Source: Agelas oroides (taxonomy: Eukaryota; Porifera; Demospongiae; Agelasida; Agelasidae). From it: a DNA stretch of 64,000 nucleotides. The position numbers were made by a program, and so were the translations under genes. The notes beneath the pieces were generated by a model. That model was not told where the DNA came from. It ran no database searches and worked only from the letters and a program-made list of their open reading frames with translations. Where the stretch lies: positions 7,231,127 to 7,295,126 of the forward strand of contig OX422185.1 in assembly GCA_949130485.1 (NCBI GenBank). Reading direction: 5' to 3'. Below are positions 1 through 64,000 of this stretch, piece after piece (the stretch's first letter is position 1; the number at the start of each line of letters is the position of its first letter).

Positions 1-96
1 TTCAGAACACTTACTCCAAAATGAAAACAAACATCAGATTATGAATGTACACACCAAATGAAACTGTTTGATACCCATTTTGTCTACTTTGGTCTA

Positions 97-155
97 CTAG
101 GTTAATAAAACAACATAAACCATGGTTTAGAGTCTATGTTGTTTTATTAACCTAG
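97..155. repeat. perfect 21-bp inverted repeat (hairpin)
   Basis: Arms at 97-117 and 135-155 are perfect reverse complements around a 17-nt spacer. The left arm begins CTAGGTTAATAAAAC. It is probably the core of a small foldback element; no flanking target duplication is evident. Confidence 0.8.
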
Positions 156-345
156 CTCCGCCGAACGCCTTCTGTGCCACGAAGCGAGCGAGAACTACAA
201 AGCAGACGTGCACAAATAATTTACTCAACATTAGAGATTTAATTTCAATGATTTACACACTTACCAAAGTCATTCATTATTCTTTCACAAGGAACTGTTT
301 TCGTGTTACCACATAAAAATGGCGGCACCGGTTGTACAGGGGGTA

Positions 346-669
346 GTCATGTGCCCAGACCCCACCCAGCTCACGCGAGGAGAAGGGGTCTGTGTCACAA
401 GTCCAAATCCTTGGGCTAGCTCCAGAAGCGTGGAGCGGCCAATCAAATCACAGAGCAGCGTTTATTGGAATAATGCGGAAGCGAGAACAAGTACTTCAAT
501 CGTACCGCTCAAAGCGTATTATGAGATTCATTATTCAACACTGACCAATTTGTAATTCTACACTAACAATTACAAGGCTTCAACACTTCCGCAAGCCCAA
601 GGATTCAGGCTTGTACACCAAACCCTTTCCTTGTGACTTGTGAGAGGGTTGGGTCTGGGCACGAGACTA
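346..669. mobile_element. MULE-like non-autonomous element (MITE) with 11-bp flanking repeat
   Basis: The identical 11-mer TACAGGGGGTA lies at 335-345 and at 670-680. Just inside are related inverted ends: GTCATGTGCCCAGACCC on the left and GGGTCTGGGCACGAGAC on the right. The inverted similarity extends imperfectly to about 418 and from about 597. There is no coding capacity. A long target duplication with extended inverted ends is typical of Mutator-like elements; the family is inference. An ATG in good context (ATGGCGGCACC, 319) sits just before the left flank and could be the start of an interrupted host exon. Confidence 0.6.
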
Positions 670-680
670 TACAGGGGGTA

Positions 681-1560
681 GGACAAACTCACGTGCACTG
701 AGCAATCTGATGATGTATGCTTAGTGATCCCTTGCGCTACAGCCCTTGTTGAGTGCTTTACGTACAGTTTCGAGTGAGGTTTGCGTCGCTAAAGCTAAAA
801 CATGTACTTTGGTTTGCTGCTGCAATCAGTTAACATGCAGTTTTCTCGGCATGGAAGGTGAGTTCACCTATATCCAGGGATTTCTCCGATTTCCCGACAA
901 TCTGATGTTCTACCCTATGAACAAAAGTGTTCCAAGCATTGATCCCCATTGGTCCCCCGGAAAAATTGGATGCTACGAACGCCTACCTATTTAATCTCTG
1001 TAAATCCCCGTGAACTTTCCGCATACTTAAGAATGGAATGGAATTTTTCACCTGATTCTTAGAGCTGTCCTACCCCCCCGGGTCGCGTAAGGTGCCGGGT
1101 GAAAGCCGCGTACGTCTATAACGTCAGCATTAAATTCGTAGTAAATAGGACGGGACCTCTGTCGTACCGAAGGCGCTGCCGCATGCACGCACGATTGTGC
1201 GGGCATGCGCCGTGCGTACTACACCTTTGGTCAGTTACGAGAGCTAGAACGTCAGGACGCCATTCACAAGTGATCGTTAACAACAAAGAACTTGAACCAA
1301 TAGCTGTATGTGCTGTCAGTGAACTGACCACAGGTGAGTAAGAATGGGAAGCATATGCCAACGTTCGGTTGTCTCCACTAAACAAGCTGCCAGGGACAAA
1401 GTACTGAAGGTAGCCTCGTACCCAGGCCACGTGGGAGGAGAGAAACGCGCTGGTATCGACGTTTTGCGCAGAAAACCTGGGAATCCGTTTACGTTGGGAA
1501 GTTGTCGGTAAAATCAAAACAAAAGTACGTCCGATATGTTTCCGTATCATCGAAAGATTC
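681..1560. other. no recognisable gene
   Basis: The stretch becomes GC-richer around 1080-1300. Short open frames occur on both strands (for example minus 1116-1595) but none has a recognisable domain, splice pattern or codon bias. Confidence 0.4.
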
Positions 1561-1599
1561 AGTCGTTTGCCAGTTGAATTACCTTCATCTCCCACGCAC

Positions 1600-1968
1600 T
1601 AGCGAATTTTACATCCTCCACCGATGCTTGCTACAGAAGACATGAACGCGAGAAGAGGAGAGCATACGTGTCCTCGAAGTGGAGCATGGTATACCTTTAC
1701 TCCTCTGGTCCTGTCCACAAGTGGACGTTGGGGTCCGTCTGCCACAGTTGCTTTCAAGAGACTTGCAGGTCTCATTTCTGAGAAACACGACCAACCATAC
1801 AGCAGCACCCTCAGCTTCATCAGATGTAAGATCGCTTTCAGCTTGATCGACTCAGCCATCGCATGCCTCCGAGGTCCAAAATCTGCCGTCCACGCTCCAG
1901 CCAGGGACTTCAACCTGACGGACCACCCCCTGGACCTCATCCGTGCTGGGGTCCATCTTCAGGCATAA
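1600..1968 (+). mobile_element. degraded retroelement-like coding remnant
   Basis: The plus-strand translation includes FTPLVLSTSG, FKRLAGLISEK, QPYSSTLSFIRCK and SAIACLRGPKS. From memory this resembles the C-terminal part of reverse-transcriptase proteins that are widely dispersed in marine invertebrate genomes. The fragment is short and broken, with at least one break, and no RT core or element ends are visible. Family (LINE or other) is not settled. Confidence 0.5.
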
Positions 1969-2103
1969 ACGCCAGCGTCAATCTCAACATGCCAATTGGA
2001 CATTAATAGAACTCGTATAATTCATTAAGTGCCATTTGGTTTTCATTGTTCTTCCTGCTTTCTTTTTTTTAATCCTCTGTCCGCATTATCTCTCTGTACA
2101 GAG

Positions 2104-2111
2104 TACATATA

Positions 2112-2145
<34 letters not shown>
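2104..2145. repeat. (TA)n microsatellite
   Basis: About 42 bp of alternating TA interrupted by a single C. It generates spurious Tyr-Ile open frames on both strands. Confidence 0.9.
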
Positions 2146-2231
2146 GTTTCCGGAATGAAAGCGAAGGATAATCGCCGTGTATACAAAGGCAAAGACGATT
2201 TCTTGCGGCTACCAACTACTTTCGGTATTAA

Positions 2232-3255
2232 GGTGGCACGGTACCCTGTATTTTCAAGGTCAACAAACCTGGAATCCAAGTTGATAGTCTTCTTTGTCTT
2301 GTTAAAATTTTAGCGCACATTCCGTTTTGGGAGTCTCAAACCGTTCACGGTCCGTAAAATTGGGGATTTTCCCCATTTCCTGTCGGCATTGCCATCCAAT
2401 AATCAGTTTATAATTAAGTTAGTTAAGATGTGGCCTGGCGGCACCCTTCATGTGGTGCTCGGAACTTTGAAGATAAGCTTAGATCGACTTAAAATAAAAA
2501 AAAATAAAAAAAATAAAAAAAAAGAGAAGGAGTTTAGTAGGAGTGCTGTAGTGTCAGTAGCTGTGAGTAGTGCGTGATGCCTGCTTGTGAAAGCAAGCTT
2601 GTGTCTAGAAGCAGCAGAAAGGCCACAGTGGCCAAGACTGTATTTGTTGAGTAGGCCCAGGTCTCGCGGCCGTATGCCTAGTCTAGTTGGTGACCGTGGC
2701 CAGGTGCTTCGAGTGCTGGGCTGGGCTTTAACTAGAATACGCAATTTATCGTTTGTGCTACAGTCTGACAGACAAGGGAGCTGAACGGTGGCTGTGTGTG
2801 GAACAGAGCCGTGAGTTGTTTAGCGACATAAGGGGGAGAGGTGGGGCTAGTAATGCTTGCTTCCACTCGTGAATGAGCCCCTCCCGTAGACAAGCTGTGA
2901 ATTTTTCGAAATGTGCATTCATTTTGGTGCAGTCAAAGTTGTCCATTCCAAGAGTAGTGACAAACATGAGTCTAGCCTGACTTTGAGAGTAGCTTTGAAC
3001 AAAAGCTGGCATAGATTGATTTGAGATACATTGGTGGTTGGGACGCTACCTACAGTGAGCGTGTAGATGCGTCCATCGAGTGGCAATTTTGGGGTCATGA
3101 ATATATTAATGAGCTACTAAAACCCTTTTTAAAATTAGGCAAAGCAAGATTGCCCTAAACCAAACCCTAACCCTGAAACTAGGAGTAACCCTGGTCCTGA
3201 CTGTAACCCAAGTTTATGTTTTCGTTAACCTCCGCCGAGGGACGACCGTGCCACC
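2232..3255. mobile_element. TTAA-flanked piggyBac-type MITE, copy 1
   Basis: A 1,024-bp element bounded by TTAA at 2228-2231 and 3256-3259. Its ends are inverted: GGTGGCACGGTACC on the left and CGACCGTGCCACC on the right. A near-identical copy in the opposite orientation lies at 27242-28263. The interior has an A-rich tract near 2490-2525 and short open frames, one of 84 codons shared by both copies, but nothing transposase-like. It is therefore non-autonomous, and TTAA target use points to the piggyBac superfamily. Confidence 0.85.
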
Positions 3256-4500
3256 TTAAAGTCAGTATTCTACGAGTTGCTGTAATTTCCGTGCTTGACC
3301 GTAAACAAAGTGAGTTGGGTACAGGGTGGGGTAGCTACGCCGTTGTTTTGTTAGTCTCGCCGTTGGAATCACTTACGGTTGCCAAATTCATCGGTTCGAG
3401 TGAGCGTTTTGTTGTAGCTCTTTTCTTCAGCTTTGTACGTATACTACCTTCGAATATCTTGTCCGTATATTATTCACGTGAACAAGCTACGTAAACGTTA
3501 CAATTTTACGGAAATATAGCGGAAATGGCCACGCATGCGCAAGCACTAGACACCAGGCCGTTTCTAGAGGCGGGCGATAACAGCAGATGATTCGATATGA
3601 TACTGAGTATTTGCATAGTGTATCGATAAGAAAAATTGAAATCAGTGCACAGCGCCCCCCCAAAAATTGATAATACAACAGTTACTCTACACTGTTAAAA
3701 GAAAGGAGTAAGAGTTACTCTTTTGAAGGAGTTCCGACAGCCGGGCAAATTTAACCGCCCAAGGAGTAAAATTTTTACTCCTGTATAGAGTTATGGTAAG
3801 CACTTAAAGGAGTACACTAGTTACTCTTATGTGGAGTTAGTGTAACTAGTAAAGTAGTTTCATTTAATGTAATTCGTAGGGTTTAGCCTTTAAATGCTCA
3901 AAATAAAAGAACTGTGTGCACAAAGTGTAATGCAAAATAAAACTGGACACAAGGTGATATACAAAAGTTAGCCAGACAAAGAAGAACACAGAGAAGAAAC
4001 AGATGGTGGAACCTTTTGATTGTCCTTTAGTCCCAAGACAAAATGCTGAAAAAAGATAAGCAATGCATAAACTGATTTACGATATGCAGTGTCAAATACA
4101 AAATAAATGCAGATGAGATCCGCTAAAGCATCACCCAGAGTGGGTGCTGAAAGAAGACAGTCAGATTCTTAGGTATACATGGTACTGCATTGTCTCGTCT
4201 GTTTCTGTAGCAACTATGTAGGGCTCTTGCTGTCCTGTGCTTTCCACCAACATGTCAACATCTGTGCAGCCCTGTTATAAAAAACAAACAAATGATCTAT
4301 AAATAAGACATGTTATGTGTGAGTTTGTCCTCATTTGCTGGGAATATACCAAGCTTACAGTACAAACACTTTAAACTAACCAAGCAACAATCTAAAAACG
4401 AGCAAATCAATACAACTATAAGTTCTCTTTCCAATAGTGAGAAGCAGGAGCGCATAAGAACATGCAGACGGGTAGAGTAAGAGCATGCAACTCCAATAGA
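3256..4500. other. no gene seen; AGGAGTAA repeat region
   Basis: At about 3690-3850 the motif GGAGTAA and its complement TTACTCC recur. They include a 21-bp near-perfect palindrome at 3762-3782 (10-bp arms, AGGAGTAAAA). This resembles the ends of a small inverted-repeat element. The rest is AT-rich with no supported coding sequence. Confidence 0.45.
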
Positions 4501-4633
4501 AGCCCATATAGTCCAGTCAAAATTATTGAACCGTACTAAAAATAGAACACCCGGTCATGTGCTTAGCAACAATGCCTTATGTCTACACAGCATGTCTAGT
4601 ACGTATTACTATTTTTAGTACTGGCAATAAATT

Positions 4634-4965
4634 TGACTGGTTTCAAATTTTACGGAGTTGCACGGTCTTACTCCAGCCGCCCGTTCTTATGTGCTCTTGT
4701 GAGAAGTTATATATACCAGGCACATTCTTTCCAAAAGAAGAAGATGGAATCATTTCCACACAAGAAGGTCACTTCTATCCCAACCGAGAATGCACCTTTC
4801 TTCCCATATGTGACATTAGAACTTTTCTGTATATGTCACATGCCGGAGACTTATGATGATATGGTAGAATGTGAGGAATGTGGAGAGTGGTTTCACTTGA
4901 AGTGCATGGGACTTACAAAAGCACCTGCATGCAGAAGATGAACTGTGGTTTTGTAACAAATGTGT
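4634..4965 (+). pseudogene. PHD-finger fragment, broken, possibly from a transposon protein
   Basis: The plus frame ending near 4941 contains FCICHMPETYDDMVECEECG followed by EWFHLKC. This gives the C-x-C, C-x2-C, H-x2-C spacing of a PHD zinc finger. A following segment, ELWFCNKC, matches the last ligand pair but is not in one continuous frame with the rest, so the fragment is broken. The preceding text (KKKMESFPHKK) resembles the stretch before PHD fingers in some transposon-encoded protease/PHD proteins known from marine invertebrates; this is recollection. No upstream catalytic domain is seen. Confidence 0.5.
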
Positions 4966-5124
4966 TCTAATATTCTTTAATGATAATATTGTTGTTCTTT
5001 ACTTGTCATACTATTGCATAAGCATATTTTTACTCCTGCATTTATACAACTTGTTAATTAGTTCCTACACGTCTTTTCCAATTGTGTATAGAACACAAAC
5101 CTTAGGGGTCCCTAAATCACTGAA

Positions 5125-5390
5125 GGATCCCCATATCACCAGAGTTCTGGGGACCCCAGGGCCCCATATCCCTAGTGATATGGGGCCCCCCGTCCCCATA
5201 TATCACTAGGGATATGGGGACTGGGGTCCCCATTTCACGCAGACACCGGTTTCACGGTAAAATGCCCCCTGGCCCCATTTTACCGGTAGAATGGAGCCCC
5301 CCGGTCCCATCCTACCGGTAAGATGGGGCCCAGGAGGGCCTATTCTGCCGGTAGGAATGGGGCCTCCTTCATGAGAATGGTGCCCTCCTC
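5125..5390. repeat. cluster of short palindromes
   Basis: Consecutive ~25-35 bp self-complementary blocks. Several have the form CCCCATATC..GATATGGGG centred on CTAG. Others have the form CCCATTTTACCGGTAGAAT or CCATCCTACCGGTAAGATGG centred on CCGGT. Each block can fold into its own hairpin. Later blocks differ from earlier ones on both arms together (ATATC/GATAT versus TTTTA/TAGAA). Confidence 0.7.
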
Positions 5391-5664
5391 TGATATTAAA
5401 CTGCCTACATACCACTGGTGAGATAGGCTGCTACTATAGATTAAACTCCATGCAATGGGATCCCTTACCATAGTGAAGAGACCTGAGGCTGAGTGACCGA
5501 GGATCGAGGTGCAGAGGCGAACAGACCGAAGATCGAGTGGGCCTACTATCTGTATTTCATTTCTGCTCACACAATGTCCATAACTAAGCACCTAGCTAGC
5601 TACGTATACTACTGTTGTAGTCTAAGATGGGAAAAATAGGCGCCGCAGTTAGGTACTTCAACAT

Positions 5665-5717
5665 TCAGGGGCGGATCCAGAGATTGAAGAGGGGGGGGGG
5701 GGGGGGGGGGGGGGGGG
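5665..5717 (+). mobile_element. hAT-like terminal motif followed by 27-bp poly-G
   Basis: CAGGGGCGGATCCAGAG at about 5666 resembles the 5' terminal inverted repeat of invertebrate hAT elements. A similar motif ends the element at 61640. It runs into 27 consecutive G at 5691-5717. No matching right end was found within 1 kb, so this is one end of a degraded element. Confidence 0.35.
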
Positions 5718-6181
5718 TATACACATACAGTGTTGATTGGTGCGGCGCGCGTAGCACGCAGTTGTCCATGCGCGTATATAGCGCACAGTCTTGTAGGGCG
5801 GTCTGGGGGCATGCCCCCCTAGGAAAATTATTTAGACTGTGTAAGAGTGCTTCTAAGACCGTCGGATACCATCATAACCACGCAAAATTTGTGGCAACTG
5901 GAGTGTAACTCAGGCGATTGATCGTATAGTCGTTTCTTGGAGCCCCTTCCCTTCGGAATCAGCTTTTGTATTTGAGGCACTGCCACAGACCTGTCTCTTG
6001 GGAGCTGCAGATTTGAGCGCTCTATGTTTGCACCGCAGTGGCTGTATGAGCAAGTCCAGTGTTAACCACATTCTTCCTTGTCTGGTATCATGATGTCACG
6101 CTCAGAACTCGGGGTCCCTAGAGACTAGATACAGTATCATGCATGGGGGCCACGCTTACTACTGTTAGGGAAGGCTGATAC

Positions 6182-6552
6182 TAAGGCCCCAATTTGTTGA
6201 TTATTAGTTTCTCATCGACCGCCCGCAAGGATTTTCTGCGATAGAAGATATCACCATTATTTTTATTTGCACATATCAGCGATGTTACACAAACGAGCGA
6301 TAGGCGTCGCGAGCATAGCGATGAACATAACGCTAACAAACATGTCTGTCTAGATCTATTGCACAGCATCCAAAAGAACCCATCTACAATGGCGGATATA
6401 ATGAGCGACGATCATCTTGCCATCACGCTAGTCAACTTCTTTCGTGAGAAAAATATCTGTTGGCTGAATAATGGTAATACCCCCCTGCCCGCATTGTGTG
6501 CAGGGGAAGCACCTGATGAGAAACTAAAATTCAACGAATTGGGGCCTAAGGT
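6182..6552. mobile_element. MITE-like inverted-repeat element
   Basis: The left end (6182 onward) reads CTAAGGCCCCAATTTGTTGA and continues TTAGTTTCTCATC. The right end (to 6552) reads GATGAGAAACTAA and later AATTGGGGCCTAAG, an imperfect reverse complement of about 38 bp. No coding and no clear target duplication. A GACCGAGGATCGAGGTG-type motif lies beside it (6558-6622) and recurs at 5488-5545. Confidence 0.5.
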
Positions 6553-7019
6553 TGTAAGACCGAGGAGTGACCGAGGATCGAGGTGAACAGACGAAGATCG
6601 AAGCGAAGAGACTGAGGATCGAGCACTACTAATTATTAAATTTCAGCCATCACATTTTTGTCCACGAAGGCAATTCCATAACTATAGTCTAGCAAAACCA
6701 GACTCTTGCATGGTTTTCGTACAAGATTCTGGATTTGCAAGACCATGAAGACTACAATAACAAACACCTGATGATGAGCTACCAACAGTACCATGCTTGG
6801 ATACAGAAGCATGACGGTGGGCAATGCCGTATACTTGCTCAGGCATAAAGCTTCTGCGGTGAGATAACAGCCCTAGAGATACACTAGGTAGTTCAACATT
6901 GATTGAGCAGTGCCAGTTACACCAGCTAGCTGCAACTGTGTACATTTACTGTTCCATTCCATTTTCCATTCTATCGTTCCATTCCATATTCCAGTCCAGC
7001 GATTTAGAGACGCCCATTG

Positions 7020-7370
7020 CGATCAAATAGACATTGCATAAAAGTGCCAAAATTTCCTGGAGTTACTCATGGGAAGGAATTATGCAAGCCTTACCTTCAG
7101 TTACTCATGGGAAGGATTTATGCAAAACACACCACCAGTTACTCATGGGGAGAAATTATGCAACACGTGTTTTGCATAAATCTACAACCTTTACCGTGGC
7201 ACTATCTTCATGGGAAGGATTTATGCAAAAGTTGAAAAGAGTATAATAATGCCTAATCACTATAATTTGCAGGTGTACCGTTTGGGTATGTTCCACATCA
7301 TCTATGACTTTTGCATAAATCCATCCCCAGGGTTATAGTTTCCTTATGGGGATTTATGCGAAACTCACAT
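7020..7370. repeat. degenerate tandem and inverted repeat
   Basis: The motif TACTCATGGGAAGGA followed by TTATGCAA occurs at about 7063, 7102, 7140 (variant) and 7208. The inverted form TTTGCATAAATCC occurs near 7311 and a further direct form (TTATGGGGATTTATGC) near 7343. It lies just 3' of T1. Confidence 0.65.
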
Positions 7371-7387
7371 GCAGTATAAATACTGGT

Positions 7388-8620
7388 TTATATGCATCCA
7401 AGTGCAGACAGTGGAAATGATGGCAGCAGGGAGAGCACTATTCCTTTAACTCCCATTTCAATATGTGCTTGCACTAACAGCATCAGCTCATATACAGCAA
7501 GAAGTGTGATTATCAGTCCCAGGATTGCAACAATCACAACAAACTGTACACAAATCTTTCCACAGTACCTTACATTGCAGCAAACACTTCTCCTTCTTGG
7601 CTGCTGACACCAATACAGCACATAAGCAACAATGATTGTCAAAGCAACAGATGGCATAAGCAAATATATTAAATAAAGCATTGTAACTTGGGGGTGTGTC
7701 AGTAGCAGTACAGTGAGGGGAATTACAGTCATGGTAGCCAACTGTATGGTGATCAGGATGTTCCACAGTGCCAAAACACGAACTGATTGCAACAGGTAAA
7801 GTTTCAAGGGATGATATCTCTGATCATACCTTGGTATCATGATGGCAAAATGGTGTAAATAGACATGAGAAGCTCAAGAAATATTGCAAATGGAATAATG
7901 ATTACTTTGGCTAGCAGAGTAGTAACTTCATCACTGTAAGCACTTGTACCAGATGGAATTGTGCAAGGATGTTTGGAGAGATGAATGACACAAGCTGTAA
8001 TAGCTGGATCATTTGAACCAAATGATTCCAAATTGAAAGTGTCGTGTATGCAACATTGCACAAGAAACTTCCAAACGCTGTATTTTTTATAGCGTGTGGA
8101 CACATAACCCTTGTCACTTGCATCAGGTTTACCATGGACTGGTATGTATGTGTCTTTACCTGTATGTATGAGAGTGCAACAATTCTGATAACAATTGCTG
8201 CTTGTCTTTCATCACAAATCTATACCATCATAGTGTTGCAATGACTACTTTTGGTATGGCATTGTAATAGCTATGTCAAACCATTACGTAAGTACAAAAT
8301 TAATTGCATGCAACAACTTTTGATGCAGATGAATGTACTTACCCAACAAAGCAGTTGGATGAGTGCTTCTAGTAGGTCTTTCTCAGAAATATCATTGGGA
8401 AATGAGTCAATTTGAAGTTCAACTGATAACCGTGAACGATGAAAGGTGGATTGATAAACAACTCTGCTCAAAACAGTAGATAGAGAGTCTGCTTGTTTGT
8501 TTTCAAAGCATCCTCTAGCTTCTGAAATAAGACTTGTGGTGCCATGTCACCTCTGCTGTGTACAACCATTGTTGCAATGAAGAGAAAGGATATAGTAGCA
8601 AGCACATTCTGCATGGACAT
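7388..8620 (-). pseudogene. T1: broken member of the signal-peptide/7TM family
   Basis: Exon 2 runs from an ATG at 8620 or 8614 to the donor after TGG at 8343. The signal peptide (NVLATISFLFIATMVVHS) and KLEDALKTNKQTLYLL are followed directly, in another frame, by SRVVYQ...SEKDLLEALIQLLCW. About 70 residues of the middle ectodomain are missing. Exon 3 starts near 8159 with a frame change close to its start, lacks TM1-TM2, changes frame again near 7840, and stops at 7388 without the usual charged tail. TM4-TM7 (ALWNILITIQLATMTVIP to LSLLPSFPLSALG) are well preserved. Several independent lesions make a functional product unlikely. It is the 3'-most member of the array in transcription order. 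Confidence 0.85.
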
Positions 8621-8699
8621 CTGCATTGAAAGAAGAAATCTGCAGTCAAGAATTGATAAGCACAGGCATAAATCAAACCACTGCATTGTGAACTGCACT

Positions 8700-10914
8700 T
8701 TTTGAAAGACTGATCAGGCAATAGCTTTTACGTCTACAAATATCAGCTATAATGTTACAGTAGCAAAAATTTGCTTCATTTAGCAGACTCTATAAATACC
8801 TTCACACATCCTTGGCCTGTTATCACAATTAAACCACTGCATTGTCTGACAATGATGCAGCAGATAGGCAGCAGTAAATATCAGTTACAGAAATCCTCCC
8901 GATTTCCCACTATAAACTCTGTCACGTTGAGAACTTTTCCTTGTATCAGACAAAAAGAATCCTTGCATAACTCTTGACTTGGCATAAAGCACACTTTGAA
9001 TACCGTATTTATGTATCTTATAGCAATGATGCGTTTTTGTAACTACTGAATGTAACTGGATCAACCATAAAAGGGCAAACACCTTTGTTTTATTAGTCAA
9101 AATGCACTGTTTATACAGCTCTAAAGGTACCATCTGCATTGAAAGCAGGACTACATTACATAAACATTTCATGTTAGTGTGCACTGACACAATGAGAAGG
9201 TCAAGATAGTGGGAGGAGCTCCTCATTACCATTTGTTAATGAAAATCAACCATATACAGATCGTGTTTCACTGTGTTTTGGATTCCACCACAGCTTTCTC
9301 CTTTTGGACTGTTTCCAGTGATAACAGGAACAGTCTCTAACTGTTTTACACAACACCTCCTAGCTTGAACCACAACCACTGAGCTATTTGGACAACCACC
9401 ACAATTCTCTATATGTATTACACTGACAGTACTGGTTGGTTTGTCACACACATGGCAGCCACACAGTTTGGCCAGTGGCTGCCAGATTTTCAATTTTTAC
9501 CTCATGAAAATTGCAGCTGACACAAAATATCATAGGTAGGTTTGAAAGTTCAACATTGTGCAACTATCAGCATAATTTTTATGTTCCTCTATTATATCTT
9601 TATGATATGTAGCTATCAATGTCTGGTGTTTGTGAGTAGTTAGAACATTCAATTAATAAATTTGAATGTTTAACATGATTATGATTGTGGAGTTTTAATG
9701 TGTTGAAATTGTGAACGCTAGTTTATAATAGACCTTTGGCGCTTTCAGTACACATGCATGCACAATGGAAGCAATTCATCCATGCAATGATGATCAATCT
9801 CAGACAAATTGTATCTGTTGTGAAAGAAGTCAAAGAAGTGGACAAATGTCCAGCAGTCATGCACTTGTGCATGTATGATACAACCAGAAAATGCCTGAAA
9901 AGCAATTGTTACCATGTGGAGAGCACAATAGCTTTAAACCTATTCATAGTGTACTCTGATGATCCCAACTAAACAGAAGCTTCGGAGCTGAGTAAGAAGT
10001 AGTCCTGGGCAGTGTATAGATGCTACACTGAGAAGAATGAGATCAAGGTGTGCTTTACCTTAAATGTGCTTTACCTTAAATGGTCAATGGTAGCTAACTA
10101 TCATTAGTTTCAAAGTTTTTCATATAAGTTACATGGGTTGCAAATTTTCGGTCCCAAAGACAATCCATAAATCCCCATTCGCTTCTGTTGTTATCAACAC
10201 TCAGCTTGGAGGCTCTTAGGTTTGTAACCAAATTATACAAGTTGTAATTATTACAATACTACATTGTACTCAGTCTTTTAAGAGTAGCTACAACCCATGC
10301 ATCCACCCTCTCCCAAGCCCACACTCCGACCATGTCTAATCAGAGTAAGTATTTCACAAGCTAGCTTCTAGTGAAATAGCTAAGATCAGTCTGAGTCGTT
10401 TCTTCACATACTGTATCATTGTTGTAAGATAATGCATGCAGAATTCGTGTAGAAGTTTGTTGTTTCTTGGTGTAGCTAAAGGAAATGCCAAATGAACTGT
10501 TTCAGCACATTTCGTGATATACAAAGAAACAACCAAATTCTGTATGCAATTGCAATGCTCTTCTTTTAACTAAGTGATGCAGTATAAACAGGTATAAATG
10601 AAGAGGAAGGTTATCTGTTACCAACTTGAGCTCGGAAATTTTGTTGTGTGTAAAAAAAAATTTCATGAGTAGCTAACGTTTATAGTCATGATGCATAGTG
10701 GGCTACATTAGGAATGATGCTAGTAGAATGTTTTAAGGTTGTCTTGGCAAGAACAGTAGGAGTTAAATACAAATACATGCTGTGGCTACAATTGGCAATC
10801 CTAGTTAGAGGGGTCAAGATAATTGTTTACATGGACATGCACAGATTAATCAATCGGCTAAGTGCTAAGTTACAGAGCTAATACACAACCTTTAGTGTAT
10901 AAACAAAAGCATCT
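8700..10914. other. intergenic, duplicated at about 24740-26749; no assignable gene
   Basis: It holds short open frames kept in part in both copies. One is a Cys-rich minus frame at 9236-9493 (LCGCHVCDKPTSTVSVIHIE), with a relative at 25380-25628. The other is a plus frame at 9736-9972, interrupted in the second copy. Neither has a signal, domain or consistent reading frame between copies. They may be relics of a host exon; I do not assign a function. Confidence 0.4.
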
Positions 10915-12591
10915 CTACAAAGGCAAAGGCTCTTCATCTTTACTATACTCTGACATGTTAATTGACTGTTGTTCTTCAGCCGTCTGCTCCAATGTTTTTT
11001 CATTTGAAGTCTTGCTAGCCTTCTTCTGAGACCTTCTTTTCAAGTACCACCCAAGTGCAGACAGTGGAAAGGATGGGAGTAGAGAGAGTAATATTCCCTT
11101 TATTCCAGTTTCAATTTGTACTTGCCCTATTAGCATCAGCTCATATAGAGCAAGAAGTGTGATTATTAGTCCCAGGATTGCAACAATCAAAACGAGATGA
11201 ACAAATTTTTTCCCAAGGTGCTTTGGATTGCACCACAGCCTTCTTGTTGATTGTTGACAATGATGCAGCAGATAGGCAGCAGTAAATATCAAGCCACAAA
11301 GTAATATTGCGACAAATAGTATGTAGAAAATAGTCATTTGTGGCCAGATAATTAGTAGTCCAGAGATGGGAATGGCAACCATGGTGAACAGTTGTAGAGC
11401 TATTAAAATATTCCACAATGCAAGAACATGAAATGTCTGTAGTAGGCAGTGCTTCCAGGAATGACAATGGTGGCCCCATCTCAGCCTCCTCCGAGTGATG
11501 TAGTGAGTTCTCACAGCATAAATTGAAGCTAGCAGTTCTATGAACGCTGCAAGAGGGACGAGTGTAACTTTGGCCACTAAAGTGAGAACTTCGTCTTGGT
11601 AAACACTTGTGTCAGAAGGAATATCACACTTGTGATTTAGAATGCATAATGTAATGGTAGGGATGTTATGAAGAAATTGATGTCTAATTGAAGAAACTGT
11701 GTAAAAAATATTGAATGGGAAAGCTACAATACCTGTTGCCCAGTACAAGCATTCCATGATGTCTCCAGTTGAGGATTTAGCCATGATTCTGGGGTAGTAC
11801 AGAGATGCTGACTTTGTAAGGGCAATTGGTGTGGCAATATTTAGGAATGTGAAGCTACACAATATGGTTAGACGATAGAAGTGAGCACAATTTTTGAATG
11901 ATCCCTTTTGCAATTCTGTCACATGCTTGTTATAGGAAATGGATACATATCCCTTGTCAATTTCACTTGGTTGACCATGGACTCTTGCATATGACTTCAC
12001 CTACACAGATAGATAAGACAGTACAATGAAGTATATACAGCGTTGGTATGAAGTAACTTAAAGAGAAATCATTTATCCAGCATGTGTAGATATACTTACC
12101 CAGGGGAGGAGTTGCATTAGAGCTTCCAGAATATCGTCTGCTGTAACATCACATGGAAGACTGTCAATTTGAAGGGGAACTTTTAACTCTGCTTCATGTC
12201 TTATAATGTGACTGATGTGGTGAATTATGACATTGTCTAATACTAATAACTGATCATTTGATAGTAGATTCAATAACACAGATCTGCTCCACTGAAATTT
12301 CTTGCAGTAAGAAAAATTACCTTGACCACCAGGTAAGAAAGAGTTACCACAATTTCCAGGTTGCACACCACCTACTGTGACACATACATGAAGGCGAAGT
12401 GAATCTGGAGGAAGGTTTTGAGATGGGAAAAATGCCTCTTGCATTTGGTGCAAAACAAAACCATTTTGGATCAATGAATTCTCCAACTTCTGATACGTAT
12501 CCTGGATTGCAACATTGGATTTACTTTGTACAATCACAGCTGCAACTATTAGTAGAATGAGGGAGTGAATCCTAATGTGCAGTGTCCCCAT
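10915..12591 (-). CDS. T2: putative secreted-ectodomain/seven-transmembrane receptor-like protein
   Basis: Two coding exons: 12591-12100 (164 codons) and 12000-10915 (361 codons plus stop), with a 99-bp GT-AG intron (GTAAGT donor). The ATG at 12591 is chosen because the in-frame ATG at 12645 lies before a likely 3' splice site (CATGAAG/ATTTC) that matches the position in paralogues. Order: signal peptide (HSLILLIVAAVIVQS), ectodomain with sequon NFSYC and the motif QWSRSVLLNLLSNDQLLVLD, the junction LLPW, seven hydrophobic segments, and a tail ending DEEPLPL. Basic residues sit in the TM3-TM4 and TM5-TM6 loops, and a Cys pair sits in the TM2-TM3 loop. I do not recognise the family; a receptor role is inferred from topology only. 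T6 is its broken duplicate. Confidence 0.85.
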
Positions 12592-12836
12592 AGCCGCTGT
12601 TCTTGAAATCTTCATGAAAATAAATAAACTGTCAATATATCTCATTTTAGAATGACATCAAATTCTTCATGAAAAAATACAATTTATGCAGTAAAACTCC
12701 CCTAATGTGGCCACAAGAACTAAGTCTACTGAGTAGGAATGATTTCCCCTTTGTCAGGGAGAACAGCATAGTAAGATTAGTGGTCAGAACTTAGTCACTT
12801 GTCAGGATGTCCTTATTTCAGCTAGTTACATGCCTG

Positions 12837-12900
12837 ATTTGTCAAGCTAAATTTGTTAATTGACACCATGGTGTCAATTAACAAATTTAGCTTGACAAAT
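12837..12900. repeat. 64-bp perfect palindrome
   Basis: Every base from 12837 to 12900 pairs with its mirror, with no spacer; the centre is CCATGG at 12866-12871. It lies about 245 bp upstream of the T2 start codon. The corresponding stretch in unit B is gone, within the deletion next to the piggyBac element in T6. Confidence 0.95.
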
Positions 12901-12949
12901 GACATAGTCAAATGAAAACATAACCACTGCAAAACAAATCTACCTCCAT

Positions 12950-14822
12950 TATTAATAAACCTGTAACTGGTCGCTTGTTCTGCATGCCAATAATTGCTGC
13001 ATGTTGTTTACTTTTGCAGCCAACATTTCTATACTACTGGATGATCATGCTGTGAATTATTAGCTTCAATGCTCCAGAGCAAGTTAGCCAACTTTTAAAA
13101 ATCCTCATCGAGAGCTTCCTGAGCTCCAAAACAGTGTGCAATGCATATATATCGCTTACTGTTTTAAGCACAAAGGAAGTGATGTAAAGAAAGTGATTTT
13201 CTCCATATTTCATGTGGCAATAGGGAAACCATATAAGTGCATGGCCACTTATAGGGGTGTTGGCAACGTATTGATGCACTATTTTTTGATTGGAAAGGAC
13301 ATAAGGGTCGAAATTTGTAATGTAACTAATTACCCAATACTAATTGAGATTCCAAACTTGCATGGTCTGTGCCTGGGCTATGCCCTAATGATACTACATT
13401 ACTAAACAGTTTTACACCTTTGCATTTTGCTGAATATTTGCCACAATGTTTAGGTTTGAGCTTTCAAACTGTCACCATGCATTTGTGTATCTTCTTCAGA
13501 TAGAGATGTTCAGTTCAATTTTCAGCTCACTAGAATTGGCTGAAAACAGCACAACCATAAAGTTTTTCCTAATTCAGTTCACAAAGTGAAGCCATAGTGC
13601 ATGGGTACGTGACAACATGACGACTTTCTACAAAGATTGTAAAAGTGCTTGTGTCCTTACATAAAAAGTTGGCTCTCTTGCTCTGCTGTGCATGCATGAA
13701 AAATCAATGAACCACATTTTCCTGAATAAAATAGACACGCCTGAATGTTGTGCAATGTCAACAATTGTTCAGGACTTATATCAGCCAATACCAGGCCTCA
13801 TCAGCTGTGCTGGGGTGACTGGGAGAAGAGGACTACTATCTCATGAACAAAATGGAGTCAGATGGCTGGCATGAACAACTGATATCTATAAGATACATTG
13901 GTCTGGCAGCTTTGTTCTGGAGCTGGCGTTGGACGACCATGCACCCACAGATTTAGCCGGGGGATGCTGCATGCCCGCATACTACAGGCATTATCCAACT
14001 GTAAAGCATGTAGATACTGACTAGACACTCACCAATGCCAGTACACACTTATTTTGCTAGTATAGTTTGTGGCCAAAGCTCCTCAGTAGCAATATTCTTC
14101 TTGCACAGATCAGTTTCTGCACACTATATACTACACAGATCTAATGGACATCACTCACAAATCAGTCAGATTATATAATCAAAAACCTTCACTTGATCAA
14201 TTTCCATTTGGAAAATGAAGAGCCAACCAAACAAAAGCTTTGTTGTATCACATCTAGATTAGAACAACCAAAGAACATCCAGCATATGTAGTAAGTCATA
14301 ATAGAGTAACCACTGAAACTAATTAATGATAATCACTAAAAAGTCAGGGAAATTCAGTGGGTTGTTATTATGGTGAAAACCCACTGAATCTTCAACCCCC
14401 ACATGGCCATGTATGGTCACAGTATATATATATACCACTGACAATCAACTACAAATCATTGATAACCACTATGATAAATCCCGACGTAGTCCAGGTGGCA
14501 AAGCACTGAACAGGTAAAAACCCTCTGAATTTCCCTCCTTCCAAGCCTACCAAGCTCAATCTGAGCACTGTGTATTGCATACTTGCATGTGCTTTGTGGG
14601 TTATAACTACTGTGGTTTTCCTTGACAGTTGCATCATTACAGTAATTGTTTTTGATAGTTGTATTATAGGTTACAAACATAAATTTGTTGCAGTGTTGAC
14701 GTTATAACACTTAGAAAAACAAATAATTATAGAGAAATGCTAAATTTCAAGCACTTAAACACCTAAAAGCAAATACACAAATTAACACAAAAAGATCAAC
14801 AAAAATGTAGGCAATCATTTAA
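12950..14822. other. intergenic between T2 and T3; duplicated at 33598-35477
   Basis: Non-coding sequence conserved in unit B with small insertions and deletions. Near 14340-14395 it contains a short inverted pair (ATTCAGTGGGTT / AACCCACTGAAT). Short open frames present are not maintained between copies. Confidence 0.5.
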
Positions 14823-16487
14823 TTATGGTGGTAAGGGCTCTTCATCAGTTGTACTGTCAAATACTTGGATGATGTTCACAGAATCTGACTCCTCATTCTC
14901 TTCTGCCGTTAAGTCTTTCTTCTGAGATTTCTTCCAATTCAAATACCATCCAACAGCAGACAATGGAAGAGATGGAAGTAGTGAGAGGACTATTCCTTTT
15001 ATTCCAACCTGTGCTTGAACCATCAGCATCACCTCATATAAGGCAACAAGTAAAATGACCAGTCCCAGGATTGCAATGATCAAAATCAACTGCACAAGAC
15101 TTTTTACACAGCGCTTTGGACTGCATCTTCTTCTTGGCTCTTGACACCAATAAAGCAGGTAGGAAATAACGAGTATTAAACTAACAAGTAAAAGTATAAA
15201 AAAGATTAAGAGAAGAATTGTAACTTGGGGGTGTGTCAATAGTAGCACACCAAGGGGAAGGACAGTCATTGTAGCCAATTGTATGCTGATAAAAATGTTC
15301 CACAATCCAAAAACATGAACTGTTTGCAGCAGGTAGTGCTTACAGCAGTAATATCTGTGATCATACCTTATTCGTCTCACAATGTAAATGTACCCATACT
15401 GCAGTCTTGTTATGATAAAATGTCTTACAACATAAACAGCAATAAAGAGCTCAATGATTGTTGCAACTGGAATTATAATTACTTTGGCTAACAGAGTGAG
15501 AATTTCATCAGTATAAACAGATGTATTGGATGGAATTGTGCAAGGAAACCGAGGAAGATGAATGACACATGTAGTAATATCTGGCTCATTGTTAACAATG
15601 TGAAATCTGAATGACATTCGAATGTAATTAACATTTAGAACAAAAGCTATAAATGCTGTTGCCCAATATAAGCATCCAACAAAATCTCCATTGGAAGCTT
15701 TGGCTCTTAGTTTTGGGTAATACACAGGCACTGACATTGCAATGACAATTGGTGTGAGAACGTTTAAAAATACAAAAGTACTTAACAACAAAACACGATA
15801 GTAATGACCCATAAATGATTCTGTAACAATGTCATTATAGCTTATTGATACATATCCCTTGTCATTGGCATCTGGTGGACCGTGGACTCGTGCATATGCT
15901 TTTGCCTGTACATGTGAGAGTGGAGTATTTTAGTTATAATCACATTTTCTACGTCAACAACAATTCATTATACACATGAACTTACATACCCAAGAAAGAA
16001 GTTGTATCAGTGCTTCCAAAACATCATTTTCAGAAACACTGCAAGGAAGTGAACCAATATGAAGCTGAACAGTCAACCATGAATGGCGCTGGATGCTGTT
16101 GTAAACAGTTCTGCTTAAAACATTGTCCATTGCCAGCAACTGATTGTTTGAAATGAGATCAAGAAAAGGAGATCTGCTCCATTGAAACTTTTGGCGGTAT
16201 CGGAAGTTGGTTGAGACACCAGGTGAAGAAGAACACCCAGGACACTCCTCTGGCACTATACTGCCTATTGTAACAGACACGTCAAAGTAAACATAGTCTT
16301 TAGGTGATTCTTGTACTGGAAAGAATGCGCCTTGCATTTGGTAGAGGGTTTTGTTGTCTGCTTTAAAAGCGTTCTTTAGCTTCGGAAACAGAACTCGGGG
16401 TGCCATGTCACCTCTCCCTCCCATAATCAGAGCTGCAATGAGCAGACTGAGGGAGATGCGTGCACACTGGGTCAGTCTTACAGCCAT
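14823..16487 (-). CDS. T3: putative secreted-ectodomain/seven-transmembrane receptor-like protein
   Basis: Coding exons 16487-15990 (166 codons) and 15905-14823 (360 codons plus stop). The 84-bp intron has a GTATGT donor and the acceptor TACAG/GCAAAAGC. The ATG lies 6 nt after a likely acceptor at 16494 of a 5'-UTR intron. Signal peptide ISLSLLIAALIMG; ectodomain KFQWSRSPFLDLISNNQLL; junction LLSW; seven hydrophobic segments; tail ending DEEPLPP. The TM2-TM3 loop reads TTCVIHLPRFPCTIPSNTS, with a Cys pair and a sequon. Its duplicate T7 is frameshifted in exon 2. The upstream region carries two AP-1-like sites. Confidence 0.85.
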
Positions 16488-16493
16488 TGATAT

Positions 16494-16668
16494 CTGTATA
16501 AATAGTAAAATAAATCAACAGCTAAATGGTGGCCACACGCTCACCGTAGCATCGCTCCTGGGCCTTCGCCACCGTTCTCCAAGTGATACGGAGGGCAAGG
16601 ACCTGAAACCGTCACGGCGGGCCAACTGAACAGTTAAAGATGTGTCTGCAGAGTTAGCCAGTACTTAC
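16494..16668 (-). other. putative 5'-UTR intron of T3
   Basis: On the minus strand, donor CTCT/GTAAGTACTG (exon end at 16669) and acceptor TTATACAG/ATATCAATGG (exon start at 16493) define a 175-bp intron before the start codon. Both sites are kept at matching positions in T7. T5, T9 and T10 show a comparable donor further upstream (TTTAG/GTATGC at 24388 in T5, TTTAG/GTAAGC at 49866 in T10). A non-coding first exon therefore seems general to the family. Confidence 0.6.
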
Positions 16669-16704
16669 AGAGGCACAGCTCCCGGACTCAATGAGACTTT
16701 GTGC

Positions 16705-16730
16705 TGACTCAGCGGTGACTCAACTTCCTG
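16705..16730 (-). promoter_or_regulatory. twin AP-1-like sites plus ETS-like site upstream of T3
   Basis: TGACTCA occurs at 16705-16711 and 16716-16722, with starts 11 bp apart. It is followed by AACTTCCTG (16722-16730; CAGGAAGTT on the other strand). They sit about 36-60 bp upstream of the 5'-UTR donor, in a locally GC-richer stretch. The whole block is preserved upstream of T7. AP-1 (bZIP) and ETS binding is established for these consensus words in animals; activity here is inference. Confidence 0.5.
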
Positions 16731-17350
16731 CTCGCGGTCGCAACTATGTGGGTATAACTGACATTTTAGGGGAAATTTGGTGTGGGTAGTGTCACGAATA
16801 TTTGAGGGGAAATTTTATGTGGTCACGGTACGCAAACTTCCACTCCCTAGTTATGGTCGACATACTATTCTGTCTGTGTATAATTATTAGAGGTGAATAA
16901 CTGTATAATGCTACAACAGTGGTGAGGACTTGCTTTATTTTGTGCTTACTGTGCAGCATGGGGTGAGGTGCAGCCTCACACCCAGGTCTGAGTTTTTTTA
17001 AATGACAATCGTCTGAGTACAACCCTTTAGTGAAGGCTCTAGTCACTTACCACATATGACACTTGCAGTTGGATAAATAACTTGTACACTTGTCTTAGTA
17101 AGCTTTGAGTATACTACAGTGCCCTAATAATCTGTCAATCTGCAAGTATAATTTACCCAGTAAGGCTCATTCTAAGTGACATCTGTATTGCCGATGGTAG
17201 ACAGTGCCTCAAGGCTTGCCAAGTAGGCTATATAGGATTGAGTTATTAACTGTGCCAAGTTTCTAGAGTCTGTGATAGAAAGTGTCTATGTTTTCAAATG
17301 TAACTCTACAGGTGAGTTCTCATTAGAGAGCATAAAAATGATTTTTATTC

Positions 17351-17411
17351 CAGTCCACTAGTCCAGTCCACCAGTCCAGTCCACCAGTCCAGTCCACCAG
17401 TCCAGTCCAGT
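17351..17411. repeat. 13-bp tandem repeat
   Basis: Four units of CAGTCCACCAGTC (first unit one base different) plus a partial. The matching place in unit B (near 37560) lacks the array. Confidence 0.85.
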
Positions 17412-17817
17412 GATTGTAGACTACCGAATGAATGACACTAAAGTTGAAACAACAGAACTAGTATATACAGTGCGTAATTTGCCTACCAATGGAACATGCA
17501 AGAAAGTTTCCACTGTATGTGTCAAGACAAGAGTGCATAAGAAAAAAGAACACCCTTCAACATCATGAATGTGTTCTTGGTCAAGAAGATGGACAGTGAT
17601 GATGTTAACAAAATTTCATCCTGATTCCAAATATTCCAGTATTTGATCACTTTCAGTGTGCAAGTATGCATGGGTGCTGGAGGCGGTGACGATCTCAAGC
17701 TTTGGAACAATCATATGAAAATGGCAATATGCAAACTATTCTCATTCCCAAGCACATGCACAAGAGCCTGGGACTGAGGCTATTAGCAAAACATTGAGTA
17801 CACTAGCTGTTGCTTCA

Positions 17818-17859
17818 CATAAAATTTCCCCTCCATAGTTAGGGAGGGGAAATTTTATG
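17818..17859. repeat. 17-bp perfect inverted repeat (hairpin)
   Basis: Arms CATAAAATTTCCCCTCC (17818-17834) and its complement (17843-17859) flank an 8-nt loop. Partial copies of the arm recur at 16803-16820 and in unit B near 37440-37530 and 37895-37940, so this is a small dispersed foldback repeat. The remaining 16740-18178 sequence shows no gene. Confidence 0.75.
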
Positions 17860-18178
17860 TACTTCCAAAGACCCCTCATAAAAATATAGCTAGCTACGTA
17901 TGAGCCTATGAGCTCATCAGAGTAACGTTTGATGCATTTCAGTGGTGATCCTGAAATTTTACTGTAGTTGACTGTGCAATGTAAAGTGTGTGTCTGAGTA
18001 GGCATAATAAATTATTGTAAGCCTATACGCACACTTTATTTTGTATTAATGGCCGCATTCAGCAATGATAATAAGGGGTATATAGCACACTCTTAAAGAC
18101 TTTTAATGTATTATAGTAATAGCAAGTAATTATATAGCTTGAATTGTCTGTAAGTATACTGAGGAGTCTATGCAACCC

Positions 18179-19946
18179 TTACAACAGCAAAGGTTCCTCA
18201 TCAATGTTACCATCGGTATTCTGAATCTGTTGCTCTCCAGTTATTAGCTGAAGTTCTTCTTCATCAGCATTGGCTGCAGCTCTTCTCTGCAATCTTTTTT
18301 TCAGGTACCATCCAAGTGCAGACAGTGGCAACGATGGGAGTAGGGAGAGCACTATTCCTTTTACTCCAGTATCAATCTGTACTTGTACAAAGAGCATCAA
18401 TTCATACAGGACAAGCAGTTCAATTACAAGTCCCAGGACTGCAATAATTGAAACAAAGTGCACAAATGTTCTTCCACAGTGCCTTACATTGCAACGAATT
18501 CTTTTCCTTCTTGGTTCGTGACACTGATACACCAGGTAGGCAGCAATGAGTGTCAGCCCAACAAGTACGATAACAAGAAACATTAACATGAGGATTGTTT
18601 CTTGTGGGCGTGTCAGTAGCAGTACAGTGAGGGGAATGACAGTCATGGTAGCCAACTGTATAGTGATCATAATGTTCCACAGTGCCAAAACATGAATGGA
18701 TTGCAGCAGGTAGTGTTTCCAGTAACGATATCCGTGATTGTACCGTAGTCTCATGGCAATGAATTGATGCCTCACAGCGTAAACAGAAATAAGAAGCTCA
18801 ATGAACACTGCAACTGGAATAATGGTTACTTTGGCTACTAAGGTAAGAACTTCATCTTTATAAATGGTGGTACTGGCTGGAATTGTGCAGTGCTGATTAG
18901 AAAGATGAATGACACAAGAGGTGATGGTTGGAAGATTCTTACCAAAATGATTCCAAAATGAGTTTGCCGTGTATCCAACATTGTAGACGAAGGTTGTGAA
19001 TGCTGTTGTCCAGTACAAGTATCCAACAAAATCTCCAGTTGATGTTTTTGCTCTTATTTTAGAGTAGTACCAAGGTGTTGACTTTGCAAGGACAATTAGT
19101 GTAAGAATGTTCAAGAATACAAAAGCACATAGCAGTGAAACTTGAAACGAGTGAGCAAAAGTGTGACTATAGTACGAATCTGTGACATAATCATTATAAC
19201 TTAGGGATACATATCCTTTGTCTTTTTCTTCTGGTGGTCCATGGACTCGTACATATGCCTTTACCTGCACATGTAAGGGTGCATCTGTCTTATAAACCAT
19301 TCCCATTAGTGTGATTTATTACATTTACTGTAGGATGTCTAAAGTATTTAATTCCTACATACCCCAGTAAATAATATTTGCATGGGATGTCTTAATACAA
19401 ACTTGTACAGGCAGCTCAAATCATCCCACACAGTAATAGTATACTACTCCTGAATACACATACCCAATACAAGAGTTGTATCAATGCTTCCAACAGATCT
19501 TTCTCAGATACACCACTAGGAAGTGAGTCAATTTGAAGTTGCATTGGCAACCACGAACAATGCCGAATGCCATTCTGAACAGCTCTGCACAAAACATTAT
19601 CCATTATCAGCAACTGATCATTTGAAATGAGATCTAGTAAAACAGAACTGCTCCATTGAAACTTTTGGTGGTATGAAGAATTACTTAACGCACCAGAGAA
19701 AGAAGAGTTCTTGTTACATCTCCCAGTACCCACTGCAATGCACACATCTAGAAAAACAAAGTCTTGGGGAATCCCATAAAATGAAAAGAATGCACCTTGC
19801 ATTAGATAGAGCATTTTGGTATTTGTTTTCAAAGCGTTCTCTAGCTTCTGATGTACAAGTTGGGGTGGCATATGATCATCACATTGCACACTTGTAGCAA
19901 ATATGAGCAGAAGTGAGATGCTAGTGTATTTGTTCTGTATAGCCAT
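18179..19946 (-). CDS. T4: putative secreted-ectodomain/seven-transmembrane receptor-like protein
   Basis: Coding exons 19946-19464 (161 codons) and 19264-18179 (361 codons plus stop). The 199-bp intron has a GTATGT donor and a GTGCAG/GTAAAG acceptor. Signal peptide YTSISLLLIFATSVQC; ectodomain KFQWSSSVLLDLISNDQLL with sequons near NSSF and NSSY; junction LLYW, where the family has LLSW or LLPW. Seven hydrophobic segments follow; the TM2-TM3 loop reads TSCVIHLSNQHCTIP. The tail ends NIDEEPLLL, which fits the [DE]xxxL[LI] acidic-dileucine sorting pattern; this is a pattern match, not evidence of trafficking. T8 is its broken duplicate. Confidence 0.85.
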
Positions 19947-19989
19947 TGAGATCTGTGTGAAAAGAGGGAAGAATAAGAGTTATAACAGG

Positions 19990-22520
19990 TATTTAAATAA
20001 TTAATATATCAAAGAGCTCATATTTAATATCAAAGTTCAGTTTATTTAGCTATAAGTGGTTGCTTTATGTGGAAGTGAAAACCTGCCAGCAGATTGTAGC
20101 TACTTAGTTTGTTTTAAGGTTATATCTCCACTGCTATGCGTATATTTGTAAAAAAACAACAACAACAAAAAAAGTGCTCATGTACAAGTATTAACAATTT
20201 TGGCTAAAATAAGCACAGAGCGCACGCAATTTGCAGCAGTGGTGTCTCTGATTGCTTCATGTGAGTTCATAACATGAAATTGTATATATGGAAATCCACA
20301 GTACACAGAATGATGTGTAACATGGCTCTGCTTTTGCTGAAAACTTGCAATACTGTACTATGCAGGTAGTTCTTGGATCCTATATATACTCAATTGTCAC
20401 TCAGGAGTCATGACATAATATTATTAAGCACACTAACCTGAAATACCCTATAGCACGAACACTGACAATTTAATAGTTGCTTCGCTAGATTCCACAGCAC
20501 CTTCTCTGATACAGTGTCTTTCACAAGCCAATATCCAACTAACAACAAAGCGATGTCTACTTGTTTACGGTATATTTTGCTGTACAGGACTTCCCACTTT
20601 AAACATGGGGAAATCCATTGACTAAGTAAGTTTTCATTACCATAAATTTCCCAATATAGGGACTGTTGCTGACACCCAATTACCGACTATAAGTTGTCTG
20701 CTGGGTAGTTACCCTCTCATTATAATATCTGGTACCATGGAAAGTTACTCTACCTATATAGCTATCACAATTCCCTATTCGTGTGATTACACGTAGCACT
20801 TGTAGAATAAAATCACCCATTGGGAAATTTTCCTACATTGTCTTGTTGACAAACAACAATATAACATTAAAGGTTTTAGTTCTAGTGCAGCTGAAAACTA
20901 TAGCAGTAATCATCCTTCTTACCATTTTTATTTACGTATTTGCCAGTGGTAGTAATTCTAATGGACTTTACATGGCCTTCTACTTGGTTTGTATGTACTG
21001 TGTAGACTAAATTTTTTACATTCATCAAAACTTAACCTTACCATGCGCAAGCAAACCCATTATGAAATTAAGCTTCCTACACAGTATGTGGGTCACAGCC
21101 AAAGTACATCTTTGTGGAGAGGGTACCAGGTCTACCTTTGCTTGGAAATTGTGCCACAAACGGAAGAAAGGAGACTTACTCCCACCTTACCAGCTGGTAT
21201 CCTCCTGAGGCTCCAAGACAAGAGTGTGTGAGCAGCAAAGAGCATCTCCATAAACAATATTAGCTAGATTCCTCCACCTTGGCTATCAGGCATGGAAGAA
21301 ACCACTCTCTCTGTCTTGCATTACATACATGATTTTACAGTCAAAGGTCAAAGTATCTTTTAACTCAAACTGGAGGACAAAAGCGTAATTGTGTTCATAC
21401 ACTGTACTAAATCTCACAGTGTTACAAAGTGAAAGATAAACTCCATCAGGGTTCTGATAAGTTGATAATAACAGTAGGAAGGGCTCTTTATCTGGTGCTA
21501 TTGTAAATTTACTTCTGTAGCTTGCTAAGCCTCCCAAAAATATTAATTGGTGCTTTACCATCTCTTTCGAACATGAAATGACCATCTATTGCATGTCCTA
21601 AAAACTTTTTGTTCCGTGAATTGATCAAAATTCTCTACAAATTGAGGCATAGAAATCTATATCCTGCCTTGAAAAGACTAGAAGGTACATACGTAAAGAC
21701 AATCCAGTAGTTGTTCCCATAGTAGTTCCCATAAACTGTAGATGTAGTTAAGTTTCTACTCTACACAGTGTACATTACATCAGTGAGCAGTATACCTTCC
21801 TTGCGTGTAAGATTTGCAAATCATTACACCATACATACCAATCATTAGCTGTTTTGTTATGCATGGGTATATGCTATATAGTTGATCGTGAAAGTAAGCC
21901 AAACATCAGAGCTTCCTCTCTGTATTGTGTACTATCTACTACTTCTATACTTATAGACTAAGAAAGAAACATCACTTACTAAGCAACTATATATTCCTTC
22001 TTGATTCTGTTGTATGCAATGTCATGATCTTCACTGTTCATTCAACCGGACATTCAGTTTGACTTTTCTTATCTTCAATGTGACAAGTGTGTCTTGCTAG
22101 CTTCAAAGCTCATCAATCATGGAATACAAGTGGAATTATACCCACAAGAAGCCTCATCTTATAAGCTTTGTATGCTTGCCTTTCACAATGCTGTTTCTGC
22201 ATTGACATGGTCATGAACTATTAATCGATATCAAAGTTGCATCTAGCATCGGGTACAGGACATTACAGTATGTACTGGAATGCAAACACTGTTTATTGTA
22301 AGTAATTTTGAAATTTATAAATATGGGTTTGTACAATCAATCAAGAACTCCTTAAAAGGGCTGTCACGGTATTGCTAGATTACATGACATCATAATAACA
22401 AGCATGCATTATTAATAAAAGTTAACTTCAACACAATTTCAGTTCTCAACGGAGGATAAACTATATGGCTATCTTTATGGTGGCAGGGGTTCTTAGTCAA
22501 TGTTACTGTTAACTCTTGAA
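19990..22520. other. intergenic between T4 and T5; no gene seen
   Basis: The part from 20550 onward is homologous to 42550-48006 downstream of T10. Here the stretch around 21385-21410 holds a single copy of the 23-bp unit that forms a 147-unit array there. In unit B this whole interval is deleted (junction at about 39488). Confidence 0.6.
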
Positions 22521-24249
22521 TCATGTTTGTTGAAGATGGTTAAGCTCAGCTTGTTTCATGTAATCAATTTCCAGTATCGTCTGACATCTTCTTTTGAGAT
22601 ACCACCCAATTGCAGACAGTGGAAGTAATGGGAGCAGTGAGAACACTAATCCTTTGACACCAGTTCCAATCTGTGCTTGCACTAGCAGAATTGTCTCATA
22701 TAGAGCAAATATTGCAACAATTAGTCCCAGGATTGCAGAAATTAGAACAAAGTTCACGAATGTCTCCACACAGTGTATTGGATTGCAGCAAACTTGTCTC
22801 CATCTAGAATGCTGACACTGATACATAATGTAGGCAACAATGAGTACCAAAACAACAAGCACAATCACAAACAACAGTGAAAGAAAAATACTCTCTTGTG
22901 GATGGATCAATAGTAGTACACATACGGGGGTTATAACCATGGTAAACAGCTGTAAGGCTATCTGAATATTCCACAATGCAAGCACATGAACAGTTTGCAG
23001 TAGACACCGATTCCAGGGAAAAATTGTGTTACCATGTCCCTGCTCACTTTGGACAGTTGAATAAGATTTCACAGCATAAACGGAAAGTACTAGTTCTATG
23101 AAGATAGCACTTGGGATGATTGTGAGTTTGCCTACAAGAGTGAGGACTTCATCTCTATAAATATTGGTATTAGACGGAATTGAGCAGTTATAATTAGCAA
23201 GATGGATAATGCATGGTGTAATAGTGGGGCAGCCACGACTGAATTGGTGCGTAAGTGAAGCAGCAATGTATGAAGTATTGCAGAAGAAAGCCACAATAGC
23301 TGTTGCCCAGTACAAACATTCCATGAAGGCTCCAGTTGAGGCAGCAATTCTATTCCTTATTCTTGGGTAGTACAAAGGCAGTGACTTTGCAAGGGTGACT
23401 GGTGTGAGAATATTGAGAAATAAGAAAGCACATAATCAAGTCAGCCGGAAGAACTGAGCATAAGTAGCTTCTTTGTATAGCCCTTTTACATATACGTTAA
23501 AACCAATGGATACATATCCCCTGTCGTTTTTATTTGGTTTGCCATCGAGTTTTGCGTAGCTCTTCACCTGCACATAAGGAATAAAAAGTGCACAAAGGAT
23601 AAACTTGCATGTATTTAAAAAAAAAAAAAGCATCTTATACACAGGCCTGGAATAATAAATACCTATGTCTAATTGATTGTAGTAAATTGTCAAGTGTGAA
23701 ATGTAAAAATAATTACCCAAGTACATATACAGAGAATGTACATACCCATGAGAGAATTCGCAGTAGTGCATTTCGCATATCATCTTCTGTAGCACCACAA
23801 GGAAGAGTATCAATATGAAGTGGAATATATATAAAATCTCGACGTTGTATGAGGTGAAAAATAACTTCACCTACAACATTATCTAATACAAACAACTGAT
23901 CATATGGAATGAGATCAAGCAAAGCTGAACTGCTCCATTCAAAGTGCTGGCAGTATGTGAAGTTACTCTGTTCACCAGAAAAGTGAGACGTCTCACAATT
24001 TTCAGACTGCACGCTGTCAACCATGACACATGTGGCAAGATCAAGCCAATCACCTCGATTCAAACCTTGAGATGGAAATAATGCCTCTTGCAACAGGTAC
24101 AACACTTCACGATCTGTCACCAAAGCATTTTCTAACTTTTGCTGCACAACAAAAGATGCATAGGACACATTGTGAATTTTAGTGTGCACAACCGTAGCCT
24201 CAGCTAGTAGAATCACGGAGACAATAGAATACAATGTGCAAATAGCCAT
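22521..24249 (-). pseudogene. T5: 7TM-family member with one in-frame stop
   Basis: Exon 2 24249-23746 (168 codons, open) and exon 3 23567-22521 (349 codons long) keep normal lengths and splice sites. An in-frame TGA at 23438-23436, just before TM1, interrupts exon 3 where T9 and T10 read CTA (Leu): RLT-stop-LCAFLFLN. No other lesion was seen, so inactivation looks recent, or the stop may be polymorphic. The ectodomain has sequons NVS and NFT and the motif EWSSSALLDLIPYDQLFVLD. The C-terminus ends LQQT. A relic of the family tail (EPLPP) lies just downstream in another frame. Confidence 0.85.
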
Positions 24250-24588
24250 AGTGTTTTAGATCTGTAACGAAAAAGCAAAATCATGTCAACTAGCAAGCCA
24301 AAAAACAAACAAAACAAACAAACAAACAAACAAAAAAACAAAATTATAGTACAGTGGCAAAGAAAGGTTAGACTACTTTGTGCATACCTAAACTTCTTGG
24401 AGCAGATTAATTTGCCGATTTAAAAGAATAAGTGGTATATGCAGGTCTAGGATGGAGCCTAAGGGCACTACACCTCCATTTTTTCATATGCTAGGTGTTG
24501 CTCAGTCCCCTGCATTGTAGTATATCAAAAATGCACTCAAAATCACAATGCAATGAAGCTGCTAAAAGGCAACATGATGAGTGACTTC

Positions 24589-24632
24589 ATGAAGAGAAAG
24601 GATATAGTAGCAAGCACAATCTGCATTGACAT
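24589..24632 (-). pseudogene. T1' stub: start and signal peptide only
   Basis: Minus strand from 24632 reads MSMQIVLATISFLF, matching the first residues of T1 exon 2. It then runs abruptly into sequence normally found upstream of T5-type genes. This is the left junction of unit B, generated by the tandem duplication. Confidence 0.8.
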
Positions 24633-26749
24633 CTGTGTTGAAAGAAGAAATCTGCAGTCAAGAATTGATAAGCACAGGCATAAATCAAACTTCCAGGTAA
24701 CTGCAATGTGAACTGCACTTTTGAAAGACTGATCAGGCAATAGCTTTTATCTCCACAAATATTTGCTACAATGTTACAGTAGCAAAACTTTGCTTCATTT
24801 AGCAGACTCTATAAATACCTTCACAGATCCTTGGCCTATTATCACAATCAAACTACTGCATTGGCTGTACATGTACTCCTAGTTGATCATCTAGCCAAGC
24901 CAACTTAGTTAGGTTTGTTTGTTTACAGCATGCTGACTAACAGACTACAGCTGTAGGGTAGCTCAAAATTATTAACACTGACTATAAACACAAACCCTGG
25001 AGTTATAGAAACCCTCCCAATTTACCACTATAAACTCTGTCACGTTGGGAAATTTTCCTTGTATCAGACAAAAAGAATCCTTGCATAGCTCTTGACTTGG
25101 CATAAAGCACACTTTGAATACAGTTATTATGACTGTATAGTTTTTAGCAATGACAATGTAACTGGATAGCCATAAAAGGGCAAACATCTTTGTTTTATTA
25201 GTCAAAATCCACTGTTTATATATCTCTAAAGGTAACATCTGCATTGAAAGGGGATGTTTCTAATTTCATTACATAAACATTCTATGTTTGTGTGCACTGG
25301 TACAATCAATGATCGAGGTCAAGATAGTGGGAGGAGCTCCTCATTACCATTTTGGGTGAATGAAAATCAAGATCATGTTTCACAGTGTTTTGGATTCCAC
25401 CACAGCTTTCTCCTTCTGGGCTGTCTCCAGTGATAACAGAAGCAGTCCATCAAGTACAGTCTCTAACTGTTTTACACAACACCTCCCGGCTTGAGCCACC
25501 ACCACTGAGCTATGTGGACAACCACCAGAATTCTTTATATGTATTACACAGGTAGTACTAGAAGCTTTGTTGCACACATGGCAGTCACACAGTTTGGCAA
25601 GTGACTGCCAGGTTTTCAATTTCTTCAATTTTCATCTCAATAGACCTTTGGCACTTTCAGTACACATGCATGCACAATGGAAGCAATTCTTCCAATGATG
25701 ATCAAAATTGTATTTGTTTTGAAAGAAGTTGAAGCACTTGTGCATGTATGATACAACCAGAAAATGCCTAAAAAGCAACTGTTGCCATGTGGAGGGCACA
25801 ATTGCTTTAAACCTATTCATAGTGTACTCTGATGATCCCAACTAAACAGAAGCTTCAGAGCTGAGTAAGAAGTAGTCCTCCGCAGTGTATAGATGCTACA
25901 CTGAGAGGAATGAGATCAAGGTGTGCTTTACTTAAATGGTCAACGGTAGCTAACTATCATTAGTTTCAAATTTTATCATAATAAGTTACATGGGTTGCAA
26001 ATTTTCAGTCCCAAAGACAATCCATAAATCCCCATTCGCTTCTGTTGTTATCAACACTCAGTCAGCTTGGAGGCTCTTAGGTTTGTAACCAAATTATACA
26101 AGTTGTAATTATTACAATACTACATTGTACTCAGTCTTTTAAGAGTAGCTACAACCCATGCATCCACCCTCTCCCAAGCCCACACTCCGACCATGTCTAA
26201 TCAGAGTAAGTATTTCACAAGCTAGCTTCTAGTGAAATAGCTAAGATCAGTCTGAGTCGTTTCTTCACATACTGTATCATTGTTGTAGGATAATGCATGC
26301 AGAATTCGTGTAGAAGTTTGTTGTTTCTTGGTGTAGCTAAAGGAAATGCCAAATGAAATGTTTCAGCACATTTCATGATATACAAAGAAACAACCAAATT
26401 CTGTATGCAATTGCAATGCTCTTCTTTTAACTAAGTGAGTTATAAGTGAAGAGGAAGGTTATCTGTTACCAACTTGAGCTCGGAAATTTTGTTGTGTGTA
26501 AAAAAAATTTTCATGAGTAGCTAACGTTCATAGTCATGATGCATAGTGGGCTACATTAGGAATGATGCTAGCAGAATGTTTTAAGGTTGTCTTGGCAAGA
26601 ACTGTAGTACTGTGGCTACATCTTCATTTGCAATCCTAGTTAGAGGGGTCAAGATAATTGTTTACATGGACATGCACAGATTAATCAATCAGCTAAGTGC
26701 TAAGTTACAGAGCTAATACACAACATTTAGTGTATAAACAAAAGCATCC

Positions 26750-29215
26750 CTACAAAGGCAAAGGCTCTTCATCTTTACTATACTCTGACATGTTAATTGA
26801 CTGTTGTTCTTCAGCCATCTGCTCCAATGTTTTTTCATTTGAAGTCTTGCTAGCCTTCTTCTGAGACCTTCTTTTCAAGTACCATCCAAGTGCAGACAGT
26901 GGAAAGGATGGGAGTAGAGAGAGTAATATTCCCTTTATTCCAGTTTCAATTTGTACTTGCCCTATTAGCATCAGCTCATATAGAGCAAGAAGTGTGATTA
27001 TTAGTCCCAGGATTGCAACAATCAAAACGAGATGAACAAATTTTTTCCCAAGGTGCTTTGGATTGCACCACAGCCTTCTTGTTGATTGTTGACAATGATG
27101 CAGCAGATAGGCAGCAGTAAATATCAAGCCACAAAGTAATATTGCGACAAATAGTATGTAGAAAATAGTCATTTGTGGCCAGATAATTAGTAGTCCAGAG
27201 ATGGGAATGGCAACCATGGTGAACAGTTGTAGAGCTATTAAGGTGGCACGGTCGTCCCTCGGCGGAGGTTAACGAAAACATAAACTTGGGTTACAGTCAG
27301 GACCAGGGTTACTCCTAGTTTCAGGGTTAGGGTTTGGTTTAGGGCAATCTTGCTTTGCCTAATTTTAAAAAGGGTTTTAGTAGCTCATTAATATATTCAT
27401 GAACCCAAAATTGCCACTCGATGGACGCATCTACACGCTCACTGTAGGTAGCGTCCCAACCACCAATGTATCTCAAATCAATCTATGCCAGCTTTTGTTC
27501 AAAGCTACTCTCAAAGTCAGGCTAGACTCATGTTTGTCACTACTCTTGGAATGGACAACTTTGACTGCACCAAAATGAATGCACATTTCGAAAAATTCAC
27601 AGTTTGTCTACGGGAGGGGCTCATTCACGAGTGGAAGCAAGCATTACTAGCCCCACCTCTCCCCCTTATGTCGCTAAACAACTCACGGCTCTGTTCCACA
27701 CACAGCCACCGTTCAGCTCCCTTGTCTGTCAGACTGTAGCACAAACGATAAATTGCGTATTCTAGTTAAAGCCCAGCCCAGCACTCGAAGCACCTGGCCA
27801 CGGTCACCAACTAGACTAGGCATACGGCCGCGAGACCTGGGCCTACTCAACAAATACAGTCTTGGCCACTGTGGCCTTTCTGCTGCTTCTAGACACAAGC
27901 TTGCTTTCACAAGCAGGCATCACGCACTACTCACAGCTACTGACACTACAGCACTCTACTAAACTCCTTCTCTTTTTTTAATTTTTTTTATTTTTTTTTT
28001 TTATAAGTCGATCTAAGCTTATCTTCAAAGTTCCGAGCACCACATGAAGGGTGCCGCCAGGCCACATCTTAACTAACTTAATTATAAACTGATTATTGGA
28101 TGGCAATGCCGACAGGAAATGGGGAAAATCCCCAATTTTACGGACCGTGAACGGTTTGAGACTCCCAAAACGGAATGTGCGCTAAAATTTTAACAAGACA
28201 AAGAAGACTATCAACTTGGACTCCAGGTTTGTTGACCTTGAAAATACAGGGTACCGTGCCACCTTAAAATATTCCACAATGCAAGCACATGAAATGTTTG
28301 TAGTAGGCAGTGCTTCCAGAAATGACAATGGTGGCCCCATCTCAGCCTCCTCCAAGCGATGTAGTGAGTTTTCACAGCATAAATTGAAGCTAGCAGTTCT
28401 ATGAACGCTGCAAGTGGGATGAGTGTAACTTTGGCCACTAAAGTGAGAACTTCGTCTTGGTAAACACTTGTGTCAGAAGGAATATCACACTTGTGATTTA
28501 GAATGCATAATGTAATGGTAGGGATGTTATGAAGAAATTGATGTCTAATTGAAGAAACTGTGTAAAAAATATTGAAGGGGAGAGCTACAATACCTGTTGC
28601 CCAGTACAAGCATTCCATGATGTCTCCAGTTGAGGATTTAGCCATGATTCTGGGGTAGTACAGAGATGCTGACTTTGTTAGGGCAATTGGTGTGGCAATA
28701 TTTAGGAATGTGAAGCTACACAACATAGCAAGACGATACACGTGAGCACAATTTTTGAATGATCCCTTTTGCAATTCTGTCACATGCTTGTTATAGGAAA
28801 TGGATACATATCCCTTGTCAATTTCACTTGGTTGACCATGGACTCTTGCATATGACTTCACCTACACAGATAGATAAGACAGTACAATGAAGTATATACA
28901 GCGTTGGTATGGCAGTGGAGTAACTTAAAGAGAAATCATGTATCCAGCATGTGTAGATATACTTACCCAGGGGAGGAATTGCATTAGAGCTTCCAGAATA
29001 TCGTCTGCTGTAACATCACATGGAAGACTGTCAATTTGAAGGGGAACTTTTAACTCTGCTTCATGTCTTATAATGTGACTGATGTGGTGAATTATGACAT
29101 TGTCTAATACTAATAACTGATCATTTGATAGTAGATTCAATAACACAGATCTGCTCCACTGAAATTTCTTGCAGTAAGAAAAATTACCTTGACCACCAGG
29201 TAAGAAAGAGTTACC
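26750..29215 (-). pseudogene. T6: duplicate of T2, split by two transposons
   Basis: Only the 3' part of exon 2 remains (29215-28967, from about GNSFLPGGQGNFSYC to LLPW). The signal peptide, start and promoter are missing, replaced by the piggyBac element. Exon 3 begins normally at 28861, is interrupted within TM4 at a TTAA by the MITE (27242-28263), and resumes to the tail DEEPLPL at 26750. Apart from the insertions the exon 3 reading frame shows no stop, so the insertions were probably the inactivating events. About ten residue differences from T2 lie in the first ~200 exon-3 residues and almost none in the rest. Confidence 0.9.
27242..28263. mobile_element. TTAA-flanked piggyBac-type MITE, copy 2, inside T6
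   Basis: 1,022 bp with TTAA at 27238-27241 and 28264-28267. Ends: GGTGGCACGGTCG on the left and GGTACCGTGCCACC on the right. It is the reverse orientation of 2232-3255 and nearly identical to it. T2 has the uninterrupted sequence AGCTATTAAAATATTCC near 11398, which gives the pre-insertion site with a single TTAA. The high identity of the two copies implies recent movement. Confidence 0.95.
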
Positions 29216-29462
29216 TCGTAGAGACCTAAGTGGGTCAATATGACCCATGTGTATATTTTGTTTTTACATACATAGATATTATGCATACAGCAGGATATAT
29301 CAGGACTTAAAATCCCACCAACGTACTGGTTAAGGGAATACCCCTAAAATTGTGCGCATGCGCATTTTGTTGAGTGGCCTCGTGTTCTTGATCGTTCGGT
29401 ACGTTGGTTGAACGTGTCGCTATGGCTTAGCCAGCTGCCAGTTCTCGAAACAAAATCGGACT

Positions 29463-32400
29463 ATGGCACACTCAAAAGTCTCTTTCAGTGAGAAAGTCAG
29501 CTGTGAATTTGAGATAGTAAGGGAAGAAGACACCTTTGACTACGTAGAAAGCACCAGCGAGTTAGGATCGTCCGATGATGACGAGGATGCGGGGAAGCTT
29601 GAAGCGATTTTTGGAGCGGTATACAGTGGTTTGTCCCCATCTAAACCGTTCGTTCAGCCAGCAGAGAGGCATTCACTTCTGCTGTGGGACAAAGATCTTG
29701 GTGAAGAGGATCTAGAGTCAGGTATTGTCCTCCTGTTTCTCTCCACTCTCTTGGCATGTCTAGTAAAGTCAAAATGTTCTTTTACTCTTTATCCCTCCAG
29801 AAACTGATAGCAGTGTTGTTACCTCTACTTGCTCAGGGAGCAAGGGATGTGGGACAGGAAGCCAAGAGGATAGTTCAAGTTCTGATGAAGAAGCACCACC
29901 AGCTAAGCGTTTTCGTGGGAGAGGAGTACGTGGGCGAGGCACAAGAGGCAAAGGAGCTCAAACACGTGGCAGGGGGACAAGGCAGGAGCAGAGCAGAGAG
30001 TCATCGGGGCAAGGCAGAGGGTCACGGGGACGAGGCAGAGGGCAACGAGGAACAGGCAGAGGGCAACAAGGAACAGGCAGAGGGCAACGAGGAAGAGGCA
30101 GAGGGACATGAGGAAGAGGCAGAGGGACGCGAGGAAGAGGCAAAGAAGCTAGCAGAGAGACACACGAGGAATCAACTGCTAGGTATGTTTATTTGTGTTG
30201 CCCTTTGGCCTCATACCCAGGCTCCTCCCTGTGCAGAGAAATTGGGGGTGGGGGTCCTGGAAGATTTAATCAAGGGCTGTGACATATAGTGCGTGGTTTT
30301 GTGTGTGGTTTTGATAATTGAATTAATAATTGCCATGCATTCTGACTCCAAATATTGCCCAGTATTGTAAAATGTTAGAGCGTTGTCATTGGAGTTCATG
30401 TACCATAGTGCCCCTCAAATACACCCCCCCTTTTGCTTAGTACAAATCGCAAGGGGGGCTTATACGTGGGATGTGACATTTTCTCTCGCGATTACACCCT
30501 CCCTTCCGGTGCCCCACCCACAACTTCATGTAGAGGACAACACATTTGACGACTTTGCAGTTGCTATCTGGAACAATGTTATTTATACATGTGGCAGTCC
30601 CGTGTAGAAATCCTAGGTTATTCCGTCACGTATTTTGATCACATTGCTGTGTTTGAAGCGCCATATGGCTGAACTGCCGTCGGGGCGGGGCTCACGTGCT
30701 TCGTAATAATTGACTATCTACAAAGCGCATATGAGCCCCGCGGAAGTTCAGCGATACGGTGCTTCAAACACAGCAATGCGTTCGAAATACACGACGGAAT
30801 AGCCTTCGATTTCTACACGGGACTGCCACACATAGTTGTCAGCAAATTTTGGTAACAGCCATATGTGGTTGGGGGCGGGGCATATGTGCGGAATTAAAAT
30901 ACCTCTGCAAGACTTTGTGCTTAAAATGCAGGGGGGGGGGGGGGGGGGGGGGCTTATGCGCGGACACTACGGTAATTTGGAGTAATTGTCGACCATAAAA
31001 CACACCCCCACGAAAAATACCCTCTATACAGTACTTGATCAACTGTGTGGGAAATATAGATGGCTGTGTACATACTTGGTATGGTAAATATTTTATGAAT
31101 CCCCTAAAAAACCTGGAAACAGTACCAGGGTGCTTTTTGGGGGAGGGGGGAACAGTGTTCTTGCAAACCAAGTGGTACAAAGGTGTGAATTGCCCTAGGT
31201 GGTCCTTGTAAATGCACTGTATGGCTTGGGTCAAGTGCTAATTAGTCTGGCTTGCACTATGAATATCATAATTGCTATTCAAACCAAGTGGTGCAAAAGG
31301 GGTTTCCTGGAACCAACCAAGTGGTGTGCACCCACTCTAAAAAGGCCTAGGAGAACACTGGGGGGAAGGGGTGAGGAGGGGGAGGGGAGGGAGGGGAGGG
31401 AGAGTATATGTGAATCACTTTGTGCATGTGTGGAGTACTACGCTTTTCTTCTTTTACAGTGGTGTTACCTGGGTATCACATGGAATCAAGAGCACCCTAA
31501 CTAGTGACACCCCAAAACCAGCTCCCAAATTTGATTCCCCTGTTGGCCCCACATCTCGTACTAAGACTGCAAAAACACCTATGGAGGTGTTGCAGCTGTT
31601 TCTCACAATGGTGCTTCTACAAAGTATTGTCAAGTACTCCAACGATTTTGCAGCTAGCAAAGGAGCAACTCTAAACTTGTCTGTGGAAGAATTACAAGCA
31701 TTTAGAGGCATGAACATTGCAATGGGCATGCTGCGATTGCCGCAAGTAAGAGACTACTGGGCTACAAGTGGGATTCTTGACACCCCATGGTTTGCTTCCA
31801 TCATGCCCCGTGATAGGTTTTTCGCCATCCTGAGGTACCTTCATTTAGTGGATTCATCATTGCAGAAAAAGAAAGGCGAAGATGGCTACGATGCACTTTT
31901 CAAGGTTCGCCCACTGATAGATCATCTGTCAGCAGTATTTCCTAGATATTATCAACCTGGGCAATGTATGTCAGTCGACGAAATGATGATCGGGACGCGA
32001 TGTAGAATATCATTTCTGCAATATTTGCCGAAGAAGCCAACTAAATTCGGCATTAAGGTGTTTGTCAACTCTGAGGCCAAAACCGGCTATGTGCTTACCT
32101 TTCAGGTTTACACAGGTAAATTGAGTGATACAGAGAGCAGTTCCAAGGGGGTGGCACACCGTGTAGTAATGGATCTTGTTGACCCATACCTAGGAAAAGG
32201 CCACTGGTTGTTCACAGAAAACTACTATTCTAGTCCTGCACTTTTTCTCGACCTTCTAGAACACAATACCTATGCAACTGGTACTGTAAGACCTAATCGA
32301 AAGAATTACCCAGAAATACTGAAGAGTGAAAGTAAGATGGATGTTGGAAGTTATCATTTTGCAACCTCAGGTGATTTGGTTGCTGTTCGTTGGCATGACA

Positions 32401-32990
32401 GACGAGACGTATACATGGTCTCAACTGCTCACAACACCTCTGTTGAGGTTGCCATGAAAAGACCTAAGGGGAGTCGTGATAAGCAGCCTCTTCTTTGCCC
32501 AAGTTGTGTTTCCGACTATAATATGTACATGGGCGGTGTAGACTTAGCAGATCAATACATCAGTTATTACAGTCTCACACAGAGACGGACTTTGAAGTGG
32601 TGGAAGAAAGTTTTCTGGCGGATGATAGATATATCAATTTTGAATTCCTGGATCATTTTTCGAACAAACTTTCCTGAAAGTGAGATACACTCCCACAGGC
32701 TCTTTCGTATCGAACTTGTTCATGAACTAGTTCAGCCTCTTCTCTCACTCAGAGCAAGTACTGAAGGTAGTACAAAAGGATGAAGACCTGCAACCTCTGA
32801 AAAAAGGCTGGTAGGAAAGCATTTCCCATATAAGATATCTCGGCGTGGAAGGTGCGTCGTTTGCAGTAATACAAAAACACCTGAGGGTAAACGCAAGGGT
32901 ACTAAAACATCAATCCACTGTCCCAAGTGTGACACTTACCTTTGCATTGGAACATGCTTCGAATCATTTCACACCAAATCTAAGTACTGA
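29463..32990 (+). CDS. piggyBac transposase (three exons, two in-frame TGA)
   Basis: Exons 29463-29721, 29801-30182 and 31460-32990, with phases joining cleanly. Exon 1 is acidic; exon 2 encodes SSSSDEEAPPAKRFRGRG and an RG-rich tract, a probable nuclear/nucleic-acid-binding region. Exon 3 carries the DDE_Tnp_1_7 core: SGILDTPWFASIMPRDRFF, MSVDEMMIGTR (first Asp), LFTENYYSSPAL (Glu where the second catalytic Asp of DNYYTS is usual) and MGGVDLADQ (third Asp). A C-terminal Cys-rich finger follows (CVVC, CPKC, CIGTC, FH). Two TGA codons are in frame: one in the RG repeat, where neighbouring units read CGA, and one at 32781-32783 between core and finger. The open core suggests a young, recently inactivated copy. 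Confidence 0.85.
30401..30974. mobile_element. palindromic Tc1/mariner-like MITE nested in piggyBac intron 2
   Basis: Ends TACCATAGTGCCCC and GGACACTACGGTA are inverted and lie at TA dinucleotides. Long inner arms (about 30590-30680 and 30750-30835) are imperfect reverse complements: GTGGCAGTCCCGTGTAGAAA against TTTCTACACGGGACTGCCAC. The unit can therefore fold almost completely. A run of 22 G is at 30931-30952. No coding. Confidence 0.7.
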
Positions 32991-33597
32991 TTGTTGTACC
33001 ATATCATTGTGTGAACACCTGTCTGTTTACTGCATACTAGCATCCTTTTTATAAGGACAAAAGGCTTACAGCTACATGCTTTCTATGCCTAACTTTCACT
33101 TGAGTTTGTTGTGTATATAATAACACTACACTTAGACAAGTTGGTCAACAGTACAAATACACAATGTCAATACAGTGAGCAGTCAAATACGCGTACCCAC
33201 AGGCCTCAGCAGTACAAGTACGCAATAACACCAAGCCAGAAATGTACTCAAAAACATTCCCAAATAAGTAGGTGTCCTTATTGCAGAGGGGGGCTATGAT
33301 TATGGTGCACTTCCGGTACTGTGTATGCATTGACCAACTACATGCTCAATGCGTACTACAGTCACCCTCCTCTATAGCTGGATACATGTGGTAAGTTACC
33401 TGTCCAAAAAAAGTTCATGTAGATTACATCATAACCCTGCCCACTAATATATGAAACTCCACCCACAAGTCATGTACATGTACATGCCTTGTCCACTAAT
33501 GAAACTCCAACTAGTGCCCAGGAGGGGATATTTACTAAGATGCATCCTTTTTACATTTCAAAATACATGACAAAGTAGTTAGGATTCTATGTGTTAA

Positions 33598-35477
33598 TAA
33601 ACCTGTAACTGGTCGCTTGTTCTGCATGCCAATAATTGCTGCATGTTGTTTACTTTTGCAGCCAACATTTCTATACTACTGGATGATCATGCTGTGAATT
33701 ATTAGCTTCAATGCTCCAGAGCAAGTTAGCCAACTTTTAAAAATCCTCATCGAGAGCTTCCTGAGCTCCAAAACAGTGTGCAATGCATATATATCGCTTA
33801 CTGTTTTAAGCACAAAGGAAGTGATGTAAAGAAAGCGATTTTCTCCATATTTCATGTGGCAATAGGGAAACCATATAAGTGCACGGGGTGTTGGCAACGT
33901 ATTGATACAAAAAGTCTTCTATTTTTGGATTGGAAAGGACATAAGGGTTGAAATTTGTAATACCCAATACTAATTGAGATTCCGAACTTGCATTGTCTGT
34001 GCCTGGGCTATGCCCTAATGATACTACATTACTAAACAGTTTTACACCTTTGCATTTTGCTGAATATTTGCCACAATGTTTAGGTTTGAGCTTTCAAACT
34101 GTCACCATGCATTTGTGTATCTTCAGATATAGAGATGTTCAGTTCAATTTTCAGCTCACTAGAATTGGCTGAAAAGAGCACAACCAAAACGTTTTTCCTA
34201 ATTCAGTTCACAAAGTGAAGCCATAGTGCATGGGTACGTGACAACATGACGACTTTCTACAAAGATTGTAAAAGTGCTTGTGTCCTTACATAAAAAGTTG
34301 GCTCTCTTGCTCTGCTGTGCATGCATGAAAAATCAATGAACCACATTTTCCTGAATAAAATAGACACGCCTGAATGTTGTGCAATGTCAACAATTGCTCA
34401 GGACTTATATATGCAGGCCTCATCAGCTGTGCTGGGGTGACTGGGAGAAGAGGACTACTATCTCATGAACAAAATGGAGTCAGATGGCTGGCATGAACAA
34501 CTGATATCTATAACATCAGCAGAGATACATTGGTGTGGCAGCTTTGTTCTGGAGCTGGCGTTGGACGACCATGCACCCACAGATTTAGCTGGGGGATACT
34601 GCATGCCCGCATACTACAGGCATTATCCAACTGTAAAGCATGTAGATACTGACTAGACACTGACCAATGGCAGCAGACACTTATTTTGCTAGTATAGTAT
34701 ATACCTTCTGTGGCCAAAGCTCCTCAATGACAATATTCTTCTTGCACACATCAGTTTCTGCACACTATACTACACAGATCTAATGGACATCACTCATTAA
34801 TTAGCCACACAAATCAGTCAGATTATATAATCAAAAACCTTCACGTGATCAATTTCCATTTGGAAAATGAAGAGCCAACCAAACAAAAGCTTTATTGTAT
34901 CACATCTAGATTAGAACAACCAAAGGACATCCAGCATATGTAGTAAGTCATAAAATACCCGGTAGTAACCACTGAAACTAATTAATGATAATCACTAAAA
35001 AGTTAGGGAAATTCAGTGGGTTGTTATTATGGTGAAAACCCACTGAATCTTCAACCCCCACATGGCCATGTATGGTCACAGTATATATATAATTATACCA
35101 CTGACAATCAACTACAAATCATTGATAACCACTATGATAAATCCCGACATAGTCCAGGTGGCAAAGCACTGAACAGGTGAAAACCCTCTGAATTCCCCTC
35201 CTTCCAAGCCTACCAAGCTCAATCTGAGCACTGTGTATTGCATACTTGCATGTGCTTTATAACTACTGTGGTTTTCCTTGACAGTTGCATCATTACAGTC
35301 TTTGTTTTTGATAGTTGTATTATAGGTTACAACATAAATTTGTTGCAGTGTTGACGTTATAACACTTAGAAAAACAAATAATTATAGAAAAATGCTAAAT
35401 TTCAAGCACTTAAACACCTAAAAGCAAATACACAAATTAACACAAAAAGATCAACAAAAATGTAGGCAATCATTTAA
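33598..35477. other. intergenic between T6/piggyBac and T7; copy of 12950-14822
   Basis: Non-coding; aligns throughout with unit A apart from small gaps. No additional element was recognised. Confidence 0.5.
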
Positions 35478-37146
35478 TTATGGTGGTAAGGGCTCTTCAT
35501 CAGTTGTACTGTCAAATACTTGGATTGTGTTCACAGAATCTGACTCCTCATTCTCTTCTGCCATTAAGTCTTTCTTCTGAGATTTCTTCCAATTCAAATA
35601 CCATCCAACAGCAGTCAGTGGAAGGGATGGAAGTAGTGAGAGAACTATTCCCTTTATTCCAACCTGTGCTTGAACCATCAACATCACCTCATATAAGGCA
35701 ACAAGTAAAATGACCAGTCCCAGGATTGCAATGATCAAAATCAACTGCACAAGACTTTTTACACAGCGCTTTGGACTGCATCTTCTTCTTGGCTCTTGAC
35801 ACCAATAAAGCAGGTAGGAAATAACGAGTATTAAACTAACAAGTAAAAGTATAAAAAAGATTAAGAGCAGAATTGTAACTTGGGGGTGTGTCAATAGTAG
35901 CACACCAAGGGGAAGAACAGTGATTGTAGCCAACTGTATGCTGATAAGAATGTTCCACAATCCAAAAACATGAACTGATTGCAGCAGGTAGTGCTTACAG
36001 CAGTAATATCTGTGATCATACCTTATTCGTCTCACAATGTAAATGTAGCCATACTGCAGTCTTGTTATGATAAAATGTCTTACAACATAAACAGCAATAA
36101 AAAGCTCAATGATTGTTGCAAATGGAATTATAATTACTTTGGCTAACAGAGTGAGAATTTCATCAGTATAAACAGATGTATTTGATGGAATTGTGCAAGG
36201 AAACCGAGGAAGATGAATGACACATGTAGTAATATCTGGCTCATTGTTAACAATGTGAAATCTGAATGACATTCGAATGTAATTAACATTTAGAACAAAA
36301 GCTATAAATGCTGTTGCCCAATATAAGCATCCAACAAAATCTCCATTGGAAGCTTTGGCTCTTAGTTTTGGGTAATACACAGGCACTGACATTGCAATCA
36401 CAATTGGTGTGAGAACATTTAGAAATACAAAAGTACTTAACAACAAAACACGATAGTAATGACCCATAAATGATTCTGTAACAATGTCATTATAGCTTAT
36501 TGATACATATCCCTTGTCATTGGCATCTGGTGGACCGTGGACTCGTGCATATGCTTTTGCCTGTACATGTGAGAGTACAGTATTTTAGTTATAATCACAT
36601 TTTCTATGTCAACAACAATTCATTATACACAAAAACTTACATACCCAAGAAAGAAGTTGTATCAGGGCTTCCACAACATCATTTTCAGAAACATTGCAAG
36701 GAAGTGAACCAATATGAAGCTGAACAGTCAACCATGAATGGCGCTGGATGCTGTTGTAAACAGTTCTGCTTAAAACATTGTCCATTGCCAGCAACTGATC
36801 GTTTGAAATGAGATCAAGGAAAGGAGATCTGCTCCATTGAAACTTTTGGCGGTATCGGAAGTTGGTTGAGACACCAGGTAAAGAAGAATACCCAGGACAC
36901 TCCTCTGGCACAATACTGCCTATTGTAACAGACACGTTAAAGTAAACATAGTCTTTAGGTGATTCTTGTACCGGAAAGAAATTATGCGCCTTGCATTTGG
37001 TAGAGGGTTTTGTTGTCTGCTTTAAAAGCTTCCTCTAGCTTCTGAAACAGAACTCGGGGTGCCATGTCACCTCTCCCTCCCATAATCAGAGCTGCAATGA
37101 GCAGACTGAGGGAGATGCGTGCACACTGGGTCAGTCTTACAGCCAT
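35478..37146 (-). pseudogene. T7: duplicate of T3 with frameshifted ectodomain exon
   Basis: Exon 2 37146-36645 is 502 nt against 498 in T3. A 4-nt insertion (ATTA) near 36981 shifts the frame after the signal peptide and KTLYQMQG region. Exon 3 36560-35478 (360 codons plus stop) is fully open and about 98% identical to T3 by eye, ending DEEPLPP. The 5'-UTR splice sites and the AP-1/ETS block are retained. A start inside exon 2 could in principle give a truncated product without signal peptide; nothing supports that. Confidence 0.85.
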
Positions 37147-37356
37147 TGATATCTAGTAAAATAAAATCAACATCTAAATGGTGGCCACACGCTCACCGTA
37201 GCATCGCTCCTGGGCCTTCGCCACCGTTCTCCGAGTGATACGGAGGGCGAGGACCTGAAACCGTCACGGCGGCCCAACTGAACAGTTTAAAGATGTGCCT
37301 ACAGAGTTAGCCAGTACTTACAGAGGCACAGCTCCCGACTCGATGAGACTTGGTGC

Positions 37357-37382
37357 TGACTCAGCGGTGACTCAACTTCCTG
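37357..37382 (-). promoter_or_regulatory. twin AP-1-like plus ETS-like block upstream of T7
   Basis: TGACTCA at 37357-37363 and 37368-37374, then AACTTCCTG. Spacing and context are the same as at T3. It is kept although T7 is broken, as expected for a recent duplicate. The 37390-38235 interval beyond it is non-coding and matches unit A with deletions. Confidence 0.45.
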
Positions 37383-38235
37383 CTCGCGGTCGCAACTATG
37401 TGGGTAGTGACACAAAGGTATAATTAGGGGAAATTTGGTGTGGGTAGTGTCACAAATATTTGAGGGGAAATTTTATATGGTCACGGTACGCAAACTTCCA
37501 CTCCCTAGTTATGGAGTGGAAATTTTATTCTCCCCTCCTGGACAGCCATTGTAAACACTTGGGTGTCAAGTTGCAAAGCTGTAGCTACTGTGAATGAATG
37601 ACGCTAAAGTTGAAACAACAGAGCTAGTATATACAGTGCGTAATTTGCCTACCAACACCCTTCAACATCATGAATGTGTTCTTGGTCAAGAAGACAAAAT
37701 TTCGTCCTGATTCCAAATATTCCAGTATTTGATCACTTTCAGTGTGCAAGTATGCATGGGCGCTGGAGGCGGTGACGATCTCGAGCTTTGGAACATATGA
37801 AAATGGCAATATGCAAACTATTCTCATTCCCAAGCACATGCACAAGAGCCTGGGACTGAGGCTATTAGCAAAACATTGAGTACACTAGCTGTTGCTTCAC
37901 ATAAAAGTTCCCCTCCATAGTTAGGGAGGGGGGATTTTATGTACTTCCCAAGACCCCTAGCTACCTATGAGCCTATGAGCTCATCAGAGTAACATTTGAT
38001 GCATTTCAGTGGTGATCCTGAAATTTTACTGTAGTTGACTGTGCAACATAAAGTGTGTGTCTGAGTAGGCATAATAAATTATTGAAAACCTATACACACA
38101 CTTTATTTTGTATTAATGGCCACATTCAGCAATGATAATAAGGGGTATATAGCACACTCTTAATGTATTATAGTAATAGCAAGTAATCATATAGCATGAA
38201 TTGTCTGTAAGTATACCGAGGAGTCTATGCAACCC

Positions 38236-39320
38236 TTACAACAGCAAAGGTTCTTCATCAATGTTACCATCGGTATTCTGAATCTCTTGCTCTCCAGTCA
38301 TTAGCTGAAGTTCTTCTTCATCAGCATTGGCTGCAGCTCTTCTCTGCAATCTTTTTTTTAGGTACCATCCAAGTGCAGACAGTGGAAGCGATGGGAGAAG
38401 GGAGAGCACTATTCCTTTTACTCCAGTATCAATCTGTACTTGTACAAAGAGCATCAACTCATACAGGACAAGCAGTTCAATTACAAGTCCCAGGACCGCA
38501 ATAATTGAAACAAAGTGCACAAATGTTCTTCCACAGTGCCTTACATTGCAACAAATTCTTTTCCTTCTTGGTTCGTGACACTGATACACCAGGTAGGCAG
38601 CAATGAGTGTCAGCCCAACAAGTACCATAACAAGAAACATTAACATGAGGATTGTTTCTTGTGGGTGTACCAATAGCAGTACAGTGAGCGGAATTACAGT
38701 CATGGTAGCCAACTGTATAGTGACCAATATGTTCCACAGTGCCAAAACATGAATGGATTGCAGCAGGTAAAGTTTCCAGTAACGATATCCGTGATTGTAC
38801 CGTAGTCGCATGGCAATGAATTGATGCCTCACAGTGTAAACAGAAATAAGAAGCTCAATGAACACTGCAACTGGAATAATGGTTACTTTGGCTACTCAGG
38901 TAAGAACTTCATCTTTATAAACGGTGGTACTGGCTGGAATTGTGCAGTGCTGATTAGAAAGATGAATGACACAAGAGGTGATGGTTGGAAGATTCTTACC
39001 AAAATGATTCCAAACTGAGTTTGCCATGTATCCAACATTGTAGGTGAAGGTTGTGAATGCTGTTGTCCAGTACAAGCATCCAACAAAATCTCCAGTTGAT
39101 GTTTTTGCTCTTATTTTAGAATAGTACCAAGGTGTTGACTTTGCAAGGACAATTGGTGTAAGAATGTTCAAGAATACAAAAGCACATAGCAGTGAACTTG
39201 AAACGAGTGAGCAAAAGTGTGACTATAGTACGAATCTGTGACATAATCATTATAACTTAGGGATACATATCCTTTGTCTTTTTCTTCTGGTGGTCCATGG
39301 ACTCGTACATATGCCTTTAC
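38236..39320 (-). pseudogene. T8: exon 3 only, duplicate of T4
   Basis: Exon 3 39320-38236 is 1,085 nt (T4: 1,086). A 1-nt deletion near 39196 shifts the frame before TM1, and a TTA to TGA change (stop at 38896-38898) interrupts VLT-LVAKV at TM3. The ectodomain exon is absent: upstream sequence switches at about 39488 to the 3' flank of the T5-type gene T9. The tail NIDEEPLLL is intact. Confidence 0.9.
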
Positions 39321-39510
39321 CTGCACATGTAAGGGTGCATCTGTCTTATAAACCATTCCCATTAGTGTGATATATTACATTACTGTAGGATGTATTTAAT
39401 TCCTACATACCCCAGTAAATAATATTTGCATGGGATGTCTTAATACAAACTTGTACAGGCAACTCAAATCATCCCACACAGTAATAGTATTGTTACTGTT
39501 AACTCTTGAA

Positions 39511-41233
39511 TCATGTTTGTTGAAGATGGTTAAGCTCAGCTTGTTTCATGTAACCAATTTCCAGTATCGTCTGACATCTTCTTTTGATGTACCACCCAAT
39601 TGCAGACAGTGGTAGTAATGGGAGCAGGGAGAACACTAATCCTTTGACACCAGTTCCAATCTGTGCTTCCACTAACAGAATTGTCTCATATAGAGCAAAT
39701 ATAGCAATAATTAGTCCCAGGATTGCAGAAATTAGAACAAAGTTTACAAATGTCTCCACACAGTGTATTGGATTGCAGCAAGCTTGTCTCCATCTAGACT
39801 GCTGACACTGGTACATAATGTAGGCAACAATGAGTACCAAAACAACAAGCACAATCACAAACAATAGTGAAAGAAAAATAGTCTCTTGTGGGTGGATCAA
39901 TAGTAGTACACATACGGGGGTTATAACCATGGTAAACAGCTGTAAGGCTATCTGAATATTCCACAATGCAAGCACATGAACAGTTTGTAGTAGGCAATTA
40001 TTCCAGGAAAAATTTTCGCTATCATGTCCCTGCTCACTTTGGACAGCTGAATAAGATTTCACAGCATAAATGGAAAGTACTAGTTCTATGAAGATAGCAC
40101 TTGGGATGATTGTGAGTTTGCCTACAAGAGTGAGGACTTCATCTCTATAAATATTCATATCAGACGGAATTGAGCAGTTATAGTTAGCAAGATGGATAAT
40201 GCATGATGTAATAGTGGGGCAGCCACGACTGAATTGGTGCGTAAGTGAAGCAGCAATGTATGAAGTATTGCAGAGGAAAGCCACAATAGCTGTTGCCCAG
40301 TACAAACATTCCATGAAGGCTCCAGTTGAGGCAGCAATTCTATTCCTTATTCTTGGGTAGTACAAAGGCAGTGACTTTGCAAGGGTGACTGGTGTGAGAA
40401 TATTCAGAAATAAGAAAGCACATAATAGAGTCAGCCGAAACAACTGAGCATAAGTAGCTTCTTTGTATAGCCCTTTTACGTATACATTAAAACCAATGGA
40501 TACATATCCCCTGTCGTTTTTATTTGGTCTGCCATCAAGTTTTGCGTAGCTCTTCACCTGCACATAAAGAATAAAAAAATGCACAAAGGATAAACTTGCA
40601 TGTATTAAGAAAAAAAAGAAAGCATCTTATACACAGGCCTGGAATAATAAATAGCTATGTCTAATAGATTGTAGTAAATTGTCAAGTGTGAAATGTAAAA
40701 ATAATTACCCAAGTACATATACAGAATATCTACATACCCACGAGAGGAGTCGCAGCAGTGCATTTCGCATATCATCCTCTGTAGTACCACAAGGAAGAGT
40801 ATCAATATGAAGTGGAATATATACGATGTTGTATGAGGTGAAAAATAACTTCACCTACAACATTATCTAACACAAATAACTGATCATATGGAATGAGATC
40901 AAGCAAAGCTGAACTGCTCCACTCAAAGTTCCTGCAGTATGTGAAGTTACTCTGTTCACCAGAAAAGTGAGACCTCTCACAATTTTCAGGCTGCACGCTG
41001 TCAACCATGACACATGTGGCAAGATCAAGCCAGTCACCTCGATTCAAACCTTGAGATGGAAATAATGCCTCTTGCAACAGGTACAACACTTCACGATCTG
41101 TCACCAAAGCATTTTCTAACTTTTGCTGCACAACAAAAGATGCATAGGACACATTGTGAATTTTACTATGCACAACCGTAGCCTCAGCTAGCAGAATCAC
41201 GGAGACAATAGAATATAGTGTGCAAATAGCCAT
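39511..41233 (-). pseudogene. T9: T5-type member with 8-nt deletion in exon 2
   Basis: Exon 2 41233-40738 is 496 nt against 504 in T5 and T10. Eight nucleotides are lost near 40825, where T5 and T10 encode QRRDFIYIPL, so the last ~40 ectodomain residues are out of frame. Exon 3 40557-39511 (348 codons plus stop) is completely open with all seven hydrophobic segments. The signal peptide and sequons are intact. The gene end lies only about 190 bp from the T8 exon-3 start because of the T8/T9 deletion. Confidence 0.85.
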
Positions 41234-41574
41234 AGTGTTTTATATCTGTAAGGAAAAAGTAAAATTACGTCAACTAGCAATCCAAAAGAAAAAACAAACA
41301 AACAGAAAAAAGCAAACAAACAAACAAACAAATCGAATCAAATATAGTGGCAAAGAAATGTTAGACTGCTTTATGCTTACCTAAACTTCTTGGAGCAGAT
41401 TCATTTGCTGACTTAAAGAATAAGTGGTATGCAGATCTAGTATGGAGCCTAAAGGCACTACACCTCCATTTTTTTTCATATGCTAAGTGTTGCTTGGTCC
41501 CCTGCATTGTAGTGCATCAAAATGCACTCAAAATCACAATGCAATGAAGCTGCTAAAAGGCAACATGATAAGTG

Positions 41575-43384
41575 ATATTGATCTTCAGTTCAAGTTTGCA
41601 ACAACACAGAGCTATTAAAATTTATTGAGTATGAAAAAAGGATTCCACGCATAACATCAAATGTGGACAAATAGAAAGCAAGAAGGAACATAGCTAGGCT
41701 CCTCCAGTCATTCTCTTCCTTTTGGCCAGATGTGCCATTGAGCTAAATAGTCATGCACCATAGAGCTGAGTAGCTATATTGATCCAATGTTCCAAACACA
41801 AAATATTTTCCCAATAATTAAACACAAAATATTTTTAACCCTACAAGCATGGTATACATACAATCACAAGCATAATTCTTACTTCAGTACAGCAGTTAGT
41901 CCACTCTAGGTGTCACTGTTCTCAAATAGCAGGTGAATGCACATAATGTGTTAATGTGTTAAATATATACTGCTGGAATGGATAAACAGTAAACATGTTT
42001 CATAAACAATAGTGATTCTTTTGAGAAGTTGACCTTGCAAGTTGCAACACCTCTTTCACCAGTATTGAGACTGCTAAGATTATGAACTTAATTGCAACTA
42101 AAACATCCTGCAAATCATGTACGTAATGCAGACACTATGACATAACATTTCCATGATGTTTCCTACTATTCCTACCACACTCTTTACACCTTCTCATAGC
42201 TATCATGTGAAGGAAGGAGCCCGGGATGTACAATTAGCCAGATTAATGTATGTTTTAATTTTGCAATTCCAAAGTTACATAAATGCACATGTGTCCATAG
42301 CATGTGTTTAAAGGTTATTGTGTATTTGTGGTTCAATTTAGGGACAATGTTGAATGCATCGCAATGTAGAAATAACATAAACGGCAAAGTTGCATGCAAG
42401 GACTTGAATTCCAGTTATATGAAAATGAGTTGATTTACTAAAGCTTTAGCTGAATAAATGTGAATTGAGTGATTCTCTACTTCTCTAATGCCCTACTGAT
42501 GCCTATCACACTGCTCAGTTATGTTCTGAGATATTATAATTAAAACTCGCCAAGTACTTGTTTACGGTATATTTTGCTGTACAGGACTTCCCACTTTAAA
42601 CATGGGGAAATCCATTGACTAAGTAAGTTTTCATTACCATACATTTCCCAATATAGGGACTGTTGCTGACACCCAATTACCGACTATAAGTTGTCTGCTG
42701 GGTAGTTACCCTCTCATTATAATCTCTGGTACCATGGAAAGTTACTCTACCTATATAGCTATCACAACTCCCTATTCGTGTGATTACACATAGCACTTGT
42801 AGAATAAAATCACCCTTTGGGAAATTTTCCTACATTGTCTTGTTGACAAACAACAATATAACATTAAAGGTTTTAGTTCTAGTGCAGCTGAAAACTATAG
42901 CAGTAACCATCCTTCTTACAATTTTTATTTACGTATTTCCCAGTAGTAGGTAATTCTAATGGACTTTACATGGCCTTCTACTTGGTTTGTATGCACTGTG
43001 TAGACTACATTTTTTACATTCATCAACACTTACCCTTACCATGCGCAAGCAAACCCATTATGAAATTAAGCTTCCTACATAGTATGTGGGTCACAGCCAA
43101 AGTACATCTTTGTGGAGAGGGTACCAGGTCTACCTTTGCTTGGAAATTGTGCCACAAACGGAAGAAAGGAGACTTGCTCCCACCTTACCAGCTGGTATCC
43201 TCCTGAGGCTCCAAGACAAGAGTGTGTGAGCAGCAAAGAGCATCTCCATAAACAATATTAGCTAGATTCCTCCACCTTGGCTATCAGGCATGGAAGAAAC
43301 CACTCTCTCTGTCTTGCATTACATACATGATTTTACAGTCAAAGGTCAAAGTATCTTTTAACTCAAACTGGAGGACAAAAGCGT
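41575..43384. other. intergenic upstream of T9 / downstream of T10; no gene seen
   Basis: 41575-42550 matches 50030-51000 (5' flank of T10). From about 42550 the sequence switches to the 3' flank type found at 20550 in unit A. The 42550 point is therefore the boundary between the T9 and T10 units. Confidence 0.6.
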
Positions 43385-46300
43385 AATTGTGTTCATACAC
43401 TGTACTAAATTGTGTTCATACACTGTACTAAATTGTGTTCATACACTGTACTGAATTGTGTTCATACACTGTACTAAATTGTGTTCATACACTGTACTAA
43501 ATTGTGTTCATACACTGTACTAAATTGTGTTCATACACTGTACTAAATTGTGTTCATACACTGTACTAAATTGTGTTCATACACTGTACTAAATTGTGTT
43601 CATACACTGTACTAAATTGTGTTCATACACTGTACTAAATTGTGTTCATACACTGTACTAAATTGTGTTCATACACTGTACTAAATTGTGTTCATACACT
43701 GTACTAAATTGTGTTCATACACTGTACTAAATTGTGTTCATACACTGTACTAAATTGTGTTCATACACTGTACTAAATTGTGTTCATACACTGTACTAAA
43801 TTGTGTTCATACACTGTACTGAATTGTGTTCATACACTGTACTGAATTGTGTTCATACACTGTACTGAATTGTGTTCATACACTGTACTGAATTGTGTTC
43901 ATACACTGTACTGAATTGTGTTCATACACTGTACTGAATTGTGTTCATACACTGTACTGAATTGTGTTCATACACTGTACTGAATTGTGTTCATACACTG
44001 TACTGAATTGTGTTCATACACTGTACTAAATTGTGTTCATACACTGTACTAAATTGTGTTCATACACTGTACTAAATTGTGTTCATACACTGTACTAAAT
44101 TGTGTTCATACACTGTACTAAATTGTGTTCATACACTGTACTAAATTGTGTTCATACACTGTACTAAATTGTGTTCATACACTGTACTAAATTGTGTTCA
44201 TACACTGTACTAAATTGTGTTCATACACTGTACTGAATTGTGTTCATACACTGTACTGAATTGTGTTCATACACTGTACTGAATTGTGTTCATACACTGT
44301 ACTGAATTGTGTTCATACACTGTACTGAATTGTGTTCATACACTGTACTGAATTGTGTTCATACACTGTACTGAATTGTGTTCATACACTGTACTGAATT
44401 GTGTTCATACACTGTACTGAATTGTGTTCATACACTGTACTGAATTGTGTTCATACACTGTACTGAATTGTGTTCATACACTGTACTGAATTGTGTTCAT
44501 ACACTGTACTGAATTGTGTTCATACACTGTACTGAATTGTGTTCATACACTGTACTGAATTGTGTTCATACACTGTACTGAATTGTGTTCATACACTGTA
44601 CTGAATTGTGTTCATACACTGTACTGAATTGTGTTCATACACTGTACTGAATTGTGTTCATACACTGTACTGAATTGTGTTCATACACTGTACTGAATTG
44701 TGTTCATACACTGTACTGAATTGTGTTCATACACTGTACTAAATTGTGTTCATACACTGTACTAAATTGTGTTCATACACTGTACTAAATTGTGTTCATA
44801 CACTGTACTGAATTGTGTTCATACACTGTACTGAATTGTGTTCATACACTGTACTGAATTGTGTTCATACACTGTACTGAATTGTGTTCATACACTGTAC
44901 TGAATTGTGTTCATACACTGTACTGAATTGTGTTCATACACTGTACTGAATTGTGTTCATACACTGTACTGAATTGTGTTCATACACTGTACTGAATTGT
45001 GTTCATACACTGTACTGAATTGTGTTCATACACTGTACTGAATTGTGTTCATACACTGTACTGAATTGTGTTCATACACTGTACTGAATTGTGTTCATAC
45101 ACTGTACTGAATTGTGTTCATACACTGTACTGAATTGTGTTCATACACTGTACTAAATTGTGTTCATACACTGTACTAAATTGTGTTCATACACTGTACT
45201 AAATTGTGTTCATACACTGTACTAAATTGTGTTCATACACTGTACTAAATTGTGTTCATACACTGTACTAAATTGTGTTCATACACTGTACTAAATTGTG
45301 TTCATACACTGTACTAAATTGTGTTCATACACTGTACTAAATTGTGTTCATACACTGTACTAAATTGTGTTCATACACTGTACTGAATTGTGTTCATACA
45401 CTGTACTGAATTGTGTTCATACACTGTACTGAATTGTGTTCATACACTGTACTGAATTGTGTTCATACACTGTACTGAATTGTGTTCATACACTGTACTG
45501 AATTGTGTTCATACACTGTACTGAATTGTGTTCATACACTGTACTGAATTGTGTTCATACACTGTACTGAATTGTGTTCATACACTGTACTGAATTGTGT
45601 TCATACACTGTACTGAATTGTGTTCATACACTGTACTGAATTGTGTTCATACACTGTACTGAATTGTGTTCATACACTGTACTGAATTGTGTTCATACAC
45701 TGTACTGAATTGTGTTCATACACTGTACTGAATTGTGTTCATACACTGTACTGAATTGTGTTCATACACTGTACTGAATTGTGTTCATACACTGTACTGA
45801 ATTGTGTTCATACACTGTACTGAATTGTGTTCATACACTGTACTGAATTGTGTTCATACACTGTACTGAATTGTGTTCATACACTGTACTGAATTGTGTT
45901 CATACACTGTACTGAATTGTGTTCATACACTGTACTGAATTGTGTTCATACACTGTACTGAATTGTGTTCATACACTGTACTGAATTGTGTTCATACACT
46001 GTACTGAATTGTGTTCATACACTGTACTGAATTGTGTTCATACACTGTACTGAATTGTGTTCATACACTGTACTGAATTGTGTTCATACACTGTACTGAA
46101 TTGTGTTCATACACTGTACTGAATTGTGTTCATACACTGTACTGAATTGTGTTCATACACTGTACTGAATTGTGTTCATACACTGTACTGAATTGTGTTC
46201 ATACACTGTACTGAATTGTGTTCATACACTGTACTGAATTGTGTTCATACACTGTACTGAATTGTGTTCATACACTGTACTGAATTGTGTTCATACACTG

Positions 46301-46765
46301 TACTGAATTGTGTTCATACACTGTACTGAATTGTGTTCATACACTGTACTGAATTGTGTTCATACACTGTACTGAATTGTGTTCATACACTGTACTGAAT
46401 TGTGTTCATACACTGTACTGAATTGTGTTCATACACTGTACTGAATTGTGTTCATACACTGTACTGAATTGTGTTCATACACTGTACTGAATTGTGTTCA
46501 TACACTGTACTGAATTGTGTTCATACACTGTACTGAATTGTGTTCATACACTGTACTGAATTGTGTTCATACACTGTACTGAATTGTGTTCATACACTGT
46601 ACTGAATTGTGTTCATACACTGTACTGAATTGTGTTCATACACTGTACTGAATTGTGTTCATACACTGTACTGAATTGTGTTCATACACTGTACTGAATT
46701 GTGTTCATACACTGTACTGAATTGTGTTCATACACTGTACTGAATTGTGTTCATACACTGTACTA
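43385..46765. repeat. 23-bp minisatellite, 147 units
   Basis: The unit starts AATTGTGTTCATACACTG and ends TACTA or TACTG. The first unit starts at 43385 and the last at 46743; the difference is exactly 146 x 23, so there is no net length change. The only variation I saw is the last base (A or G), arranged in long blocks. On the right side a ~66-bp composite unit containing the 23-mer plus ATCTCACAGTGTTACAAA is repeated twice more (to about 46900). The T5 flank has the 23-mer once (about 21388). Confidence 0.97.
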
Positions 46766-46899
46766 AATCTCACAGTGTTACAAAGTGAAGGACAAAAGCA
46801 TAATTGTGTTCATACACTGTACTAAATCTCACAGTGTTACAAACTGGAGGACAAAAGCGTAATTGTGTTCATACACTGTACTAAATCTCACAGTGTTAC

Positions 46900-48006
46900 A
46901 AAGTGAAAGGTAAACTCCATCAGGGTTCTGATAAGTTGATAATAACAGTAGGAAGGGCTCTTTATCTGGTGCTATTGTAAATTTACTTCTGTAGCTTGCT
47001 AAGCCTCCCAAATATATTAATTGGTGCTTTACCATCTCTTAGACTATTGAACATGAAATAACCATCTATTGCATGTCCTTAAAACTTTTTATTCCGTGAA
47101 TTGATCAAAATTCTCTACAAATTGAGGCATAGAAATCAATATCTTGGCCTTGAAAAGACTAGAAGGTACGTACGTAAAGACAATCCAGTAGTTGTTCCCG
47201 TAGTAGTTCCCATAAACTGTAGATCTAGTTAAGTTTCTACTCTACACAGTGTGCATTTCAGTGGTATACATCAGTGAGCAGTATACCTTCCTTGCGTGTA
47301 AGATTTGCAAATCATTACACCATACATACCAATCATTAGCTGTTTTGTTATGGGTATATGCTATATAGTTGATCGTGAAAGTAAGCCAAACATCAGAGCT
47401 TCCTCTCTGTATTGTGTACTATCTACTACTTCTATACTTATAGACTAAGAAAGAAACATCACTTACTAAGCAACTATATATTCTTCTTGATTCTGTTGTA
47501 TGCAATAATGTCATGATCTTCACTGTTCATTCAACTGGACATTCAGTTTGACTTTCCTTATCTTCAATGTGACAAGTGTGTCTTGCTAGCTTCAAAGCTC
47601 ATCAATCATGGAATACAAGTGGAATTATATATATACCCATCCTCATCTTGTAAGCTTTGTATGCTTGCCTTTTACAATGCTGTTTCTGCATTGATACGGT
47701 CATGAACTATTAATCGATATAAAGAAGTTGCATCTAGCGTCAGGTACAGAACATTACAGTATGTGCTGGAATGCAAGCATTGTCTATTGTAAGTATTTGT
47801 GAAATTTATAAATATGGGTTTGTACAATCAATCAAGAACTCCATAAAAGGCTGTCACGGTATTGCTAGATTACATGACATCATAATAACAAGCATGCATT
47901 ATTAATGAAAGTTAACTTCAACACAATTTCAGTTCTCAACGGAGGATAAACTATATGGCTATCTTTATGGTGGCAGGGGTTCTTAGTCAATGTTGCTGTT
48001 CTTGAA
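46900..48006. other. intergenic 3' of T10; homologous to 21430-22520
   Basis: Non-coding; short open frames here are the same spurious ones as 3' of T5. Confidence 0.5.
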
Positions 48007-49737
48007 TCATGTTTGTTGAAGATAGTTAAGCTCAACTTGTTTCATGTAATCAATTTCCAGTATCCTCTGACATCTTCTTTTGATGTACCACCCAATTGCA
48101 GACAGTGGTAGTAATGGGAGCAGGGAGAACACTAATCCTTTGACACCAGTTCCAATCTGTGCTTCCACTAACAGAATTGTCTCATATAGAGCAAATATTG
48201 CAACAATTAGTCCCAGGACTGCAGAAATTATAACAAAGTTTACAAATGTCTCCACACAGTGTATTGGATTGCAGCAAACTTGTCTCCATCTAGACTGCTG
48301 ACACTGATACATAATGTAGGCAACAATGAGTACCAAAACAACAAGCACAATCACAAACAATAGTGAAAGAAAAATAGTCTCTTGTGGATGGATCAATAGT
48401 AGTACACATACGGGGGTTATAACCATGGTAAACAGCTGTAAGGCTATCTGAATATTCCACAATGCAAGCACATGAACAGTTTGTAGTAGGCAATTATTCC
48501 AGGAAAAATTTTCGCTATCATGTCCCTGCTCACTTTGGATAGCTGAATAAGATTTCACAGCATAAATGGAAAGTACTAGTTCTATGAAGATAGCACTTGG
48601 GATGATTGTGAGTTTGCCTACAAGAGTGAGGACTTCATCTCTATAAATATTCATATCAGACGGAATTGAGCAGTTATAGTTAGCAAGATGGATAATGCAT
48701 GATGTAATAGTGGGGCAGCCACGACTGAATTGGTGCGTAAGTGAAGCAGCAATGTATGAAGTATTGCAGAGGAAAGCCACAATAGCTATTGCCCAGTACA
48801 AACATTCCATGAAGTCTCCAGTTGAGGCAGCAATTCTATTCCTTATTCTTGGGTAGTACAAAGGCAGTGACTTTGCAAGGGTGACTGGTGTGAGAATATT
48901 GAGAAATAAGAAAGCACATAATAGAGTCAGCCGAAAGAACTGAGCATAAGTAGCTTCTTTGTATAGCCCTTTTACATATACATTAAAACCAATGGATACA
49001 TATCCCCTGTCGTTTTCATTTGGTTTGCCATCAAGTTTTGCGTAGCTCTTCACCTGCACATAAAGAATAAAAAAATGCACAAAGGATAAACTTGCATGTA
49101 TTAAGAAAAAAAAGAAAGCATCTTATACACAGGCCTGGAATAATAAATAGCTATGTATAATAGATTGTAGTAAACTGTCAAGTGTGAAATGTAAAAATAA
49201 TTACCCAAGTACATATACAGAATATCTACATACCCACGAGAGGAGTCGCAGCAGTGCATTTCGCATATCATCCTCTGTAGTACCACAAGGAAGAGTATCG
49301 ATACGAAGTGGAATATATATGAAATCTCGACGTTGTATGAGGTGAAAAATAACTTCACCTACAACATTATCTAACACAAACAACTGATCATATGGAATGA
49401 GATCAAGCAAAGCTGAACTGCTCCACTCAAAGTTCCTGCAGTATGTGAAGTTTCTCTGTTCACCAGAAAAGTGAGACCTCTCACAATTTTCAGGCTGCAC
49501 ACTGTCAACCATGACACATGTGGCAAGATCAAGCCAGTCACCTCGATTCAAACCTTGTGGTGGAAATAATGCCTCTTGCAACAGGTGCAGCACTTCACGG
49601 TCTGTGACCAAAGCATTTTCCAACTTTTGCTTCACAACAAAGGATGCATAGGACACATTGTGAATTTTACTATGCACAACCGTAGCCTCAGCTAGCAGAA
49701 TCAGGGAGACAATAGAATATAGTGTGCAAATAGCCAT
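48007..49737 (-). CDS. T10: intact T5-type signal-peptide/7TM protein
   Basis: Coding exons 49737-49234 (168 codons) and 49053-48007 (348 codons plus stop), 516 residues. Intron 180 bp, donor GTATGT, acceptor GTGCAG/GTGAAG. Approximate layout: signal peptide 1-22; ectodomain to 168 with Cys 74, 85, 100 and 151, sequons at Asn 27 and 96, and EWSSSALLDLIPYDQLFVLD at about 104-123. Hydrophobic segments fall near 209-230, 250-272, 309-334, 362-389, 394-417, 437-464 and 471-492. The TM2-TM3 loop (SCIIHLANYNCSIPS) carries a sequon and Cys. The C-terminus ends LQQT instead of the EEPL tail, a relic of which lies downstream out of frame. It is the only open copy of the T5/T9/T10 subtype. Function unknown. 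Confidence 0.87.
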
Positions 49738-49749
49738 AGTGTTTTAGAT

Positions 49750-51640
49750 CTGTAAGGAAAAAGTAAAATTATGTCAACTAGCAAGCCAAAAAACAAAACA
49801 AAACAAAAAAAAAAAAAATGAATCAAATATAGTGGCAAAGAAAGGTTAGACTGCTTTATGCTTACCTAAACTTCTTGGAGCAGATTAATTTGCTGACTTA
49901 AAAGAATAAGTGGTATGCAGATCTAGTATGGAGCCTAAAGGCACTACACCTCCATTTTTTCATATGCTAGGTGTTGCTGCACTCAAAATCACAATGCAAT
50001 GAAGCTGCTAAAAGGCAACATGATATGTGACTTTATATTGATCTTCAGTTCAAGTTTGCAACAACACAGAGCCATTAAAATTTATTGAGTAAAAGAAAAA
50101 AGGATTCCACGCATAACATCAAGTGTGGACAAATAGAAAGCAAGAAGGAACATAGCTAGGCTCCTCCAGTCATTCTCTTCCTTTTGGCCAGATGTGCCAT
50201 TGAGCTAAATAATCATGCACCATAGAGTCAAGTAGCTATATTGATCCAATGTTCTGAACATAAAACATTTTTATCTTTTATCGAATATCCCAATAATTAA
50301 ACACAAAATATATTAACCCTACAAGTACACATATATACATATGCAAGCATAATTCTTACTTTAGTACAGCAGTTAGTCCACTCTAGGTGTCACTGTTCTC
50401 AAATAACAGGTGAATGCACATAATGTGTTAAATACTGCTGGAATGATAAACAGTAAACATGTTTCATAAACAATAGTGAGAAGTTGACCTTGCAAGTTGC
50501 AACACCTCTTTCACCAGTATTGAGACTGCTAAGATTATGAACTTAATTGCAACTAAAACATCCTGCAAATCATGTACATAATGCAGACACTATGACATAA
50601 CATTTCCATGATGTTTCCTACTATTCCTACCACACTCTTTACACCTTCTCATAGCTATCATGTGAAGTAAGGAGCCCAGGATGTACAATTAGCAAAATTA
50701 ACGTGTATTTTTTAATTTTGCAATTCCAAAGTTACATAAATGCACATGTGTCCATAGCATGTGTTTAAAGGTTATTGTGTATTTGTGGTTCAATTTAGGA
50801 ACAATGTTGAATGCATCGCAATGTAGAAATAACATGAAAGGCAAAGTTGCAAGGACTTGAATTCCAGTTATAAGAAAATGAGTTGATTTACTAAAGATTT
50901 AACTGAATAAATGCTTCTCTAATGCCCTCCTGATGCCTATCACACTGCTCAGTTTCAGTTATGTTCTGAGATATTATAATTAAAACTCGACAAGTGGTAA
51001 ACTTTCAGTTAATTTGACCATAGAATGATAAACAGCAACACCAGTTGTATATGAATAATGACTCATATAATCGCAAACAGTGCACCACAGGAATGTACAC
51101 CTCTGAAGTCCTGTGAACTTATTGACTCTTTATCAGTTAATATTTAGCATCGAAATACCACTCATTGTTTTCTTTTTCACCTTAAGGTAACTGACAGTGT
51201 ATGTGTTGCTTCTGAAAGATAAACCCTCTCAAACCAAAACATTGAATGTCCAGAAACGTTTGGGGGATTTCATGTGGATGGCTATATCTCCATACCTAGA
51301 ATTCAGAAGACTGTACTTGTATGTTCATACAGATTTGGCTATACACTGAATGCATGCAGCATTGTTCTCAAGATACATTTCCGTTTTGTCGACTGCTGAA
51401 TGTTGCAGTCACTACACCATTATCTAGTTCCATGTAGATGTTGATATTGCAAAGAACATGGGCGAGAACCCAAAACAAGTTATTAACTTTTTATGGCCTA
51501 ATCATGATTCTGATCTTTGCCTTTCACTACGCAACCCTAAGATGAATTATAGAAGTGGAGGATGACAAAGGCATTGTTGTTAGGGTGACTTTCAAATGTG
51601 ATTGACTGACTGATGATTATGCAATGGTTGACATAAGTGA
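49750..51640. other. 5' region of T10 and unassigned sequence
   Basis: The 5'-UTR exon donor of T10 (TTTAG/GTAAGC, exon end 49866) lies here, with an acceptor 12 nt before the ATG. 50030-51000 matches 41575-42550. 51000-51640 is unique non-coding sequence without recognisable features. Confidence 0.5.
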
Positions 51641-53640
51641 GCAAAGTTCATTGTAGCAAAGACAATATACTTGAGACATTTCGGCTCGAGAGCCTTCGTC
51701 AGTCACAATGACACTAATGAGAAGAAAACCAGTGTTAAATAGTGAAACGGATAAATAAAGATGGGTGAGGTTGAGAATGAAAAATTGAAAAAAGGTGAAC
51801 TTGTAATGATTCAAGACGGTTTGTCAAGTGATGCATGCCATAGTTTGCTCAAGTTCAAGCCACAATCCAAGTTCATAGTCTGTTGGTTGTGTTGGTAGAT
51901 CATGATGGCCTCTGTGACTCTTCTCTTCCAATAAAATTCCTGCTGACCAATCACCTTAGCCCCTTCCCAATCAATCCGATGGTCTTCATTATGTACATGG
52001 GTTGCCACTCCATTATTCATATTGAACTTCCTGACTGCCTGTTTGTGTTCACTGACTCTCTTCTTCAATGTCCTGCAAGTTTCTCCTATGTACACTTTCT
52101 CACAGTCTTGGCAGGGAATTTCATAGATGACTCCTTTTCTCCTGTCTTCAGGTATCCTGTTCTTGACTCTCACCAACATTTGTCTGATTGTTCTGCACAG
52201 TTTGAATACTGCTCTCATGTTTACACCTTTGATAGACTGGCATACATTGGCAATCTTCTCCGACAAGCCTCTCACGTATGGTACACATAGGATCCTGTTC
52301 TCTCTGTTATCTCCAGTGTTCTCATTGGTGCTGGGTCTGGTTTGGTTGGCTATGTCTACTTTGTTGAGGATGGGGTCTAGAACCTTCTGTGGGAAGTTGT
52401 TGGATCGGAAAGCGTCATCCAGGTGTCTGATCTCCTCTTGCAGGTATTCAGTGTCACAAATGCTGACTGCTCGGTTCTTAAGGCACTTCACCACTCCAGC
52501 CAGGACTCTTGGGTGGTGATGAGAATTGTAGTCGAGGTATCGATCTGTGTGGGTCTTCTTGCGATACACTGAAGTAGTCAGCTTGTTCCCTTCTCTTCTC
52601 ACCAATACATCAAGGAAGGCGATCTGTCTGTCCACTTCCTCCTCCATGGTGAACTGTATGGCTGTTGAGGTGGTTAAGAAAGGATTCCAAGGTTTCCTGA
52701 CCGTGGGACCAGAGGACATAGGTGTCATCCACGTACCTCCGCCAGACCTTGGGTTTCATTGGGGCAGAGCTCAGGGTCGTCTCCTCAAAGTGTTCCATAT
52801 AGATGTTAGCTATGATGGGCGACAAGGGGAAGCCCATGGCCGCACCCTCTATTTGTTCATAGAACTGGTCTTGGTATTGAAAGTAGGTTGATTTGAGGCA
52901 GAGTTTGGTCAGTGCACATATATCCTCTACTGGGATCGAAGTCCTCTCCATCAGCGTCTCATCCTCATTCAGTCGTTGTTCAATCACTTTCAGGACTTCA
53001 TCAATGGGCACTCGAGTGAAGAGACTCACCTCATCAAAGCTGACCATTAGGTCACCATCATCTATTTTCATTGTGTGTGCATCACTGGCAAAGTGAGTTG
53101 AGTTCTTCACGAAGCTATCACCCTTGCCTGCTAATGGTGAGAGGGTACGTGCAAGCTCCTTGGCAAGTCTGTATGTAGGCGAGCCTATTGTGGAGACAAT
53201 TGGTCGTAGGGGGTTGTTATCCTTATGTATCTTCGGAACTCCATAGATTTGTGGTGGGTTGGAATAGTTTGGTGTGAGTTGGTCCTTGAGCTGATCGGGG
53301 ATCAATCCATTTCTATGTAGCTGCTTCACCTTCTCTGCTACTGTCTTCTCAATGCGTGTGGTTGGGTCCCTTTTTAGTTTCCGGTATGTGTTTCCATCAA
53401 ATAGGATCTCCTTCATCTTCTCTTCGTAAAGGGAACTGTCCATAACCACTGTTGCATTACCCTTATCAGCAGGTAGAATGACAATGGTGTTGTCTTTGCG
53501 TAGGTCTCTCATTGGCACACACACCCTTGCATGACTTTCATGATTTCCCTGTCTACATTCTCAAGTGAGGTGTGCGCATTATAGCTGTTAATACTTTGAA
53601 AGATTATGTGTGAAACAGTTTTCCAAGGTCGATTTTTTGG
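51640..53640 (-). mobile_element. Penelope-like retroelement (RT + GIY-YIG), broken fossil
   Basis: Minus strand. An upstream open segment (53524-52610) has reverse-transcriptase hallmarks: PPQIYGVPKIHK, MVSFDEVSLFTRVP, AAMGFPLSPIIANIYME and RRYVDDTYVLW. A following segment (to 51811) carries a C-terminal GIY-YIG endonuclease: KGVIYEIPCQDCEKVYIGET and CRTLKKRVSEHK, with the CxxC typical of Penelope-like elements. The two parts are separated by about one break, and the 5' part looks truncated. Moderate decay suggests a fairly young insertion. A hammerhead-like motif lies 3' of the coding region. Confidence 0.85.
51671..51725 (-). ncRNA. hammerhead-ribozyme-like motif of the Penelope-like element
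   Basis: On the minus strand CTGACGA is followed by A, a GGCT/AGCC stem with loop CTCG, then GAAA, which is the conserved hammerhead core order. Upstream, CAC..ACACT and AGTGT..GTG could form stem I. Hammerhead motifs are established in Penelope-like elements. Stem III here is poor, so activity is uncertain. Confidence 0.45.
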
Positions 53641-54440
53641 ATAGAGTGCCTTTGGCATCAAGTATACAACGTAATCAAAGAATCCATTAACGGTTTGTTA
53701 TCAAGGCATCTTCTAACATCAAATGTAGGAGTTGAGATGCAGGTTTTTACATTACAAAGTTGTAACAGCATAAAAAAGGAAATGTAACACCAATTCCACA
53801 CACATTGCGTTTTAGTGGGTAAGAAAGAATTGATCAACAACGGTCAACAAAGTTGTACAACACTGATAATGTGTACCCCATCCCCCAACACACACATCAC
53901 ATACACTGTGTTCAATAAAATACATAAACAGAATCACACCTGCAACAGAAGACACGGCTTGTGAGCTACTATATATTTACCGTCATTAGCTGTTTTAACC
54001 AAAGAGTAGTTACCCTGGTTGTAGTAAGCTATTAACACAGTGGTTACTTTGGTAGTACTTGCATAAACAACCTGAGAAGCAGCTACCCAGATCATCATGC
54101 ATCTTACAATCATTATCCTGCGTATAGTGATATATATATTATGTAGCTAGTGCCTTTCACTTACACTGGATCTCTATACAGTGACACTTAAGTATCATCA
54201 AATGTGAAGAAATGGCATCTTGCATCCGGTATATAACGTCAGAGTCAGTGCTTATAAACAAACTGGAATGCATGTGGGTATTTGTATTATTACTGAGAAC
54301 TTTCTACTAGGACCCTTACATGATTATATGTACTACATAAACTGAAAATGTAAAGTGAAGTCATTGTAATGTGGACAAGCTGCTGCATAGTGGAAGACTT
54401 GTATAATCATGGTGCAAATTTTCATGGTGGCAAGGGTTCT
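53640..54440. other. no gene seen between Penelope-like element and T11
   Basis: AT-rich, with no supported open frame or repeat. Confidence 0.4.
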
Positions 54441-56033
54441 TCATTCACGCAGCTCATGTCTTTGTTCATTCGCCACAACCCTCTGACATCTTCTTATCAA
54501 GTACCACCCAAGTGCAGGCAGTGGAAGGAATGGGAGTAGCGACAACACTAAACCTATAACTCCACTTCCAATCTGTGGTTGCACCAACAAAATCACCTCG
54601 TATATAATAAGAAGTGCAATCGTTAGTCCCAGAATTGTAGTAATCAAAACAAAGTGCACAAATGTCTTTACACAGTGCCTTGGACTGCAGCAAACTCTTT
54701 TTCTTATCTCCCGACACAGGTAGGCAACAATGATTGTCAAAACGACAGGTACCATCACGAAAAAAAGTGAAACGATGATAGTTACTTGTGGGCGGATCAA
54801 TAGCAGTACACAGATGGGGATGGCAATCATGGTGAGCAGCTGTACTGCTATCAAAACATTCCACAATGCAAGAACATGAAGGCACATAAAGACACATCTC
54901 AGTCTGCTCTGACCGACTGGGTGAGAAATCGCAAAATAAAATGAAACTAGTAGTTCTATAAACACTGCGCTTGGGATGATTATGACTTTGGCCACAAGAG
55001 TGAGAACTTCAGCTCTGTAAATGTTAGTATCAGATGGAATTGAGCAGTTGTAGTTAGCAAGATGGATAACGCATGGTGTAATAGTGGGGTGACCACGAGT
55101 GAATTGGTGTGAAAGTGAAGCAGAAATGTATGCCATATTGCAGAGGAAAGCCATGATAGCTGTTGTCCTGTACAAACATCCCATGAAGTCTCCAGTCATT
55201 CTCTCCCTTATTCTGGAATAGTACAAAGATAGAAACTTTGCAAGACCAAATGGAGTGAGAATACTTAGAAAAATGAAAGCACACAATAGAGTCAGCTGAT
55301 AGTATTGAACACCAGAATCCTTATACAGTTCTGTTACGAATATATTATAGCTAATGGAAACGTATCCTTTGTCGTTTTCATTTGGTTTGCCATTGAGTTT
55401 TGCATAACTCTTCACCTGTATATAAAGAACAAAAAAATACATTACTGAGAAGGAATATTAGGTCCAGCAGATCCTAGTAGAGTGTAAAGTGTGTACCACT
55501 GAGTGGAATATGTATTATGTACGTGCCCAGGGGAGGAGTCGCATCAGTGCTGCCAGCAAATCATCTTCTGTAGTACCACAAGGAAGACCATCAATTTCAA
55601 GTGGAACATTTATGTAATCCCGGCGTTCCATGAGGTGAAAAATAACTTCACCGACAACATTATCTAATACAAACAACTGATCATTTAAAATAAGATCAAC
55701 TAAAGCAGAACTGCTCCACCGGAAGACCCGGCAGTATGAGAAGTTACCAGACAAGGTAGAGTGATTACAATTTCCAGGATGCACACTGCCAACTGTGACA
55801 CATATGTAAAGATCAAGCCAGCAGCTATGCCTGCAGTCACCTCGGTTTAAACCTTGAGATGGAAATAATGCCCCTTGCAACAGGTACAGCAATTTTTGGT
55901 CTGTGAGCAAAGCATTTTCTAACTTCTGATATGCAACAAAAGATGCATGTGATACGTTGTCAATTTTGCTTTGCACAACCATAGCCACAGCTAGAATAAT
56001 CAAGAAGAATTGAAACTGTGAATGCACAGCCAT
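54441..56033 (-). CDS. T11: divergent 7TM-family member with a possible GC donor
   Basis: Exon 2 56033-55527 (169 codons) and exon 3 55415-54441 (324 codons plus stop), about 493 residues. At the exon 2 end TGG is followed by GCACGT instead of GTATGT or GTAAGT, so splicing would need a GC-AG intron or a shifted donor. The acceptor (CAG/GTGAAG) is normal. Signal peptide FQFFLIILAVAMVVQS; ectodomain with an extra CRHSC segment and RWSSSALVDLILNDQLFVLD; junction LLPW. Seven hydrophobic segments are present, but the TM3-TM4 and TM5-TM6 loops are shorter than in T10. The C-terminus ends RHELRE; a relic EEPLPP tail lies just downstream in another frame. It is the 5'-most and most diverged member. 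Confidence 0.75.
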
Positions 56034-56039
56034 AGTGCT

Positions 56040-57136
56040 TTAGGTAAATCTGCAACAAAGAAGCAAAAATGTAATCAATTCCACAGCAGAAAAATGATTA
56101 ACAACCATTTAGACTCTGGGTATTTTGATGAGGATTGAGTGAAGTGCACACTTAGCTACTGGCTTGCATCCGTCTACAGCAATTTTAATGGCAACAAGCT
56201 CCTACACAACTCAGATACAGATACACAAATGAACAGCGTGGCACTCTTCTGCCCAGCCGGTCAACACTAAATGGGGCCTGTGCTATAGTTATACAGAAGT
56301 TGGCTGGCTTTGTTAATATCATCTCGCCTCTACATGGCTTCAATTAACTGTCTGTTATGGGCAGGATGAAATGGCCTGCCACCTACACCCGATACTTTGC
56401 ACTTGGGATGCAGTTACCACCTACACCGCAGTCACCGTTTTCTTTCCACTTGGGGTGCGGTTAGGCTCGAAAAAAGAAAAAAATAGTGACAAAGAAATGT
56501 TTAGACTGCTTTCTGCTTATTGAAACTTCTTGGAGCAGATTAAAATGCTGAGACAATAAGCAAGGGCGTAGCTAGGATTTATCGAGTGAGGAGGCAAAAC
56601 CTCACCGCGTTCGAAGCGCGCGGCGAAATTTTGATAATTAATTATTCATAACTGTGGGAGATTACGTGAAGCTTCATGTCACCGCAATATAAGAGAGGTA
56701 ACATCACCAGCTGAATAGCAAGATAATGTTGAACAGCTAGCTAACAAGTTACCCAAATTACCAGTCTACTCCTCTACTCTGAATAAAGACGAAGTAGAAA
56801 ACAAGGCGCACCTGTTAAAAGTACGTAAATGTACAATTACCTTTCCTTCCAAGAAAGTCGTTGTCAATGCTGCTGGTCTTTTCCGACCCTTGAGGTTGCC
56901 TCGTTCTAGCAACTACTTAAGTACAAGCTTTGAGGGACAAAACCGCAGAAACGTTTGCGCAAACAAAACCCACCCCGACCCTTTTACCCTACCCTACCCC
57001 GCAGAAACAATTAAACCAATTAACGCGTCGAATTACTCTACGTTCCCAGGCCTACCCCGTTTTTTTTTTGTTCTTCGGTTGCGTTCAGCATAATACACGG
57101 AGGCAGAAGAGCGCGAAAAACGGGAAGGCCTGGGAA
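56040..57136. other. non-coding; hAT-like terminal motif near 56570
   Basis: AAGGGCGTAGCTAGGATTT at about 56563 resembles a terminal repeat of invertebrate hAT MITEs, with a GC-rich patch (GCGCGCGGCG) about 50 bp on. No right end was recognised. 5' elements of T11 must lie in the first few hundred bases. Confidence 0.35.
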
Positions 57137-58961
57137 CTACGGTGGCCCTGAAGGTCGCCCCTCGCGAATGTCCCCTCGCTAATGTTCTGTCCCCCGTCGC
57201 CCTTTGCGAACATTCCCTCGCGAACGTTCTGTCCCCCGTCGCCCTTCGCGCGCCAACATTCCCTCGCGAACATTCCCTCGCGCGAACGTTCTGTCCCCCG
57301 TCGCCCTTCGCGAACGTTCTGTCCCCCGTCGCCCTTTGCGAACGTTCCCTCGCGACTGCTCCGTTCCCCGTCGCCCCTCGCGAACGTTCTCTCACGCGAC
57401 TGCGGAGAGTTTTAGCTCCTGCTCCGCCTCACTCTCGCGCATGCGGACCTAGGTTTTAGTCCGGTAGCAGCTGTGGAGCGCTAGCGCGCGTTACTGGACG
57501 TGGTTAAGTTTTGCTGTGCAAGTATGATGAAGCTTTGCTGTCATTTGCTGTGCTTTGACATGCTGGGCATCCTTGTTCATTCCGCATGTGGATTGGAGAA
57601 AGATCATCCTAGGGTTGACGGTGAGTAGCCACAATGATCCATGACTTGTTCCCATACTTGTTTACTGATGTGTGGTTGCATTCTTACCATTAGGAATAAT
57701 TCAAAGATACTGGATGCAGTACAAAGAGATTGCTGTTATTTTGGTATATCTCAAAACAGCTCACAAAGTGTGTTGTGGGTAAGCTACCTGTACTCAGAGT
57801 GCATTGTGGCTGAAGAAGTGCCTGAAAGATTTGGGGCTTGTGAGAAGAGGAAGATTAATGCAGTACTCAAGTTTACCTGATGTCCAGCATGATACTGAGC
57901 TGAACATGTGATGGTCACAGCCATGGAAATGTTAGCAGGGAATTCATCAAACAAAGTACGAACTCACAGTAAAAAGCTAAATACATTTGTTATGTTTTTT
58001 TTTTATTAGCAGCACAAAGTCTGTGATGAATGTATCACTTCAAACCTTTTGAAAGGAGTACTGTCCAGATAATTATTTCCATTATGGACCCTGAAGGTGT
58101 GGCAAGATGAAAAGATCGCTGGTTAAAACAAAGAAACAAAGTTTGTTGGTGACACAGTAGACAGTCACATTCATTGTTTGTGTAGTATATTGCACACTAG
58201 GAAGGACTCACACTGAACTCTCAAAAGTTTAATCCTTGAACCCAAAGAATACAAGGCAACTTAAATACAAGGCAGAAATCACACCAAAGCCATATGTGCA
58301 GACGAGTGCAAATTACTGGTATAGAGTCACACACAGAGATAGTGTCAATAGTTCAAAGTCACATATACCACAGTTTGAGTATATGCTTTCCTTGCTAACC
58401 TCTCTTTTTGTATACAAGGGTCCTGAAAAGGTTTGAAGCGATACATTCATCACAGACTTTGTGTTGCTAATAAGAAACATAACAAATGCATTTAACCTTT
58501 ATACTGTGAGTTGTACTATGTTTGAAGAATTCTCCACATCTGTTGGTATCCAACATTGCTATTGCATCCCTTCAGTTCTCTCTGTATTCAAAGGAATCTG
58601 TCAACACTACAACACGTCCAGTAACCCCGCGCTAGCGCTCCACAGCTGCTACCGGACTGAAACCTAGGTGCGCATGCGCGAGAGTGGGGCGGAGCTAAAA
58701 CTCTCCGCAATCGCGAGAGAAAGTTCGCGAGGGGCGACGGGGGACGGAGCAGACGCGAGGCCGGAACGTTCGCAAAGGGCGACGGCCGACGGGGGACAGA
58801 ACGTTCGCGAAGGGCGACGGGGGACAGAACGTTCGCGAGGGAATGTTAGCGAAGGGCGACGGGGGACAGAACGTTCGCGAGGGAATGTTCGCAAAGGGCG
58901 ACGGGGGACAGAACGTTCGCGAGGGGACATTCGCGAGGGGCGACCTTCAGGGCCACCGTAG
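57137..58961. mobile_element. foldback transposon with GC-rich minisatellite arms
   Basis: 1,825 bp. The left end reads CTACGGTGGCCCTGAAGGTC; the right end is its exact complement (GACCTTCAGGGCCACCGTAG). GGAA flanks both ends (57133-57136, 58962-58965). Each arm (about 345 bp left, 320 bp right) is built from ~20-30-bp units of the type GGCGACGGGGGACAGAACG. Just inside lies GTTTTAGTCCGGTAGCAGCT with its complement. A second inverted pair sits inside (about 57980-58070 against 58420-58500). The interior has no recognisable transposase. Confidence 0.8.
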
Positions 58962-59880
58962 GGAACACTTATCACGTGAATGACGTCAGGTGGACGCGAA
59001 AAATTCCGAAGCCATCAGCGTAAAAATGGTATGCCGTATGTTTTCTGTTATTGTTATCAGCGGGAGGATCATTAGTAGCACATTAAATGCTCAGGGGGAG
59101 TGACAGTGGGAACATTGACTGTGTTGCCCACTGCATGGTTGTACGTACAGAAGCACAACTCTCTCAGTTCTGAGTAAGTACATGGGGAAAGTTGAATGTC
59201 CTTTTAACATATTTAAGTAAGCCCGAGTTGAAGACACAATATCACAAAATATTTTGCTATTTTTTTTTGCAGCCGGAGACTTTGAAACACTAGTTTCAGT
59301 TACAACTGATCGTGATATACACATCAAAATCAATTTTCAAGATGGCTACTGAATTCTGGACCAAGCAAGGCTGCGAATGAGATATACAGATGAAATGAGC
59401 ACAAGATCTCGAAACATGACGTCTGAACGTGCATTTGTGAACGAAAGCACTATTCATATAGAAGTGCCTCATTCCAGGCTGCCGTATCAGCGCTTCCGAG
59501 TTGACATTGCACTGCAAGTGGGACATGAATTCGGACTGTTTGTTTCAGATGATAGAATCCACGGTAAACATAGGCAGAATTAATTCATGTTCAGTGACTA
59601 ATCTACCCAATTCAGAGAGGTCACTGACACATCAAAGTGGTGCACTGCTTATCTGTATACACCCAGCAAGTGAGAACACTGGAAAATACATATGCACACT
59701 ATATATACAGATATACACATGCACTGTTATAACACAGTATATTGGTATATGCAGACATTATAAGAATGTTGTTTGATATCGTGTGTTGTTTCACTGAGGT
59801 TTCCTTTCTGTTTTCTGTTTCAGACATAACTGAACACGATAAAACCAGACAACCCATCTATCCTCTGCTCCAATGCCAGA

Positions 59881-59952
59881 GCTCCAGTGGCTCAGTTGGT
59901 GAGAGCATCTGACTGGAATTCAGAAGACCCAGGTTCGAATCCTGGCTGGATC
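59881..59952 (+). tRNA. tRNA-like gene, apparent anticodon GGA
   Basis: A 72-nt cloverleaf. Acceptor GCTCCAG/CTGGATC has one mismatch; D stem GCTC/GAGC; anticodon stem TCTGA/TCAGA around the loop CTGGAAT; T arm CCAGG-TTCGAAT-CCTGG. Box A (TGGCTCAGTTGG) and box B (GGTTCGAATCC) are intact. Anticodon GGA would be Ser, but the long variable arm of tRNA-Ser is missing. This may be a tRNA-derived SINE head or a pseudo-tRNA rather than a working tRNA. No encoded CCA, as normal in animals. Confidence 0.7.
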
Positions 59953-59961
59953 TCAATGTCG

Positions 59962-59969
59962 TTTTTTTT
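59962..59969 (+). terminator. Pol III-type T8 terminator after the tRNA-like gene
   Basis: Eight T residues begin 10 nt after the acceptor stem, a standard RNA polymerase III stop. Confidence 0.65.
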
Positions 59970-60299
59970 CGCCAACTTGGTATAATTGTTGGCTCATCTG
60001 TGGGTGGTGTGGTTCTGATAGCATTTCTGTTGATGTTTTTTTGCTGTATGTGCTACAAGCAAAAGGAGGTGAAGAGGATGAAGGAAATAATAGTAGCTGC
60101 AATTACTGCAGGGAAAAGTCCTGCTGAGGCAAAAGACTATGCTGACATTTTGAAAGGAAATGTTAACAAGCAACGACGCAAGAAGCAACAATGCAAGAAG
60201 CGTGTAGTTACAGACAAAGCAGATGAAGAAAAAGAAATGCAAAAGATTTTGAGTCAATTTTTTAAAGATATACACAAGCTACTGGTTAGTTGAGCTGAT

Positions 60300-61630
60300 G
60301 AAGACGCCAAGTAGTGGAAGCTATAATAAGAGTATGAGAACTAAGAAGTTTCCTTGTATCATGTAATAGCATTGTATTATAGTACTTCAGCACTGTGGTG
60401 ACACCCTTGAATCTTCTCTTGTAGCTAATTTATACACCTACATGTCAGCTAGTATAAAATGCAACAGGTAGATCCAAGCACATTTTATAATTTATTTTGA
60501 GGCTAACCACACTCAAAGTGAAAAGAAAAGGTGTCTTGAATGCAGGTGGACAAACCAGTCTGTCCTGTCAGTCTATATACAAATTGTTAAGCTAACTCAT
60601 CACACATAGTGTGGAAGCCTAGCTACAGTATAGCTAAGTCAATTGTGGAACAGGAAATCAAACCCAGTTGATCAGCTGGTGTGTGTGTGTGTATGTGTGT
60701 GTGTGTGTGTTTAATTAGCTATGCATGCCTGTGCATATATAGTGTGTTTGTAAGCGTGTTGTGATTCGCTAAGTATATGCTTGGTGTGTAGCTATAGGTG
60801 ATAATGCATGCCAGTGTAATAAATGTGTGTGGTGCATGCTTGTACCATGTATTCCTGAGTATTTATGGTGTATTGAAATGGCTAAATGGATGTGTTTGGG
60901 TAGGTTTGGTAATGGTGTGTGTGGATGGGTACATGCAGTGAGCGTTTTATGGTGTATGTGGCTGTCACTACATGTACTGTGCACAGGGGAACAGGAAATC
61001 AGATCTAGGTGCACAATCCAGCTTTTACTGTATGTAGAGTGATGCTAAATGCCAGATGCCAAACTGCAGCTCATCTTGGGTTAGTTCAACCTCCAATTTG
61101 ACAGTGCATGCCCATTCACATTTCAGAGAAGCATACAGAAACACAACTCTTTTTTGAGCAGTACGGGTAGCTAAATGTGATATTGCGACTGTACATATAC
61201 GTTCTCACTATACATGTAGCCTTATTCAGACTCCGTTTGTTTTGTACTTGGAGATGAAGTTAACTATACACTGTATAGTATTTTGTAAGACTAAGAGGTT
61301 TTGGTGGCTTCCTTCCCAAGTTTCGCCCCAGCTCTTGTTGCATGTTGCCTAACATTGCAAAATTTGGGGAGGAGCCCCTACTGAACAAAACTCTTTTTTG
61401 TTTATCAGCAGTACAGATACTGATTGGCAAACTCAGATGCACCTGTTGAGCAAATGTGATATTGTGACTGTCCCACTATACAGCTAGCCTCATTCCATGT
61501 TGGGCAGACTAATTGTGGACCTCGGAATGAGGCTAGTAATATAGCTTGTTGCATTGTGCACATTTTGCCGCATAATAACATATATGCTACAAAAGCTGGT
61601 GGAATGAGGCTAAGTTTTTGGTGTGATTGA
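60300..61630. other. non-coding with (GT)n and a small inverted repeat
   Basis: A GT microsatellite spans about 60679-60711. A perfect 13-bp inverted pair, CTAGCCTCATTCC (61484-61496) and its complement (61524-61536), recurs partially near 61597 and marks a small dispersed repeat. No gene was recognised; open frames are short and rich in His/Thr because of the GT-rich sequence. Confidence 0.55.
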
Positions 61631-61639
61631 TTACCACCC

Positions 61640-61951
61640 ACAGGGGCGGATCTACCTAAGAAAAAGGGGTGAGTATGGAGGGAATAAAGTCGGTAGTTTA
61701 GTACTTTACTAGTTTTGCGCGCGGCGCTCAGCGCGGAAGAATGCTCGTATAGGAACGGTTCTCGTGGCAGTTCACTGCGTTTCAAACTTCAACTGAAGTA
61801 GCCTATGACTTCTATGTCCGTGGACTGGAATTTCATTGTAGCTACTGTCGCTGTCGATTTCGAGCGCTTAGTGGGGCGGAGCGATACTGAGTTGCGGAAG
61901 GAGAGTGGTTGGCTGCATGGGTGGGCGGGGTCTCCTAGGCAGGTCCGCCAC
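61640..61951. mobile_element. hAT-like MITE with 8-bp target duplication
   Basis: TACCACCC at 61632-61639 and 61952-61959. The left end reads ACAGGGGCGGATCTACCTAA; the right end is an imperfect complement (CCTAGGCAGGTCCGCCAC). 312 bp, no coding. An 8-bp duplication with CAGGGGCGG-type ends is characteristic of hAT elements. Confidence 0.7.
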
Positions 61952-62304
61952 TACCACCCGATCTGTGCTCGTAGGAGGGGGAATATTTAGTGTAGCTACA
62001 AAGTGAGTCTATGTTTTGTGTTGGCTCCAAAGCAGAGAGTGAAAATACATCTACACACTACAAGGCTTGAGACCCTATTTGGCCCACAACAATCAAGGCA
62101 GTTCTGGTGCTCACATTGCATACCGCATGTGCCCCACCTTACTGCAGAAAGTTGCGCGTTTAACAAAACTAATATGTCTATGATTTTCTCAACATAACTC
62201 CATGCATGATGTAGCTAATTGGATAGCTATCTCACTTTATTAACTTAATCCTAACAATTATATTTACATCAACATCAAATGCAATGACTTACAAAACAAG
62301 GGAA

Positions 62305-62398
62305 CGAATGTCACAGGCATACAATGCTAGACACTGCACAAAACAGAGTGTCCAGCATTGTATGCCTGAAGAAGGTCCTACGAGACCGAAATGTCATG
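62305..62398 (+). ncRNA. second hammerhead-like motif (probable Penelope-like remnant)
   Basis: A ~20-bp hairpin (GGCATACAATGCTAGACACT against AGTGTCCAGCATTGTATGCC) leads into CTGAAGA (62366-62372), A, stem GGTC/GACC with loop CTACGA, GAAA (62388-62391) and TGTC. The core order and the TGTC after GAAA match the motif at 51.7 kb. No coding part of an element lies nearby. Confidence 0.45.
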
Positions 62399-62399
62399 A

Positions 62400-64000
62400 A
62401 GTTGTGTACACTCAAAGATTGATCTGACTATACGTTCGGGAATACCATCGTATAACGTAACCGCACAATCTTTGGCCAAGAGATTGGCTGTTCGAGATTC
62501 AGACTACCATAAGCCAAGCTAGTTACAGTACTTTTCAGCTTCTATGTATGCACTACAATCTTCTCATAATGCTATTCCCAAGGCTGAAGTACCCATTAGC
62601 AAAATGTTGCCATTAGATTTATGCTTCTAATTGTCATGCTGGATCAACAATGCATTACAAACTCTAAAACTTCACTACAGGACGATAATGGAAAGTGTAT
62701 AATGTGTGTATTGTTTGTCAGAGAAAGCAATTCTGACGAACTGACAAAAGAAAATAGTCATGCTTCATAATCTGCCTATTTTGCCCATAATATTTATTAT
62801 GCAAAAATACATTTCCATAAATGTTCATGAATATTCCAACATTATTTATTTGCATGATCCAAGTTTTTAGCGCATGCAAGTTGTGTTAGCTACTTGCTTT
62901 GAGCAAGCCAGGTTATAATTATAGCAGTTCGTGCATGGCTATTGGTGGTGGTCACGACATGTTGACAAGTACGTAGACCTATACCTGATGCAATAGCAAG
63001 CTACATTAGCTAAGAGGTTGAATTTCATTACAATTCCAAAAAGATTCATATTAATGCAAAAACAAACAAACAAACAAATGAAAACAGTCACAAGAATTTA
63101 GAGTTAGCTAAGGTTTTGTGGCTGTTTGTGCCAGGAGTGCACAACATAAAGAGATGCATGCCTGAAAGGGAAATGGGCTACTTAATTGTTTCCAGCAGCT
63201 TCCATTGTCACATCCAGATGATAAAGTCATCCCAAACCCCAATCTCTCGTGAACAATACTAGGTAGGATGCATGTATAGTAGCCCGAGGCAATTATGTCA
63301 GCATATAAAACAATAGGCTTGTCACAGATTTGGAAATAACTGTAGAAATAATTGGAGCATACTAGTAATTTTTTCTGTAGGATATGTTTGAGAAGTGACA
63401 GTGACGGTCAACCTTTGCTTCCACTGAGTTTTCTCCACAGCTGCGAGACAAAATCTGGGAGTGGCCTGGGAACGAGGCTACATGTGACCAAGGCTAAAGC
63501 CAAAAAGAATAGCAAATGTCTCTCATGGGAAAAGGGCAAGCCAATGAATGCTAAACACTCAGAATATAATCTGGAGAAGAATAACAATGGTACTGGAAAG
63601 TTTATTTAGGAACTCGGTGCAGAAGAAAATGGTTTTGAGCCTCAGACATAATACATGTAGAGTCGTACATCATTGCACGATAGACAAGACTTAAAAAACT
63701 GTAGAAAGATGTAGGGATGGCATGCCAAAAAGTATGCAAATAAGGTAGGGATGATCCATGAAAGCAAAGGTCTACACATTGGCAAAGCCCCATCCCTACA
63801 TCTTTTTCACACTGCAGTTAGACAGTGCATGGGTGGTCTTTACTGGCAGTTCATGGCTGTAGCCTCGTTCTCAGGTCGTGCACTTCCTATATAGTTCCTC
63901 CCACATGGCCTGGAAACAAGACTAATATGAGCGTATAGATATGTGTACCTTGTACGTAGGTGGCTACCAAGGTTAGTAGTTTTATTGCCAAATACTACTT
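62400..64000. other. non-coding; one unassigned open frame
   Basis: A plus frame at 63352-63609 (contains HVTKAKAKKNSKCLSWEKGK) follows a possible acceptor (TTTTCTGTAG) but has no recognisable domain. It overlaps the dispersed motif CCTGGGAACGAGGCTAC, whose complement-like form recurs near 63853. I would not call it a gene. Confidence 0.35.

Follow-up and report, generated by a model that had tools for sequence, protein, structure and literature searches.

The 64,000-nucleotide stretch of the Agelas oroides genome analyzed here (the window) carries, at positions 7388 to 56033, 11 copies of one two-exon gene, all on the same (minus) strand. Our preferred reading, to which we give about an even chance of being right, is that they form an orphan, lineage-specific tandem family of cell-surface seven-transmembrane (7TM) proteins, most likely receptors.

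When ten exon queries were back-searched and six-frame profile searches were run across the window, homology to exon 2, which encodes the 7TM part, was found at 11 sites, and homology to exon 1 at 10 of these 11 (T8 being the exception), in every case on the minus strand with an E value of 2e-10 or lower. By homology, the array extends from 7391 to 56039 and runs on the minus strand throughout. The six-frame profile search also listed weaker frames with E values of 0.003 to 0.94, including two on the plus strand; these were left uncounted and treated as chance matches or shreds of T1. Of the eleven same-strand members with two coding exons given in a preliminary description, all eleven sites were thus recovered, but T8 has no exon 1 and only five copies (T2, T3, T4, T10, and T11) are intact, with open reading frames (ORFs) of 493 to 543 amino acids (aa); the other six (T1, T5, T6, T7, T8, and T9) are damaged. 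The copies are as follows.

T1, 7391 to 8713, minus strand: degenerate; exon-2 homology in two frames (7391-7873 and 7840-8208) and exon-1 homology in two frames (8274-8546 and 8471-8713).
T2, 10915 to 12645, minus strand: intact; exon 1 at 12100-12645, exon 2 at 10915-12000; 543 aa from the first ATG; intron of 99 bp.
T3, 14823 to 16487, minus strand: intact; exon 1 at 15990-16487, exon 2 at 14823-15905; 526 aa; intron of 84 bp.
T4, 18179 to 19946, minus strand: intact; exon 1 at 19464-19946, exon 2 at 18179-19264; 522 aa; intron of 199 bp.
T5, 22521 to 24249, minus strand: damaged; exon 1 at 23746-24249, exon 2 at 22521-23567 with one in-frame stop (23436-23438).
T6, 26750 to 29215, minus strand: damaged; exon 2 interrupted at 27242-28264 by a TTAA-flanked element of 1,023 bp; of exon 1, which is truncated, 28943-29215 matched.
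T7, 35478 to 37152, minus strand: damaged; exon 2 at 35478-36560 open, exon 1 (from 36645) shifted out of frame by 4 bp inserted near 36984 in comparison with T3.
T8, 38236 to 39320, minus strand: damaged; exon 2 lacks 1 bp near 39196 in comparison with T4, exon 1 not found.
T9, 39511 to 41233, minus strand: damaged; exon 2 at 39511-40557 open, exon 1 at 40738-41233 shifted out of frame by the loss of 8 bp in comparison with T10.
T10, 48007 to 49737, minus strand: intact; exon 1 at 49234-49737, exon 2 at 48007-49053; 516 aa; GT-AG intron of 180 bp.
T11, 54441 to 56033, minus strand: intact; exon 1 at 55527-56033 (probable signal peptide and ectodomain), exon 2 at 54441-55415 (rest of the ectodomain and 7TM part); 493 aa; GC-AG intron of 111 bp.

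Across the family, a probable signal peptide and the larger part of the ectodomain come from exon 1, and the remaining ectodomain and seven hydrophobic segments from exon 2. The intron separating them is in phase 0, measures 84 to 199 bp, and has GT-AG splice sites in T2, T3, T4, T5, and T10 and GC-AG sites in T11. Intact exon-2 ORFs span 338 to 378 codons from stop to stop; the longest stop-to-stop ORF in 20 simulated 64-kb windows with matched dinucleotide frequencies was 200 codons. Some of the small indels (the frameshifts of T7, T8, and T9) could be explained by assembly errors.

Self-comparison revealed that T2-T3-T4-T5 and T6-T7-T8-T9 represent one block that has been duplicated, with DNA identity of 94 to 97% across the gene-bearing pieces and of 83% and 90% across two flanking pieces. 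The T5/T9 unit recurs as T10, a third copy sharing 93 to 94% DNA identity, with a further piece at 97.5%. The duplication of the T2-T5/T6-T9 block is recent; with T2-T5, T6-T9, and T10 being recent block duplicates, the eleven copies stand for fewer old lineages. The similarity of the gene-bearing pieces, introns and spacers included, would also be expected if the array were in part an assembly artifact in which T2-T5 and T6-T9 are two haplotypes of one heterozygous region set side by side. This explanation seems quite improbable, as T5, T9, and T10 are three copies, more than two haplotypes would supply, the two flanking pieces diverge further than the rest, and one block has piggyBac and TTAA insertions of its own. 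Even if it were true, the older lineages T1, T2, T3, T4, T5, and T11 would remain.

The window has a eukaryotic character, with short-intron genes, a transposase of the piggyBac type, and reverse-transcriptase and GIY-YIG frames, and some of its repeat peptides are reminiscent of demosponge sequence. Several mobile and repeated sequences lie in and around the array. The 1,023-bp element that splits T6 (27242-28264) has TTAA at both ends, and the corresponding empty site is present in the T2 sequence. Elements of approximately 1.03 kb, bounded on each side by TTAA and bearing the terminal inverted repeats GGTGGCACGGT, occur at 27242-28264 and at 2228-3259 in opposite orientation and are 99% alike; they look like a recently moved, nonautonomous element of the piggyBac type. 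A piggyBac-type transposase ORF (31344-32780, plus strand; DDE_Tnp_1_7, E = 2.5e-89) is located between T6 and T7, within a stretch absent from the T2-T3 block. Frames matching RVT_1 (reverse transcriptase) and GIY-YIG overlap in different reading frames at 51814-53560 on the minus strand and presumably belong to a Penelope-like element that is apparently frameshifted. A satellite of 147 copies of a 23-bp unit (43385-46768; 99% matches) sits between the two pieces of the T10 block. The DNA at the 5' end of T1 exon 1 (8577-8851) recurs with 90% identity between T5 and T6 (24589-24871), where it is not accompanied by an exon 2; the latter site may be what is left of a twelfth copy, and the exon-1 profile does not extend to this repeat at an E value of 1. 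Also identified in the window were a PHD-finger frame (4600-4941, plus strand; PF00628, E = 4.2e-7), 42/28-bp tandem repeats rich in GCGAACGTT at 57154-57393 and 58779-58944 in mutually opposite orientation, and a tRNA-Ser (GGA) gene (59881-59954, plus strand).

As introns and spacers of the block are approximately as similar between copies as the exons, little can be learned about constraint from the recent copies. Constraint is evident in the older pairs. Pairwise dN/dS was below 1 wherever it could be computed; for the older pairs, 24 of the 28 in all, it ranged from 0.21 to 0.67 for exon 1, for which two pairs (T2/T4 being one) had saturated dS and were not computable, and from 0.31 to 0.55 for exon 2, with dS exceeding 1 in many of the older pairs of T2, T3, T4, T10, and T11. 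The highest pairwise value (0.85) was that of T9/T10 exon 2, based on 19 changes. Pooled pN/pS, calculated as uncorrected proportions from 10 nonindependent pairs with synonymous sites partly saturated, was below 1 in all 17 regions, with values of 0.56 and 0.47 for the exon-1 and exon-2 parts of the ectodomain, respectively, and of 0.32 to 0.68 for the membrane segments, the minimum being that of segment 7. Thus, neither the pooled values in the 17 regions nor the pairwise ones gave a sign of strong diversifying selection, the ectodomain included. Mean identity by region peaked at 78% in segment 7 and had its lowest values in ICL2 (28%) and the tail (26%).

On the Kyte-Doolittle scale, the mean hydropathy profile of the five intact members had seven peaks in exon 2. 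With the Wimley-White octanol scale, the family average included an eighth peak in the segment 2-3 loop, scoring 2.2 against 6.7 to 14.9 for the other seven. In single proteins between 5 and 8 stretches passed the 19-residue hydropathy threshold, counting the N-terminal stretch where it passed; this stretch, from which the signal peptide is judged probable, did so in four of the five intact members and fell below the threshold in T4. A positive-inside bias was evident, as the inner loops and first 15 tail residues of the five members together hold 82 K/R against 25 D/E, compared with 12 K/R and 15 D/E in the three outer loops; ICL2 of T10 breaks this basic pattern with no K/R and three D/E. 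The cysteines C116 and C125 (exon 2 numbering) in ECL1 are invariant in all five. Of the 15 sequons, 12 are situated in either the ectodomain or ECL1, and TM2, ICL2, and the tail account for the other three. Hydropathy and charge counts therefore support an N-terminal hydrophobic stretch, an ectodomain, and seven segments with basic inner loops, as in the architecture first proposed.

Further features are shared to differing extents. The ectodomain is 177 to 185 aa long, and its motifs proved looser than the [QE]WS.S.LLDLI core and LPC...LL[SP]W ending originally quoted: the core reads RWSSSALVDLI in T11 and QWSRSVLLNLL in T2, and the ending has LPS and YW in T4 and FPN and CW in T1. With its 34 residues, segment 4 might conceal a re-entrant piece. 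Within predicted segments, some charged or amide residues do not vary, namely, N in TM2, E, K, and E in TM3, H, N, and Q in TM4, and E at the end of TM6, and prolines are invariant in segments 3, 4, and 7. The C terminus carries DEEPL followed by PL in T2, PP in T3, and LL in T4; T10 and T11 do not have the DEEPL tail.

The family was not recognized by any library searched. Pfam-A searches with a maximum E value of 10, in which HMMER filters drop most matches above approximately 0.1, returned nothing significant for the 13 exon-2 rows (15 families were listed, with no GPCR model among them) or for the 10 exon-1 rows (a single match, E = 0.22); one of two spliced proteins searched, out of five, had no matches and the other had two, at E values of 5.9 and 9. 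A bacterial holin model (the best Pfam E value, 0.016, in 2 of 13 exon-2 rows) and EMP70 (0.12, in 1 of 13) were set aside, as they pointed in no mutually consistent direction. NCBIfam, a prokaryote library, gave no matches for five sequences. Searches of PDB sequences with three profiles produced one chance-level match, to a peptide transporter (E = 0.27), which disappeared when the profile was built from intact members only; the other two profiles had none. The preliminary description of an unrecognized family therefore stands for Pfam-A, NCBIfam, and PDB sequences, and these profile searches made no significant assignment to a known non-receptor transporter or enzyme. No relative was accepted from the GTDB genomes and IMG/VR, which are prokaryote and viral collections; an 18-residue match in one IMG/VR contig (67% identity, E = 6e-4 within candidates) was attributed to chance, the surrounding frame being unlike the family by eye. 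Among the open-licence papers listed in literature searches, no title or abstract start describes the family, which is weak evidence of its being undescribed.

The class A signature motifs are of the DRY type, NPxxY, and CWxP, and that of Frizzled is KTxxxW. None of the patterns [DE]R[YFWH], NPxxY, and [CFW]WxP, searched for anywhere in the sequence, or the Frizzled pattern K[TS]xxxW was found in the five intact proteins. The model 7tm_1 was not among the Pfam matches of the 13 exon-2 rows and two of the five spliced proteins at a maximum E value of 10, a search in which the HMMER filters drop most matches above approximately 0.1. Nor did the matches of the exon-1 rows, exon-2 rows, and spliced proteins include GPS/GAIN and 7tm_2 (adhesion GPCRs), Venus-flytrap and 7tm_3 (class C), or the Fz domain and Frizzled models, and those of the exon-2 rows and spliced proteins did not include a 7TM profile of the Lung_7-TM_R (GOST) type. 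These results bear out the reported absence of the usual class A, adhesion, class C, and Frizzled signatures. Predicted ECL2 has five residues and no cysteine in all five intact members, the invariant cysteine pair sitting within ECL1; on this predicted topology, the loop does not have the length needed for the TM3-ECL2 disulfide usual in class A.

AlphaFold2 models of exon 2, whole and then trimmed (from 13 and 10 rows of the window), had a pLDDT of 47.0 with a pTM of 0.25 and a pLDDT of 45.6 with a pTM of 0.27, respectively. Both have long helices at the predicted segments, with TM7 broken in two in the second, and their packing is unusable. Foldseek against the PDB found no match at an E value of 0.001 or lower with either of these low-pLDDT models. 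Among the matches of the second model, GPCRs made up 41 of the best 50 of 189, including all of the first 22, at E values of 0.27 or higher and TM-scores below 0.3; for the first, 4 of 27 matches were GPCRs. On hydropathy and charge only, the proteins have seven segments and an outside N terminus, as a GPCR should. The earlier claim of GPCR-like character is thus supported in its topology, whereas a GPCR fold is neither supported nor contradicted by the models, which are unusable at pLDDT values of 47.0 and 45.6 and have a best Foldseek E value of 0.27; the GPCR matches are not used as evidence, and the proteins are not assigned to any GPCR class here.

The preferred reading, receptors at the cell surface, is favored by the intact ORFs with their conserved phase-0 intron, the dN/dS values, the seven peaks, the positive-inside bias, the sequons, the invariant ECL1 cysteines, and the conservation of TM7. 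Tandem birth and death with damaged copies, as is common in receptor arrays, was counted in its favor as well. Weighing against it are the lack of a sequence link to any receptor and the unusable AlphaFold2 models, together with ICL2 of T10, the 3 of 15 misplaced sequons, the 34-residue segment 4, the weak eighth peak, and the lack of any sign of diversifying selection. The invariant charged or polar residues in TM3 (K and E) and TM4 (H, N, and Q) would also suit a transporter or channel. Along with the invariant prolines of segments 3, 4, and 7 and the lack of a receptor match, these residues within the predicted segments speak for a rather unlikely alternative, in which the family is a tandem-expanded non-receptor membrane protein, be it a transporter, channel, scramblase, or membrane enzyme, whose seven segments are capped on the lumenal or extracellular side. 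However, transporter and channel families were not matched significantly either, the lone PDB hit having been lost with the intact-member profile, and odd segment numbers following a signal peptide and an ectodomain are seen more often in receptors.

In the preferred reading, an N-terminal signal peptide would be followed by an ectodomain of approximately 180 residues with a few cysteines and sequons, seven segments, and a short tail, with the N terminus outside and the C-terminal tail inside. Ligand contact may fall to the ectodomain and to the outer loop joining segments 2 and 3, and the seven-segment part may relay the signal to the basic inner loops, as it does to the inner side in GPCRs generally. 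Cleavage of the probable signal peptide, location at the cell surface, the receptor role, and any signaling are all putative, and the chemosensory or self/non-self role raised in the preliminary description is speculative.

The closest described plan is that of the GOST and Hi-GOLD receptors (GPR107/108, TMEM87, GPR180, and TMEM145; PMC12716839), which have a GOLD-domain ectodomain followed by a 7TM part and homologues in sponges. Like these, the array proteins pass directly from the ectodomain to seven segments; unlike them, they have no Pfam match to the GOST/Hi-GOLD 7TM domain and have undergone tandem expansion with damaged copies. The common plan and the reported presence of Hi-GOLD in sponges would be compatible with a very diverged member of this or another 7TM family already described that carries an N-terminal domain. 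We consider this improbable, since no GOST or other GPCR model was among the Pfam matches of the 13 exon-2 and 10 exon-1 rows at a maximum E value of 10, bearing in mind that HMMER filters drop most matches above approximately 0.1. Adhesion, glutamate, and frizzled GPCRs likewise combine an extracellular domain with seven segments, but the array proteins have no Pfam match to GPS/GAIN, Venus-flytrap, Fz, 7tm_2, 7tm_3, or Frizzled. Lineage-specific expansions of class A receptors, including one described for the sponge Amphimedon (PMC4302439), resemble the array in being lineage specific and having seven segments. The array proteins differ from class A in having no DRY, NPxxY, CWxP, or 7tm_1, a predicted ECL2 too short for the disulfide, and an ectodomain of 177 to 185 aa.

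A bolder form of the preferred reading, which we hold only tentatively and think unlikely, is that the family represents a new class of cell-surface receptors built from seven helices and a distinct ectodomain fold, unrelated to the known GPCR classes and tandem expanded in an early-branching animal; if true, this class would be overlooked by Pfam-based GPCR censuses. The Amphimedon census began, according to PMC4302439, from 282 sequences found by Pfam search, and as the present family matches no Pfam model, it would be absent from a count of that kind. Should the proteins not be receptors, the array would still be a clear case of birth and death in an orphan membrane-protein family. If they do act as receptors, the organism would have a larger sensory or recognition repertoire than Pfam-based censuses report, with a putative signaling route.
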